DNA from: a cyanobacterium endosymbiont of Epithemia clementina EcSB
Lineage (GTDB): Bacteria > Cyanobacteriota > Cyanobacteriia > Cyanobacteriales > Microcystaceae
NCBI RefSeq assembly: GCF_029919255.1
Contig: NZ_CP123991.1
Location: 2,395,833-2,459,832, forward strand
DNA length: 64,000 nt
Direction of reading: 5' to 3'
The notes under the pieces were generated by a model. That model saw nothing but the letters and a program-made list of their open reading frames with translations. It ran no database searches and was not told the origin of the DNA. A program made the translations under genes and the position numbers. Positions within the stretch are counted from its first letter, which is position 1, and every line of letters starts with the position of its first letter. Positions 1 through 64,000 of the stretch are shown one piece after another.

Positions 1-42
1 TCTAAGGGTGTTTCTGAACCGCGTAAAGCATTTGTTGGTTAA
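1..42 (+). CDS. possible 3' end of a truncated gene
   Basis: Frame 1 is open from the first base and encodes 13 residues ending in EPRKAFVG before a TAA at 40-42. A good hairpin terminator follows 38 bases later, which is why I read this as the tail of a gene that lies mostly outside the window. The fragment is too short to name. It could also be chance. Confidence 0.3.
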   Translation, partial: SKGVSEPRKAFVG

Positions 43-80
43 TCAATAATCAAACCTAAAATTTGTATAAAATCCATAAG

Positions 81-110
81 TAGGGGGGAATAACTATTCG
101 CCCCTATTTT
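81..110 (+). terminator. Rho-independent terminator
   Basis: Arms at 81-92 and 95-106 pair over 12 positions with one mismatch, and TTTT follows. It would end transcription of the gene whose last codons may lie at 1-42. Confidence 0.55.
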
Positions 111-609
111 CGAAAAAAATAAAAAACTGGAGTAGGCTTCTCAGTCCTCTCCAGCGCTGTCACGGAATTCAGTTCTGTTATATAGGTAGTTTAACTGCTT
201 ATTCATGGTACATCTTTGAAGTAGATGCTAATTTACCTTTTCTAATCCCTAAAACCTTGATCTTTATTGGCTTTGAGTGCTTTAGTTAACCTTTGTAGAG
301 TGAGTGTTCACGTCAGAAATAAAAAGAAGTGGCTTTTATGGCTTGAATACCTTGACATGAGCCTTATTAACCCTGAGTACATCAATGGTAATCTGTAGTT
401 CCATAAATACTATACCCCTACTGTAAAAATATTAGTTCCCTAGCCCAAAATAATTTTTTTTCTTGAGTCTAATCCTTGTTGGAACTGAACTCTGATGTTT
501 GAGTACAAAACTGACTAATTTAATAAGTCGAGACTGATCAGTTAAATAAATAAAAACTAATCAGTTTAATGAATGTTGTCGAGGGAAATGTTGATTAAAA
601 AGTTAATTA
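111..609. other. spacer without recognisable gene
   Basis: This stretch of about 500 bases has scattered stops in all frames. A short minus-strand open stretch around 330-400 is protein-like but I cannot name it. No tRNA or repeat is seen. Confidence 0.5.
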
Positions 610-639
610 AACAGAAAACCAGTGACCGCAATCACTGGT
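610..639 (-). terminator. probable terminator downstream of the NFACT gene
   Basis: A perfect 8-bp hairpin has arms at 618-625 and 632-639 with a 6-base loop. Read on the minus strand it is followed by a T-rich tract (TTTCTGTTT). It lies about 150 bases past the stop codon of the minus-strand gene at 789. Confidence 0.5.
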
Positions 640-788
640 AGCTCTAAATAGTCTTATTGTTGATCCTTTCGGAAATTTTGGTTGAATAATAGTTGTGTGT
701 TATCAAGACGTCAACTCGACTAACCGTGGAAGGATTGTAAGATTAAATACTGTTATTTCATTATTTGTAGAAATAATTGATTTTTTGC

Positions 789-2525
789 CTACCCCTGATT
801 TTTTAGATAAATCTGCGTTTTATGCGGTTGTCCCCATAGTAATTTTTCCCGCTTATAGATCACCATTCCTGGTTTAGATCCTTTAGGCTTGTAAACATAT
901 TTAGGTTCGGTATAAACAATAGGGACATGCTCACTAAATCTAGCACGACTGTAATAAGCAGCCCAATCTGCGGCACATTGTAAGTCTAGTTCATTAGGTG
1001 TTTGCCCTGGTTCTAAGCGCAATAAAACGTGACTTCCGGCACTCTCTTGCGTATGAAACCATAAATCGTAATCTCCTGCAGTACAAAAAGTTAAGCGATC
1101 ATTTTGTCGGTTATTACGACCTACCCAGACTTCTAACCCTGATGGGGTGATGTATTGATAAGGCTGAGATTCATCTAAATGACTAGAATTACTTTGAGTA
1201 GAAGATTTCAGGTAATTTTGTTGAATGAGTTCCTCTCGAATTTCCTCGAGAGTTTGCAAATCTTGAGGAGAGTCATAGGTATCTAATTGATTCAAACTTT
1301 CTTCGACTTGCTCTAAGTAGTCGATTTCCCCTTTAACCTCAGTTAATAAGGGTTCGACAGCACTACGAGCCCGTTTGAGTTTTTGATGTTGTTTATAGAG
1401 ATATTGGGCGTTTTGGACAGCGTTTTTTGTAGGGTTTAGGTTAATTTCAATCGTTTTTTCGGTTTCAAAGTTTTTTAAAAAAATAGACTTCATTCCTGGT
1501 TGCCATAAATGCGAATACGCCATCAATAAATCTGCTTGTTGACGATATTGACTAGCTTCGGTAGATTGTTGTAGTTTTTGAATAAAGTTAGATGCTTTAA
1601 CTCGCAGTTTTTTAAGAAGAGAACTGAGTTTTTGCAACAGTTGATGACGTAGTTGTTGAAAAGATTGATAATTAGTTTGATCTTGATAGTATTGATTAAT
1701 TAGGGTTTGTATCTCAGAAGCAGGTTTTACGATTCCCCATCCTAAAACGGTATAACCTTCCTCAGTCCATCCAGGTTTAAAATCTGCTGTAACTAAAATA
1801 GTTAGCCAGGTTTGCCACAAACAAAATAATCGATTCCAGTCGGATAATTTTAGAGTATCCGTTGACTGTTTGGGGTCTAAATTGGCTGTTTGAATTATCG
1901 AATGAGCAACTACCGGACTTAGCCCGCGATAACTATTCAACATTTGCTTTTTTAATGTCTTAGGAATGAGACTAATTCTTTCTTGCCAACATTTGTAAGG
2001 TTCATCTAATCTGGGTAAAGTTCCTGTTAAAGTAGGGGGAAATTCGTAAGGTTGTCCGGTTTCAACAGTACGCACACTTGATTGATTAGCAGTTACTTGA
2101 TGCCCAACGGTAATAATCTGTTGTTTAGCGTCGGTAAGGATAACGTTACTGTATTTACCCATAATTTCTAAAAATAAATGCCAGATAGGGGACTCGCCAG
2201 GGCGTTTGGCAAATTGTAAATTAACAACTCTTTCCCAGGGGGCAATCATTTCTAGAGAAGTTAGGGCGTATCCATTGAGTTGATGGCGTAGTTGATCGCT
2301 AAAAGTAAAGGTATCAGGAGTATGAGGCGGAGGATCACCAATACAAAGTCTAGCAGCCTGAGGATGCCAAGAAATAGTTAACCAACTACGTTTTTCGAAA
2401 GTTCGTAGGGCAAGAGAAATAGTGTGACGGTCACGTTGATAAACTTGTTCAAGACGAGAGGGTATCCAATGGGTTTGGAGTTCTTGACAAACGGCGGTTA
2501 GGGTTGTTACATCAAAAGATTGCAT
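789..2525 (-). CDS. rqcH: NFACT-family ribosome quality control protein (RqcH/Rqc2-like)
   Basis: The 578-residue protein matches the bacterial NFACT (FbpA/RqcH) family in length and layout. It has an N-terminal NFACT-N domain beginning MQSFDVTTL, a long helical coiled-coil middle (about residues 290-440), and a C-terminal NFACT-R domain with GLEVWVGRN and DLWFHTQESAGSHVLLR. Family members bind stalled 50S subunits carrying peptidyl-tRNA and recruit tRNA-Ala to add C-terminal alanine tails that mark failed products. Old annotations as fibronectin-binding proteins are misleading for a cyanobacterium. The gene stands alone, with an ATG start and a likely terminator at 610-639. The family call is firm; the tailing activity is inferred from homologues. 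Confidence 0.88.
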   Translation of the reverse strand: MQSFDVTTLTAVCQELQTHWIPSRLEQVYQRDRHTISLALRTFEKRSWLTISWHPQAARLCIGDPPPHTPDTFTFSDQLRHQLNGYALTSLEMIAPWERVVNLQFAKRPGESPIWHLFLEIMGKYSNVILTDAKQQIITVGHQVTANQSSVRTVETGQPYEFPPTLTGTLPRLDEPYKCWQERISLIPKTLKKQMLNSYRGLSPVVAHSIIQTANLDPKQSTDTLKLSDWNRLFCLWQTWLTILVTADFKPGWTEEGYTVLGWGIVKPASEIQTLINQYYQDQTNYQSFQQLRHQLLQKLSSLLKKLRVKASNFIQKLQQSTEASQYRQQADLLMAYSHLWQPGMKSIFLKNFETEKTIEINLNPTKNAVQNAQYLYKQHQKLKRARSAVEPLLTEVKGEIDYLEQVEESLNQLDTYDSPQDLQTLEEIREELIQQNYLKSSTQSNSSHLDESQPYQYITPSGLEVWVGRNNRQNDRLTFCTAGDYDLWFHTQESAGSHVLLRLEPGQTPNELDLQCAADWAAYYSRARFSEHVPIVYTEPKYVYKPKGSKPGMVIYKREKLLWGQPHKTQIYLKNQG

Positions 2526-3505
2526 AGTGTCTCAACGACAAAAATAAATAATTGCTCAAGTTCCCATTGTCTCGAATTTTTTAATTTACCCCAACTACAA
2601 AAAACCTAAAAGTTATGTATTGACAAGATAAACTTATAATATACAACCTATAAAAATATAAAGCGGTCGTTAAGAATAACGAGTAAAAAAAATAACGGGC
2701 AAAAAACTGATAGGGCGAAAAGAGTAGTCAAAACAGAAGATGGTTATCGCAACTCTTACTGAAAAATTAACGGCTAAGTGTTATTGAATTCTCTATGTTT
2801 GCAACGTGAGTTTAACTAAGATTTATAGAGAGAAACGGAAGCAACGACTCTAGACTCCATATTGAAAACAGTATTTCTTGAAGTTTTGTGCCATGGATGT
2901 AGAATCTCGTCCTGGTCTTGGCGAGGCGTTTTGTGATGTAGATGACTGACTTCTATCAAAGATTTGAACAGCATTGTTGTTCTATTCCTAAGTTGAGGTA
3001 TTTGAACTGTGTTCGGTCACACACAATCTCGATTTTTGTCGGACTAATTGCCTGTACTTAATTTACATAAAAAATATTCTCTCAATTTGGGAGCAAAGAG
3101 TAGGCTAGCTTTACGTCCTGATTTTTTTAAAAAAATTAAAGTTTTGATTGTTGATAGTTACTGTTTCAGTTAAAACTCAGCTCTGTTATCTCTTGACTGA
3201 GATATCAAGAATAACAACCATTTTAAAAAATTCCGTCAAACTTATACATATTTTCGTGGAGTTATACTATCAATAGCAATAAGTCTCAAGTCTTAAGTTT
3301 TCTTAAACCAATAGTTAATCATCTCAATGATCCTCACATTGGTAGCATTAGCAAAAACTTTTACAGTGATCCCCTTTATCCCTAAAAGGCATCTTGTCCA
3401 AGCTTGAAATATGAGAGAAGCACCTAGGGTTTGACAAAGAATTAGCCAACGATTAATAAATAATTAAATTGAAATCATTATATAGAGCTATTATTTCCGA
3501 TGAAA
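2526..3505. other. 980-base degraded spacer
   Basis: No intact gene is present. Positions 2837-3060 hold copy 1 of a three-copy degenerate repeat, entered separately. The remainder is AT-rich with no coherent reading frame that I can recognise. Confidence 0.55.
2837..3060 (+). repeat. dispersed degenerate repeat, copy 1
   Basis: This stretch resembles 43560-43690 (minus strand) and 48027-48180 (plus strand). The clearest shared blocks are a GGAAGCA(A/G)C start, a GTTTTGTGCCATGGATGTA block that aligns with GTCTGGTGCTATGTATATA in copy 3, and CAAAGATTTGAACAGCATTG, which recurs almost unchanged in copy 2. One frame reads FYQRFEQHCCS and the equivalent frame in copy 2 reads DQRFEQHCYS, so the ancestor was probably protein-coding, perhaps a multicopy transposase. 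I could not name the family. Confidence 0.5.
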
Positions 3506-3579
3506 TCGGAGCGGCGGGATTTGAACCCACGACCCCCACTACCCCAAAGTGGTGCGCTACCAAGCTGCGCTACGCCCCG
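3506..3579 (-). tRNA. trnP-GGG: tRNA-Pro (GGG)
   Basis: The minus strand folds as a complete 74-nt cloverleaf. The acceptor arms CGGGGCG and CGCTCCG pair with one G-T. The D arm contains GCGCAGCTTGGTAGCGC. The anticodon stem CCACT/AGTGG encloses the loop TTGGGGT, so the anticodon is GGG. The T arm contains GGTTCAAATCC and the discriminator base is A. CCA is not encoded. It lies downstream of petBD on the same strand. Confidence 0.93.
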
Positions 3580-3675
3580 CTATCTGCAGAGTCCAATTGT
3601 AGATCATATTGCAATTATAATGCAACCTTTTACTGAAAGAAAAATTTCTGTTCGCCGTGACCTTTCCTAAGGCTT

Positions 3676-3752
3676 TAGATAAAGATGCCTGCGATCACCT
3701 CCAATTTATCTTGTGACACAAGACGTAGAACCAACCTCAGGCATCTATCAAA
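3676..3752 (-). terminator. structured 3' region of petBD, possible terminator
   Basis: 8-bp arms GATGCCTG (3684-3691) and CAGGCATC (3738-3745) enclose a second small hairpin, CTTGTG/CACAAG. On the minus strand it begins about 20 bases after the petD stop and is followed by TTTATC. This is a plausible but unusual terminator with a nested stem. Confidence 0.4.
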
Positions 3753-3767
3753 AAACCGTCAGACTTT

Positions 3768-4250
3768 CTAAAATAATCCTAAGGTTAAAGACTTATCAAT
3801 GGGGAAAGTTGCACCTGCACCCAACCACAAAGCAACAAAAGTTCCAAAGAGGAACATAGCAGTTGCTACAGGACGACGGAAGGGATTCTGGAATTTGTTG
3901 ACACTTTCAATAAAAGGGATCAACATTAAACCTAAAGGAATTGCTGCTTGACAAGCAATTCCTAATAATTTATTGGGAAGAATCCGTAAAATTTGGAAAA
4001 GAGGATAGAGATACCACTCCGGTAGAATTTCTAAAGGAGTGGCAAAAGGATTAGCCGGTTCACCAATCGCAGCGGGGTCAAGAACCGCTAACGCCACTAG
4101 TAGTCCTATGGTTCCAAGAATCACCACAGGAAAAATATAAAGCAAGTCATTAGGCCAAGCGGGTTCACCGTAATAGTTGTGACCCATGCCTTGGGCTAGT
4201 TTTGCCCGTAGTTTAGGATCGCTAAGATCTGGCTTTTTTTCAGTTGCCAT
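3768..4250 (-). CDS. petD: cytochrome b6f complex subunit IV
   Basis: The 160-residue protein is the usual cyanobacterial length. Residues 77-80 carry the Qo-site PEWY motif ([13 protein letters not shown]), and three membrane helices are visible. With cytochrome b6 it forms the quinol-oxidising core of the b6f complex, passing electrons from plastoquinol to a soluble carrier. It follows petB in the same direction with a 127-base gap, the classic petBD operon. An AAGGAG ribosome-binding site lies 12 bases before the ATG. With no photosystem genes in this window, its likely role here is respiratory, which is inference. Confidence 0.97.
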
Positions 4251-4377
4251 CGGATAGATTTCTCCTTATAAAAACTGAGGATCAACAGGATGTGTGTCTA
4301 GGCATTAGTGACCAGTCTTTAATCACCAAAGATTTACAGTTAATTAATTAACTGTTCACTGGCCACCCTTGAGCACT

Positions 4378-5046
4378 TTACAAAGGACCAGAAATCCCTT
4401 GTTTGCGTATCATTAAAAAATGCAGCAGCATGAAGACTGCGATAAGCCAGGGGAAAACAAAGGTATGTAAGCTGTAAAAACGCGTTAAGGTGGCTTGTCC
4501 TACACTCTCACCACCCCGAAGAAGTTCAACCAGTTGATCGCCCACCACGGGAATAGCTGCAGGAACACCAGAAACTATTTTAACCGCCCAATAACCAACT
4601 TGATCCCAAGGAAGAGAGTAGCCTGTTACACCGAAAGAAACGGTAATAACAGCTAAAACAACCCCAGTAATCCAAGTTAACTCACGAGGCTTTTTAAAGC
4701 CACCAGTCAAGTAAACACGGAAGACATGGAGGATCATCATCAATACCATCATACTGGCAGACCAGCGATGGACTGAACGGATCAGCCAACCGAAGTTAAC
4801 CTCGTCCATAATATATTTGACTGAAGAAAAGGCTTCAACAACAGTTGGTTTGTAGTAAAACGTCATGGCAAATCCAGTAGCAAACTGAACCAAGAAGCAA
4901 ACTAAGGTAATCCCACCCAAACAGTAGAAAATGTTTACATGGGGAGGAACGTATTTAGTGGTGATGTCGTCGGAAATTGCCTGAATTTCAAGGCGCTCAT
5001 CGAACCACTTATAAATGGGAGAATCTGTAACTTGTTTGGAGAACAT
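4378..5046 (-). CDS. petB: cytochrome b6
   Basis: The 222-residue protein is full length. Heme ligand pairs H93/H107 and H194/H209 are in place (RSVHRW...LHVFR and SLHTF...LLHF). C42 in NIFYCLGG is the residue that covalently attaches the extra heme (c-type, also called ci) characteristic of b6. Four membrane helices are evident. It forms the transmembrane electron path of the b6f complex and is the first gene of petB-petD. All redox ligands are intact, so the complex is under selection although the surrounding genome is decaying. Confidence 0.97.
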
Positions 5047-5306
5047 TGAAGCTATAATTCGCTATCGTAATAAATGATCAAGGGTTGATTTGCTTGACTC
5101 CTTCAGTGAGATGCCCCATAGAGGGAGTCAATGTTAGCGACATGGAGAAAACAAAACACCTTATTAGAAAATCTAACACACTACTTTCCATTGTGTTCAC
5201 TGCAATCACTATCCAAAACTAGTGTTTTTGATGATTCTTTGGCTGCATCCTGAAAGGGTAACAACAAAACTAGATCAGCACCGCTTCTCTGAGAATTTTT
5301 ATCTCA

Positions 5307-6245
5307 CTATTGGGTATAGATAGTTAAAGCAATTTGTCCTTGAAATTGTCGATGTTGTAGGGTATGGACTAAATTTAGTCCGATATTTTGTCCAGACAAG
5401 ATACTGACTACCCATTTCGGCTCATACATCGGCTCATACAATGGCAAAGTAGAGGCAAATTTTAGACTTTTCGCCATATTGTCTTAAACCAAATAAAATA
5501 ATATTCACTGTAGGAATATCTACTCCGTCTAGATCTCTCAATTTCCGTTTAGAATGATGAGTCAGTCTTTCTAAGTTGGATAAGGACTAATCCAGTCATC
5601 ATATTTATAAATGGTATGAGAGTTCGTAATCACATATAAGTATATATTATATATAAGTAAACGCCCCTATAGTAATTAAATCCAACTATGGCAATCAACC
5701 CTAAAATATTGGGATTTATCGTCATTAATGTGATTTAAACTAACTCTCAAGCTTGCTAAAATGAAAGATAATTCATCCCTTCAAGAATACTGTCAAAATT
5801 TCTTGTTCTAATGATGACTGCTCATCACGACTAAAAACTGTTAGAGCAATCATGACAAAGACAACTTTAATATCTTTAACGGTCAATATCCCTAGGACGA
5901 TTTGTCCGTGTATGGCATTAATTTTACGTTGATCAGAAAACAATTTAACAATGAATGTGGTGTTTGAAAAAATTAAGATAATAGCTACATAAAATTTGTT
6001 CCATCCCTGCTACTGGCTCCACCGCATAAATTTTGTGGAGGCCAAATTATAACCAAATAACAAACAACAATGAAGTAATTCCAAATTCGGCCAATAATTA
6101 GACTTTGTGCGTCAATAATAAACGCCATGATTCAAGGTTGACGTAAACACAAAGCTAATGCCCCAATTCCTATAGCTATCACTAAAATACAGCTAACTTC
6201 TAAAAATTTAAAAAGATATTATTAAAGCCGACCATAAAATGTTTT
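5307..6245 (-). pseudogene. Kef-type K+/H+ antiporter, decayed
   Basis: Pieces of one gene appear in order on the minus strand. A TM segment reads AEFGITSLLFVI at about 6060-6110. A strongly KefB-like stretch at about 5829-5990 includes LIFSNTTFIVKLFSDQRK and then HGQIVLGILTVKDI. A TrkA-N nucleotide-binding fragment at 5307-5477 includes SGQNIGLNLVHTL. The pieces are in different frames, separated by stops and frameshifts, so no functional protein is possible. The family (monovalent cation:proton antiporter-2) is recognised from the consensus of these segments. It sits upstream of petB in the same direction and has lost its 3' end. Confidence 0.8.
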
Positions 6246-6422
6246 AATTTTTTCTTGTATATTCTGAAATATTAGTCTACTCTCTATTGAAGAATGGTTA
6301 CCAAAACGATGGAGAAAAAAACGATAAGGAAAAATAATCCAATTGGGGGAAGTTTTTTACCATTATATTTTCTATCCTAGTAGCAGAGAAAGAACATTAA
6401 AAGAACATTAAAAAAATACTAA

Positions 6423-6887
6423 ATGAGAAGTGTAAATTTTATGAGACGGAACATTTTTGTAACGCTGGCTATCGCTGCTCCCCTCATGTTAACGAGTCCG
6501 GTTCTAGCAGGGAATCCAGCTCACATTCAACAGTTGCTAACGACTAATGAATGTATGGGGTGCGACCTCTCAAATGAAGACCTAAGATATGCTCATTTAA
6601 TCGGCGCAGATTTAAGGGATGCTAATCTGTCAGGGTCAACCCTAATCGAAGCTAACCTGGAAGGGGCGGATATGACGGGGGCCAACCTCGATGGCTCTAA
6701 CCTAACCGGGGCGATGGTTACTAATGCCAGTTTAAACGATTCGAATTTAGATAATGTGAATTTCACCCGAGCAATGGTTTACGATGCTGATGTGACGGGT
6801 GCGTCCATGAACAACTTAGATTTAACTAGCGCTCAAATCTTTGACACAGGTATTGGGATTGGTGGGCAAGACCCCGCCTTTGATTAA
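6423..6887 (+). CDS. secreted pentapeptide-repeat protein
   Basis: The 154-residue protein begins with a signal peptide (about residues 1-29, cleavage near VLAGNP). From about residue 48 it consists of A(D/N)L-type pentapeptide repeats (ADLRDANLSG, ANLEGADMTG), which fold as a right-handed quadrilateral beta-helix. Two cysteines (NECMGCDL) precede the repeats, a common arrangement in cyanobacterial lumenal or periplasmic repeat proteins. Function is unknown. An internal ATG at 6441 (MRRNIF) is an equally likely start because neither has a clear ribosome-binding site. The frame is intact between two regions of gene wreckage. Confidence 0.8.
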   Translation: MRSVNFMRRNIFVTLAIAAPLMLTSPVLAGNPAHIQQLLTTNECMGCDLSNEDLRYAHLIGADLRDANLSGSTLIEANLEGADMTGANLDGSNLTGAMVTNASLNDSNLDNVNFTRAMVYDADVTGASMNNLDLTSAQIFDTGIGIGGQDPAFD

Positions 6888-7519
6888 AAACAGCAAACCA
6901 GGAAAATTTAGCTGTCATAGTTGTTTATGTCAGTAAAAACGCCGGCTAACCTGGCTAACAATGTAGACATTAGTTTTATGTGTGTCTCGTATTATCTTCA
7001 CAATCTAAACTGCGTTTAGATTGTGAGGATGTCGTAAGTTCCAACGTTAATATCATGACCCCAAGCTACAGTAGGGCTAGCTTTAATAATTGCCCTATGA
7101 TGAAGACAGTGATAGATAAACCTATGCTCAATTTGAGAAACGTCGTTATAAAGATATCAAAACTAACAAACGGGATTGTTTATATAGGATCGCATTTAAG
7201 AATGGATAAACATGGCAACAGAGTTAATTGTTGAAATTGCGACTAACATTGCTTCGATTGACTTATACAATGAACTCGGAATCTATTATTCGTTAATTAT
7301 ACTGTTGTCCATATAGGCATACAGGCTAGGTTAGATAAGTTATAAATCTTAGAATGATGGTAGTGTGACAGTACTGTAAGAAAATCAATATAACCAGGAT
7401 CAATAGGATAATTGCTTGTAAGAAAGTAATAACTAAATCTTTAATCAAAGCATTAACAAATAACGTATTATTTTAAGACTAATAACAACTTTTAACCCAG
7501 AAAAAAAAACTCGGTTCCA
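6888..7519. other. spacer without recognisable gene
   Basis: About 630 bases follow the pentapeptide gene. An 84-codon open frame at 6980-7234 has no recognisable motif and unlikely composition, so I treat it as chance. No RNA gene is seen. Confidence 0.5.
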
Positions 7520-7999
7520 ATTTCTCAGCCATCATCGTAGCAGCTTATACAGTTCTTGGAGCATTAGTTCCAGGCGATTGATAAATAAAGCGACTCCAGG
7601 GTTGCCATCCACATTAGCCAATGTATCGTAGTTTTCTATTTATAGTTCAGCTCATCTCACATTCTTAGCGTCTTGCTGTTCTTCAAGGAATTTCGAAATG
7701 CGGATTTAAATGTCATCTTTTCCCACCTTCACTATCATATCTTTAGTGTCTGCTACCATTGTAGGTTGTTGCTTGGGTGGATAGAGTTGTTGTCTAATTC
7801 TTCCTACGCCGGTATCAGAATTTTTTCCATCGACAATATCAACAATATTAATTGTGGTTAGTCCCCTAGAAGCTAATTTATTAGGATAAAGCTAAATTCA
7901 CATGGCATATTTAGCTTCTCCAAACAGACTAACGAAATCTCTCCCTGACAAATCTTTCGTTTTATTCTAGATAGTAGTAATAGTGATCGATTTAATCAT
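7520..7999 (-). pseudogene. unidentified gene remnant with in-frame stops
   Basis: One minus-strand frame from an ATG at 7999 stays protein-like for about 160 codons but contains several stops (TAG, TGA and TAA). Segments include DLSGRDFVSLFGEAKYAM, INIVDIVDGKNSDTGVGRI, IRISKFLEEQQDAKNVR and NVDGNPGVALFINRLELM. Keeping one frame without indels over this distance is strong evidence of a recently coding sequence. I do not recognise the family. Further upstream, to about 8240, another protein-like minus-strand stretch (MDLNTAQVLVRNEAFK) may be a separate piece. Confidence 0.55.
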
Positions 8000-8394
8000 A
8001 AAAAAAAATTTTTATCGTAAAGATATTCTCCGTGTGCCCCTTTGTCGAAGTAGCCAAGATAAATCAGGGTAATATTTCCGAGACTGTCTATCTATTTTCC
8101 CCCCTGCTTAGCTCACTACAGAAAACAAGTTCGACACTCCTTGAAAGCTTCGTTCCGCACCAATACTTGAGCAGTGTTTAGGTCCATCTCTGTCGGAAAA
8201 GTTATATTTACCGTATTCTTTAACGTAAGAATCAATTCATCTCACTTGTTCGGTTATTTTTTATTTTTTTTATTACTATGACTGTTTAGTTTGAAATTTT
8301 TTATAAGAAAAAGTCAATGTGAATGTTATTTGAAGGAGAACCTATGTCTATTTTGTCTTAGGAGTTTTATTCGTTTTCATATATAAAAGGGTTT

Positions 8395-8605
8395 TAAAAT
8401 ATTTTTTCCTCTTCAGTGTCAGAAGTAACCATGACAAGTAATCTTGTCTATTTTTATTTCACTACTTTAACAAGATTCGGTTATGGAGACATGGCTCCGA
8501 CTAATTTTTTTTCTAGTACTTTAACCAATGTCAAAGTACTAGTGGGGACAAATTTGTCTTGCTATTGTTATTGCTAAATTAGTTGGCTTTTATAAAGCTG
8601 GTTAA
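8395..8605 (+). pseudogene. two-helix K+ channel (Ion_trans_2 type), decayed
   Basis: The plus strand encodes VYFYFTTLTRFGYGDMAPT, the pore helix plus selectivity filter (GYGD) of a potassium channel. After LTNVKVLVGT the frame shifts by one and continues as ICLAIVIAKLVGFY, the second membrane helix, ending at a TAA at 8603-8605. The first helix is not intact upstream. It is therefore a pore-domain remnant, not a gene. Confidence 0.75.
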
Positions 8606-8755
8606 CAGTTCACCAGAGATATCGGGCGAAAACCATGTCTAAGAATACTATCGCAAGCACTCAAATCCTTTAGATTTGGATAAAGCTTCGATCAATCAAT
8701 AAACCACGTAGCATTATCATTAGTTTAACTTTTTTTACAAAAAAAATAACCGTAA

Positions 8756-8828
8756 CGGGTGTGACAGGACTCGAACCTGTAACCTACGACTTAGAAGGTC
8801 GGTGCTCTATCCATTGAGCTACACACCC
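8756..8828 (-). tRNA. trnR-TCT: tRNA-Arg (TCT)
   Basis: A 73-nt cloverleaf lies on the minus strand. The acceptor stem GGGTGTG/CACACCC is perfect. The D arm includes AGCTCAATGGATAGAGC. The anticodon loop CTTCTAA gives TCT, and the T arm includes GGTTCGAGTCC. The discriminator is G. One C-T mismatch closes the anticodon stem. CCA is not encoded. Confidence 0.93.
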
Positions 8829-8956
8829 ATGAAGTTCATTATGACCGCCTCATAATTGTATACCCTCTATTACTGATAACGTCAACTTTAAAAGTCATTA
8901 ATTTTAAAACTTAGCGTTTTATGATACAGTTTCCTACAAGATTCTTTAGCTTGGGA

Positions 8957-9634
8957 TTAAAAGTCAAATTCATTCAGCCTCTTCTGTAACATTTGGGGAA
9001 ATTTGGCATAATATTTCTGATTGAGAGGAGATGGATGGGGTAAAGGGAGTAAAGTAACTTGTCGTTGGTGTTGTATTCCCAAAGTATCGGTCGCGTGGAG
9101 AGTGACAGGTAATTTATTTTCATAGCGATCGTTCCGTTGGAAAAATTCATTGACTTCCCCTTTATCTCCATAAGGAATGAACCACTTAAACGCCTCGGTT
9201 CCTAAAGTAATAATTTGATTTCCTTGCCAATGAATGACTAATAATTTTTCGATAAAGGGACGGAAACGATTTTTAACTTCAGTAATATAAGCTTTATTGC
9301 CAGGTGGTTTATAGGGGACAGTATTGGTGAGAAGAACGCGAGCGCAGACGCTTTGCAACTCTTGTTGAGTTTTCGCCTGTTGATGATGTATCGCCGCGTA
9401 AAACCCTTTACGAACTAAAGTGCCTGCGGCACCAATTAAAGGTTGTCCTGTGTGGACTTCATCTCGTCCAAGATCCCGTCCAAAAAAGCAGATCTGACTT
9501 TTGAGGTTTCCCGCATACAAAATAGGTTGAGTGGGATCTTTATCAGCCGCTTCATAAACGGAGATATCAATGGGAAATGGTTTTCGTTTAGCTTCTTGAT
9601 GAATCTGGATGATCAAGGTTTCAATATCTGACAT
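8957..9634 (-). CDS. uracil-DNA glycosylase superfamily protein
   Basis: The 225-residue protein has the family signature at residues 52-71, GRDLGRDEVHTGQPLIGAAG, a variant of the GExPGxxED...GxPFVGxAG motif of family 4/5 uracil-DNA glycosylases. It also has the late HPSPLN motif (around residue 200) that holds the catalytic-pocket histidine. Members excise uracil from DNA in base excision repair. The four cysteines of an Fe-S cluster typical of family 4 are not evident, so it belongs to a divergent branch and substrate range is uncertain. It stands alone on the minus strand beside tRNA-Arg. The ATG start follows weak upstream signals. Confidence 0.78.
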   Translation of the reverse strand: MSDIETLIIQIHQEAKRKPFPIDISVYEAADKDPTQPILYAGNLKSQICFFGRDLGRDEVHTGQPLIGAAGTLVRKGFYAAIHHQQAKTQQELQSVCARVLLTNTVPYKPPGNKAYITEVKNRFRPFIEKLLVIHWQGNQIITLGTEAFKWFIPYGDKGEVNEFFQRNDRYENKLPVTLHATDTLGIQHQRQVTLLPLPHPSPLNQKYYAKFPQMLQKRLNEFDF

Positions 9635-11559
9635 TAATTCACTTAATCTGTGGTTACAGCAATCAGTACGATAGCATTATTTGTGACCAGTCAACTTTGC
9701 TACTAAAGCAGATAACTCTAAACAAATGTTAAAAAAGCAACTCATTTTAAGTTTTCATATTTAAGTAATTAAAGTGGTCTATTTTAACTAAAATTAGTCT
9801 ATTTTAAAACTATTTATCTACAAACACTTTTTTGAAAGTGTAATGCAATTTAACCTATATTTTTTGAATAAAAACCTATTTCTAGCATTTTGTATGCTAC
9901 TACTTAGTTATTTTAATTTCACTTACCAAAGAATATAAAGAGTCTTTTATTGCTTGGAAAATCAATTTAATAGCTTGTTAGTAAGTTTCTATTATTTAAT
10001 GGTTTTATACAATCTTTAATTCATCTAACTTTCCATCCTTTTGGATTTTTTTAAAAAACTTCTATTTTTATTCTCGTTTTGAAGAAAATTTTGTGGTTGT
10101 AAGTCAATTTTTATAATTCTCGCTCTTCTAATTTTTTAAGTTAAATTTTTAGCGAGATTCTAACCTAGAGATTGCTCTTTTTTAACCATATTCAATTTGT
10201 TTAAGCTTACTTATTTTAATTTTAGATAAAAATGACGTATTCTTACTAGATAAGCTACAAATTCTCGTTAGGCTTCCTTCATCTATTCTTGATGAACGAA
10301 CACTTATGTCTAAAAAACTGGCACGTCTAATACTGAGGCAGTGGTTAGTAGTTTAACTGAATAAATACCTTAGTTGTATTTATAAACACGAGTTCTACAA
10401 GAGTTAAAAATTTGAATTTATTAATTTAAGTACAATTGTTTTGTAATTTTGACAAAAATTCTATGGTATTTATGATTACTTAAGATAAGATTATATATTT
10501 ATCTACCCTACAGTCTATAAATAAATTATTATGTTATTAATATTTTTAAGAGACGCTAAAATTAGCTAAGTTAATTTAAGTATAAATATCTCGTCTGAAT
10601 CTTTATTAAATGCTCTTCTTTAAAAAAAACGTTATCTTCACTAAAATTTAGAGTTATACCGAACTCATAATGTCTAATTGACTAGATAAATGTCAAGTCA
10701 ATAAACTTTAGGATTAAAAATCGATAAAATTTCAGAATTTATAAGTTCTCCTTCTAATAGAACTCAATTTATGATTAATACCTCCTACTGTTTATTTAGT
10801 TGTTCCCTAGTTAGAATATAAAAATAATTTATCTAATCAATAATTAGTCTAATTTTTATAGTTTTATAGGTTTAATAAATAAGTTTTATAATATCAATTA
10901 CTCAATCTCAATAGTTCTGATACTTAGTCTTAATTTTGCCAAAAAACTTTCTAAATTCCTTTTTAAATTTATTCATTTTTGATGAGATTAGTGGCATTAT
11001 ACTTGGTCAAATTTAATTCTTGTTTTTCCATAAAAATTCTTGATTTTTAATTAAAATATGTTTGCTCTTATTTAACCTTAACAGATTTCTTTTTAAGAAA
11101 AACTAAGTTTTTTTATGACCTTTTTTATATATTAACTACATATTTTTAATAGAAATTAAACTTTAAACAGATAGTTTTTTTATTTTTTAAAAAAAAACTT
11201 ATACATATTTTTTTTGTAGTAAAGTTTTTTAGTAGTTATATCATAATAAATACAAGTTGTTGTTAGATATATTTTTTCTATAAATCAAATTATCTCTATC
11301 TCATTTCAAATCTGATAATTGGTTATGGTGAGTACTTCCAAATTTAGAATCTCATTCATTTAGTATCAATCAAGTGAAAATGCTGAGTCTAGCAGAATTT
11401 AGTTTAAATAGAAAACTTGCTACAATTACATCCATAGAATAGATATAGCTTTTAATAAACTTATGATTTATAATCAGACTCTGCACTTTATGGTTTTCAT
11501 TTTTAAATGACAGGTTAGGTAAAGCCAAATTTTGCCTAATACTTTCCTAGATAATCTAA
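9635..11559. other. 1.9-kb AT-rich spacer
   Basis: This stretch is extremely AT-rich, with dense stops in all six frames, many homopolymer T and A runs and no recognisable protein fragment, RNA or long repeat. It looks like the end stage of gene erosion. Confidence 0.55.
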
Positions 11560-12237
11560 CTAGGAAATGGACTGAACTTGTCCTCCTTTTAATGTTAGAA
11601 CACCTTGGGCAAATTGTTTAACAAATTTCTTTTGATGGGTTACCATAATCATAGTAGTTTGCTCTTTTTGATTTGAATTAATTAAAGTTTCTATTAATTG
11701 CTGAGCACGATCGCTATCTAAAGCTGAGGTGGGCTCATCTAACAATAAAAGTTTAGGTTTCATCATTAAGCCACGCATAATACTTACTAATTGTCGCTGT
11801 CCTAAAGATAATTGCAATTCATTTCGAGTTAACCAATCATCAGGGATAGAAAGTTGTGATTGCCATGTATCAATTGCTTGTTCAATCTCTAGTTTAGATA
11901 ACTGTTGTAATACTAAAGGATAAGCAAGGGTTTCTTCGACAGTCATACCTAATAATTTTGGCTCTTGAGGAACTAGGACAATTTGTTGACGTAGTTTAAC
12001 AATAGAAAGATTGCAGAGAGGTTGAGAGTTCCATTCAATTAACCCTGATGTAGGGTCTTGTAAACGGTTAATTAGCCGTAATAGAGTAGTTTTTCCAGCA
12101 CCAGAAGGACCGACAATTGCTAAGCGATCACTCTGATTCACTTGAAAAGAAATATTAGTTAATAATTTATTCTCTTCCCTGATATCAGTTAAACTAACCT
12201 TGGATAATTTTAATAATGGAGTTGATTCAGAGTTCAT
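11560..12237 (-). CDS. ABC transporter ATP-binding protein
   Basis: The 225-residue nucleotide-binding domain is complete: Walker A GPSGAGKT (43-50), Q-loop at VPQEP, signature LSLGQ (143-147), Walker B LLLLDEP (163-169) and the switch histidine H201 (MVTHQ). The short single-domain form resembles YbbL/FetA-like and phosphate-type ATPases. No permease gene is adjacent: one side is eroded DNA and the upstream side is a wrecked BMC gene. The partner is either elsewhere or lost. Substrate cannot be assigned. Confidence 0.8.
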   Translation of the reverse strand: MNSESTPLLKLSKVSLTDIREENKLLTNISFQVNQSDRLAIVGPSGAGKTTLLRLINRLQDPTSGLIEWNSQPLCNLSIVKLRQQIVLVPQEPKLLGMTVEETLAYPLVLQQLSKLEIEQAIDTWQSQLSIPDDWLTRNELQLSLGQRQLVSIMRGLMMKPKLLLLDEPTSALDSDRAQQLIETLINSNQKEQTTMIMVTHQKKFVKQFAQGVLTLKGGQVQSIS

Positions 12238-12273
12238 AACTTATTAAATGTAGAAGTTACTTAATGGTGATAG

Positions 12274-12935
12274 TTATTCATTTTTTTCTTGTCTATCTTT
12301 AACCCTTCCAAGAACACTTTCCATAGGAGCTAATATTGCTTGGAAACGTGCAATAATATCTCGTTATTCTCCTTCTAAATATAACCGACCAAAACTCCCA
12401 ATAGTCGAAACCTGAAGAATATTAATTAAAGCGACTTTTTCTGCCTCATTAGCTGCTAACGCTGTATAAGTAGCTAGTCGAACTTCCAAAACATAAAGAG
12501 TTTGTCTTGCTAATAACATTGGTCCCAGTCGGTTGCAATTAACTAATTATGCTTGATACGAATCGATGTTACAAATAATTTGACTAGAAACCACCTTAGG
12601 GTTCAAACAATCGTGTTGATTAACGCCTAAAGCACCTAAAATTGCTTTTCTTGCAGCTTTTACCTCTCCTTGATTAGTGGAATGAATTTTGAGAAGTCTA
12701 TAAAGACGTTTGACAAATTGCACTCCAAGATAAACTACAGTAGACTTTAAAGTGACATCTGTAACGAAATTAATTCGATTTCTGGAGCAATCTCAATCCA
12801 TAGTGAAGCATCTCCAAAGAAGGGTAAAACCTTAACGCTACCGTCCCAATCTAGACGGCATGTTGAGGTTGTAATCGGTTTAAATAAACATAGCTGCCTA
12901 ATTCGACTCCCCAAGTGGGATTCTCCGATGTTTTC
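12274..12935 (-). pseudogene. BMC-domain (carboxysome-like) shell protein, decayed
   Basis: The minus strand carries a long interrupted reading frame. WGVELGSYVYLNRLQPQHA comes first, then after frameshifts [18 protein letters not shown], then [21 protein letters not shown] long stretch with two in-frame stops follows, including [20 protein letters not shown] and [10 protein letters not shown]. The AANEAEK...GSFGRLYL pattern is that of a bacterial microcompartment shell domain, and the repeated layout fits a cyanobacterial protein with two BMC-like domains. At least two frameshifts and two stops make it non-functional. The family call rests on motif memory and needs a profile search. Confidence 0.6.
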
Positions 12936-13991
12936 CGTTAATCTTTATAAAGACACCTCAAACAAATTACCATAAGACTAGTGAATTAAGGAGATTATAG
13001 ATTTTACAGAATAAATCAGTTTGCTTTTCTAGGTTGAGGTAGTTGTAATCCTCTAAATTAGATTATCATTTAATATTAATTAAAGGTCAAATATTTTAAT
13101 TAATCTGAAAAATTATCTTGTTAATAATTTTCAAAATTTCTTTTATTTCTTTTGTTATCAAACCAAGTATAGCTCAATAATAATTTTGTAAAATATGGCT
13201 ATTTTATATATAAATGTTTTTATTGCACTCCTATTTTAACTCTAAATCTAAAATTTAGATTGCAAAAAAAGAATTTAATCTGTTATAGGTTACATTACTA
13301 CCTATTAATATGTATTTTGGCTATTTTAATTGGCATTAATTATTTATTAATGTTTTTTTGTAAAAAGAAATAAGTCCATTAACTATAAATTAACTAACAA
13401 ATAATTAGCCGTATTGGCTGTATATATTTGGCTTTAAAAATAGTATAAATATCTAAAAAAGCTAGAGAGAAAACAACTTAAATTATCTGTAAGGCTAAAA
13501 AATAAAAAACTTTTTTATAAAAAAAATAATAAATATTTATTCCTATAAAGTTCCAATAGAAACATCGCAATAAACTAAATCTTTACGTCTTAATTGGATA
13601 GTTGTGGTTAATATAGTAGCAATTTATATCATGATATTTATCTACAATGAGAACTTATCTATCATCTATTTCATTAGATAGCATTCAATACAAATGCAAC
13701 ATTAATAATCCTAGTAATACTCATTAAGCTAAGACAAACACTAACGAAAAAAATTACCAACTCTCATGATTTTAAGGGAATAAATTTCAGAATAATCTTT
13801 AACTTAAGATAAAGATAAATTAGGAAAATTAAAACTACAAACATTGCTACTGCTGACAACACAAATAAATGGCACCAAAACAGAAACATTTAACAAAAGT
13901 CCCCATGTAGTTTAAGCTAAATTACTAATAACTAAACAGTAAACTATATTACGTAGACGGAAATGTTCTCTATATAAATAATGGGTAAAAT
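12936..13991. other. 1.05-kb AT-rich spacer
   Basis: AT-rich sequence with no recognisable gene or RNA. Minus-strand hydrophobic codon stretches near 13800-13990 may be the tail of the decayed membrane protein entered at 13992. Confidence 0.45.
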
Positions 13992-14183
13992 TTAATAAAT
14001 AGTGCAACCAATTAAACCTAGATAAATAAATCTCCACATCGAAAATATATAACTAGTAGAGGCAATCAAGACCTCTCCAAAAAAAGTTTGATAGATCTCT
14101 TCCATAGTCATATCATTGACTGAAGCAAAATCTGCTACAAAACCAGTACCAAAAACGGCGATAACAGTAGTAATACAACCCAT
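13992..14183 (-). pseudogene. small membrane-protein ORF, probably a remnant
   Basis: A 63-codon frame encodes two hydrophobic segments (ITTVIAVFGTGFVADF and IFSMWRFIYLGLIGCTIY). Beyond its stop, a shifted frame continues as HFRLRNIVYCLVISNLA and then more hydrophobic sequence to about 13790, as if one membrane protein had broken apart. I do not recognise the family. It might instead be an intact small gene. Confidence 0.4.
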
Positions 14184-14225
14184 TATTTTACCAACTCTCG
14201 GTTAATTTTCATACTTCTTAAGTAT

Positions 14226-14465
14226 TTAGATTTTAGGATGGCTTCTTGCGTAGTAATTCGATGCTACCACCTCAAGCACTTCCCCCGATTTAAATAAAGG
14301 AAAAACACAGTTAACTCGGTTTTCCCAGACTTTATGGGCAATTTCATAATCAGGGCAATTAATGCGATACGTGGAATCAGAGATCACGGAAAAAGAACAG
14401 CCATAAGGAAGAACAAAAGACAGAAGCAACTCAAGCGTATTTTGATGTAACTGAGAAGGAATCAT
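14226..14465 (-). CDS. small hypothetical protein (79 aa)
   Basis: The 79-residue soluble protein contains LSFVLPYGCSFSVISDSTYR and ends KSGEVLEVVASNYYARSHP. Amino-acid composition is protein-like and better than chance frames in this AT-rich DNA. It begins with ATG without an obvious ribosome-binding site. It shares the strand of the membrane ORF 42 bases downstream. I do not recognise it. Confidence 0.45.
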   Translation of the reverse strand: MIPSQLHQNTLELLLSFVLPYGCSFSVISDSTYRINCPDYEIAHKVWENRVNCVFPLFKSGEVLEVVASNYYARSHPKI

Positions 14466-14639
14466 ATATCTTTATAGTTTGTTTTCCTGGTCCTTCTAGA
14501 CTGAGTACGATCAATCAGTAGCTAATAACTCCTAAAACTATTATTCCAACTCCATTCTGTAAACCTAAAAACTTAATTTTTCTAAAGACCAAGTTTTTAG
14601 AATTTTGGAAGTCTTACAGAGTAAGAATTTTGGCTTTTG

Positions 14640-14960
14640 TTTGTTATGGTGTTGTTACAGCTAGTCTAGAAGAGTTATTTTTTAAAACTCCTATTTGATT
14701 TTATCAGATATGTCGTTCTCTATTGTCTATCTTTGTATTGAGATATGTTAACTCTTCGGTGAGTGAGTTATTGACAAATTACCTAGGATATATGTGTCCG
14801 GAATAGATAAAGTGTTTGTTCTGATGTTAGACAGACTCAAAGTTTATTCTACCTAACTGCTTTAGTGTCTGATGGTAATATTCAATGACCCAATAAATAG
14901 TTTTCATTTGAATAAATAGACTTTTACTAATTTTGTTTTAGTCTTAATTGTCTTAGCAAA
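14640..14960 (-). mobile_element. transposase remnant, copy A
   Basis: The minus strand contains a transposase-like C-terminal piece, with WVIEYYHQTLKQLGRIN followed by a stop. The nucleotide sequence aligns along more than 200 bases with 17160-17400, where the matching frame reads QIIECYHRA and KQLCQINFELVQ. The E-YHR--KQ pattern is that of the catalytic end of a DDE transposase. Both copies are interrupted. The IS family is not certain. Confidence 0.55.
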
Positions 14961-15353
14961 ATAAAAGATAAAATCAAACAATATCATTTATTTTATTTTT
15001 TTACTTTTTTAATTTTTATCAACAAATGATTCTCTTATCTCTATCTATTTATAAGTGTTAAATTAACTAACATTCGCTTTAGTATGAAATGTAATTTATT
15101 GTTATGGTATAAATTGCGAATTTTGTTAAAGAAAAAATAGTACTTTTAAGATAAAAAAAATAATAATTGATTTCATCAAAAAAATGGAAAAATTATACTT
15201 GATTATTTGTAATGTCTTAAGAGTTTCGGTAGCTATTTCCTATTTGGACAAATTTTAAAATTTTTAGCAGTTACTTTTACTTTCTATTTTAGACAGCTCA
15301 TATTTAAGTTTTACGGACATGGCAATAATAAAAAAATTGATGTGGAATTAATT
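14961..15353. other. 390-base AT-rich spacer
   Basis: Poly-T and poly-A rich sequence downstream of ruvA. No gene or clear terminator is seen. Confidence 0.45.
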
Positions 15354-16001
15354 CTATGTAAGTTTTTCATGTTGACTTAACCAAATGATTGCTTGCCTAA
15401 TCCACTCCTCGCTATTATTATTTTTTGACATTTGATTATCTTTACTAAGAGTAGAAACAGCTTGATTAATTTCTTTATTGGTATAACCTAATGCTAATAA
15501 AGTCATTTCCAAATCTTCTAGCACCTCTAAAGACGGAATTTCAATAGGAGAAGATAAGGTTATACCTAATAGTTTTCGCCATTGAGATAGTTTCGTTTTA
15601 AGTTCTAAGATAATCCGTTCGGCAGTTTTTTGTCCGACTCCTGGGGTTTTAGATAGAGTCAAAATATTGCCATTAATAATTGCTTGCACTAATTCTTCTA
15701 ATCCTAAGGTATCAATTAGGGTAATTGCTAATTGTGCACCAATCCCATTAACACTCATTAATTGACGGAATAATTCTCGTTCAGCCACAGTGGCAAAACC
15801 ATATAAAATGGGGTAATCATCCCTGATTTGTAGATGGGTAAAAACTTGAATACTTTCTAGTTTATTTTGAACTAATTGTCGGGCAAATCGTGATAATATT
15901 TGCATTTCATAACCCATATGATTAACTTCTAAGATCAGTATAATTCTATTTGGGGTATTATTAATTACTTCAACTAGGTTGCCTTTGAGATAATTTAACA
16001 C
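15354..16001 (-). CDS. ruvA: Holliday junction DNA helicase subunit RuvA
   Basis: The 215-residue protein has the RuvA layout: an N-terminal OB-fold (starting MLNYLKGNLVEV from a GTG codon), a central tandem helix-hairpin-helix region (VNGIGAQLAITLIDTLG and KTPGVGQKTAERIILELK, about residues 80-145) that grips the junction, and a C-terminal three-helix domain (ALGYTNKEINQAV) that contacts RuvB. RuvA binds four-way junctions and loads the RuvB motor for branch migration. No ruvB or ruvC is adjacent, as is usual in cyanobacteria. The frame is intact between two spacers full of transposon debris. Confidence 0.95.
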   Translation of the reverse strand: MLNYLKGNLVEVINNTPNRIILILEVNHMGYEMQILSRFARQLVQNKLESIQVFTHLQIRDDYPILYGFATVAERELFRQLMSVNGIGAQLAITLIDTLGLEELVQAIINGNILTLSKTPGVGQKTAERIILELKTKLSQWRKLLGITLSSPIEIPSLEVLEDLEMTLLALGYTNKEINQAVSTLSKDNQMSKNNNSEEWIRQAIIWLSQHEKLT

Positions 16002-16053
16002 AGTTTATTATTAATAATTTAGGTGTTAATAAATTGTTTTATAAACCTGCTTG

Positions 16054-16086
16054 ATCCCTCATGCTTTTTAAAAAAGCATGAGGGAT
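16054..16086. repeat. long perfect inverted repeat (16-bp arms)
   Basis: Arms 16054-16069 and 16071-16086 are perfect complements around one A. GC-rich outer pairs surround a T5/A5 centre. It lies upstream of the ruvA start, so it is not a ruvA terminator. It may be the surviving terminator of a lost neighbour. Confidence 0.6.
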
Positions 16087-17080
16087 GGTATATTTCTTAA
16101 ATACTTATACATAATGTCCTTGAATAAAATGATAGAAAATAATTTAATTACTTTAACACTGTTCGCATAATTATATTTATGCGTTGACTAAATAATACCA
16201 CACTTTTTTTAAAAAAATGCAATATAATAGTTTATTTTAGTTTAATTTACAATCTATTACACAAATGTTGAATAAATGATCTTCTATCTCCATTAATTGG
16301 TAAAATATCAAAGTATAAATAGAATTATAGACGATTTTAGTATGTGTAATACTGGCATATTAATGCCAGGTAACAAATTACTCCTATTGTAGCTGTTCCA
16401 GTAAAATAATAACCGATTTAGAAATAACTTTGTTCATATTCTAGTTGTAACAGTAGATCTTGAAAATAACTAGTGATTGCACAAACTTTTTCCAGTTCCA
16501 ATCTTGTATTTAAAAATTTGCCCAGTGAATATTAACGTCCTCTTTAGAGAAGGCAAAATAGATTCGAGTCTCTATAGAAGCAATTAAAGCATCAGACAAT
16601 TATAGAGATTTTTTCAGAAATTAAAGTATAAATGAAGTGCTCGCTCTGTTGCATAAACAATTTTAGTCCTATAGGCAATTTAATATTGAGTTGAATATTT
16701 ATTGAAAAAGGCTACAGAACCATTATTTTCTACTATAGGATGATCTAGCTGAGTCACAAACAAAAAACTAAATATCTCAAATGTTTCTAGATCTTATTCT
16801 TTATGTGTTTACGTGTTTTTTGATTATTGATTTTTCCAAAATTACTTTGCTTATAAAAATGGACAAAACCTAGCAATATAGTGATTATTTATTTATATAT
16901 ATATTTTGTCAAATTAAATATAACTAATAAGTCCACTATTAGTATAGATTTTTTTGTAAGAACAAATAATGTTAGAAGTGTAGATATTATTTTGCTTGTT
17001 AAATTGACTTAAAATAGATAAGATAAACTTATAAAATATTTAGACTTTTACCAAAGATAGTCTAAACTTTTACAATTTGA
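16087..17080. other. 1-kb degraded spacer
   Basis: No intact gene is seen. A 7-bp hairpin (CTGGCAT/ATGCCAG) lies at about 16350-16369. Minus-strand codons around 16450-16790 look faintly protein-like in several frames but do not match a family I can name. Confidence 0.4.
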
Positions 17081-17089
17081 CTTCATTAA

Positions 17090-17800
17090 AGTAATATCTG
17101 ACTGTTTCATTGCTATTGTTTACTATTAAATCATTCAGTTCTCAAAGTCTTATCTAGGAGTTATACATTGACAAATTATGTTAAAGATATATTATCTAGG
17201 ATAGATAAAGCGCTCACTATGTATTGGACTAACTCAAAATTGATTTGACATAATTGCTTTTAAGCTCGATGATAACATTCAATAATCTGATGAGTTGTTT
17301 TTTATTTTAAAAATAAACTTTTACTAACCTCGTTTCAGTCTTGATCATCTTATTAAAACAAAATCTAAAATAGCACTACATCGTTTCTTTAAAATTATCA
17401 ATACATTAACTTTGCCAAATTATGTAATAGACATAATATCCTTATTTTTCTATTTTTATGGGCTTTTAACTAACTAAAACTTGATAAGTTATCAACTGAT
17501 ACTTATCAAGTTTTAGTTATTTTTATATTAAAACTTAATTGCCAGTTCCGAGATACATAGTTAAGTATCTTGAAAAAAATTACTGCTTAAATATTTTAAT
17601 TCGACGACAAAATATTGAAGGTAGATATCTAACTGATACTTAGCTATCTAGTCTATTTGTTCGTAACAATTCCGATAGTTATCTCCCATCTTTGACAATT
17701 TCTTCTATATCTATTATTTTTTTACTCTTTATTCTTGTCGATAAGTTTACATTTTTAGATAATCCATATTTGATAAGTTTATCTAAGTAATCTATAACTT
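17090..17800 (-). mobile_element. transposase remnant, copy B
   Basis: Minus-strand pieces in order suggest one decayed transposase. An N-terminal to middle part at about 17570-17800 includes IEEIVKDGR, then LSELLRTNRLDS and VSVRYLPSIFCRRIK. A C-terminal part at about 17170-17390 includes IIECYHRA and INFELVQYIVSALS. Stops split every segment. The C-terminal part aligns with copy A at 14640-14960. The inverted repeat at 17471-17519 lies between the two parts and could be foreign to the gene. Confidence 0.5.
17471..17519. repeat. long perfect inverted repeat (19-bp arms)
   Basis: Arms 17471-17489 and 17501-17519 are perfect complements with an 11-base loop. There is no intact gene within 300 bases on either side. 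Confidence 0.6.
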
Positions 17801-17865
17801 ATGGAAGCCATACATCATACTAATTTTCTAATAGTTTTTTAAAAATTACAATTTGATATAATTTT

Positions 17866-18639
17866 TTATTTGTGAATTAAACGGTTAGCGGTTCGTAAAA
17901 TTTTTCCAGCTAAAATCGCAGCGCCAAAGCCATTATCAATATTCACGACTCCGATCCCTGCCGCACAAGAATTAAGCATTGTCAATAATGAGGAAACCCC
18001 CCCAAAACTTACTCCATAACCTACACTAGTTGGAACTCCAATCACTGGACAGTCAACCATTCCGGCTACCACACTAGGTAAAGTCCCTTCCATCCCTGCC
18101 ACCACAATCAACACATCTGCTTGATTAATCAACTCACGGTTACTTAATAGACGATGAATACCTGCTACTCCCACATCCCACAACCGTCGTACTTCAAACC
18201 CACAAAGTTGCGCGGTAATAGCTGTCTCTTCAGCTACGGGTAAATCGGCTGTTCCTGCCGCAAGAACCCCAACTACTCCTAACCTAATCGAAGGGATTTC
18301 TGAAGTTTTCAAGGCACAAATACGAGCTACTGGATAGTAAATTAAATTAGGCACTTGGTCTTTGAGTTGTTCGGCCACCGTTGCCTCAATACGAGTTGCC
18401 ATAACCACAGGAGAATTACATGCCATCGTAAGCATAATTTGAGCGATTTGTTCAGGAGTTTTTCCTGGTCCCCAAATAACTTCAGGAAACCCTGTTCTTA
18501 AATAACGATGATGATCAATTTTTGCAAACTCATCAACCGGTTCAAAACTGAAATATTTGAGCTTTTCTAAGCCTTGATCGGGACTAACTTCTCCTATGGC
18601 GATCGCCTGTAGAAGAGACTGGAGTGCATTTGGATTCAT
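17866..18639 (-). CDS. larB: nickel pincer cofactor biosynthesis protein LarB
   Basis: The 257-residue protein matches LarB: a distinct N-terminal helical part and a C-terminal PurE-like Rossmann domain (GVVGVLAAGTADLPVAEET, then VVAGMEGTLPSVVAG and GVPTSVGYGVSFGG). LarB carboxylates and hydrolyses nicotinic acid adenine dinucleotide to begin synthesis of the nickel pincer nucleotide used by lactate racemase and relatives. In many cyanobacteria larB occurs without a neighbouring larA, and neither larC nor larE is next to it here. AAGGAG lies ahead of the ATG. The intact frame amid decay suggests continued use, though its client enzyme is unknown. Confidence 0.88.
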   Translation of the reverse strand: MNPNALQSLLQAIAIGEVSPDQGLEKLKYFSFEPVDEFAKIDHHRYLRTGFPEVIWGPGKTPEQIAQIMLTMACNSPVVMATRIEATVAEQLKDQVPNLIYYPVARICALKTSEIPSIRLGVVGVLAAGTADLPVAEETAITAQLCGFEVRRLWDVGVAGIHRLLSNRELINQADVLIVVAGMEGTLPSVVAGMVDCPVIGVPTSVGYGVSFGGVSSLLTMLNSCAAGIGVVNIDNGFGAAILAGKILRTANRLIHK

Positions 18640-18662
18640 GGTTTTAAATTCTCCTTAAACTA

Positions 18663-19079
18663 TCTAAACGATTGAATACGACTCAGAGGCCAAGCAATTT
18701 TATAGGCTTTTTCTACAATTACCTACCTAGGTAAAAATCTAGGGAGCATACAGTATAGACTCTTATTTCGATCAAATTCTAACATTAAGTAATTAATAGC
18801 CTGAGTTAATTGAGGGCTTAATTGATATTGAAGCAGTTCAGCAATTTAAGGTTTATTCAAAAGATAATTTTTCAGGTAAACTTTCTGATTAACCACATAA
18901 AGAGCTTCTCCATGCTTGCCTACCACTAGCTTTTGCTTAATGTGACAATCAGCCAATTCAGAATTATTAGCTTTAATAGTTTCTGATTGGGTAAAAACAA
19001 TAATATTCCCACATTGAGGAACATAGTTAGGAGTATTACTCACAAAAAATACCCTAACTGATACAATCGGTTGCATCAA
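18663..19079 (-). pseudogene. unidentified ORF with in-frame stops upstream of larB
   Basis: A 77-codon frame (TTG at 19079 or ATG at 19076; contains PIVSVRVFFVSNTPNYVPQ and KQKLVVGKHGEALYVVNQ) ends at a TAA. The same frame then continues protein-like for 60 more codons (IAELLQYQLSPQLTQAINYL, a TAG, then VIVEKAYKIAWPLSRIQ) and stops just before the larB ribosome-binding site. One frame with two stops suggests a recently broken gene of about 138 codons. The first 77 codons alone could still be expressed. The family is not recognised. Confidence 0.5.
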
Positions 19080-19751
19080 TTTACCAAAAATAATAATTTT
19101 CTAAAATTGTTGATTAAGCCATTAGTGTAAATTCTCCTCAATAGGACTAGCAAAAAAGACCAAACTTATCATCGTATGGGTAAAAATATAATCTAAATTT
19201 AGAAATAAAAGATTAGAACTCAATATTAGTAACCCTATGATTGATTTTTTACAAAAAATCTTTCCTTAAATTTATACCTTTAGTGGGAGATCAACCACAA
19301 CAATATTGACTGAGTAAATAACACAGTCAATGGACTAAGGTATTTAGCTCTTGACTGTATTCCCATCCACCACAAAAATTTCCATAAGGCCATCTATATT
19401 GAAATACCTTGATCTCTTAGAAACATAATCGTCCGTAGAAGCTCTTCTTCATAAAGCTGTCCGATATCTGAGAAAAACATCTATAGATTCACAGCCAAAC
19501 AACCAAGGATATTTATTAATTTCAAAGCTTGACATTCTTCTAGTAATTATTTTACTTGTGAAATACACTAAGTTTTAGTGGCAGGCAAAAAGCAAAACTA
19601 ATAAGTCAGAGTACATCTCCTGACCCTAAGAAAAACTATTTCTTTAGTATCTACTCAGAAAAATGATTGTTTTAATTCCTAAATATCTAACTTAGAAGTC
19701 TTTGAAATGATAACTTATACGTAACTTACGACCTTACGGCAAAAGTTAAGA
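19080..19751. other. 670-base degraded spacer
   Basis: No intact gene is present. A minus-strand protein-like stretch at about 19380-19480 (DIGQLYEEELLRTIMFLRDQ) hints at one more wreck that I cannot name. Confidence 0.4.
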
Positions 19752-21146
19752 TTAATTTGATAGATGGGGTAAGGTTTGCTTAATAAATTTTTGGACCAAG
19801 GCAGTGCGTTTATTTTTTTCGAATACCCGCCTTATTTTTTGAGGAAATTGAGTTAGATCTATCTCTTCTACTGCCGATGAATCAAGATCTTGTTCTTGGA
19901 AATGTTCAACTAAACTCAATCCAGCTAAACGAGTTAAATAGGCGGCACTTATTGCTTGAATTGTTCCCCCAGCAATATAGGTAATAGCATTATTTTTGAG
20001 AAAACTGCCAATAGTTTGAGTTGATAGTTCAACTAATCCTAATTTAACTATCAATTTACCAATGGTTATTGAAAGAGCTTGTGCTTGAGAAAAAGATAAT
20101 TTCTGTTGATAAATTCCCCCTAAATCTATAACTAGTTGAGAACTAATAGCGGCGGTAGCTAACAAATCTAAAGCAGCTACAGGATTAGCAAAAGCACTAG
20201 CTGCTGCAATCCACTGATATTTTTCAATAATGGGTAGAGCGCAATCGCGTCTTATGCTATCAAGATTTGCTTTAGCCTCTTGTTTAAGAGATACTGCTTC
20301 ACGCCATAGACTCCCCCAGACTAACATTTTTCTTTCGAGTTCTAAAATGATTTTTAAGCGATCACTCAAAGGATTAATTTCAGGAGGTTGGGATTCAGTC
20401 CACTCCCTAATTATCCCATTCTCTTCATGCTGACGAACTTTTAGAGCTTGAGGAGCGGCACTAATGGCAATAATATCAGAAGGGGCAATCATCGATTTGA
20501 GTTGTTGCCGTACTTGTTCTAGAATTAACGCTCTTTCTTCTGGAATATACTGATCCTTTTTATTAAAAACCAGAATAAATCGTTGATGATCTTGGTTACA
20601 TTTTTGTAAAAATCTCCAATGAGAATTGGTTAAATCTCCGGTAATTAATAATAAAATTAGGTCCGCTTTTATCTCAGGTATTTTTATCTCTTTAAACAAA
20701 GATTCTATCTCTATCAAAGAGATATTCTTAGAGAGATCTTGAGCTAATAGTTTTTCCTTTAAAGTTGTTTTCCCAACCTTTTGGCCTCCTGCTAGGGCAA
20801 TAGTTAGTTCTTGACGCTCAAAGCCTAAAGATAATTGAGTTAATTGTTGCTTAAAGACAGAAGTATCACAATCTGGTGCTTCGGTAGCTAAGGTGTTAAG
20901 GATTAGTTCTCCTTGAGTAATTACATCTCTAACTGATTGTTCAGTTAAACGTGTTACTGGCAATGGCTTATTTTTCATTTCTTTTTGTCTTTGCCTCCAC
21001 CAAAACCCTAAACCCAAGGATATTGCGCTAAGTATTCCCCATTCTCCTACTTCTAGAATTTGTTGACTAAAGCTATTATAAAACCATAATATGAATGAAA
21101 TACCGACGCCTACCACTAGAATTGGTTTGTTAACTTCTTTTCTCAT
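19752..21146 (-). CDS. membrane-associated GTPase with C-terminal DUF697-like domain
   Basis: The protein starts with an N-terminal membrane hairpin (residues 8-25 and 36-50). An Era/HSR1-like GTPase domain follows, with P-loop GGQKVGKTT (120-128) and G4 motif NKKD (195-198). The C-terminal part is alpha-helical, hydrophobic and DUF697-like (residues about 300-420). Such cyanobacterial GTPases are widespread and of unknown cellular role. I prefer the ATG at 21146, because GAGGAAG sits at the right distance upstream; a TTG five codons earlier would give 469 residues. It follows the 2TM protein gene with an 80-base gap and is probably co-transcribed with it. Confidence 0.8.
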   Translation of the reverse strand: MRKEVNKPILVVGVGISFILWFYNSFSQQILEVGEWGILSAISLGLGFWWRQRQKEMKNKPLPVTRLTEQSVRDVITQGELILNTLATEAPDCDTSVFKQQLTQLSLGFERQELTIALAGGQKVGKTTLKEKLLAQDLSKNISLIEIESLFKEIKIPEIKADLILLLITGDLTNSHWRFLQKCNQDHQRFILVFNKKDQYIPEERALILEQVRQQLKSMIAPSDIIAISAAPQALKVRQHEENGIIREWTESQPPEINPLSDRLKIILELERKMLVWGSLWREAVSLKQEAKANLDSIRRDCALPIIEKYQWIAAASAFANPVAALDLLATAAISSQLVIDLGGIYQQKLSFSQAQALSITIGKLIVKLGLVELSTQTIGSFLKNNAITYIAGGTIQAISAAYLTRLAGLSLVEHFQEQDLDSSAVEEIDLTQFPQKIRRVFEKNKRTALVQKFIKQTLPHLSN

Positions 21147-21225
21147 TATTAACTTCCTCAAGCAACCCTTCCTTAAAAATTGTACTTTTTATAATCTATT
21201 TCCTCTTTCGATGTTTTTTACTTTT

Positions 21226-21723
21226 TCAAGATTGCCATGCCTTTTTTAACTTATCCCAAAGACCCGAAAGGGATTCTTTCATCTGTTTTTTAAGACTCCA
21301 ACGTTGAAAGGCTTGTTCATAAGCTTCTCCCTCTGTTTGAAATACTTTCCAAGTATCTAGAGACAGGGGCAATCCTAAGAGTAAGAGAGTATACAACGAC
21401 CAAGATAAAGTCCCCGAACTAAAGAAATTTATCATCAAAAAAAATCCGTTAACAATAGCATAGCGAACAGCCTTTTGTTTTAATTTTTCCTGCCTATAAT
21501 AATCAAATTCCTGTCGTTTACGTTCGATTATCTTACTATTAAGCCAATCGCGCTCAGCAGATCTCAGAGAGTCATGATCAATGTCTAATTCAGTGGCAAT
21601 TTCCCACAGTTGCGTTCTTGACAATTCTGAACCATCGGCTGTACGAGTGATCGCTAGGTGAAGAATTTCTTGGACATCATTGTGACTGTAGGATTCAGGG
21701 GGTTGCACGTTAGAAGTTGACAT
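21226..21723 (-). CDS. 2TM-domain protein
   Basis: The 165-residue protein has an N-terminal helical region resembling SHOCT/YlxR-type regulators (SHNDVQEILHLAITR, SRTQLWEIATELDID). A 2TM domain with two close membrane helices follows (around 87-104 and 108-125: RYAIVNGFFLMINFF and LYTLLLLGLPLSLDTW), then a basic amphipathic tail ending LKKAWQS. Proteins of this type commonly precede a GTPase gene in cyanobacteria. Here it sits directly upstream of one. A link between the two products at the membrane is inference from position only. Confidence 0.72.
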   Translation of the reverse strand: MSTSNVQPPESYSHNDVQEILHLAITRTADGSELSRTQLWEIATELDIDHDSLRSAERDWLNSKIIERKRQEFDYYRQEKLKQKAVRYAIVNGFFLMINFFSSGTLSWSLYTLLLLGLPLSLDTWKVFQTEGEAYEQAFQRWSLKKQMKESLSGLWDKLKKAWQS

Positions 21724-21827
21724 AATTTACTTACTTTAGACTCAACTCAGTGAACCAGCTTGTCTGACTATGATTGTCACCGGAAAATCAGCCAGGCCAA
21801 ACCTCTTTAGATTTTATCTTGAATCTG

Positions 21828-21873
21828 AAAACAGGGTCAGTTTATGATTAGAATCATAAACTGACCCTGTTTT
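21828..21873. repeat. long perfect inverted repeat (21-bp arms)
   Basis: Arms of 21 bases (21828-21848/49 and 21852-21872) are perfect complements with a loop of about 2 bases, beginning AAACAGGGTC and ending with T residues. It has the form of a strong bidirectional terminator, but both neighbouring genes (minus-strand 21723, plus-strand 22356) start here rather than end. Confidence 0.65.
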
Positions 21874-21879
21874 ATAATA

Positions 21880-22355
21880 TGCACCCGCTTTTTGGATCTT
21901 AATAAACATTTAGTACTTTTGAATATTTGTTGCTCAGTAGTTAAAATTACTTCCTAACCTATAATGCTTGTCATGCCCACAAAAATTGTTAGTTTTTCCA
22001 GCTTAACTATGAAAAGTCGCAATAGTAAAACCCCAAAAGTTTCTTTTTACAGGATTTCCAGGATTCCAAACACTTGATTTCTCTAAAAAACAAGTGTTTA
22101 GATTTATGAAATATTCCCAGAATAATAATTTTAAAAGTTATTGGCTGCTGGTCTATCATTCTCAGTTTAAAAGAGCCAAATTATTTTCTGGTATGTTCCA
22201 TCTTCATTGTAGAATGGTGAGCTAGAGAACGCTAGAACCGTCTTTTTTTTGGCGGGTATATTGCTTAGTTGCAGGTGCGTTCAAGCCTTTAGAATACTTT
22301 CTTGGGGCTTCTGAGGTGAATTGTGATTTTGTTGTATAGAATTTGGAGAGAATTA
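21880..22355. other. leader of ppa
   Basis: About 480 non-coding bases. There is a hairpin AAACACTTG/CAAGTGTTT at about 22068-22102, and GC-richer sequence at 22230-22340 that may include the ppa promoter. No frame is recognisable. Confidence 0.4.
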
Positions 22356-22868
22356 GTGGACTTATCCCTCATTCCAGCCCAACCTAAGCCTGGTTTAATC
22401 AACGTTTTGATTGAAATTCCTGCAGGCAGTAAAAATAAATATGAGTTTGACAAGGATCTTAATGCCTTTGCGCTAGATCGCGTCCTTTATGCATCAGTCC
22501 AGTATCCTTATGATTATGGATTTATCCCTAATACCTTAGCTGATGATGGTGATCCTCTGGACGGAATGGTGTTAATGGATCAACCGACTTTTCCCGGGTG
22601 TATCATTGCTGCTCGTCCTATTGGTTTGTTAGAAATGATCGATGGAGGTGATCGTGATGAAAAAATTCTTTGCGTTCCCGATAAAGATCCCCGCTACATT
22701 CAAGTTAAATCTCTCAAAGATGTTGCTTCTCATCGCTTGGATGAAATTGCTGAATTTTTCCGTACCTACAAGAATTTGGAGAAGAAAGTAACAGAAATTC
22801 TTGGATGGAAGGATATTGAAGCTGTACTTCCTCTTGTTGAAGAATGTGTAAAAGCTGGAAGTAAATAA
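22356..22868 (+). CDS. ppa: inorganic pyrophosphatase
   Basis: The 170-residue family I soluble pyrophosphatase hydrolyses pyrophosphate and pulls biosynthetic reactions forward. The metal-binding signature DGDPLDGMV is present, with [11 protein letters not shown] upstream of it and [10 protein letters not shown] after it. The GTG at 22356 is chosen because it yields the usual cyanobacterial N terminus ([13 protein letters not shown]) and the usual length, and has GGAGAG about 9 bases upstream. A longer open frame from the GTG at 22323 adds 11 residues not seen in relatives. Confidence 0.95.
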
Positions 22869-25450
22869 CTTCTAAGTACTTCACCTAAAACTCGGTGATT
22901 GATTGATACTCCCTGCCCATAGAAGGTGCGGGGTTTGTTTAACTGCAAACTCTTAGAGAACATATTATTTAATTAATTAACTTTGTTATATTGCTCAAAT
23001 AAATCCTTAATATTAAAAAATAAATAGAGCAAACTGTTCCGGTTATAGCATAATAAAATTTACCTAAAGATAAACAATTTCATAAAAACTACGAGATTCA
23101 TTAATAACTTATACTTTTACTCTTTTTATTAAAGGTATATTCTCGATATTTTCTATATTTAAGTTGTTAAGTTTACCCGGATAATTAACAACAAATTATC
23201 CCAATAACTAAGACTGGACTTTAAGTAATTTTAAATTATTTGATAAAGTGTAACAAGCGTCTTAAGTCTGATTCAATCGGACTGTTCTCTAATTAATATG
23301 GTAATTGGTTTTATTTAAAATCTTATATCTGTAAGTCTACTTTCTTTTGAAAAGTCAGTATAAGATGGTGATATTTCTATTATGAAGGATAATGATGAGG
23401 TTAAATAGCTTTTAAATAAAAATTAGCTAATTTCAACAGTCTTGACACTTGATGTAATTTTTTCTAAAAATTGTCATAAATTTTTCTTACAATTGGTGTC
23501 TCCTCGAGAAGACTGATGATATTTTATACACCTAATTAAGTTCAGTTTTCTATTGTTTACTTAAAGTCACTCAATTTATAAAGTAGATATATTTACTTTT
23601 ATTTAGATTTGACCTATTTTTTAATTTTCTTATTAGCTTTTTAAAAGCCCTCTATACTCTAATTTCAAATAGTTTATTTAATTATCTAATTGATGAATAT
23701 TTATTTATTCTTTTTTAAAAAATTTATACAGATCGATATCCTACAAAATTTTTATGTACTTTTTAAATAGCTATACAAACTTTTTTTAACTTATCTACAA
23801 TCTTTTCGTAAAAATCAAACTAACTACTTTACTATCTCTCTCATTTTTATTATTTATATAATTTATACACTTACTATTTGAGCTTAATCTATAAAAATTA
23901 GATAATAACTCTCATTTCTTAAAAATCCAGCAACTTCTACATTGCCAATTATTTTAATCTTGCTATTGACCGATTTTATAATCATAAATTTAACATATTT
24001 TAATGTAAATTAAATTCTTTTTTACTTAGCCCACCTCTTTTTAAAAAAGATTTTTATATTGCTCACATCTGATTCGACGACGATCTATTTATTTTAAAAT
24101 AAATAGATTTCTATTCTAGAGTTCAATTTCTAATATTGTGTTTATTCTTTTTATAAAATTTTTAGTTGTTGCACTCTAATAAATAAAAGTGGATATTAAG
24201 TCCATTTTTGTTAAAATCAAACTATTACTATCTCATCTAAAATCTAATAATAAAGAGCAGTTAATTTTATTTAAAAAATAATATTTTTTGATTAAAATTA
24301 ATAATTAATGTTTAATTTTAATCAAATATCTCTTAGTTAAGAAGAATCTGACTTAGATGTAAGTCCTATGAATATACTATTTGTATAGTAATCATTATTT
24401 TTCTGTATTTTTTTAATAAAAAAGTCTTATTTATATAAAAAAAATAATTATTTATACAGATCTAATAGAACTAAATATATTTAGATATATTTAGTTCTCT
24501 GGCAATATATTATTTACTTTACTTATCAAAAAAATAAATTTATGTAGTTTTTTAAAAATTTAAAAAATAAATATAAACCAGCTTTAAATAGTTTATAATG
24601 TGATTTTTATGCTAAGTTTATTTACTAGCAAGCTAATGAAACTTAAAAATGATTAAATAATTTTAATTGAGTGACAAAAATAGTCAAATATTAAAGACTT
24701 ATTTATAGAAGCTATGCAATCATATATATATGACTTAATTGTATAAATACAGTTTATGTATATTTATTATTGCCTACTTAATTTTCTAAAAAAACACAGA
24801 ATTAAGAGCTAACTGTAAATAATAAAAAAAAGGAATTAACAGGTAGAATTATGAAGATAAATATGAATTGATCATGGCAGTTACAAAAAATATTGAATCA
24901 CACTCAAGACTAAATATTTTAGAAGTAGATAATTTTCTAATTCTTAATTAGAAAATTTAAAAAGTCAATTAACTATAAACTAAACAGAAAATGTTGAAAT
25001 ATTATTCAACAGAATAAAAATTAGTGTCGAATCTTAACAAACTAATAGAGATGTTAGTTTTGAGCCTTGTTTTAGCTTTCTAGACTAAGTTATATTCCTC
25101 TTTTTCAGTATGAGTTAACGTTTTACTGTTTCCTTAATGGTTCTTAATATATAAAATTCAAACTTTCAGCCTTTGTTTATTAAAACATTGTCATAGCTAG
25201 TCTAGAAAAACCATCAATTTAAGCCTGCATAGAGCCGTCTACCTTAGTTGTCAAGCTCAAATTTAAACTCTAAGTCAATGCCCCGTTACTATCATCAAAG
25301 CGGTCCAATCATTAGTAATCTCTATGAGCAGTCGAGCTGGGCAATCATACTCGACTAAGCTCTTGCCTATAATCTTCTGTTATCCTTAAGAGTGAAAGTG
25401 AATTAATTTTAATCTCAAGTGTTGTCAACGTTCTACTAGCATTCAAGGCT
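22869..25450. other. 2.6-kb AT-rich spacer
   Basis: The longest gene-free stretch in the window. Stops are dense in all frames and the sequence is mostly A/T. A perfect 13-bp-arm palindrome lies at 24083-24108. Near 25270-25350 the plus strand briefly reads protein-like (YYHQSGPIISNLYEQSSWAI) just ahead of ndhM, perhaps the last piece of a lost upstream gene. No RNA gene is found. Confidence 0.5.
24083..24108. repeat. perfect palindrome (13-bp arms, no loop)
   Basis: Positions 24083-24095 and 24096-24108 are perfect complements with no spacer. It lies more than 1.2 kb from any gene. Confidence 0.5.
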
Positions 25451-25807
25451 ATGCTCTTAAAGTCTACTACTCGTCATATTCGTCTCTATACGGCTGAAGT
25501 TAAAAACAGCGAACTGGTTCCTAGTGATAATGTCTTAACTCTTGATATCGATCCCGATAATGAATTCAATTGGAGTGAGGATTCACTGCAGAAAGTTTAT
25601 CGAAAATTTGATGTCTTAGTGGAATCCTACAGTGGAGAAGATTTAACTGACTATAATCTCCGTCACATTGGTTCAAACCTGGAACATTTTATTCGTTCTC
25701 TGCTGCAGAAAGGGGATATTAGTTACAATCTCGGAAGTCGTGTTCTTAACTATAGTATGGGACTCCCTAAAATAGAAAGTCCAAAGACTGAAGGGAATTA
25801 TCATTAA
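25451..25807 (+). CDS. ndhM: NAD(P)H-quinone oxidoreductase subunit M
   Basis: The 118-residue protein matches cyanobacterial/plastid Ndh[20 protein letters not shown] at the start, then [19 protein letters not shown], the [20 protein letters not shown] block and [19 protein letters not shown]. NdhM belongs to the oxygenic-photosynthesis-specific peripheral arm of the NDH-1 complex, which feeds electrons from reduced ferredoxin into plastoquinone. Its retention implies an assembled NDH-1 complex used in respiratory or cyclic electron flow. It stands alone with an AT-rich upstream region. The C-terminal few residues are shorter than in some relatives. Confidence 0.93.
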
Positions 25808-25879
25808 TTCTTTCTTCAGCTCAAGCTGATAGAGATTCTAGACAGATACTATTCAATAGCTTGAACGACAATGTCTTCT

Positions 25880-25908
25880 CTTCCCCACCTGCGAGCTTGC
25901 TGGGGAAG
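25880..25908 (+). terminator. hairpin downstream of ndhM
   Basis: Arms CTTCCCCA (25880-25887) and TGGGGAAG (25901-25908) pair perfectly, with a loop that contains a smaller near-palindrome (GCGAGCTTGC). It starts about 70 bases after the ndhM stop. No U-tract follows, so termination is likely but not certain. Confidence 0.45.
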
Positions 25909-25914
25909 GGAAAA

Positions 25915-26247
25915 CAGTCTAATTGGGAACTGCCAAACTATGCCCCCTTTTTTGAACTAGGCATGATGCAAAGCGCTCCCTTCAGTCGTAGAGAAGACCA
26001 ACCATAGCATGAAAGTAACTTGGTAACTGCTTAACAACAGTCTCATCTTAATTGATACAGCTAATGGCAATATCCTGAAATCGAAACTGGTATCTGAGAG
26101 TAGGTAACTTCTCTTTAAGTATTTCTTGTCAGGACCAAGCATTTAGTCGCAGCCTTAGAAACTAGTGCCATCAGAAGTGGACAGTCAAACCTCTCAGCGC
26201 AGTCCGTAAGGCGAGTATGAAGGTGGATACGACTGAAAGTTTACTCG
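25915..26247. other. GC-richer spacer, possible gene wreck
   Basis: This stretch is less AT-rich than other spacers. A minus-strand frame reads LKEKLPTLRYQFRFQDIAI, then after a stop DETVVKQLPSYFHAMVGLLY, which looks like decayed coding sequence. I also considered 6S RNA, tmRNA and RNase P RNA and found none of their conserved blocks. Confidence 0.35.
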
Positions 26248-27051
26248 TTAGGGTAATTTCCATCCTAGTCTCGTGGGTTGCTGATAGATTTTCTTCAGTG
26301 TATTAACATCCCTTACAGAAATGGGAGAAAGACTGCGGACTTGAGAAAAATATAAGGCATCGGTTTCTTGATCGCTGTGTCCCCAAATTCCCAACCCGTG
26401 GCCAAGTTCATGGCGGGAGGCTGATAAGGTCGATAATTGACTTAAACCGGGACTAATCTTAATAGTCATACGATGGCGCAGAATAGGAGAATTATCCTGA
26501 GTCAGATAAAAATTATAATTAGTTTGGGCTGATCGCGCCCTAGGAATTGTTAATTGTCCAGTTTCAGGGTCAAAGCTGGCATCTAGGGGAGGCTCAGTTC
26601 TTTCAATAACAATATCTGCTAATTTTGGATCTTTTACTTCTACCAGAGGTAAAAAGTCTTGCCACTCTGTGATCGCTTCCATAACAGCGTCTACCCACTG
26701 TAGAAAAAGACGGGTACTTGCGGCGGCAGGATCATTGAGATTAGTAGGACGATCCAAATAAAATTTGATAGGAAATTGCGACCAAATTAAATAGCCCGCA
26801 GGACTCAATGATATTTTGTCGAAATAATCCCCTGAGTTTTTGGGATCCTGCCACTCAATTAGAGTTAAGGGGAGGGGATGTGCTTGTAAAGGGGGTAATG
26901 ACCTTTCTAAGTCATCCCTTTGAGCATTCAAGGGTTGAACCCAAAATACAACTAATATAGCGATACAAGTCAGCCCCAACAAAAAAGGATATTTCCGATA
27001 TTTCCAGCAAAAACCCTTTTTTTGATTGAAAATATTAGTTATCCGTTCCAT
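26248..27051 (-). CDS. matrixin-like zinc metalloprotease
   Basis: The 267-residue protein has an N-terminal membrane anchor or signal segment (residues about 22-39) and then a metallopeptidase domain. The zinc site HELGHGLGIWGH at 214-225 is the extended HExxHxxGxxH form of metzincins, with E215 catalytic. It should act on the outer face of the cytoplasmic membrane or in the periplasm. Similar proteins are common and uncharacterised in cyanobacteria. It ends a minus-strand run gpmI-secG-protease with short gaps (90 bases to secG), so co-transcription is possible. Confidence 0.78.
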   Translation of the reverse strand: MERITNIFNQKKGFCWKYRKYPFLLGLTCIAILVVFWVQPLNAQRDDLERSLPPLQAHPLPLTLIEWQDPKNSGDYFDKISLSPAGYLIWSQFPIKFYLDRPTNLNDPAAASTRLFLQWVDAVMEAITEWQDFLPLVEVKDPKLADIVIERTEPPLDASFDPETGQLTIPRARSAQTNYNFYLTQDNSPILRHRMTIKISPGLSQLSTLSASRHELGHGLGIWGHSDQETDALYFSQVRSLSPISVRDVNTLKKIYQQPTRLGWKLP

Positions 27052-27141
27052 TAGCTTACAATCTAAACAAGAAAAGAGTTTCCACTTCAGATTTCCACCC
27101 CCTTAGTTAACCGACTGTCAATATCTAATCAGTCTGGTTAT

Positions 27142-27381
27142 CTAAGGGGATGGATCTAACCATCCTGCACTCAAAACAATAGTTAGGGCAACAAAAACCG
27201 TACTCAACGTCCAAGTAATTTGATTGAGGGTTTTTTCAGCACTTTTAGCACTAGTGAACAATTGCGCTTGTCCCCCAATACCCCCAATACCGTCTCCTTT
27301 GGGACTATGTAAAAGGACAGAGACAATCAATAAAGCAGCAGAAACCACCCAAATAACTTGTAGTAGTTGTCGAAGATTCAT
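27142..27381 (-). CDS. secG: preprotein translocase subunit SecG
   Basis: The 79-residue protein shows the SecG pattern of two membrane helices (residues about 4-24 and 53-73) joined by a glycine-rich loop (HSPKGDGIGGIGGQAQLF). It is the accessory subunit of the SecYEG channel. It follows gpmI by 24 bases on the same strand, a pairing seen in many cyanobacteria. Confidence 0.93.
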   Translation of the reverse strand: MNLRQLLQVIWVVSAALLIVSVLLHSPKGDGIGGIGGQAQLFTSAKSAEKTLNQITWTLSTVFVALTIVLSAGWLDPSP

Positions 27382-27405
27382 AAAGATTCAATGATAAAGA
27401 AACAA

Positions 27406-29004
27406 TTAACGAGAAAGCCAAATAGGAGTACGATTAGTTTTAAACTCAACTGCAATAGGTTGAATCAATGATCTCCCTGTCATTTCTTCTGGCTGTGGTA
27501 ATTGTAAGATTTCAAGGATAGTTGGGGCAACATCTGCTAGTCGTCCATTATCTCTGAGTTCAACAACTCCTCCGTGTCCAAGAATTTTCCGCTTTTCTCC
27601 TTCAACTACAATTAGGGGAACAGGATTAGTGGTGTGGGCGGTCCAGGGATTTCTTTGTTCATCACGCATTAATTCAGCGTTACCATGATCGGCGGTAATT
27701 AAGGCGGTTCCTCCCATTTTACTAATACTAGTCAACAACTGTCCTAAACAATTATCAACGGTTTCCACTCCTTCAATTGCTGCCTCTATATTGCCTGTAT
27801 GACCGACCATATCAGGGTTAGCATAGTTAATTACCACCAAAGTGTAAATCCCCTTTTCAATAGCAATACGGGCACGGTTCGTAACAGTCTCCGCCGACAT
27901 TGCTGGAGCTTTATCGTAGGTGGTTACCATAGGACTCGGTACTAACTCTCGATCTTCTCCCTCAAAGGGATTCTCCGCTCCTCCATTGAAGAAATAGGTG
28001 ACATGGGGATATTTTTCAGTTTCCGCAGTGCGAAATTGTTTTAATCCTTGACGAGCCACTATTTCCCCTAAAATATTATTGAGGTTTTGGGGCTCAAAAG
28101 CTACTTTAACAGGGAGATTAGGATCATATTGAGTAAAGGTAAGAAAACTCAGGGGACGAATTCGTTCCCGTTCAAATCCATCGAACTCAGCTGAGGTCAA
28201 AGCATAACACATTTGCCGTGATCGGTCGGGACGGAAGTTAAAAAAGATCACCCCATCTCCAGGCTCCACCGCGCCTGGGGCAATGCGAGTTGGGAGAATG
28301 AACTCATCGGTGATACCTCTACTATAGAAATCTTTAATCACCTCGACGGTTGAGCGGCCATCCCCTATACCATCTAGAGTTAAGATATCATAGGCTTTTT
28401 TTACACGATCCCAACGGCGATCACGATCCATCGCATAGTAACGACCACTAAGAGTAACAATACGCCCCAATCCAATTTTCTTGATATAAGACTCAAGTTT
28501 TTGGATGGCATTTATCCCTTCAATAGGATTAGTATCCCGGCCATCAGTAATGGTGTGAATACACACCTGCTCAAGGGTTTGCTCTTTCGCTAAATCCAAT
28601 AACCCCAACAGATGATCGAGATGAGAATGGACTCCTCCCTCGGAACATAAACCGATTAAGTGTAGTTTTCCCTGACGAGAACGAACTTCTTGACAAATTT
28701 TTACTAACTGAGGATTTTTTAAAAATGAGCCATTTTTAACTGAATCGGAGATGCGAACTAATTCTTGAGGAACTATGCGACCAGCCCCAAGGTTTAGATG
28801 TCCCACTTCTGAGTTACCCATCTGACCTTGGGGCAAACCGACATCTTCCCCGGAAGCTTGAATTAGAGTGCAGGGATAAGTAGTCCAAAGGCAGTCCATT
28901 ACTGGAGTTTTTGCTAGAGCAATGGCATTGTTTTCCATGCATGGACGATAACCCCAGCCGTCTAGGACCACCAGTACCACTGGAGATACAGGTGCTTTTG
29001 CCAT
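27406..29004 (-). CDS. gpmI: 2,3-bisphosphoglycerate-independent phosphoglycerate mutase
   Basis: The 532-residue glycolytic enzyme interconverts 3- and 2-phosphoglycerate. It is full length and metal-dependent: LVVLDGWGYR at 11-20, the phosphoserine motif MGNSEVGHLN with S65, a DGRDT metal/substrate loop (ITDGRDTNP), and late metal ligands in YANPDMVGHTG and ITADHGNAE. With photosynthetic genes absent nearby, central carbon flow from host sugar would depend on it. ATG start; secG follows on the same strand. Confidence 0.97.
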   Translation of the reverse strand: MAKAPVSPVVLVVLDGWGYRPCMENNAIALAKTPVMDCLWTTYPCTLIQASGEDVGLPQGQMGNSEVGHLNLGAGRIVPQELVRISDSVKNGSFLKNPQLVKICQEVRSRQGKLHLIGLCSEGGVHSHLDHLLGLLDLAKEQTLEQVCIHTITDGRDTNPIEGINAIQKLESYIKKIGLGRIVTLSGRYYAMDRDRRWDRVKKAYDILTLDGIGDGRSTVEVIKDFYSRGITDEFILPTRIAPGAVEPGDGVIFFNFRPDRSRQMCYALTSAEFDGFERERIRPLSFLTFTQYDPNLPVKVAFEPQNLNNILGEIVARQGLKQFRTAETEKYPHVTYFFNGGAENPFEGEDRELVPSPMVTTYDKAPAMSAETVTNRARIAIEKGIYTLVVINYANPDMVGHTGNIEAAIEGVETVDNCLGQLLTSISKMGGTALITADHGNAELMRDEQRNPWTAHTTNPVPLIVVEGEKRKILGHGGVVELRDNGRLADVAPTILEILQLPQPEEMTGRSLIQPIAVEFKTNRTPIWLSR

Positions 29005-29473
29005 GATTAATTATTCACCTAACTTAATTTTTAATTTTATGCACATCGATGATACCACTGACTTTTGAAATCTGCCTATTCTTTAACATTTTTCCTGGGT
29101 AGTTTTAGGGAATAAATTTGCTTATTTTAACTATTTTCACCAGAAAATATCAATTTCATCGTTGATCAAATCTGCGACATATCTTAAATTAATTAACATA
29201 CCTTTATAGACTTTTCATAAAGTATATTATATGAGAACTATAGGGTATATCATAAATAACACAAAAAAATTTTTTGTACATTACGGTAGAAAAAAAGAAG
29301 AGAAACTATCCAAAAAACTGTATTTGACCTAAGGATCCTAAATTGATGTTTCGTTTAATAACAGTTTCTTAAAGTTTATGCCCAACTTACTTTTATTAAA
29401 TTTGCTACCCTTAAGGGCTAAGGAGACTCTATCAATTTAATTAATTTCTCTTTTCCAATTCTAAATAATAATT
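29005..29473. other. divergent intergenic region between gpmI and lysC
   Basis: About 470 AT-rich bases that must hold the promoters of both genes. No operator or structured leader stands out. Confidence 0.45.
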
Positions 29474-31273
29474 ATGAACTTAATTGTCCAAAAATACGGT
29501 GGAACTTCCATAGGTTCCGTAGAACGAGTTCAGACAGTAGCACAACGCATCCACAAAATAGCCCAAAAAGGCAACCAAGTAGTAGTTGTGGTTTCAGCTA
29601 TGGGCAAAACTACTGATAAATTAGTCAAATTAGCTTCAGAAATTACCCCCGATCCCTGTCGTCGAGAAATGGATATGTTGTTGTCAACAGGAGAACAGGT
29701 GTCTATTGCTTTGATGAGTATGGCTTTGCAACAATTGGGTCAGCCAGCAATTTCTCTAACTGGGGCGCAAGTTGGAATTATTACCGAAGCTGAACATAGT
29801 CGCGCTCGCATTTTATCAATTAAACCCCATCGCATTCAACGGCATTTAGATCGAGGTGAAGTAGTCGTAGTAGCAGGATTTCAAGGGATTAGTAATGGAA
29901 CTGATTTAGAGATTACTACCTTGGGACGAGGAGGATCAGATACTTCTGCAGTAGCTATTGCAGCCTCATTAAAGGCGAATTGCTGCGAAATTTATACTGA
30001 TGTCCCTGGCATTTTAACCACCGATCCACGTTTGGTTTCTGATGCCCAATTAATGAACGAAATCACCTGTGATGAGATGTTGGAGTTAGCCAGTTTAGGA
30101 GCTAAGGTTCTCCATCCAAGGGCGGTGGAAATTGCACGAAATTATGGAATTCCGTTAGTAGTCCGATCAAGTTGGAGTATTTCCCCTGGAACTCGCGTTA
30201 TTTCTCCTATTCCTAAACCCAGATCCATTGATGGGTTGGAACTAACTAAAGCAGTGGACGGAATAGAATTTGACCCTGATCAAGCTAAAATAGCCCTATT
30301 GCGAGTTCCTGACCGTCCTGGAGTGGCGGCGCAGTTGTTTGGGGAAATTGCTAATCAAAAGGTAGATGTGGACTTGATTATTCAGTCCATTCATGAAAAC
30401 AATAGTAATGATATTGCCTTTACGGTGGTCAGAAAAGTATTAAATAAAGCCGAAGCAGTGGCAGAAGCGATCGCTCCTGCCTTAAGACATTCTCCAACTA
30501 ACAGTGACGAAGCCGAAGTTCTGATAGAAAAAGCGACAGCTAAAATTGCCATTGTGGGGGCGGGAATGATTGGACGGCCAGGAATCGCCGCTAAGATGTT
30601 TAAAACTCTGGCTGATGCTCAGGTTAATATTGAAATGATTGCTACGTCTGAGGTAAAGGTAAGTTGTGTCATTTCCCCCAACAACGGTGCTCGTGCCATT
30701 GATGCTTTGTGTAAGGCATTTGGTGTCAAGTTGTCTAAAATTCCGGTAGTCTCTCAAACCGTTAAAGTCTCTTCTCCTGTTCGAGGAGTCGCCCTTGACA
30801 CTAAACAAGTTCAAATTGCTTTACTTCATGTTCAAGATCGCCCGGGTATGGCGGCCAAAATTTTTGGGGCCTTAGCCGACAAAAATATTAGTGTCGATAC
30901 GATAATTCAATCTCAACGTTGTCGCATTGTTAATGGAATCCCCACCCGCGACATTGCCTTTACGGTTGCCCAGGAGGATTTACAAGCTGTCCAGACTTCC
31001 CTAGAAATCCTTTCAGATAGCTTTACTGAGGTGATTATTGATACAGATATTGCTAAAGTGAGTGTTGTTGGAGCAGGTATGGTTGGACAACCTGGAATAG
31101 CGGCTAAATATTTTGAAGCTTTAGCTAAACAAAAAATTAATATTAAAATGATTGCTACCTCAGAAATTAAAATCAGTTGTGTAGTGGCTAAAGCGCAAGG
31201 GATTCACGCCTTAAAAGCAGTGCACAAGGCTTTTGGCTTAGCAGAACAAGAAACCTTGGAAGTCTCTGTCTAA
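29474..31273 (+). CDS. lysC: aspartate kinase with four ACT domains
   Basis: The 599-residue enzyme makes aspartyl-phosphate, the first step toward lysine, threonine, methionine and isoleucine. The kinase domain starts KYGGTSIGS (7-15) and contains TTLGRGGSDTSAVAIAAS. From about residue 265 the protein carries two tandem pairs of ACT domains (ALLRVPDRPGVAAQLFGEIA; a similar ALLHVQDRPGMAAKIFGALA later), the four-ACT layout typical of cyanobacteria and the basis of feedback control by end products. It is intact and indicates retained synthesis of essential amino acids. A hairpin overlaps its stop codon. Confidence 0.96.
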   Translation: MNLIVQKYGGTSIGSVERVQTVAQRIHKIAQKGNQVVVVVSAMGKTTDKLVKLASEITPDPCRREMDMLLSTGEQVSIALMSMALQQLGQPAISLTGAQVGIITEAEHSRARILSIKPHRIQRHLDRGEVVVVAGFQGISNGTDLEITTLGRGGSDTSAVAIAASLKANCCEIYTDVPGILTTDPRLVSDAQLMNEITCDEMLELASLGAKVLHPRAVEIARNYGIPLVVRSSWSISPGTRVISPIPKPRSIDGLELTKAVDGIEFDPDQAKIALLRVPDRPGVAAQLFGEIANQKVDVDLIIQSIHENNSNDIAFTVVRKVLNKAEAVAEAIAPALRHSPTNSDEAEVLIEKATAKIAIVGAGMIGRPGIAAKMFKTLADAQVNIEMIATSEVKVSCVISPNNGARAIDALCKAFGVKLSKIPVVSQTVKVSSPVRGVALDTKQVQIALLHVQDRPGMAAKIFGALADKNISVDTIIQSQRCRIVNGIPTRDIAFTVAQEDLQAVQTSLEILSDSFTEVIIDTDIAKVSVVGAGMVGQPGIAAKYFEALAKQKINIKMIATSEIKISCVVAKAQGIHALKAVHKAFGLAEQETLEVSV

Positions 31274-31317
31274 TAATTTAGATGATTGAAGTAATAACGG
31301 CACAAATCTAAATTATT
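31272..31317 (+). terminator. hairpin at the end of lysC
   Basis: Perfect 12-bp arms at 31272-31283 and 31306-31317, the first overlapping the stop region. No U-tract follows. Confidence 0.4.
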
Positions 31318-31989
31318 GAGTTGACTATTAGGTTTCTATCTAAAGCACTTCTTAGAAAGAAATTAATACTATTCAATCAATTGAATTAATCCACTTAAGT
31401 TTATATGAAGCTAATTATCTACAATTGAGGTAGATGAGCTTAACTAAATTTTTTATATAAAAATAGTTAAACAAAGAGCAGAAGAGTGATTACAAGATAC
31501 AAAATTTTGTAATTATTACGCTAATAGCGTTAGAGAAGCAAGTACTATTAAAGTTTAATTTTCATAAAAAAGTTCACTACAAAATAAAAATAAAGAGCAG
31601 GAATGTTATCCTTAAATATAAGTAAGCAAAGATTTTAAAAAGTCTAGATTGGACAAATCTATCTAACATTTTTTTAAAAAAAATGTTAGATTATCCGAGA
31701 GATCAAAAAAGAACTTGTAAAGAAGAAAACATAAAATATCTTAAATAATTATCATTAAAATAATTAAATAACTTGCAATAGCCAATGATTCTCTAAGAGT
31801 TTAAAAGCCCTAAAATAAGTTAGATTAACTTCAGTAATGATCTGTTCCTTTTCAAGAAAAAGGCTGTAAATACAAAGTAACAAAAGTGAGTAATAAAAAT
31901 ACTATGTATAAAAAAATAAGAAATAGATAATTATAGAAAAAAGGAAAATAAAGCTGAATAATATGGCAAAGAGCAAGAAATAGATGCAG
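31318..31989. other. 670-base AT-rich spacer
   Basis: Eroded sequence with a near-perfect palindrome at 31662-31690 (TCTAACA and T-run against A-run and TGTTAGA). No gene is seen. Confidence 0.45.
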
Positions 31990-31999
31990 TAAAAAGAGA

Positions 32000-32163
32000 A
32001 AGAAGAATATCTATATTTTTTACTAACTTATGGTCCAGATCTAGATTCAATAGAAAAGAAAAGGAAGTGGCATCAAATAAAAGTTAATAAAATTCTTAAA
32101 AAGATATTTGAAGATGAGTATAATTCAACTATCTTAGTCAAATTTAGCTCTTTGTTAAGATAA
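32000..32163 (+). mobile_element. IS630-type transposase remnant
   Basis: The plus strand encodes YFLLTYGPDLDSIEKKRKW followed by HQIKVNKILKK and ends at a TAA (32161-32163). This is a decayed version of the LPPYSPDLNPIE...W--LK C-terminal catalytic motif of IS630-family DDE transposases. The catalytic region around the glutamate is degraded and the upstream part is unrecognisable, so it is dead. Confidence 0.6.
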
Positions 32164-32879
32164 TAGCATAAAATTCTTTCAGTTTACTTTTTATTCTAAA
32201 CTGAAAAATTTTTTTTAGGTAACTAGGTATAAGTTATCAGTTGGTCGTTAACTGTTTCAATCAAGAGGCATTTATAAATTTCTTGTCACCAACAAAAAAT
32301 TTATAAATAATATTATTGAGTGCTAGAAGCAGCTGATTCCAACCTTAAAATGGTCTTTTTCATCGCCTGGAGATCTTCTTGTGTAAGATGTATAAACTAA
32401 TAATAGCCTGGTTTTTAGGGACAATAATGTTGAATATTACACCCGTATCAATGGTTTCTATGTCCTTAAATTAACAGTAATTCTTCTTTCATGTTTATTG
32501 AAGGTAAATAATTGTTGAATAACAAAAAATAACTCTAAGATGAAACTTGTACTTTGTTTTGATTCTCACTTTACTATCGGAGTCTTGAGAAAAACTCCGA
32601 TAGTAAAGTGAAGGAAAATCCACGAGGACTAATTGTTTTAAAAGGTTGATTATTTTTCCCTAATGACTGTAAATACAGTCCCATATTTGTTGAGCAATGT
32701 TAGAAATTAATCTATAAAAAGACATAATTTGAAATTAGAGTCAATATTTCTACTCATACTATATTAGTATCTTTTCAACTATTGAATAAATCCGGAAGGG
32801 AAAGAATTAACTATGGTCAATAGTAGCTTAAGATCCTAGAAAAAGATAAACTAATAGAGAAACTCCTAGAAAAATATCT
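32164..32879. other. degraded spacer with a long hairpin
   Basis: The minus strand at about 32320-32400 reads LTQEDLQAMKKTILRLESAA before a stop, perhaps the tail of a lost gene. An 18-bp-arm inverted repeat is entered separately. Nothing else is recognisable. Confidence 0.4.
32566..32611. repeat. long perfect inverted repeat (18-bp arms)
   Basis: Arms 32566-32583 and 32594-32611 are perfect complements with a 10-base loop. No U-tract on either strand and no intact gene within 1 kb, so it is not an ordinary terminator. Confidence 0.6.
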
Positions 32880-33380
32880 TAATCGTCGCGATTGCACCAT
32901 TGTAAAGCAGTGTTGAGGACTCGGACAGACATATCTTCACTAAGGACTGGGCTATCTCTCTCAAACCAACTAACAATTCGCTCTGACTAACATTCAAGGA
33001 AAAGATAAACCTATTCTAATAAAACTCCATTCATACAGCTTGCTTTAAACTTTGATGGAGTGTTAACTGCTAGTTAAGTCTTATTTTCGTAGTTAGGGGA
33101 CGCTGTTAAACTAGTGAGGATGACTTGAGCAGTTTTGAGAAAACTGACAGTAAATACTTTTTTTCGCTTAGTATTTTGATAGGTGTAATGGCAAGAGATA
33201 GAAATGAAACCAAAATAATGACCTCACCCCAATTGTATGGCCATATGTTTAGGGACAAGATCATAACTTCCATCGTGTTTGCGCGTCCCTGTTCCTAACA
33301 ATTACTGGAGAAGCAACAAAAAGATGATCACATGAAAGTTGATTTAGATCAAGAGTGACTACAATCAATCTTGATTGGAC
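32880..33380 (-). pseudogene. probable flavin reductase-like domain protein, decayed
   Basis: One minus-strand frame runs for over 100 codons with several stops and no indel: RKHDGSYDLVPKHMAIQLG, stop, GHYFGFISISCHYTYQNTKR, KKVFTVSFLKTAQVILTSLT, stop, then SERIVSWFERDSPVLSEDMS and NTALQWCNRDD. A frameshifted piece (DHLFVASPVIVRN) precedes it. The order (RNxDGSYxLxPKHM, GW-YFGF, R--VFTVSFP, VLTSL-ASP) recalls flavin reductase/flavoredoxin-type split-barrel proteins. The family call is tentative; the pseudogene status is clear. Confidence 0.5.
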
Positions 33381-33653
33381 GATAATTAGTAGATTTAACC
33401 ATCTTATTCGCCTTTCCTAAAATGAAAGAATTTGTCCTAATATTTTTCTATAAGAGGAAAATTTACTGAAAAGTTTGAAGATTTGAGGGTAAACTTAACA
33501 AATTTTACTTAAAATTAATAATGTCTGAAATTATAGACGTGATTAAAATGGTGCAGTTTACTAAATTATTGATAATTTTTTGAGAATAACTAGCTATCAA
33601 TATAAAGGCTTTTAGTCCTTTTAATTAATCTTTATCCTTAACCATTAAATACT

Positions 33654-35453
33654 ATGGAAATTGTTTTCACATTAGGGGTTGTTGTCTTGGCATTAATTCT
33701 ATTTATTTGTGAACGATTTCCTCCTGATACAACAGCTATTACTATTGTCGTAATTCTGATGCTTTCAGGAATAGTAACTCCTGAAGAGGGTATTGCTGGG
33801 TTTGGAAATTCTGCAACTATTACTGTCATGGCAATGTTTATTCTAAGTGCTGGAATTACTCGCACTGGTGCACTTCAAGTAATACAAGATTGGCTCATAA
33901 AGTGGGGCGGAAAAAGTACTAATCAAAATATTTTTATAATCGGAATTATTGTAGGTCCAATCACAGCTATTATTAATAATACAGCTGTAGTTGCTATGTT
34001 TTTGCCCATGATTGAAGAGTGGAGTAAAAAGCGAAATATCTCTTCTTCTAAATTAATGATTCCTTTGTCTTATTGTTCAATATTAGGGGGAATGTTAACC
34101 CTTGTTGGTACCTCAACTAACATTTTAGCTAGCGGACTAGCTAAACAATTAGGATACAAAGAATTTGGGTTATTCGAATTTAGTAAATTAGGGCTAATAA
34201 CTTTCATGATTGGCTTAAGTTATTTAGTTATTATTGCTCCTAAAATTTTACCTGACCGTAAACCTCCTAGTAGTAGTTCATTGGGGGAAAGTTATAACCT
34301 TAAAGATTACGTTAGTGAAGTTGTTATTACACCTCGTTCAAGCTTAGTTGGACAAACTCTTCATCAAAGTGAAATTCAGAGAAAGTTTGATTTAGATGTT
34401 CTTGAAATCATTCATAATAATACCCGTTTTCCTCAACCGTTAGCTGATAAAATCATTTCAGTAGGTGATATATTACTAGTTCGAGTAAACAAAGGAGACT
34501 TACTCAAGATCAAGGATGAGAAAGGAATTGAAATTTTTCCAAACGTTCAATTTAACAATGAAAGTATTGAAGAAGAAATCAACACAGGCGAAGAGAAAGT
34601 AGCTGAGATATTAATTCTTTCTAACTCCAGTTTAATTGGTTCTACCTTAAAAGATATAAGATTTCGTCAGCGTTATAATGCTACGGTTCTAGCAGTCCGG
34701 CGAGGGGAAGAATTAGTCAGAGAAAGATTAGGAAAAGTTCCTCTAAGATTTGGAGATTTATTGTTAGTTCAGGGTCCTAAACAAAGTTTTATTGGTTTGC
34801 AAACAACTCGGGAAATGTTAGTATTAGAAGAACGAAATTTAGAAACAATCAGGCAAGATAAAGCTGGGACTGCTTTAGTAATTATAGGTAGTGTAATTAT
34901 CCTAAGTGCTGTTAATTTATTACCAATTTTAGTTAGTAGTTTATCAGGGGTTTTAATGATGATCTTTACGCGTTGTTTAAAACCGGGAGAAATTTATGGT
35001 TCTGTACGGTGGGATGTCATCTTTCTTTTGGCAGGATTACTTCCTTTAGGAACCGCTATGAATAAATCGGGAGCAACTGAATGGATAGCTAATCATTTAG
35101 TTGATTTAGGAGGAAATATATCAGGATATTGGATATTAACATTCTTCTTTTTAATTACCTCGATACTTACGGAAGTTTTATCGAATAATGCTTCTGTTGT
35201 TCTGATGTTTCCTATTGCAGTTCAAGTTGCTGAAACCTTAAACCTAAATCCTTATGCTTTTATGTTTGCCGTAACCTTTGCTGCCTCTAACAGTTTCACA
35301 ACCCCAATTGGCTATCAAACTAATACAATGGTATACACTCCAGGAGGCTATCGCTTTTTAGATTTTGTAAGAGTTGGTGGACCAATAAATCTAATGATGG
35401 TTATTTTTGTTCCCATTTTAATTATGCGTTTATACGGTCTTGAAATTCAGTAA
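33654..35453 (+). CDS. SLC13-family anion:Na+ symporter with two RCK_C (TrkA-C) domains
   Basis: The 599-residue membrane transporter has two blocks of SLC13/ArsB-like helices (residues about 1-190 and 400-599), including the duplicated NTAVVAMFLPMI and NNASVVLMFPIA helical-hairpin motifs and GTSTNILASG. They are separated by a soluble insert of two TrkA-C domains (VVITPRSSLVGQTLHQSEIQ and LILSNSSLIGSTLKDIRF). In relatives this layout imports sulfate or other divalent anions, with the RCK_C domains thought to be regulatory. The substrate here is not determined by the sequence. It precedes aroA on the same strand with a 107-base gap. It is a surviving ion transporter in a region where others have decayed. 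Confidence 0.87.
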   Translation: MEIVFTLGVVVLALILFICERFPPDTTAITIVVILMLSGIVTPEEGIAGFGNSATITVMAMFILSAGITRTGALQVIQDWLIKWGGKSTNQNIFIIGIIVGPITAIINNTAVVAMFLPMIEEWSKKRNISSSKLMIPLSYCSILGGMLTLVGTSTNILASGLAKQLGYKEFGLFEFSKLGLITFMIGLSYLVIIAPKILPDRKPPSSSSLGESYNLKDYVSEVVITPRSSLVGQTLHQSEIQRKFDLDVLEIIHNNTRFPQPLADKIISVGDILLVRVNKGDLLKIKDEKGIEIFPNVQFNNESIEEEINTGEEKVAEILILSNSSLIGSTLKDIRFRQRYNATVLAVRRGEELVRERLGKVPLRFGDLLLVQGPKQSFIGLQTTREMLVLEERNLETIRQDKAGTALVIIGSVIILSAVNLLPILVSSLSGVLMMIFTRCLKPGEIYGSVRWDVIFLLAGLLPLGTAMNKSGATEWIANHLVDLGGNISGYWILTFFFLITSILTEVLSNNASVVLMFPIAVQVAETLNLNPYAFMFAVTFAASNSFTTPIGYQTNTMVYTPGGYRFLDFVRVGGPINLMMVIFVPILIMRLYGLEIQ

Positions 35454-35560
35454 CTGCTGGAGCAGGATGAAACAGTTAAATTTTGTACTAAATCATGTAG
35501 TTTATTACATATATTTTAACGTCTCTAGTAAATATTTGCCAGTAAACAATTATCCAGCTT

Positions 35561-36907
35561 ATGTCATCTTCTTTTGTTACTCTCAAAACAGTTGCTAATC
35601 ACCAAGATTTAATTGTTGATTTCCAGTCTTCAGAATTAGCTTTACAAGGAATTTTTAAAATCCCTGGGGATAAGTCAATTTCCCATCGCGCTTTAATATT
35701 AGGAGCGATCTCTCAAGGAGAAACTATTATCGAAGGATTATTATTAGGAGAAGATCCCCGCAGCACTGCCGCTTGTTTTCGAGGAATGGGGGCTGAAATT
35801 TCTCCCCTCAATAGCAACCGCATCACTGTCAAAGGAGTAGGACTAGCAAATTTGCAAGAACCTCTAGATGTCCTTGATGCTGGCAATTCAGGAACAACCA
35901 TGCGGTTAATGTTAGGGTTACTAGCCTCCCATCGAGGTCGTTTTTTTTGCATCACCGGAGATAATTCTTTGCGATCACGTCCCATGTCCCGTGTGGTTAA
36001 ACCCTTACAGAAAATGGGGGCAAAAATTTGGGGCAGAAATAACAATTCTCTAGCCCCCCTTGCCATTCAAGGACACGATCTAACCCCCATCCATTACCAT
36101 TCTCCCATTGCATCAGCTCAAGTTAAATCTTGTATTCTCCTAGCAGGACTGATGACTGAGGGGAAAACCACGGTGACTGAACCTGCTTTATCTAGGGATC
36201 ACAGCGAACGAATGTTACAGGCCTTTGGAGCAACTTTAGATATTGATCCATCGACCCACAGTGTAACCATTACCGGAGGAACCCCCTTAACTGGACAGAA
36301 AGTAGTAGTTCCCGGAGATATTAGTTCTGCAGCCTTTTGGTTAGTTGCTGGGTCCATTGTTCCACGGTCAGAATTAGTTATTGAAAATGTAGGGGTTAAT
36401 CCAACTCGGACCGGTATTTTAGAAGTATTGGCTATGATGGAAGCTGACATCACCCTTGAAAACCAACGGGTGGTTACAGGGGAACCTGTGGCAGATTTAC
36501 GGGTGAAACAAAGTTCTCTGAAAGCTTGTGTCATTGAAGGAGGGATTATTCCCCGTTTGATTGACGAAATCCCTATTTTGGCGGTAGCAGCAGTTTTTGC
36601 TCAAGGGACAACTATTATTAAAGACGCAGCAGAATTGCGGGTTAAAGAAAGTGATCGTTTAGCAGCCATGGCCTCCCAATTAAACCGTATGGGGGCTAAG
36701 ATCACGGAATTACCCGATGGCTTGGAAATTGTTGGGGGAACTCCCTTAACAGGGTATGAATTAGATAGTTATACAGATCATCGCATTGCTATGAGTTTAG
36801 CGATCGCCGCCCTCATGGCTAAAGGACCAACTACCATTCATCGTGCGGAAGCGGTAGCAGTTTCCTACCCCAAATTTGTAACTACTCTACAACAATTGCT
36901 TAGATAA
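35561..36907 (+). CDS. aroA: 3-phosphoshikimate 1-carboxyvinyltransferase (EPSP synthase)
   Basis: The 448-residue enzyme joins phosphoenolpyruvate to shikimate-3-phosphate in the pathway to chorismate and aromatic amino acids. [14 protein letters not shown] lies near the N terminus. [29 protein letters not shown] and [13 protein letters not shown] supply the substrate-binding arginines, lysines and glutamates, and the C terminus has [13 protein letters not shown]. Length and motifs are normal. Its N terminus is extended about 25 residues before the conserved core, as in other cyanobacteria. ATG start. Confidence 0.97.
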
Positions 36908-37033
36908 AGACTGTAGGATGAGCAACACCCACCCTACAACTAATTATTAACATATCTATCGTCACAAACATAGACCTAACCAAAGTTATAGTTAGAGCGA
37001 TTTGCCGATACCGTTGTTTTACTCTGTGACGGC

Positions 37034-37297
37034 TTATTCAGTCGCTACAGGGTAAATGCTTACCTTTTTTTGACTACGGGTTTTATGTTCAAAAGTGACA
37101 ATTCCATCAATTAAAGCAAAGAGGGTATCATCACTACCACGACCAACATTATTCCCTGGATGAACTCTGGTTCCCCGTTGACGAATCAGAATATTTCCGG
37201 CTCTAACAATTTGACCACCATACCGTTTAACCCCAAGTCTTTGCGCTCTTGAATCACGACCATTTCGTGTACTACCTGTTCCCTTCTTGTGAGCCAT
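37034..37297 (-). CDS. rpmA: 50S ribosomal protein L27
   Basis: The 87-residue protein begins [16 protein letters not shown], the lysine-rich tail that reaches the peptidyl-transferase centre, and includes [20 protein letters not shown]. No N-terminal Firmicutes-type prosequence is present. It follows rplU by 43 bases in the conserved rplU-rpmA operon. Confidence 0.97.
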
Positions 37298-37340
37298 TTT
37301 TTTTCTATCCTCTATATGAAGTTATTTCCATTTTAAAAGT

Positions 37341-37754
37341 CTATTCTTCTTCAGTGGCGCTTTTCACCGCAGGGGTAGTAATCTCCGTCGCAACCACTGG
37401 TACACCTTCTGAGTCTTCTGCGATGACTTTATCATCAATCTTAATAGCGGTAATCATCAAGCGAGACAATTCCTGGCGGTGTCCTCTTTTTTTCCGAGTT
37501 TTCTTCTTAGGACGCATTTTATAGACAATAATTTTACGTCCTCGCCGATGTTCCAGGATCTTTCCCTCAACGATTGCACCTTCAATAAAAGGCTGTCCTA
37601 TTCTAATTTCTTCCTCATCGTTGACTAATAAAACTTTGTCAACAGTATAGGAACTGTCAGGGTCAACTCCGAGATAATTAATGTCGTAAAAACGACCAGG
37701 TTCAACACGAATCTGTTGGCCACCCATTTCAACGATAGCGTAACTCATACTCAA
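37341..37754 (-). CDS. rplU: 50S ribosomal protein L21
   Basis: The 137-residue protein includes YAIVEMGGQQIRVEPGRFYD at the start and VYKMRPKKKTRKKRGHRQ, the basic RNA-binding stretch, followed by an acidic-hydrophobic tail of the kind seen in cyanobacterial L21. It is first in the rplU-rpmA operon. ATG ATG alternatives at the N terminus (MSMSYA) differ by two residues. Confidence 0.97.
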   Translation of the reverse strand: MSMSYAIVEMGGQQIRVEPGRFYDINYLGVDPDSSYTVDKVLLVNDEEEIRIGQPFIEGAIVEGKILEHRRGRKIIVYKMRPKKKTRKKRGHRQELSRLMITAIKIDDKVIAEDSEGVPVVATEITTPAVKSATEEE

Positions 37755-38566
37755 TAGATTATCCTTTTCTTAGTTGCCGTACAGGTAGCAGAGTTAGGTC
37801 TTGCCTATTTATCTTTGTTTATTCTGCTTTTATATTGATGTCTTAACCTGATCCGAGCATGGATGATTTAGACACACCGTCTACCATTGTCTAGGATTTA
37901 ACTATTTATGTCAATCTTCTAAATGAGAAGAATAACTAAACAATGATTAATTAAAATCCTTAGAATTCACCTTTTTTGTAAGTGAGAGATCTTTTTACTT
38001 TTAATAGATCTTAACTATTCATATAAATTTAGATAATTATTTAAGTTACTTGCTGTTTCTTGAAGAAATATTCTTGGCTAATAACCATAATCACCTGACA
38101 GGATTAAAATTACTCAGAGAAAACTAAACATCTTATCAAACTTGATGTTGAGTTAGTCTGTATTGAGAGAAAAATGATACCCATTTTTTACATATTTTAA
38201 ATTTTAAAAAATATTAATGTTTAAAAACGTTAATATTTTAGTTACTGATAAATCCAGTAATTAGCACTTATCTATAAAAATAGATATTTCACAGTTTTTA
38301 AATCTTTATTACTAAAGATCTTGAATTATATTTTTTTGTCCATCCTATCAATAAAGTCTATCATTCGTATTTAACATGCGCAGTTAATAACTGTTAAATA
38401 AATTTATAAAAATGTTATTTTGTTATTGCGTAGTGACGATAAAAATTAAGTTAGGATTTATGAGACTTTTCTTTATCTTAATTCTGAACATGTTTTTTCA
38501 AAACATCAACAGTAATGCCATCACTAATATCCAATGAAAAAAGATTCATTCCCAAAAACATAACGG
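37755..38566. other. 810-base spacer upstream of rplU
   Basis: It contains the rplU promoter/leader on the minus strand and a weak hairpin near 38207-38238 (TTAATGTTT/ACGTTAA type). No gene or RNA is recognised. Confidence 0.45.
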
Positions 38567-38608
38567 CGCTCACACGAAAGGGAGAAGCAAAACCTTTTCA
38601 TGTGAGCG
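38567..38608 (-). terminator. terminator of ndk
   Basis: Arms 38567-38582 and 38593-38608 pair with one or two wobble or bulged positions (CGCTCACA... against ...TGTGAGCG). It begins 47 bases past the ndk stop on the minus strand, and TTATGTTTTT follows. Confidence 0.65.
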
Positions 38609-38655
38609 GGTTCATTGATAAATCAATTAAAAACAAGGGTAAACAGATTCTTCAA

Positions 38656-39105
38656 CTACTCATACAACCAAGGTTTCATGGTAGGTTCCCAACTGCCCAA
38701 TTCCTTATTATTAAACCAGAGACTAATTTCTTTTTGAGCAGTTTCAATGGCATCAGAACCGTGAATTAGATTACGTTCAATACTTATCCCATAATCACCC
38801 CTAATGGTTCCTGGCGCAGCCGTTAGGGGATTTGTCGCTCCAATAACAGTTCTAGCAGAAGCTACTACCCCTTTTCCTTGCCAAACCATGGCTACCACTG
38901 GCGAAGAACAGATAAATTCAACTAAACTGCTAAAAAAAGGCTGTTCTTTGTGAACATCATAATGTTCTTCAGCTAATTCCTTATAGACTTGCACAAGTTT
39001 GAGTCCTACAAGGGTAAAGCCTTTAGCTTCAAAACGACTGATGACTTCGCCAATTAAGCCACGTTGTACTCCATCGGGTTTGACCATAATAAATGTCTGT
39101 TCCAA
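38656..39105 (-). CDS. ndk: nucleoside diphosphate kinase
   Basis: The 149-residue enzyme exchanges the terminal phosphate between NTPs and NDPs through a phosphohistidine, the histidine of [26 protein letters not shown] at the N terminus and the Kpn-loop region are normal. The TTG at 39105 is chosen as start because AAGGAG lies 6-9 bases upstream and gives exactly the family length; a longer open frame reaches 39150 but adds 15 residues absent from relatives. A terminator follows at 38567-38608. Confidence 0.95.
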
Positions 39106-39226
39106 GGCTAACTCCTTTTTGCTTGCCTGATAAGAATGTCTGTAAAACACTTAATTAGTTTACCTTTCTGGGCTAACAAGGATCAATAATAGATAGAACT
39201 ATCTTTTTGAACAGGAGTTATCCTTA

Positions 39227-39838
39227 GTGTCTTTAAATGCTATTTCCATCGTACCCACTGCTGGAAAAGTTCCCCAGTCTCTTTTAATTATGTTGCATGG
39301 TTGGGGAGCTAATGCCAAAGATTTAGCTCCTTTAGCTTCAATGCTATCTTTGGGAGATTGTCAGCTGATTTTCCCCAATGCTCCCTTCCCCCACCCTGAA
39401 GTTCCTGGAGGACGAGCTTGGTACGTTCTAGAAACCCTAGACTGTCAGGGATTATCTGAAAGTCAAAATCTTTTGCAAAATTGGTTATTTTCTTTAGAAA
39501 ATCAGACGGGAGTTCCCCTATCTCGGACAGTTCTTGCTGGCTTTTCTCAGGGGGGGGCAATGTCCCTTGATGTTGGTTTACAATTGCCTCTGGCTGGTAT
39601 TTGTAGTCTGAGTGGCTATTTACATTTTCAACCTCAAACTACCCCATTTCCTTGTTCTCCTATTCTAATTGTACATGGGATACAAGACATGGTAGTTCCA
39701 ATCCAAGCTGCCCGTAAAGCTAAAGATGCTTTAACAGATATCGGTGCAATGGTTGAATACCATGAATTTAATGGAGGTCATGAAATTTCTTCTATCACTC
39801 TGGCTATTCTCCAACAATTTATTCAAAAAAAATGTTGA
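39227..39838 (+). CDS. alpha/beta hydrolase (phospholipase/carboxylesterase family)
   Basis: The 203-residue esterase-like protein has the oxyanion region MLHGWGANAKD, nucleophile elbow GFSQGG, the acid in VHGIQDMVVP and catalytic histidine in NGGHEI, the full triad in normal order. Relatives (YpfH/carboxylesterase 2 group) cleave short acyl esters or lysophospholipids; the substrate here is unknown. It starts at a GTG with AGGAG upstream. It is divergent from ndk, with 121 bases between the starts. Confidence 0.85.
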   Translation: MSLNAISIVPTAGKVPQSLLIMLHGWGANAKDLAPLASMLSLGDCQLIFPNAPFPHPEVPGGRAWYVLETLDCQGLSESQNLLQNWLFSLENQTGVPLSRTVLAGFSQGGAMSLDVGLQLPLAGICSLSGYLHFQPQTTPFPCSPILIVHGIQDMVVPIQAARKAKDALTDIGAMVEYHEFNGGHEISSITLAILQQFIQKKC

Positions 39839-39975
39839 ATTTATTTTTTAATAAAACTCTATTTATTTATAAAATATATTTACAATAAACTAAAGAAAGT
39901 GAATAAAAAATTCTAAATAAATACTTAATAGATAATGGATACTTTTTAAGTATAAGAGTTATCATTACAGACTTA

Positions 39976-40013
39976 AAAAGTATCTATTTACCTTCAGGTA
40001 AATAGATACTTTT
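39976..40013 (+). terminator. long hairpin terminator after the esterase gene
   Basis: Perfect 18-bp arms (39976-39993 and 39996-40013) with a 2-base loop end in TTTT. It lies 138 bases past the esterase stop. Confidence 0.6.
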
Positions 40014-41150
40014 AGTTGACATTAACATTTTAAGACAATCATACACAATCAATAAAATATCTAATACTATTATTGGCTTAAATCTATTCTCTAATAAGAG
40101 CGGCATAATTTAAAATTACTTTTTAATCATATTTTTTAAAAACTAGTGCGCCATTAATACTATCTCTAAATTGATCGTTATTCATAAGTATTTTAAAAAG
40201 GATATATCGATATTAAAATAAGTTAAATATAGAGGCTATTACATATCAGCAATAAAATTTTATTTCATCCAATCTTCTTAAGGAGAAACACTTACAGTAT
40301 TTGAGTTGAAATTAGAATCTAAGTGGATCTAATCCTAACTAACATATTTTATCGCGTTTCCTTTTATCAGTTTCCTGTTGACTCATAATTTTTTTTAGCA
40401 ATACAGATGACAAACAAAAAATATTTATCATTTTAGATTAAGTGTTACGTGTTAATTTATTCCTGTGTATAAGCTATAGCAGTCAAAAAATAGAAAAATA
40501 GATAATAACTTTTAATAAGTGAAAGTTATTATCTATTTTTCTATTTTGTCCTATTTTTAGGATAATCTAAAATTATTTAGGTTTCTAACACTAATTTAAA
40601 ATCAATAGAATTGATTAAACATCTCTAGATTAGGAAATAGAAACTAAAGACTTTTAAATTGTGCATAAATAAATTCTATCAGCCCTCTACAATATGCCTG
40701 TAGCACTTTTCTAAAAAAATAGATAGAATAATCAAGGATTGTAAAAAAAGTATGTTACGAACGAAAATTTAGCTACTGAACGAATAACTAACAAAGTAAA
40801 GATTGTAATTTCTAGACTCGAATGAGAAAAGAGACGAGATAATGATAGAATTAGTGTTTTTAGCAGAAATCTTCCACTACTCCCAAGAAAAAAGTGAGAT
40901 GATTGAACTTTAAGCTTTTAGAGCTCAGGTAATAACCATTTAACTCTAGTACCACTCACAGAATTTTTAATGAGAAAACTTGAAATTGACTATATCCTAG
41001 CTTAAAGTTGCAAGATTTAAGAAAAAATAGTCTCCCACAATATTTTGTTACGACAATACAACAGATGATAGTCAATCAAGCATCTTTTTAGGTCAGTTCG
41101 GGAACCCGTACACAACCACCTGTTGCCACGATCACCTCTATTTCGCTAGA
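40014..41150. other. 1.1-kb spacer upstream of groES
   Basis: AT-rich sequence containing the 26-bp-arm inverted repeat entered separately. GC content rises after 41080, where the groES promoter should lie. No recognisable gene. Confidence 0.45.
40487..40547. repeat. very long perfect inverted repeat (26-bp arms)
   Basis: Arms 40487-40512 and 40522-40547 are perfect complements with a 9-base loop (TTAATAAGT region). The nearest gene ends about 650 bases upstream and the next starts about 690 bases downstream. Confidence 0.7.
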
Positions 41151-41177
41151 TTAGCACTCATGAGGTGAGAGTGCTAT
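41151..41177 (+). promoter_or_regulatory. CIRCE operator of groES-groEL
   Basis: TTAGCACTC, nine bases, then GAGTGCTAT: the CIRCE inverted repeat bound by the HrcA heat-shock repressor, with the last base changed from the consensus. It is centred about 73 bases before the groES start. Confidence 0.9.
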
Positions 41178-41237
41178 TTTTTAAGATACATCATCTCCTG
41201 AGATTTAACCTTAAATCAAATCCTAGAGGATTTATAC

Positions 41238-41549
41238 ATGGCAGCAATCAGTATCAACGTTTCAACCGTTAAGCCCCTTGGTGATCGCGTGTTTGTAAAG
41301 GTCAGTGCATCTGAAGAAAAGACAGCTGGAGGAATTTTACTCCCCGAAACTGCTAAAGAAAAGCCCCAAATTGGTGAAATCGTCGCCGTTGGCCCTGGTA
41401 AACGTAATGATGATGGTAGCCGTTCTGAAATTGAAGTAAAAGTAGGTGATCAAGTTCTTTACTCCAAATATGCTGGAACTGACATCAAACTCGGTGGCGA
41501 GGATTATGTATTGTTATCCGAGAAAGACATCTTAGCAGCAGTTGCTTAA
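41238..41549 (+). CDS. groES: co-chaperonin GroES
   Basis: The 103-residue Hsp10 forms the heptameric lid of the GroEL folding chamber. [12 protein letters not shown] at the start, the mobile loop [19 protein letters not shown] and the GKRNDDG turn are all present. AGAGGA precedes the ATG. groEL follows 144 bases downstream and both are under the CIRCE operator. Confidence 0.98.
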
Positions 41550-41690
41550 GCTTGAAGTAAGGGTAATCTATTCCCCGTCGATTCATTGAAAAGTCAGTCA
41601 GGGTAGGCAAGACAAAAGCTACTTCCACCTATAGCACGAAGATTGACATCCATTGTTTGTTTACTAACAGGTTACTCAAAAGAGGCATAA

Positions 41691-43316
<1,626 letters not shown>

Positions 43317-43343
43317 GTTCAGATTTGTCGGATATTTTCAGTT

Positions 43344-43367
43344 GGGTGGGTGTTCCCCACCTTTTTT
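43344..43367 (+). terminator. terminator of groES-groEL
   Basis: GGTGGG (43345-43350) pairs with CCCACC (43356-43361) across a 5-base loop, followed by TTTTTT. It starts 28 bases after the groEL stop. Confidence 0.8.
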
Positions 43368-43881
43368 GCTTACACCCACCTACTTATTGAGCTGTTGTAA
43401 ATGAAGTATTTTTCCTGAATGGGAAAGGACCTATAATGTATTTAATTATTTAAAAGTTCATATCCTAACCCATAAAAAGCAATTACAAGAGTCATCACTC
43501 TATCTACTCTCAAACGAAAACGTAATCTTCTTCTCGAATAAACACTATCAATTGAGGAGCAGAGTAACAATGTTGTTCAAATCTTTGGTCGAAGTGATCT
43601 AGAGATTGAGACGGTATTTTATATACATAGCATCAGATATCAATAAAATGTGGCTTCTAGTATGGAGCTGCTGCTTCTCGTTAGTTCCACAAACTTTTGT
43701 CGAACTAACGTAACGTTGATAGAGTCTCCCACTTAAATTGACTTTTCTAACATAAAAATTTTATAAATATAAAAATATCAGGAAAATTATAAAAGCAAAA
43801 CAATAAATAATGTGCAAGACTGCAGAATAGTTTTTACTTTCTCTTCTGTTAAAGAAAATGTTTATATAAACAAAGCAAAAA
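43368..43881. other. convergent spacer with repeat copy 2
   Basis: Besides the dispersed repeat entered at 43560-43690, nothing is recognisable. No clear terminator for pdxA is seen. Confidence 0.45.
43560..43690 (-). repeat. dispersed degenerate repeat, copy 2
   Basis: The minus strand shares GAAGCAGCAGCTC, GATGCTATGTATATAAAAT and CAAAGATTTGAACAACATTG with copies 1 and 3. One frame reads CYVYKIPSQSLDHFDQRFEQ before the similarity fades. Stops and frameshifts show it is not functional. Confidence 0.55.
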
Positions 43882-45024
43882 CTATCGTTTAGTAAACCTA
43901 AAATAAGCCAATTTAGAAGCTAATTTGATAGCTGTTTTCATACTCGTAGCCTTAGCAATTCCTTTACCTGCAATATCAAAAGCAGTTCCATGATCAGGGG
44001 AAGTTCGAATAAATGGTAGCCCAACAGTGGTATTAATTGCTTGGTCAAAAGCCATTAATTTAACAGGGATTAACCCTTGATCATGATATAATGCCAAGTA
44101 ACCATCTCCTAAGTCGGTCATAGTTAAAATTGAGCGGTTACTTAAAGTATTATTTGTTTGCATTAACTCTAACTGATTTCCATACCAAGCTTTTCCAGGT
44201 TTAACCCACATGGTGTCAGGAGGCATTAAACCTACTAATTCAACATCTTTACGTTGCTTTTGTTGAGTCTCTAACCAAGAGAATAACCAGTCTTTTTCTT
44301 CGGTTCCTAACTGTCCTTGTTCCCCGCTATGAGGATTCAGTCCAGAAATAACAATTTTAGGATTTTTAATAGCAAAATCTTGTTGTAAACAGTTGATTAA
44401 TAATTCTAATTTTAAGGTCATTAATTCAGGGGTTAAAGTAGCAAAAACTTGGCATAGAGGAATGTGAGTAGTGGCTAATATGGTTCGTAATGTCCACCCT
44501 GTATAGGGTGATTGTGCGATGAATAACATACCGAACTTCTCTACACCTGCTTTTTGGGCTAATATCTCTGTTTGTCCAGGATAATCATGTCCTGCCGCCT
44601 TCCAACAAGACTTAGCAATAGGCGCGGTTACAATACCTTGGAACTCACCTTTTAGGGTACGGTCAGTAGCCGTCTCTAAATAAGCAAAACTTGCCCTGCC
44701 ACTAGCTTGATTTCCATGTCCTAAGGTTATCTGGGATAAGGTTGTCCTATCGAGAGGAATATCCACCACAGACAAAGACTCAGGATCGGCTAATGACTCA
44801 CCAGTAGTCTGCAATACTTGATAAGTATTGTGTAAGATAGACCGCGTTCCAAACACTGTTAAACGACAACTTTCAGTGATTGAAGGATCGGCCAACGCTT
44901 TCAGGATAACTTCTGCCCCAATTCCTCCAGGGTCACCCATAGTTACGGCTAAATGAGGACAGTAGGAGTTAGGTTCGTTGATAGTTTTAGCTGTTAATGA
45001 TGTTGTCAAGTTAAGATGTTGCAT
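43882..45024 (-). CDS. pdxA: 4-hydroxythreonine-4-phosphate dehydrogenase
   Basis: The 380-residue NAD-dependent enzyme acts in the DXP-dependent route to pyridoxal phosphate. [19 protein letters not shown] opens the conserved core at about residue 26. The metal-binding histidines lie in the GHDYPGQTE region, in [13 protein letters not shown] and in [27 protein letters not shown] closes the active site. The N terminus is about 20 residues longer than in many relatives, as in other cyanobacteria. ATG start. It indicates that vitamin B6 synthesis is kept. Confidence 0.95.
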
Positions 45025-45193
45025 CTGACAATGTCACCTTGATGTTCTACAATGATATCGATGAATGAGTCAATTTTAGCTTAAGGTTTGTGAGCATCTT
45101 TATCTGCTAATTATGTTCGACTAAGATTAGAGGACTTGTTGGCAGCTAAAATCACGAAAATGGTATTTATAGATTCGTTAAGGAGTAATTAGA

Positions 45194-45307
45194 ATGAGTG
45201 CAGAAAGTATGATGTTCAACGGAGCAATTTTATGTATTGTTCTTGTGTTAGTTGGTTTAGCTTGGGGGTTCCTTCTCCTTAAAATTCAAGGAGGAGGGGC
45301 TGAATAA
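45194..45307 (+). CDS. petM: cytochrome b6f complex subunit 7 (PetM)
   Basis: This 37-residue single-helix protein is too short for standard ORF cutoffs. It begins [18 protein letters not shown] and ends LKIQGGGAE, the known PetM pattern. PetM packs at the edge of the b6f dimer. AAGGAG lies 8 bases before the ATG and a strong terminator follows directly, so it is a complete single-gene unit. With petB and petD in the same window it shows that even small structural subunits of the complex are conserved. Confidence 0.92.
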
Positions 45308-45321
45308 CTTTCAGTTTTTAC

Positions 45322-45363
45322 TGAGGGATAAGAAAACCAATATTTTCATTATCCCTCATTTTT
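45322..45363 (+). terminator. terminator of petM
   Basis: TGAGGGATAA (45322-45331) pairs with TTATCCCTCA (45349-45358), extended inside by GAAAA/TTTTC, then TTTTT. It starts 15 bases after the petM stop. Confidence 0.85.
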
Positions 45364-45829
45364 ATGAGCTTTAAAAAATAGATTTTATAGTTTATTATTA
45401 TGGTCTATTACTGATGAATAATAATTCTCATATCAGCTATTTAATCTTTTTAAAAATTCAAGAATGATTGAGTAATTTTCAGTCTACGCTATAGCAAAAA
45501 GAAAGTTATCCATAGTGTTTAAATAATATTTAAAAGTTAAAAATATCTTTAACAATTTTAGAAGCTTTTGGTAACAATTTTATATAAATTTGCGCTTGGT
45601 TAATCCTGAAGATTTAATTTAAAATTTTACTTTTCTCACTCAAAAATTATTTGAGCTAGGAATAAAGTGGATGGGTTACAATGAGTTACGTGTGCATTGT
45701 AATCTTGAACAAGATAATCATTAGGAACGTGGAATATGTGGAATATTTCTATGCGGAAGTTAATAGTATGGATTACGAAAATACTACAAATTAGTTAGAA
45801 ATTTAGTTATTTTATTACCTGTTTTTTTT
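45364..45829. other. 470-base AT-rich spacer
   Basis: Leader of the epimerase gene. No gene fragment or structured element is recognised. Confidence 0.45.
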
Positions 45830-46753
45830 ATGAAAATTGCCATTACCGGAGCCACTGGATTTGTTGGTAGTCGACTAGTTGAAAAACTAGAGAATGATGG
45901 GCATCAATTATTGATTTTTACTCGTAATGCTAATCGCGCTCAACGACTGTATCCTACCTCTCGATTTCCTAATTTAAAAATTATTGCTTATCAACCAACA
46001 GAATCAGGAGATTGGCAAAAAGCTATTTCTGGTTGTGACGGAGTAGTAAATTTAGCAGGGGAACCCATCGCGGAACGGTGGACCGCAGAAAATAGAAAAG
46101 CTATTCTAGAAAGTCGTCAGTTAGGAACCAGAAAAATTGTCGAAGCTATTACTCAAGCAGAGGCTAAATCATCGGTTCTAGTGAATGCTTCAGCTGTTGG
46201 TTATTATGGAACAAGTGAAATAGGTATCTTCGATGAAGATAGTGACCCTGGAGATAATTTTTTATCTCAAGTCTGTCAAGTATGGGAAACAGAAGCTAAC
46301 AAAGTGAAACAAGTAGGTGTTCGCTTAGTTATCTTACGCCTAGGTATTGTTTTGGGTAATGGAGGCGCATTAGCAAAAATGATTCCTCCATTCAAATTGT
46401 TTGCAGGAGGACCATTGGGAAAAGGCGATCAATGGTTTTCATGGATTCATCTGGATGATTTAGTTAATTTAATCACTGAGTCCCTTAAGCGGAATGATAT
46501 TGAAGGGGTATTAAATGCCACTTCTCCTCATCCTGTTCGTATGAATGAACTGTGTGAAACTTTAGGGGAAATTATGAATCGCCCCTCTTGGCTACCTATT
46601 CCAGATTTTGTTTTAAAATTCTTGTTAGGAGACGCGTCAAAAGTGGTGTTAGAAGGGCAACAAGTTTTACCTAAAAGAACTCAATCTATAGGATTTGAAT
46701 ATCAATATCCGAACTTGAAAAAAGCCCTAATGGATATCGTGCCTCGAGTTTAA
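45830..46753 (+). CDS. TIGR01777-family SDR epimerase
   Basis: The 307-residue extended short-chain dehydrogenase-like protein has the nucleotide-binding motif ITGATGFVGSRLVEKL at the N terminus. GVVNLAGEPIAERW and the active-site tyrosine region NASAVGYYG follow, and a C-terminal DUF1731-type tail (FLLGDASKVVLEGQQVLPKR) closes the protein. Relatives are YfcH of E. coli and the SDR39U family. Substrate is unknown. An ATG directly follows a T-run. Confidence 0.88.
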   Translation: MKIAITGATGFVGSRLVEKLENDGHQLLIFTRNANRAQRLYPTSRFPNLKIIAYQPTESGDWQKAISGCDGVVNLAGEPIAERWTAENRKAILESRQLGTRKIVEAITQAEAKSSVLVNASAVGYYGTSEIGIFDEDSDPGDNFLSQVCQVWETEANKVKQVGVRLVILRLGIVLGNGGALAKMIPPFKLFAGGPLGKGDQWFSWIHLDDLVNLITESLKRNDIEGVLNATSPHPVRMNELCETLGEIMNRPSWLPIPDFVLKFLLGDASKVVLEGQQVLPKRTQSIGFEYQYPNLKKALMDIVPRV

Positions 46754-46784
46754 CTAAAGTCAATAGTTCTGAAAGAATAAAAAT

Positions 46785-46834
46785 AACTCTAAGAGTACAA
46801 ATAAAAGGATAGACTTGTATTTCATCTTAGAGTT
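46785..46834 (+). terminator. probable terminator of the epimerase gene
   Basis: 10-bp arms AACTCTAAGA (46785-46794) and TCTTAGAGTT (46825-46834), with a possible inner GTACAA/TTGTAT stem. It starts 32 bases after the stop. Confidence 0.5.
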
Positions 46835-47005
46835 CTCATTTAAGTTCTAAAAAAAATTTCCTTTGGAAATAAAAATAAAAAAAATTAGCTGTTCTTTAGT
46901 CAGTAAAATCATACAATTTTATTGTGAAATATTTTTCAGATAAAATCATAAATTACTGAATAATGGAATACTGAAGAGTCTAATTATCTAGTATTTAGTG
47001 ATGAT

Positions 47006-47800
47006 ATGAACATTAATATTTCAAATTCATACCCGTATTTTGCTGTAATTGTAGGTAATTCCCGTCTCCATTGGGGGTATTTTAAAACAGATAAACTGCA
47101 AATAACTTGGGATACTCCTCATTTATCTAAACCCATTACAACCAACAAATTACCTAAACATTTATTGCTTCCACAATTACCAGATGATTTACCCGTTTAT
47201 TTTACTTCTGTGGTTCTTTCCCAAACCCAATTATGGAAAACTTATCCAAAGATAAAAATTATTACTCAGGTACATATACCTCTACAAAAACTTTATCCAA
47301 CTTTAGGAATTGACCGTGCTTTAGCGGTCTTGGGTGCAGGGAAAACTTATGGGTTTCCTTGTCTGGTAATTGATGCAGGAACAGCTTTAACTTTTACAGG
47401 AGTTGATGGCGATCAGGCTTTAATTGGAGGAGCAATTTTACCAGGATTAAGGTTACAGTTAAAGTCCCTAGCTAATAATACAGCTGCTTTATCTGAAGAA
47501 GTATTGCCGATGAGTTTACCCACCCCTTGGGGAACGACAACTTCTGAGGCAATTCAAAGTGGCGTTGTCTACGCTATCCTAGCAGTAATTAAAACATTTA
47601 TTAAGGATTGGTCAAAAAAATTTTCCGACAGTCAAGTGATTATAACAGGGGGAGATTCGCAACAAATCATAAATTATCTAAAAGATGATAATGATGAGTT
47701 TTTAGATAACTTAAAACAAGATAGCAATCTTATTTTCTGGGGAATTAGAGAAGTATTTTTTTTGTGTAGAATTAATAATTATGCAAAAGTTCAAACCTGA
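47006..47800 (+). CDS. coaX: type III pantothenate kinase
   Basis: The 264-residue ASKHA-fold kinase phosphorylates pantothenate, the first step of coenzyme A synthesis. The N-terminal phosphate motif is AVIVGNSRLHWGYF, close to the DxGNT(x)xxxG form with D replaced by V. LGIDRALAVLGA holds the substrate loop and VIDAGTALTFTGVDG the catalytic aspartate, with GGAILPGLRLQ after it. The departure from the usual D at the first motif is common among cyanobacterial members, but its effect here is unknown. ATG start. Confidence 0.88.
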   Translation: MNINISNSYPYFAVIVGNSRLHWGYFKTDKLQITWDTPHLSKPITTNKLPKHLLLPQLPDDLPVYFTSVVLSQTQLWKTYPKIKIITQVHIPLQKLYPTLGIDRALAVLGAGKTYGFPCLVIDAGTALTFTGVDGDQALIGGAILPGLRLQLKSLANNTAALSEEVLPMSLPTPWGTTTSEAIQSGVVYAILAVIKTFIKDWSKKFSDSQVIITGGDSQQIINYLKDDNDEFLDNLKQDSNLIFWGIREVFFLCRINNYAKVQT

Positions 47801-47801
47801 T

Positions 47802-47840
47802 TTGACATTGTCATTTTAATGAGTAAAATAACAATGTCAA
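47802..47840 (+). terminator. hairpin at the end of coaX
   Basis: TTGACATTGT (47802-47811) pairs with ACAATGTCAA (47831-47840), with an inner ATTTT/AAAAT stem. It begins at the stop codon and lacks a U-tract. Confidence 0.45.
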
Positions 47841-48026
47841 TAAAAATTATTAATAATAAGGTTATAGAAGTGACTAATATATGAAAATATTGCTATTTTT
47901 TAAGCTATTGTAATCATCTCATCCGGAAGATGTTATGTATAACAAAATTGAACTATCTTAGTTTCGATCTTTACAGGAAAAAAGATTTAACAAATGTGAG
48001 TTAGATAAAACTTTAGGGCCATACAG

Positions 48027-48180
48027 GGAAGCAGCAGCTCTATGCTAGAAGCAGCACTTATTGAGGTCTGGTGCTATGTATATAAAATATCGTCTTAATT
48101 TTACCGAACTATCTTATGGTCCAGACCACTTTTATTAATTGATGAATAGTATTGTTACCTTGTCTATTAATTCAAATAAT
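48027..48180 (+). repeat. dispersed degenerate repeat, copy 3
   Basis: It shares GAAGCAGCAGCTC and GGTGCTATGTATATAAAAT with copy 2 (minus strand, 43560-43690), and more weakly the following 60 bases. One frame reads SMLEAALIEVWCYVYKISS before a stop, parallel to LEVLCHGCRISSW in copy 1. Confidence 0.55.
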
Positions 48181-48221
48181 ATATTTTAAATAAGTACTTA
48201 TTTAAAATATATTATTTGAAT
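48170..48221. repeat. 52-bp perfect palindrome (26-bp arms, no loop)
   Basis: Positions 48170-48195 and 48196-48221 are exact complements without any spacer; 26 consecutive matched pairs. It lies immediately after repeat copy 3 and 910 bases ahead of ilvD. Without a loop it is more likely to form a cruciform than act as a normal terminator. Confidence 0.7.
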
Positions 48222-49131
48222 ATGCGATAACTAAAATATATTTTTCAGATCAGAAAACTAACCTTTTAAATAATCTTAAATGTCGCAGAATTTTCCTGTC
48301 ATTAAGAAACATTTTCTATTTAGTAGTCTATAATCATCTTATGGAGCTTATGGACTGGAGAATAATGTTACTGTACTGTATTTTGTATACTTGCAAAGTA
48401 AAAAATATAAAAATTAGTTTTATTGATTTTGTTTCAAAAAAAAGTCTTTAATCAGGCGTTTAGTAGGAAATCATAAGTTTTTAAATATTTACTGAGATGA
48501 GATCAAATTTTTGTTGGATAGCATTACAAGTTTAAATAAAATTTAATTCTTAACGAATACAGTTAATTATTAGTTTTTAAGTTAGTGTTAGGTAACATAG
48601 ATAACAGTAACACTGCTTCAGAGTTAAGACAAAAATTAATTGTAAAATTATGAAAATTAGATAAAAGTAAGTGAAACTGAGTTATAAATTTTTATACTGT
48701 AAGTATTTTAAAATTGAAATGGTGAATAACCAACTTAAAAATCTCTCTTAAATTAAATATTTGAGCAATTGAAGTGTTTAGAACTTTTTGTTCGACTGAC
48801 GGCTTATACTTACTTCAAAAATCTCCTCTCGAGTTAGACTTAGAAGCTAAACTACTCTTGTCCTCTATTGTTTGTTAACAAAAGTTTTGGTCTCGAGCAT
48901 TGACAATTGCTATCTCATATAATTGCCAATATCGTCTTATTTTGACTTATATGTTGACAATAACAACCTTATTTTTAACTATTCTAGAACTCACATTCAA
49001 TTAAAGACAATTTAAGATACAATTGCGAAGGATATACACAACTATGAAATTTTTGTAAAGTTTAACAACTCGACCTTTAACCAACCATAGACAATAAAGA
49101 AAGTGCTATCCCTATTAGGAGAACCTTATAA

Positions 49132-50817
49132 ATGTCAGATAATCTCAGAAGCCGTACCGTTACTCAAGGAAGTCAACGAACCCCAAACCGAGCTATGTTA
49201 AGGGCAGTAGGGTTTAAAGATGATGACTTTACTAAACCTATCGTGGGGTTAGCCAATGGCTATAGTACCATCACTCCCTGCAATATTGGCATTAATGACT
49301 TAGCGAAACGAGCCGAAGCTGGACTAAAAACAGCCGGGGCAATGCCTCAAATGTTTGGGACAATTACTGTTAGTGATGGTATCTCTATGGGAACTGAAGG
49401 GATGAAGTATTCTCTTGTTTCACGGGAAGTGATTGCTGATTCCATCGAAACCGCTTGTAATGCTCAAAGTATGGATGGGATCCTTGCCATTGGGGGCTGT
49501 GATAAAAACATGCCTGGGGCAATGATTGCTATCGCCCGGATGAATATTCCAGGTATTTTTGTTTATGGGGGAACGATCAAACCTGGTCACTATCAAGGAG
49601 AAGATTTAACCGTTGTTAGTGCTTTTGAAGCGGTAGGAGAATACAGTGCAGGCAAAATAGATAGTAATAAATTATTAGCAATTGAGCGTAATGCCTGTCC
49701 TGGGGCAGGTTCGTGTGGAGGAATGTTTACAGCCAATACTATGTCATCAGCGTTTGAAGCGATGGGAATGAGTTTACCCTATTCTTCCACGATGGCCGCT
49801 GAAGATACAGAAAAGGCAGATAGTACGGAAAAATCCGCTTTTTTTCTGGTAAATGCTATCCGTAATCAAATTCTGCCAAGTCAAATTTTAACCCGTAAAG
49901 CCTTTGAAAATGCCATCACTGTAATTATGGCAGTAGGAGGATCTACTAATGCGGTATTACATCTATTAGCTATTGCTAATACGATTGGGGTTGAATTAAC
50001 TTTGGATGACTTTGAAATCATTCGGAAAAAGGTTCCCGTATTGTGTGATTTAAAACCTTCGGGACGCTACGTTACCATGAATTTACATCAAGCTGGGGGT
50101 ATTCCTCAAGTGATGAGGATGTTATTAATTCACGGATTATTACACGAAGATGCTTTGACAATTTCAGGACAAACCATTGCTGAAGTGTTACAAGATATTC
50201 CTGACAAACCACCAACGAATCAAGATGTCATTCGTCCTTGGAATAAGCCTGTTTATACAGAAGGTCATTTAGCGATTCTCAAGGGGAACTTAGCCCCGGA
50301 AGGAGCTGTTGCTAAAATTAGTGGAGTCAAGAATCCAAAAATTACTGGGCCCGCAAAAGTTTTTGAATCGGAAGAAGACTGTTTGAATGCAATTTTAACA
50401 GGAAAAATTAAGGCAGGAGATATCATTATCGTTCGCTATGAAGGTCCTAAAGGAGGCCCTGGAATGCGGGAAATGTTAGCCCCAACCTCAGCAATTATCG
50501 GGGCAGGGTTAGGGGATTCGGTGGGCTTAATTACAGATGGTCGTTTCTCTGGGGGAACCTATGGGTTAGTGGTTGGTCATGTGGCCCCAGAAGCTTTTGT
50601 TGGGGGAACTATTGCCTTAGTAGAAGGAGGAGATAGTGTTACGATTGATGCTGAACAACGGTTATTGCAGTTGAATGTTTCCGAGGAGGAATTGGTCCGA
50701 CGTCGTCAGAATTGGACCGCGCCACAACCACGTTATCAACGAGGAGTTTTAGGCAAGTATGCTAGGTTAGTTTCTTCGAGTAGTTTAGGGGCAGTTACAG
50801 ATTTGGATATGTTCTAA
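49132..50817 (+). CDS. ilvD: dihydroxy-acid dehydratase
   Basis: The 561-residue Fe-S enzyme of valine, leucine and isoleucine synthesis dehydrates 2,3-dihydroxy acids to keto acids. The cluster cysteines are in [10 protein letters not shown] and [16 protein letters not shown], with a third at CNIGINDL. The C-terminal domain has [20 protein letters not shown] and [10 protein letters not shown]. The full family length is kept. AGGAGAA lies just before the ATG. It indicates retained branched-chain amino-acid synthesis. Confidence 0.97.
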
Positions 50818-50975
50818 ATTAGAGGGTAGGCAATGCTCCCTTCCGGTTTTTTACTATATATTTGGATCTAATTGGTCAACAAGAGACTGTTTGTAACCAA
50901 AACACTAACTAGAGTGCATCACTCTAGTGATGCGATAAAACTTGAAATTTTATTACGCTGTAACGCATAATACTC

Positions 50976-51026
50976 AAGAATTTAAGGATGTTTCATTACA
51001 TTATGATGAAACATCCTTAAATTCTT
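50976..51026 (+). terminator. long hairpin after ilvD
   Basis: Perfect 21-bp arms (50976-50996 and 51006-51026) with a 9-base loop; the 3' arm ends ATTCTTTG. It begins 159 bases after the ilvD stop. Confidence 0.55.
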
Positions 51027-51469
51027 TGAATATTGACTTGACAAATAATCTCTAAATGTTAGGCTTACGATGAGCAAGGAATTGTCTATATTTATTCTGG
51101 AGATAAGTAAACTGTTTGAACTTTTAAAAATTAAATATAAGAGCTAAAAATAATTAACTTTTTTATTTATTTTTAGTAAAATATTTATTTTTTCCAGAAA
51201 AAAATGATTATAAAATATAACCATAAATTAGTATTCCAGCAATTAATGCTAAACTAGCCATAGAAAAGACAATCTGCTTGTTATACTGCATTGGGAGAGA
51301 ATATTTGAGGTTTCAGTTAAAAGTTATCTGGGATAGTGTTAAAGTTAAATTTCGATTTTTAGAAAAATGAAAAAAAATTACCTTATTTTCAATATAACCT
51401 TGGATACAGATGACCACAAAAACTATTAGATTAATTTAGTAAAGTTAAAAAATGAGTTTATGATTCATT
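51027..51469. other. AT-rich spacer with a possible mini-ORF
   Basis: Apart from the 27-codon membrane ORF at 51208-51291, no gene or RNA is recognised. Confidence 0.4.
51208..51291 (-). CDS. possible 27-residue single-helix membrane protein
   Basis: The frame begins MQYNKQIVFSMASL and continues into a hydrophobic helix ending GYIL. It resembles the small single-helix subunits of energy complexes in layout, but does not match PetG, PetL, PetN or NdhP/Q patterns that I know. No ribosome-binding site is visible. It could be chance. Confidence 0.3.
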   Translation of the reverse strand: MQYNKQIVFSMASLALIAGILIYGYIL

Positions 51470-51652
51470 TTAATTATATTTAAGTAAAAAAACAGAAGTA
51501 GGATAATAAATCCACTCTTGGGTATCAGAAGCTCGCTTAGCTGTAAAAGTAATTATAGCTAAGCGAGCTTTGAAACAAAATTGTACTCCTGAAACAGGAC
51601 AATTTAAGCGATTACTTATTTTTTTTACCGTAATTTCTTGAGGATGGATCAA
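51470..51652 (-). CDS. small hypothetical ORF or remnant (60 aa)
   Basis: The frame starts at a TTG (51652) and reads IHPQEITVKKISNRLNCPVS, then FKARLAIITFTAKRASDTQ and EWIYYPTSVFLLKYN. Composition is protein-like. Upstream in the same frame, beyond a TAA, the sequence is still protein-like (IIRPTPGPTTTQ), suggesting the present ORF is the C-terminal part of a longer broken gene. Family not recognised. Confidence 0.4.
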   Translation of the reverse strand: MIHPQEITVKKISNRLNCPVSGVQFCFKARLAIITFTAKRASDTQEWIYYPTSVFLLKYN

Positions 51653-52154
51653 AATTAATTTTTGAATTTACTGGGTGGTTGTTGGTCCTGGGGTAGGGCG
51701 AATAATGGTAAATGGCAAAGTTTAGGTTACTCAATCTATAATAGGTTTTTTTTCATTAAAATAGAGGGTGTCTTTTAACCTTATTTTTTGCGAAACAAAG
51801 TAAATAATCTTACTATATATTCTCGAAGTCATCAAAACTGACTGTCAAAAATATCCTGTCAATAAACTTATTCAATTTATATAGATTCGATCTAAAAAAA
51901 ACTCTCAACTTTAAAGAGATTAATCTCTATTTACATAAAATTTATAGTTTTCAATATAACTTCCATACGGAATAGATTTTTCATCGGACAACTCCTCTTT
52001 CTTGAAAACTGTAAATTGCTATCTCAGAATAAAAAAAACTGATCATCTCCCATACCGATTATTAGAATTTTTTTCGTTGGGGTGTAATTAAGCAACATTT
52101 TTCTCTCAATCCCTCATAATAAAGATAAGTAATGTAAACTCTCTTAGAGAACCC
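51653..52154. other. 500-base spacer upstream of the ArsA gene
   Basis: AT-rich sequence, with the upstream piece of the possible 51470-51652 remnant at its start. No other feature is seen. Confidence 0.4.
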
Positions 52155-53330
52155 ATGCGTGTAATCCTTATGACTGGTAAAGGAGGAGTTGGTAAAACCT
52201 CCGTTGCGGCCGCTACTGGACTGCGATGTGCAGAATTAGGCTATAAAACTCTAGTTTTAAGTACTGATCCCGCCCATTCCCTTGCCGATAGTTTTGATTT
52301 AGAATTGGGGCACGAGCCTCGTAAAATCTGTCCTAATCTTTGGGGAGCTGAATTGGATGCACTCATGGAGTTAGAAAGCAACTGGGGTGCAGTTAAACGC
52401 TACATCACCCAAGTGTTACAAGCAAGAGGACTTGATGGTGTTCAGGCTGAAGAATTAGCAATTTTACCTGGAATGGACGAAATTTTTGGGTTAGTGCGTA
52501 TGAAACGCCACTATGATGAAGGGGAGTATGAGGTTTTAATCATTGATTCAGCTCCTACAGGAACTGCTTTAAGGCTGTTAAGTATCCCTGAAGTAGGAGG
52601 ATGGTATATGAGACGATTTTACAAGCCTTTGCAAGGAATGTCTGTCGTCTTAAGACCGTTGGTAGAACCTTTATTTAAACCCATTGCAGGGTTTTCTTTA
52701 CCTGATAAAGAAGTAATGGACGCACCCTATGAATTTTATGAGCAAATTGAGGCATTAGAAAAGGTCTTAACTGATAATAGCCAAACTACAGTCCGTTTAG
52801 TTACTAACCCTGAAAAAATGGTGATTAAGGAATCATTACGTGCCCATGCTTATCTAAGTTTATATAATGTGTCTACAGATTTAGTGGTAGCTAACCGCAT
52901 TATTCCTGATACGGTGACGGATAGTTTTTTTCAAAGATGGAAAGAAAATCAACAGATTTACAGAGAAGAAATTCACAAGAATTTTTATCCTTTACCTGTA
53001 AAAGAAGTTCCTCTTTATTCTGAGGAAATGTGTGGGTTAGAAGCCTTAGAAAGGTTAAAACTAACCTTATATAAGGACGAAAATCCTACTCAGGTTTATT
53101 ACAAGGAAAATACCCTTAAGGTAGTTCAAAATGCTGAAAATTACAGTTTAGAGTTATATTTACCAGGAATACCTAAAGAACAAATTCAACTACATAAAAC
53201 AGGAGATGAGTTAAATATTCGCATTGGTAATCATCGCCGAAATTTAGTTTTACCTCAAGCTTTAGCTACTTTAAAACCTTCAGGAGCAAAAATAGAAAAC
53301 GATTACCTAAAAATTTGCTTCTCTCCCTAA
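52155..53330 (+). CDS. ArsA/GET3-family ATPase with C-terminal HSP20-like domain
   Basis: The 391-residue protein has the deviant Walker [18 protein letters not shown] (GKGGVGKT at 8-15), switch motif [14 protein letters not shown] and [14 protein letters not shown], as in the ArsA/GET3 family. The last 90 residues form a small HSP20-like beta domain ([20 protein letters not shown]), the ArsA_HSP20 layout widespread in cyanobacteria. There is a single ATPase half, so it would work as a GET3-like dimer. No arsenite pump gene lies nearby, which argues for a protein-targeting or chaperone-like role over arsenic export; that is inference. Confidence 0.9.
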
Positions 53331-54382
53331 TATAAACCAAACCTAAAATAATCCGAATTTTAGCTATTTTTACTAAATTGACAGATAAAATTATGATCAA
53401 CTAAAGATTGAGTATAATCTCCTTCTTTAGTTTTTATTTTTCTGATAATCTTTAGGGTATACTAAACTTATGATATAGATTTAACTAGTAAAATACCAAG
53501 TCAAAAAACTTTGTAGTTGAGAATAAACGAAGTTGCTAAACCCATAAACTTTACTTTTAGTCAACTTCAATTTATGATTAATGTCTTCACTATTCTTTTA
53601 ATTATTTTGGGTAAAAATAAACGATAGATTCTTCAATCTAAACCTAATTATTGTTTTTTTAAAAAAAATTCTAAATTTATTTTACAATGGTGAGTTTTTT
53701 ACATAACTGGTTTAATTTAGTTTTTTGTTCTTTGTTTTAATTCTCTTTGTTTTTTTTAAAATGTTTACTAATATTTAGTATTGACAATTTCTCAACAGCT
53801 ATGATGTATTTAAACTAAAAGTAATATAAAAACTTTTTTACATCTATAAAATTGGTAATTTAACGAAAACCTACGTGCTATCCTTTATTTTTAACTAAAA
53901 TGGTTAATACGCAATATAAGCTAATCAAGACATTCTAAATTATGCAAGTTCTTGCTCCTATTTTCAATACTAATTGAACTTTTAAAAAAACTATTTTTAT
54001 CTCATATCTTGTACATAAATATATAAAAAGTTTAGTATTTCTATCAGTGTTAGAAACATTAAACACTAATTTATCCACTTCAATTAATATTGATTAATAA
54101 ATATTACCTTTATCAATATCGTGGCTAATAGCCTAACTATTCATTCAAATAAATCAGTCATAACTCTTTTTCTGACTGCCGTTATTGATAAGTTTGTTGG
54201 AACTTGGAAAATGAGATGTAAACAAATATATATCTCTATCAATAATACTACTAAACTTTCAAAAATTACTTCAATTTCTTGATTTAACTAAAATACTAAT
54301 TTGAATAACTAAAACGATAATAATTGTATGGCGAAACAACTTAATTTTTCTTTTTTCTTGTTAATTTAACTTTAAAGTAAAA
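53331..54382. other. 1.05-kb AT-rich convergent spacer
   Basis: Between the ArsA gene and the cta operon. Stops are dense in all frames and no gene fragment, RNA or long palindrome is recognised. Confidence 0.5.
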
Positions 54383-54424
54383 AATAAAAAAACTGGGTCA
54401 CCAAGAAATTCTCAGAACCCAGTT
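54383..54424 (-). terminator. terminator of the cta operon
   Basis: AACTGGGT (54391-54398) pairs with ACCCAGTT (54417-54424). On the minus strand a TTTTTTATTTTTT tract follows. It lies 31 bases after the ctaE stop. Confidence 0.85.
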
Positions 54425-54455
54425 ATTTAAAACAAATTTAAGATTATCCTAAACT

Positions 54456-55052
54456 TTACAAAAGATAAACCAATGTAAAAAGGATAATCCAAACTACATC
54501 CACAAAGTGCCAGTAAATTTCTGCTACTTCAACCCCAAAATGGGACTCACTAGAATAATGTCCTTCTTCATGTGAACGCGATAACACTGCTAGAATTAAC
54601 AACAGACCAAAGGTAACATGAAGTCCATGAAATCCAGTTAAAGCATAGAAACAACTGGCAAATAAATTAGTGGTTAATCCCATCTCTAGATGGAAGTATT
54701 CATACATCTGACCGATAAGGAAGACAATACCCATAACGGCCGTGGTTCTAAACCAGAACTTTAACCCAGAAACGTCATTTTTCTTGATAGCAGCTTGACC
54801 TTTATGCATCACAAAACTACTAGCAACCAGAATTATTGTATTAACCCCAGGCAATAATAATTCTAATTCCGGCGTTCCTTCAGGAGGCCAAACAGGAATG
54901 ATCGTGCGATAAATAATAAAGGCAGCAAATAGTCCCAAAAAAATAGAACTTTCTGCTATTAGAAAAAGGGCAATCCCAAAAAATCGATGGTCTGGATGAC
55001 CACTGTGAAGGTTAACAGTTCCTTGTGACTGTTCAATTGCTGATCCTTGCAT
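54456..55052 (-). CDS. ctaE: cytochrome c oxidase subunit III
   Basis: The 198-residue integral membrane subunit has five evident helices, with the conserved GLFAAFIIYR, FYALTGFHGLHVTFGLLL and YWHFVDVVWIILFTLVYL near the C terminus. It is the short five-helix form usual in cyanobacteria. Third gene of ctaC-ctaD-ctaE, 112 bases after ctaD. Confidence 0.96.
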   Translation of the reverse strand: MQGSAIEQSQGTVNLHSGHPDHRFFGIALFLIAESSIFLGLFAAFIIYRTIIPVWPPEGTPELELLLPGVNTIILVASSFVMHKGQAAIKKNDVSGLKFWFRTTAVMGIVFLIGQMYEYFHLEMGLTTNLFASCFYALTGFHGLHVTFGLLLILAVLSRSHEEGHYSSESHFGVEVAEIYWHFVDVVWIILFTLVYLL

Positions 55053-55164
55053 AACTATTGTTTGATGGAATAATAGTGACAGAGTAAATCTAAGACAAAA
55101 AGAATGAAAAGAATAGCGATCACGTATTGTAAAGATTAACCGTGATCGCTTTTGTTCATGAGCA

Positions 55165-56832
55165 TTATCTCGATTGAGAACCGACTTCTGCTAACATGTT
55201 GTCGACAGTTTCTTCCCCATTGATAACTTCTGAATCTGTACCGTAATCGTAGGGACCTGCCCATAATATTGGTTCTTCTTCAAAGTTTTCAATGATGGGA
55301 GGAGAGGCCGTTTGCCATTCTAGAGTGTAGGCACGCCAGGGGTTACGAGCGGCTTTTTCGCCTTTATTCAGACTCCAAAGGATATTGATAACAAAAGGAA
55401 GACTAGAAACAGCTAGAATGTAAGCCCCAATGGTGCAAATTAAATTGATGGGTTCGAACTGCACATCATAAAGGGCAACACGACGATTCATTCCCATTAA
55501 CCCCAATTTGTGCATAGGTAAAAAGGTAATATTCAACCCAATGAACAAGAGAATAAAGTGCAATTTACCCAGAGGTTCATTAATCATCCGCCCCGTCATT
55601 TTAGGGAACCAATGATAAAATCCAGCAAACAGTCCCATGGCTGCCCCACCGAAGAGGACGTAATGGAAATGTCCTACTACAAAATAAGTATCATGGACAT
55701 GGATATCAAAGGGAACAGAAGATAACATAACTCCTGTTAAGCCACCCATGACGAAGGTTGCAATGAACCCAACTCCAAACAACATGGCGGTATTGAGATT
55801 GAGCTTTCCATCCCAAAGGGTTGCACACCAACTAAAGATTTTAATCCCTGTGGGAACAGCAATCAGCATAGTAGCTGCCATAAAGAAGATCCGTAACCAT
55901 CCTGGTGTTCCACTGGTGAACATATGGTGCGCCCAAACAATTAACCCTAAGAAGCTGATGGCTAAACTCGAGTAAGCGATCGCTCGATAGCCAAAAATCG
56001 GTTTGCGGGAGTGGACGGGTAATACTTCAGAAATAACTCCAAAGAAAGGTAATATCATGATATACACCGCCGGATGGGAGTAGAACCAGAACATATGCTG
56101 GTAAACGATTGGATCTCCTCCTCCTGTGGGGTTAAAGAAGGAAGTTCCGGCAATAAGATCAAAAGAGAGAAGTACTAATGCCGCAGCCAAAACAGGGGTA
56201 GAAAGTAGAATTAGGGCTGATGTCGCTAACATCGACCAGCAAAACAGAGGCATGCTGTGGAGATCCATATCCGGAATCCGCATTTTGAAGATGGTGGTAA
56301 CAAAATTAATTGCCCCCAAAATCGAGGAGGTTCCCACCAATAAAACGCTCAAAATCCAAATTTCTTCCCCCCAAACCCCGCTAACTAAACTCAAGGGAGG
56401 ATAGGAAGTCCAACCAGACTGAGGGGCCCCATTAGGAACAAAAAAGCTGGCTAGCAAGAGGATACCCCCTGGAGGAGTTAACCAAAACGCCACCGCATTG
56501 AGGGTGGGAAAAGCCATGTCTTCAGCCCCGATCATGAGGGGAATTAGATAATTAGCAAAAGCAGCCCCAGCCGGAACAATCCACAAGAAGATCATAATCG
56601 TTCCGTGGATGGTCATAATTTGGTTATATAAGGCCGGGGTGACGAAATCTGGGTCGGCGGTGGCTAATTCTGTACGAATGACTTCCGCAAAAGCCCCACC
56701 GATGAAGTAGAAAGCAAAAGAAGTAACGAGGTATTGGATCCCAATCACCTTATGGTCGGTGCTAAAGGTAAAATAATCCGTCCACTTCCTTTCTTTATGT
56801 GCCGTATGGTTTGACGCGACTACTGTTGTCAT
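55165..56832 (-). CDS. ctaD: cytochrome c oxidase subunit I
   Basis: The 555-residue catalytic subunit of the aa3-type terminal oxidase has all heme-copper ligands visible: the low-spin heme histidine in MTIHGTIMIFLW, CuB ligands in FYSHPAVYIMILP (with the cross-linked tyrosine) and VWAHHMF, and HDTYFVVGHFHYVLFGG with the heme a3 and second low-spin ligands. It reduces O2 to water and pumps protons. Middle gene of the cta operon. Complete conservation shows that oxygen respiration is retained, and consumption of O2 could also protect any nitrogenase, which is inference. Confidence 0.98.
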   Translation of the reverse strand: MTTVVASNHTAHKERKWTDYFTFSTDHKVIGIQYLVTSFAFYFIGGAFAEVIRTELATADPDFVTPALYNQIMTIHGTIMIFLWIVPAGAAFANYLIPLMIGAEDMAFPTLNAVAFWLTPPGGILLLASFFVPNGAPQSGWTSYPPLSLVSGVWGEEIWILSVLLVGTSSILGAINFVTTIFKMRIPDMDLHSMPLFCWSMLATSALILLSTPVLAAALVLLSFDLIAGTSFFNPTGGGDPIVYQHMFWFYSHPAVYIMILPFFGVISEVLPVHSRKPIFGYRAIAYSSLAISFLGLIVWAHHMFTSGTPGWLRIFFMAATMLIAVPTGIKIFSWCATLWDGKLNLNTAMLFGVGFIATFVMGGLTGVMLSSVPFDIHVHDTYFVVGHFHYVLFGGAAMGLFAGFYHWFPKMTGRMINEPLGKLHFILLFIGLNITFLPMHKLGLMGMNRRVALYDVQFEPINLICTIGAYILAVSSLPFVINILWSLNKGEKAARNPWRAYTLEWQTASPPIIENFEEEPILWAGPYDYGTDSEVINGEETVDNMLAEVGSQSR

Positions 56833-56976
56833 AGGAAATTGAATGATACTTTACAATGACTTAGAAATGGAATAGCCCAAGTTAAGGATGATGAGTTATA
56901 AGGTATATGGCAATATGCATTAAGGCCAAAAAGTTGTTGTACTCAAGGTTGTCTCTTTGGTCTTCTGCCTAATCCT

Positions 56977-57912
56977 TTAGGGATGGGGTACTTGAGCTAA
57001 GGTTTCTTTGTGGATGCCCATTTCATGGGCATAGGGGCGAAGAAACTCTCCCCCAGAGAGACTTTTGGGATTAACTGCTACTGTTTCATCCAAGCTCGCT
57101 TTTTGAATAGGTTTATTAGTTTCTTCCCATTGAGCATAAGTTTCTTCATCTTCAACGTGGAGAACAGCTCTCATCCCACCATGGTAAGCTCCACATAATT
57201 CAGCACAGACAATGGGATAGTCTCCTTCACGATTCGCGGTAAATGCTAACATCGCATCTCGTCCAGGAATCGCATCTTGTTTAAGACGTAATTGAGGAAC
57301 CCAAAAAGAGTGGAGAACATCAGTTGCAGCAATAGTTAATTGGACGGGGCGATTTTTCGGGACATGAAGTTCTCCTGAAGTGATTCCCGTCTCAGGATAG
57401 GTAAAAACCCAAGCATATTGCATTCCTTGAACTTTCACCATGAGGGGAGCAATTTCTCCGCTTTCATTGGCAGAGATTCCAATTCCTAAAGCAACTTGCT
57501 TGTGATTACCATCCATCGCAATTTGCTGAGGTGGGGTGTCACGAGAAATTACGGGGTCAAGTCCCCCCATATTGCTATAGACCTCAAAACTATAGAGAGC
57601 AAGGATAAAAACGATAACGGTAGGAATGGCTGTCCAAAAAATTTCTAAAGGGACATTGCCTTCGATAGGTGGCCCGTCAGTTTGATCGTTGGGACGACGG
57701 CGAAATTTAATCAGACAAAACACAAGGGTCCCTTCCACTAGTAAAAAGAGGCCGATGGCAATGCTAATCATAAAATTGAAAATGCCGTCTACTTGTGTGG
57801 CATCGTAAGAAGCAGCCACTGGCATAAGTCCGTGATGTTGACCATACCAGAGGCTAATTAGAGTGATTACGACACCAACAATCAGAGTGATGATGCTACT
57901 GGGAATCTTCAC
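56977..57912 (-). CDS. ctaC: cytochrome c oxidase subunit II
   Basis: The 311-residue subunit has two N-terminal membrane helices (about 5-24 and 48-70) and a periplasmic/lumenal cupredoxin domain. The CuA site is intact: DVLHSFWVPQL supplies the first histidine and CAELCGAYHGGM the two cysteines, glutamate, histidine and methionine. It accepts electrons from cytochrome c or plastocyanin. First gene of ctaC-D-E with a 144-base gap to ctaD. Confidence 0.97.
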   Translation of the reverse strand: MKIPSSIITLIVGVVITLISLWYGQHHGLMPVAASYDATQVDGIFNFMISIAIGLFLLVEGTLVFCLIKFRRRPNDQTDGPPIEGNVPLEIFWTAIPTVIVFILALYSFEVYSNMGGLDPVISRDTPPQQIAMDGNHKQVALGIGISANESGEIAPLMVKVQGMQYAWVFTYPETGITSGELHVPKNRPVQLTIAATDVLHSFWVPQLRLKQDAIPGRDAMLAFTANREGDYPIVCAELCGAYHGGMRAVLHVEDEETYAQWEETNKPIQKASLDETVAVNPKSLSGGEFLRPYAHEMGIHKETLAQVPHP

Positions 57913-58687
57913 GGTAGTTGATAAGGATATACAATTCGCTACTTAATCAACGGTAAAACATCCTTTCCCAAATAGTGGGTATCTTTATGAGATCTTCAAC
58001 GAATCTTTTGTTTTTCTTTAGATTTTAAATAGGCTGAGAGGTTTAGTGAGTTATAAATTTTAGTTTAACTACAGATTAAATGATGTCATCAAACCTCCTA
58101 TGTGAAAAGTTAAATTAAAAAATAAAATTTATTTTTTAATTTAACTTTAAAAAAGCGACAAATACTCTACCTATAGACGACATAAGTATATTGTACATCT
58201 AATATGAATCATATTAATACAACATTTTTACTTGATCTATACTTATAGAGTTAAATGCTTAACTCAGTTAAATCAATGAAATATTAAAATGGATATCCAT
58301 TATTACCAATAATCAAGTTTTAAGTGAGATAGAAATAGTTTGTTTTTGAAAAAATAGACTTAATAGTAACTTTTACTTATTAAAGTTAGAAAGCCATGGT
58401 GTAATTTAGTGTCGTGTTCTGAAAACCTATTGTCTATTTTAATCAGAAACAATTAGAAGATATTAATAATACATTTAAGTTGATTAAAAAGAAAACCTAT
58501 AAATTCATAAAAAAATATTAATCTTCAACTTAAAATTTAAATATTTTAAGTTTTATTAGTTAATTATTGTCAGTTAATTGAACGTTATCAGCCTAGTGAA
58601 AGCAATTTTATTGATATTTAAAAGTGGTTTTACCATTGTAAGTGTAGCTTTGAAATGAGCTTATATATCTCCCCAGTTAACAACTTA
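57913..58687. other. 770-base spacer upstream of ctaC
   Basis: It holds the cta promoter region and the palindrome at 58106-58148. No ctaA/ctaB-type gene or recognisable fragment is present. Confidence 0.45.
58106..58148. repeat. long perfect inverted repeat (21-bp arms)
   Basis: Arms 58106-58126 and 58128-58148 are perfect complements around one A. Purely A/T-rich core with AAAGTTAAATT ends. It lies upstream of the divergent cta promoter region. Confidence 0.6.
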
Positions 58688-58878
58688 AACTAATCAGTTT
58701 TGGAGGAAAAATAGGAGAATTTGATGTAATGACGATGATAGTAGCAGATCTTTATGAAGATGAAGTTGAGCAAGCTATCAAAGTTCTAACAAGTTTTCTT
58801 AACCCTTTGATAATAATGGTTATCGTCGAAATGATCTCGATAATTCCAATCTTTAAAATATTCAACGCACCTGCTTAA
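58688..58878 (+). pseudogene. pilC: type IV pilus inner-membrane protein PilC, 3' remnant
   Basis: The plus strand reads LISFGGKIGEFDVMTMIVAD and then LYEDEVEQAIKVLTSFLNPL, ending FKIFNAPA and a TAA at 58876-58878. This is the C terminus of PilC/GspF (VSVGEETGELD-ML-KVADFYEDEVEQAVKALTSLLEPLMI...MFKIF). The rest of the roughly 400-codon gene upstream is unrecognisable, and no pilB or pilT is adjacent. Only the last 63 codons survive. Confidence 0.75.
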
Positions 58879-59365
58879 GAAGTACTATTAATTAATTAAT
58901 TGATAAAATTACTGGTTTTATCTCTCATCTCTTATCTGTTCTGCTATGACTGTTAAATCATCAAATTACAAAACTCTATTGATATGAGTATAGCGGTGCT
59001 TGAATACTATCGCCCTACTTAAACAGCATGGTCCCCATTTAAATATATTTTTTGAATTACGTCATTCTGTAAACAATTTAATGACTATTTCTTTACCCCT
59101 TGTTAAGGTTTGTAACTTTCGATATCTCAAGAAAAGTTAATTAAGTTCTCCTACTGTTGAAGAAGTCATAACTATATGTAATCCACAATGGAAAACTAAG
59201 CTAGAGTCAGAAACCTTAGTTTTTATATATAGTCTCCATATTTATACAATTTATTGAGTTGTTAGCTTAATAGTTAAATGACACTCAATAACAATTATGA
59301 ATAGGTTAATATCTTCGTGTTAGTCACATATATTTAGCAATATAACTGATAATATCAACAGTAGC
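58879..59365. other. 490-base degraded spacer
   Basis: No intact gene. Short protein-like codon stretches around 59000-59220 do not match a family that I can name. Confidence 0.4.
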
Positions 59366-59403
59366 TTTTTTCTATTACGTAATAGTTTACGTAATAGAAA
59401 AAA
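59366..59403 (-). terminator. terminator of ftsI
   Basis: Perfect 17-bp arms (59366-59382 and 59387-59403), a 4-base loop, and T-run on the 3' arm when read on the minus strand. It begins 67 bases after the ftsI stop. Confidence 0.75.
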
Positions 59404-59470
59404 AGAAAAAATTCTCAAATATTTTTAGTATAACCATTTACTTTTTCTTGATAAAATATGGATATAATGC

Positions 59471-61303
59471 TTAATTATACTGAGAGGGAGGAATTCCTTT
59501 CAGAGAAATTAACGCCTCAATTACCCTTTTCGCAATAGGCGCGGCTACCGTTGAGCCATAAGTATTTGCTCCTTGGGGTTCATCTACCACTGTCATAACA
59601 ACATAGCGAGGATTATCTACTGGTAAAATCGCTACAAAACTTGTTATCTTCGCATTAGATAAATACCCTCCCCTAGGACCCGCTTTTTGAGAAGTCCCTG
59701 TTTTACCTCCAATTCGATACCCTGAAATTTGAGATGCTTTCCCTGACCCATCAGTAACCACAGTTTCCATCATCTCTGCTACTTGCCGACTTACATCAGG
59801 TGAAATAATCTGTGTAACTTTATGCTTGGGTTTCCAGTGCAGATGACCATCAACATCAACTAATCCGCGAACTAGATGGGGAGTCACTAACTTTCCCCCA
59901 TTGGCCAATGCCCCATGTAATTGAACTAACTTGATAGGAGTTAAGGATAGACCTTGGCCAAAAGAGGCTGTAGCTACTTCGATTCCTCTTTTAGTAAAGA
60001 TTTCCTCACTTTTGAGATAACCACTCACTTCTCCTGGTAAATCAATGCCTGTTTTTTTATTAATTTGCAATTGCTGTAATCGTTGATAGTAATCTTTACG
60101 ATTTAATTGCCGCATCATATGAACCATAGCTACATTACTGGAGGTTTGCAGAATTTCAGCAATGTTAATCGCTCCATGTCCTGTTCTAGTAGCATTGTAG
60201 ATATTCCAACCATCCACCTGAACCGCTCCAGAATCGTAAATCACAGTATTTGGCTGAATCACTCCTGCTGTAAGGGCTAAAGCAACATTAATTGGTTTGA
60301 AAGTCGAGCCTGGTTCATAAAGATCAGTGACCGTCCAATTTTTGAATAGTTCTATTCTGGATTTATAGTACTTATTAGGATCAAAAGTTGGCTCACATAC
60401 CAAAGATATCAACGAGCCATCAGTGCTGTCCATAATAATTACCGCTCCCCGTTTAGCATCAAATTTGTTCAATTGCTGTTGAAGAGCAACCCGTACCGCC
60501 CTCTGTATCCGCATATCTAAGGTTAACTGCACCCGCAGATCATTGGATTTGAGCAAATCTTGGGGTAAAAAAGCAGGAACAATCTCCCCTAAAGCAGTAC
60601 GACGCACATATAAACTTAGTAAATCCCGTTCTAGTAGCTTTTCCTGACTGCGTTCAATTCCTGCTTGGCCATGGCGATCACTATCGACATAGCCGATCAC
60701 CTCAGACACCATCTTTTCTTGAGGATAAAAGCGAGTATAAGACTCGTTCAATTCCACCCCATCCAGACGCAATTTTTCAATCCTAGCCGCCTGGCCTTCT
60801 GTTAAGCCACGAGCAATGGGGATGCCCGTATCACGCTGTTTAAACCGCTCAATTAGTTGTTGTGGGGTTTTATCTTCCAAGATAGGACTAAGTTGAGCAG
60901 CCACTTCTTCTTTAGTTATTTTAAATTGAATAGGATGGACATAAAGAATATGGACAAGGCGATCAGTCGCCAAAACATTACCCTGACTGTCAATAATAGA
61001 TCGTCGCGGAATATAAGGTCTTAAATTAACCGTTTGTTGTGATCGCGCTTTTTTTTGTAATTCTGGTGCTTGAACAATCTGTAATTGATATAGTTTAACC
61101 CCTAGGCCAATCATTGCTCCTATTAAGACTCCCCACACTAATAAGAGTCTTAACTGGGGTAGAGCCGTCCTTTTTTTAGAACCAGAAGCTGGCGGAGAGC
61201 GTCGGAGTCTATAGTTAGACGAGTCTGATTTTCGAGGGAAACGACTTTTCCTGTTTGGATACTTAGATCTAGATGAAAACCGCTTGAATTTAGATCTACT
61301 CAT
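59471..61303 (-). CDS. ftsI: peptidoglycan transpeptidase PBP2/FtsI (class B)
   Basis: The 610-residue class B penicillin-binding protein cross-links septal peptidoglycan. It has a basic cytoplasmic tail (1-48), one membrane anchor (about 51-70), a dimerisation domain and a transpeptidase domain with all three motifs in order: SxxK in PGSTFKP, SxN in QTSSNVAM and KTG in GGKTGTSQ. It follows a small FtsL-like gene (297-base gap), a conserved cyanobacterial arrangement. The long Arg/Ser/Lys-rich tail is unusual for the family but seen in cyanobacterial homologues. Retention means wall synthesis and septation are still autonomous. Confidence 0.95.
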   Translation of the reverse strand: MSRSKFKRFSSRSKYPNRKSRFPRKSDSSNYRLRRSPPASGSKKRTALPQLRLLLVWGVLIGAMIGLGVKLYQLQIVQAPELQKKARSQQTVNLRPYIPRRSIIDSQGNVLATDRLVHILYVHPIQFKITKEEVAAQLSPILEDKTPQQLIERFKQRDTGIPIARGLTEGQAARIEKLRLDGVELNESYTRFYPQEKMVSEVIGYVDSDRHGQAGIERSQEKLLERDLLSLYVRRTALGEIVPAFLPQDLLKSNDLRVQLTLDMRIQRAVRVALQQQLNKFDAKRGAVIIMDSTDGSLISLVCEPTFDPNKYYKSRIELFKNWTVTDLYEPGSTFKPINVALALTAGVIQPNTVIYDSGAVQVDGWNIYNATRTGHGAINIAEILQTSSNVAMVHMMRQLNRKDYYQRLQQLQINKKTGIDLPGEVSGYLKSEEIFTKRGIEVATASFGQGLSLTPIKLVQLHGALANGGKLVTPHLVRGLVDVDGHLHWKPKHKVTQIISPDVSRQVAEMMETVVTDGSGKASQISGYRIGGKTGTSQKAGPRGGYLSNAKITSFVAILPVDNPRYVVMTVVDEPQGANTYGSTVAAPIAKRVIEALISLKGIPPSQYN

Positions 61304-61600
61304 TGAGTTGTGGGAAGTTTGGTATTAGGAAATGAGCAATTTTTATATTCTCCGTACTTTAAGCTATTACAATAAAAATCTCCCAACTTCACGGATAGGG
61401 TTTGGGTATTTCTATATATCATTGACTCCCTAAAAACCTAGTCAGTCTGGTTGGATAGTCTACCACAAACAATCATGTTTGACTATATTTACTATATTTA
61501 CAGTGAATAGTGAATATTGATGATACTCATGACAGTTCAGTAATTATTTATAACACTTAACTCAACCTATTGAAGTATCAAAACAGCTACGTTAATTAAG

Positions 61601-62092
61601 TTAATAAGCTATAGGAGCTTCAGCCACCCAAGGGGTTCCCTGATTGGAAATTGTAGCATCAGTAACAGATAAGGGGACAACCTTAACATCCGGGAGAAAA
61701 ATTAGATCTTTTGGATGGAGTTGAGTTAAGCCAACTTCTGGTTTTTCGGCTTGTTGAGCTAATTGGTGTTTTAAGACCTCATTAGCCCCAACTAAATAGC
61801 GTTCCTCCTGTTGTAGCTTAGTTAATTTTCTAAACTCTTGACTCCAGAGGCTCGGCACCCGAACTGTCCATCCATAAACACCTAAAGTTAAAGTTACTAG
61901 AAAAAAAGCAAAGGTAGCAGAGACTTTATTGATAAATAACAGAAATTGTAAATAATAATATACCTTATCCTGATTACTCGACATTTTGGCAATTTTTCTG
62001 GAATTAACCAATGAATAAGTCGGTGAAGCTCTCCGTGATTTCTTCAAACGTGAGGATTTAGGAATGGGTCGATAATCACGTGCAGCAATCAT
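61601..62092 (-). CDS. FtsL-like small membrane division protein
   Basis: The 163-residue bitopic protein has a basic N-terminal tail, one membrane helix (about 57-77), and then a helical stretch (LWSQEFRKLTKLQQEERYL) with a coiled-coil-like pattern, the architecture of FtsL/DivIC. The last 50 residues are proline-rich and variable. Its position just upstream of ftsI on the same strand supports a role in the divisome. Sequence similarity alone is too weak for a firm name. Confidence 0.65.
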   Translation of the reverse strand: MIAARDYRPIPKSSRLKKSRRASPTYSLVNSRKIAKMSSNQDKVYYYLQFLLFINKVSATFAFFLVTLTLGVYGWTVRVPSLWSQEFRKLTKLQQEERYLVGANEVLKHQLAQQAEKPEVGLTQLHPKDLIFLPDVKVVPLSVTDATISNQGTPWVAEAPIAY

Positions 62093-62298
62093 AATCTAGT
62101 TGACATTTAAATTGGATAAAAGTGACTTAAGAGAATTTCGATAAATCGATATCGGTGATTAATCCTTATGGAGTCTCGTATGAGAGACGAGGATAACCTT
62201 CTTTATGTTGCATAATGACCCAACTGTTCTGAAATAGAAGACTATATCATATATAGAGTCTATACTAATCCGTTTAATGATTATCTCTGTGATTTTTT

Positions 62299-62778
62299 AT
62301 GGTCTATTTTTCGAGAAAATGTTGGTTTGGCTTTGTGATGCTTACAACTATCTTCCTTAACTTCAGATTTTATATTCTACCTGTTCAAGGACAGCCGCAA
62401 TTATACAATCCTATTCCGTTAGCTTCCAATAATAAAGTTATGGACACCCTTTCTACTCAAGATATTCCCACTGGAGAAGGAGGATTTGCGCGCGATTATT
62501 TGGTGGAACTTGAACATGGAGATCAGGTAGCAATTGACTTGATGTCTGAGGAATTTGATAGCGTTGTTCTACTATTAGCAGCTGATGGGTCCACCATTGC
62601 GGAAAATGATGACGGACCGGATGGTTCTACTAATTCCCTGTTGTTTGCTCGGATTACTGAAAGTGGAAAGTATATCATCCGAATTCGTGCCTTTGGAGAG
62701 ACAGGAGGAGGGAAATTTACCCTTAAATTAGATCGCCTACGTCCGGTCAAAAACTTACGTAACAAACCAGCGAGTTAG
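62299..62778 (+). CDS. secreted PPC-domain protein
   Basis: The 159-residue protein has a signal peptide (about residues 1-31, ending near PVQGQ). A pre-peptidase C-terminal (PPC) beta-sandwich domain follows (about 55-148: YLVELEHGDQVAIDLMSEEF, LLAADGSTIAENDDG, then GKYIIRIRAF). PPC domains often target or accompany secreted proteases, but here the domain stands alone, as in many cyanobacterial proteins. Its last eight codons overlap the end of cobS on the opposite strand by 24 bases. Function unknown. Confidence 0.72.
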   Translation: MVYFSRKCWFGFVMLTTIFLNFRFYILPVQGQPQLYNPIPLASNNKVMDTLSTQDIPTGEGGFARDYLVELEHGDQVAIDLMSEEFDSVVLLLAADGSTIAENDDGPDGSTNSLLFARITESGKYIIRIRAFGETGGGKFTLKLDRLRPVKNLRNKPAS

Positions 62779-63540
62779 GATGCTCAAGATTAAGGCTTCA
62801 CTCCATTCTACCACTGCACCGTAGGTATCCCCTGTATGTCCACCTAAACGCTGATAAAACCAGAACCCTGTAATAATGGCAATGCTGCTCCCAACCACAG
62901 CTACCTCAACTCCCAACCACCAATGATGAACATTGAATAGAATTAACAATCCACTGAGGGTTAATAAACTTCCTAATCCTAAAAACAGATCTTGGGGTAA
63001 TTGAATGCTCCGTTTGTGAAATGCGCCTTTACCGGTAGGTTTTAGGTAAGGATAAAAAGTGATAGCAGCTACCTGTCCCCATCGTCCCCATCCTGCGGCT
63101 ATCATTAACACTAACCAACGATAACTGGTTATCTCACTTAAAGCAATGGTTTTTAACCCCAATACAACTACCGCAGCCATTACGCCAAAAGCTCCAGCCA
63201 CACTATCTTGCATGATTGTTAACCGACGAGTAGAATCAGTTGCCCCTAATCCATCAGCTGTATCGATGACTCCGTCTAAGTGTAATCCTCCCGTTAAAAC
63301 AAGCCAAACAGCGACAATTAAAGCACTACGGATGATTATGGGAAATCCTAAAAAGTTTAAGCCTACATCTGCTAGTCCCAACCCTCCTCCGAGTAATATT
63401 CCTAGTAATGGAGACCATCGAGCTAGTTGTTGAAATAACTGTGGCCATTGGGAAGGAAGGGGAATAATTGTATAAAATGTAATCGCGCCTAAAAATGTTT
63501 TCAGATCATATTTAAGATGTTGAACTATTTTTTTGACCAT
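62755..63540 (-). CDS. cobS: adenosylcobinamide-GDP ribazoletransferase (cobalamin synthase)
   Basis: The 261-residue polytopic enzyme joins adenosylcobinamide-GDP to alpha-ribazole in the last steps of (pseudo)cobalamin assembly. The signature GGLHLDGVIDTADGLGA is present, as are FYTIIPLP near the N terminus and the C-terminal GGHTGDTYGAVVEWSEA. Five or six helices can be seen. Cyanobacteria usually make pseudocobalamin; keeping cobS implies a cobalamin-dependent enzyme or export of the cofactor. Convergent 24-base overlap with the PPC-domain gene. Confidence 0.93.
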   Translation of the reverse strand: MVKKIVQHLKYDLKTFLGAITFYTIIPLPSQWPQLFQQLARWSPLLGILLGGGLGLADVGLNFLGFPIIIRSALIVAVWLVLTGGLHLDGVIDTADGLGATDSTRRLTIMQDSVAGAFGVMAAVVVLGLKTIALSEITSYRWLVLMIAAGWGRWGQVAAITFYPYLKPTGKGAFHKRSIQLPQDLFLGLGSLLTLSGLLILFNVHHWWLGVEVAVVGSSIAIITGFWFYQRLGGHTGDTYGAVVEWSEALILSILTRWFVT

Positions 63541-64000
63541 TTAGATTTAGATACTGTTGGGTATTGACCGAAATAATTTCTTTCAATGTTAGTAAACTTA
63601 CTTGTATTGTTGGTAATTGGGGAATCGTAACTATTTTACCAACTTACCTCTAACATTTAAATCAGTCTGTAAGTATGGGAAGGATACTCTTAAATAAGAG
63701 AGTACTAGATGCCAGTTTTTTAAAAAATTTAGCTGACATAGTTAGACGAGTCAGAACTATCAAAAAATTCAAATAAATTGCAGACTGAGTGAACTTATTA
63801 GTTTTTTAGAAAACTAATTTATAGGTAGATTTCTTAAAAATATAATAATTATAAAATTCTCTAAGAATTTAAATTAAAGTGATTTCTCTTAAAAAAAAAT
63901 GTTAAATACCTCTAGAAAAATGATCAAATCACTATCCATTATAGCTAATATTTCTTTTAAAAAAAAGCAAATACAGCTCAGAAATACCGTAATAATAAAG
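63541..64000. other. 460-base AT-rich window end
   Basis: No gene, tRNA or strong hairpin is recognised before the window ends. Confidence 0.45.

Follow-up and report, generated by a model that had tools for sequence, protein, structure and literature searches.

Perfect inverted repeats in the spacers of diatom symbionts

The spacers of four diatom symbionts (this genome, G000, and three sister diatom symbionts, each represented by samples) contain 151 perfect palindromes with arms of at least 16 bp in 629.5 kb, whereas the ORFs contain 6. The repeats are present in excess over chance, exact and placed nearly at random with respect to genes; their perfection is mostly lineage-specific, some of their loops are inverted, and the sampled free-living genomes contrast with the symbionts. 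Most of these palindromes are probably mutational products of hairpin template switching, i.e., of the correction and extension of quasipalindromes, in weakly constrained spacers. From this genome, 484 kb of 3.07 Mb were sampled. Because ORFs were called mechanically (at least 100 amino acids), short genes and pseudogenes are counted as spacer.

An exact inverted-repeat scan, recording arm and loop lengths, was run over the window, the 64,000-nt stretch of DNA analysed here. All ten inverted repeats of the original prediction are exact, and only one arm length needed revision (22 bp instead of 21 bp at 21828). No strand is assigned to these features. They comprise the perfect inverted repeats at 16054..16086 (arm 16, loop 1), 17471..17519 (arm 19, loop 11), 21828..21873 (arm 22, loop 2), 32566..32611 (arm 18, loop 10), 39976..40013 (arm 18, loop 2), 40487..40547 (arm 26, loop 9), 50976..51026 (arm 21, loop 9) and 58106..58148 (arm 21, loop 1), along with the loop-free palindromes at 24083..24108 (arm 13) and 48170..48221 (arm 26). 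The scan added perfect repeats at 24287..24326 (arm 15, loop 10), 31661..31691 (arm 15, loop 1) and 59366..59403 (arm 17, loop 4), and further repeats at 51529..51570 (arm 14, loop 14), 24467-24498 (arm 14), 39938-39984 (arm 14, loop 19; overlapping the repeat at 39976) and 6998-7026 (arm 13), as well as two with arms of 12 bp starting at 24931 and 32270.

It had also been suggested that some repeats follow genes and others lie far from them. Judged against mechanical ORFs of at least 100 amino acids (24083 was placed from the ORF list), three are indeed found behind ORF 3′ ends, namely 59366 (68 bp off a minus-strand ORF), 39976 (138 bp past a plus-strand ORF) and 50976 (159 bp past ilvD). 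The repeat at 16054 precedes ruvA (minus strand) by 53 bp and that at 21828 has divergent starts on either side (105 and 450 bp); for all other repeats in the window, the distance to the nearest ORF is 194 to about 1,200 bp.

Such palindromes are not reproduced in shuffled spacers. A 344-kb sample of this genome holds 64 repeats with arms of at least 12 bp, 50 with arms of at least 14 bp and 41 with arms of at least 16 bp; when all of its spacers were dinucleotide-shuffled ten times, the means were 0.4, 0.0 and 0.0, respectively. As a harsh mismatch penalty overstates perfection in a stem census, a milder score is preferred, under which the same sample shows a graded series of 29 perfect, 22 one-mismatch and 11 two-mismatch stems (a single shuffle contained four stems of any kind). 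The arms differ between repeats and have no sequence in common by eye, as predicted, which speaks against a REP or other dispersed palindromic family. When the stretch 16000-16400 was compared to the whole genome, two matches were obtained, both being its own locus on either strand.

Comparison with sister genomes

The related genomes (G002, G005 and G006) mostly carry imperfect, shorter or changed versions at the same sites. In the G002 counterparts, pairing is retained at 8 of 16 arm positions at 16054 (this stretch is absent from the G005 spacer), 7 of 19 at 17471 and 9 of 18 at 39976; in those of G005, it is retained at 9 of 18 positions at 32566, 12 of 21 at 58106 and 9 of 17 at 59366. 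Base changes and a 4-base gap break the 24083 palindrome in the G005 alignment, and around the centre of 48170 no perfect stem of at least 11 bp occurs in the aligned G005 and G002 sequences. The left and right arms are identical to G005 at 10 and 15 of 15 positions at 31661, and at 13 and 6 of 15 positions in a weak alignment at 24287. No counterpart could be aligned to the repeat at 40487; the corresponding spacer of G002 contains six other perfect repeats with arms of 13-24 bp.

At 21828, G005 holds a 14-bp perfect core whose stem is longer in this genome. Approximately 78 bp that are present in G005, G002 and G006 are missing here; in those genomes they separate the outer 7 bases of what is here the left arm from its inner 15. 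Three positions of the right arm differ from G005, each of which is now paired. At 50976, the arms are perfect in G000, G005 and G002 (21, 23 and 20 bp), with 2-4 pairs changed on both sides across the three species; its loop is inverted in G002. The loop at 51529 is inverted relative to G005 by score (0.93 against 0.43), and G002 and G006 align with the same loop change.

Across the set, the hairpin score at sister sites averages 9.8 versus 6.9 in random spacer, and scores no higher than 8 are obtained at 58% of sister sites and at 81% of random positions (246 mutually non-independent comparisons of a site with a sister, covering 130 of the 194 sites). Nineteen pairs of sites from different genomes match in register, and stems of unequal length are built on a common core (e.g., 14 versus 22, or 12 versus 17). 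The sites are old and their perfection is mostly lineage-specific. The original idea that the arms are kept perfect is thus half right: most sister sites are now imperfect, so perfection is in large part recent and recurrent.

Changes could be polarised at 94 of the 194 sites (721 of 1,859 pairs were not polarisable). One-sided changes closed 175 pairs, 140 on the major and 35 on the minor arm (binomial P = 0.004), an asymmetry of 1.26 times the binomial expectation, compared to 1.08 in control windows. Another 25 pairs went from unpaired to paired by changes on both sides. Paired compensatory changes, proposed earlier as a check, do occur, but only 28 paired positions carry changes in both arms, against the 175 one-sided closures. 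Without polarisation, the arm asymmetry (2.13) does not differ from the value for random blocks (2.01; P = 0.52; 69 of 110 sites). Arms and flanks diverge equally (12.3% and 12.1%); therefore, mutations do not cluster in the arms on average. Single cases in which the older state is largely common to two sisters include G000:1,122,976 and G005:1,000,607. One-stroke overwriting of unrelated sequence is not supported as the usual event, as the worse arm is still 70% identical to the sister (76% for the worse control block). The data agree better with older quasipalindromes being mended and extended.

Loop inversion was counted in several ways. Under a strict count, seven of 61 decided comparisons in spacers are inverted (five loci) and 54 are forward; in ORFs, these numbers are 5 and 83. 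Inverted spacer loops are absent from stems of 8-9 bp and occur in 7 of 32 comparisons with longer stems (P = 0.011). A loose count gives 17 inverted and 11 forward loops out of 37, corresponding to about 11 loci, some of which are weak, whereas in a separate comparison 49 of 57 shared loops are not inverted.

Hairpin template switching as the probable source, and alternative explanations

In the explanation that we favour, a short or imperfect inverted repeat in a spacer would fold into a hairpin during replication, upon which the polymerase may copy one hairpin arm from the other (template switching, or quasipalindrome correction). One such switching event could mend several mismatches, lengthen the stem outward, flip the loop or delete DNA beside it. 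Where spacers are large and decaying and selection is weak, as in obligate symbionts, the products would persist and be mended again, so that perfect palindromes would pile up. The original prediction left the choice between selection and a copying mechanism. Copying is better supported because of the lineage-specific perfection, the pair-creating changes that lean towards one arm, the outward extension and the inverted loops, notwithstanding the negative unpolarised control. Selection on terminators may hold for a few sites such as 50976 and is unsupported for most. Since that control was negative, we infer rather than observe that polymerase template switching, and not another arm-to-arm process, does the copying. 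Relaxed selection is presumably the reason why symbionts show these palindromes.

One such other process is arm-to-arm copying by mismatch repair in extruded hairpins or cruciforms. MutS is present in 15 of the 15 genomes searched, and both the weak arm asymmetry and the occurrence of corrections on both arms suit a mismatch-by-mismatch repair. Nonetheless, mismatch repair alone does not account for outward extension, the deletion at 21828 that is joined to a longer arm, or the inverted loops, and we consider it unlikely as the main process.

Somewhat less probable still is that the repeats are intrinsic terminators, some of them for lost or non-coding transcripts, in which selection on the RNA hairpin keeps the pairing. 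The repeat behind ilvD at 50976, perfect in three species with changes on both sides, is the best terminator candidate. In the four diatom symbionts, however, only 34 of 198 repeats (arms of at least 14 bp) are found no more than 150 bp from the 3′ end of an ORF, with 14-18% expected at random; an excess is seen in G002 alone, and weakly (13 of 56, P = 0.07). The 198 repeats show no T-tract outside the stem, T being about as frequent as A at positions 1-10 beyond it. A mild excess of T over A does exist in the last four stem positions, just inside the outer end, in three of the four genomes and may mark a subset of terminators. Loops are shorter than 3 nt in 75 of the 198 repeats, including 30 loop-free stems. 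The predominance of one-sided closures, the sister sites that are often unpaired and the inverted loops are likewise not explained by terminator selection. Terminators are therefore rejected as a general answer for the diatom symbionts and retained for a few sites and for two UCYN-A-like genomes, in which 20 of 27 repeats are found at 3′ ends.

Other genomes, repair genes and artefacts

The comparison extends to other genomes, among them putative Richelia, UCYN-A, Prochlorococcus and Nostoc azollae. In eleven presumed free-living genomes, 0 repeats were found away from gene ends, where 27.7 were expected; one free-living relative (G001) instead has a 14-bp family starting with GTAG. Seven perfect repeats occur in the 47.6 kb of spacer sampled from the Richelia-like symbiont G435, and the UCYN-A-like genomes contain two that are not at gene ends (10.8 expected). 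AT-richness alone is rejected as a cause, given that three Prochlorococcus-sized genomes (32% GC) have no arms of at least 16 bp in 29.0 kb of spacer. A tentative generalisation is that obligate cyanobacterial symbionts of at least two, perhaps three origins (rhopalodiacean spheroid bodies, Richelia and UCYN-A) share raised hairpin template switching, by which stems would be mended, extended and flipped. Decaying spacers would thereby become fields of palindromes, and the terminators at UCYN-A gene ends would become perfect stems reaching 55 bp. Obligate symbiosis might in that case leave a scar that can be read from the palindrome load, although we regard this generalisation as doubtful.

Loss of a repair gene, RNase HII in particular, could have made the symbionts palindrome mutators. 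In a set of 15 genomes, RNase HII is missing from the six symbionts and found in every one of the nine others, and G000 is the sole genome lacking it in a class sample of 241. Yeast cells without RNase H2 are reported to show more mutations of the kind that extends quasipalindrome arm identity (PMC3820800). Against this, the Richelia-like G435 has an RNase HII match and yet carries its seven repeats, G308 and G334 lack a match and have no arms of at least 14 bp in small samples of 24.9 and 10.0 kb, and the UCYN-A-like genomes without RNase HII fall short of expectation away from gene ends. As a whole, this explanation is very unlikely; RNase HII loss as the sole cause is largely refuted, and it may at most contribute. 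SbcD is, like MutS, present in all 15 genomes searched, leaving no loss of either. For the large subunit of ExoVII, matches above the cut-off were confined to G003 and G015 among 15 genomes and to G309 and G334 among 9. Its loss is rejected as the cause, as it is missing in the symbionts and also in palindrome-poor genomes such as G001, G011, G018 and the three Prochlorococcus-sized ones.

Finally, the genomes derive from diatom symbionts and amplification can produce inverted chimeras, but an artefact of sequencing or assembly, such as a chimera formed by amplification or fold-back, is highly improbable given the similar palindrome densities in four separate genomes, the avoidance of ORFs and the 19 site-pairs in register.

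Relation to known systems

No prior report for these symbionts was found in the open-access papers searched, partly by title and abstract; the terms ‘palindrom’ and ‘inverted repeat’ are absent from the text of PMC12903740 and PMC5638926. The mechanism is already known, while the density and the symbiont pattern look new in the open-access literature searched. If template switching is indeed the source, the four sister genomes form a natural, genome-scale record of it in near-neutral bacterial DNA, and therefore its rate, stem-length dependence, extension and loop flipping would become measurable. It would also be a caution against reading mirrored ‘compensatory’ changes in these genomes as proof of selection on an RNA structure. 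Since free-living genomes differ from symbionts in this respect, one can test whether drift, spacer erosion or repair loss lets palindromes accumulate.

REP-type elements, such as GTAG-tagged repeats (PMC3733652), are also spacer palindromes, but they share sequence, unlike the present repeats. The palindromes of nematomorph mitochondria (PMC6649704) similarly are many, unrelated, long and perfect, in a symbiont-derived genome; they lie in coding genes, whereas the present ones avoid ORFs. Small hairpin-associated inversions in chloroplast DNA resemble the flips observed here in that loops between inverted repeats differ in orientation between relatives. Here, flips accompany perfected and lengthened stems. 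Template switching that generates and preserves RNA hairpins (PMC8794818) likewise yields perfect stems and mirrored multi-base changes with no intermediate steps, in RNA genes under selection, while most sites here are without sign of an RNA function. Quasipalindrome template-switch mutations have been described in E. coli reporters (PMC7202029) and yeast RNase H2 mutants (PMC3820800), where, as here, imperfect inverted repeats undergo changes that complete their pairing or lengthen it. Such assays are engineered or look at a single site, whereas here the products are spread genome-wide over spacers and the cause is deduced by comparison. Template switching at yeast inverted repeats leads to arm homogenization and spacer inversion (PMC8604942), within coding sequences; here, in near-neutral bacterial spacers, arm homogenization is suggested by the polarised changes and spacer inversion is found at few loci.

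Perfect Inverted Repeats in the Spacers

The window corresponds to positions 2395833-2459832 of contig C1 of the source genome (G000; 3,072,807 bp in one contig) and is mostly colinear with the sister diatom symbionts G005, G002 and G006 of the same genus. A mechanical count of open reading frames (ORFs) assigns around half of the sampled DNA to spacer. An exact scan of the window recovered every inverted repeat of the original prediction as exact and correctly positioned, and added further ones. The sighting is real, and shuffled spacers yielded no repeats with arms of at least 14 bp. In enlarged samples, perfect repeats (arms ≥16 bp, loop ≤12) number 55, 26, 45 and 25 in 231.7, 162.3, 150.8 and 84.7 kb of spacer for G000, G005, G002 and G006, respectively, with 1, 2, 1 and 2 in open frames. 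Among the 198 spacer repeats with arms of at least 14 bp in these four genomes, arm length ranges from 14 to 36 bp and the commonest loop size is zero (n = 30). Density is little affected by spacer length (14-26 per 100 kb). The G002 counterpart of spacer 40163-40998 measures 2.1 kb, compared to 0.8 kb in G000, and carries a local cluster of six perfect repeats (arm length 13-24 bp).

Other repeats were also encountered. A stretch of about 120-150 bp at ~22036-22187, with several matches of ~71-75% identity elsewhere in G000 and its sisters, appears to be a degenerate dispersed repeat; likewise, some 200 bp near G000 position 1,005,600, with dozens of 69-83% matches across the three sisters, has the appearance of a dispersed element.

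Changes between Sister Genomes

Of the 172 site-pairs that could be mapped (arms ≥12 bp), 25 have a perfect repeat at the same place in the sister as well, in register in 19 cases; these 19 comprise 275 base pairs, of which 35 have both partners altered. Sister sites have a mean hairpin score of 9.8 versus 6.9 in random spacer, yet 58% score 8 or less. Many repeat places are therefore old, whereas their perfection is mostly new. For a polarised test, the state held by the majority of sisters was taken as ancestral, which made 94 of the 194 sites usable and resolved 1,138 out of 1,859 pairs. One-sided change closed 175 pairs, 25 were closed from an unpaired state through changes on both sides and 28 already paired positions were altered on both sides, while pair-breaking changes are invisible in this test because only perfect repeats were selected. 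The one-sided pair-closing changes are divided 140 versus 35 between the two arms of each repeat. Given that, without polarisation, the arms are no more asymmetric than random blocks (P = 0.52) and that arms and flanks change at an equal rate in the polarised set, we do not claim that most palindromes overwrote unrelated DNA in one stroke. Older quasipalindromes that are mended and extended step by step, probably by hairpin template switching, fit the data, and part of this could be due to mismatch repair inside hairpins.

Single cases (genome coordinates are the start of the stretch plus the offset) illustrate such changes. At G000:1,122,976, two other species retain the right arm at 21/22 and 22/22 positions and have a different left arm, on which they largely agree with each other. 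At G005:1,000,607, an older left arm is common to two sisters. For the repeat at 21828, the perfect core is 14 bp in G005, and three right-arm differences from G005 are every one now paired; about 78 bp present in all three sisters are absent from G000, where they would separate the outer 7 bases of the present left arm from the inner 15.

Some of the hairpins common to several species have loops that are inverted between them, among others at 50976 (G000 versus G002), at 51529 (G000 versus G005) and at G000:1,045,838 (versus both of these sisters). A loose count gave 17 inverted and 11 forward loops out of 37 tested, representing about 11 loci, some weak and several compared both ways. Under a strict count, spacers contain 7 inverted (5 loci), 54 forward and 7 unclear loops, and mechanical ORFs 5 inverted and 83 forward. 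None of the 29 decided spacer loops on stems of 8-9 bp is inverted versus 7 of 32 on longer stems (P = 0.011).

Occurrence among Cyanobacteria and Loss of RNase HII

At the pooled symbiont rate (23.1 per 100 kb), 27.7 repeats with arms of at least 16 bp would be expected farther than 150 bp from any ORF 3' end in 119.8 kb of eleven presumed free-living genomes, but none occurs there (P = 9e-13); three lie closer to gene ends. Evidence against a strict symbiont-only reading comes from the ilvD-region loci of named cyanobacteria (n = 57, one a lichen cyanobiont), which hold 15 repeats in 192.8 kb of spacer at any distance from gene ends, 3 of them in the 81.6 kb from loci below 42% GC. A Richelia-like symbiont of another family (G435) has 7 repeats in 47.6 kb of spacer, none of them close to a gene end, and a genome of Nostoc azollae size has one such repeat in 9.6 kb. 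The free-living relatives G001 and G003 possess a family of 14-bp palindromes starting with GTAG (300 kb of G001 hold several nearly identical copies, and G003 holds one), absent among the symbiont repeats listed.

Loss of RNase HII is an attractive cause, since its yeast counterpart suppresses this mutation class (PMC3820800). No match was found in the six symbionts of the first set (G000, G002, G005, G006 and the UCYN-A-like G013 and G021), and among 241 genomes sampled across the class G000 alone is without it. PMC12903740 likewise reports that RNase HII is absent from these symbionts. Nonetheless, the palindrome-bearing G435 has a match. In a different cyanobacterial family, four genomes out of 215 give no match for the enzyme (G308, G314, G318 and G334), and small samples of G308 and G334 contain no repeats. 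We regard weak selection together with large neutral spacers as a more likely cause in symbionts than a single lost repair gene.

Terminators

The original prediction left a choice between selection, in the form of terminators, and a copying mechanism, of which the latter fares better. Of the repeats with arms of at least 14 bp, those no more than 150 bp from an ORF 3' end number 12 of 68 (G000), 4 of 41 (G005), 13 of 56 (G002) and 5 of 33 (G006), against 14%, 14%, 15% and 18% of random spacer positions (lowest P = 0.07, G002). No T-tract was found outside these stems, T being about as frequent as A; inside, the last four positions show a mild preference of T over A in three of the four genomes. 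The same measures place 20 of 27 repeats of the two UCYN-A-like genomes at 3' ends (random: 31%), so they are able to find terminators. The diatom-symbiont repeats are for the most part not terminators. The perfect gene-end hairpins of G013 and G021 are much longer than termination should require (the arms reach 41 bp in one sample and as much as 55 bp in G021) and are read as overgrown terminators.

Relation to Known Systems

Template switching is an already known mechanism. Within the literature searched, what looks new is the density of palindromes in near-neutral bacterial DNA and their repeated appearance among symbionts.
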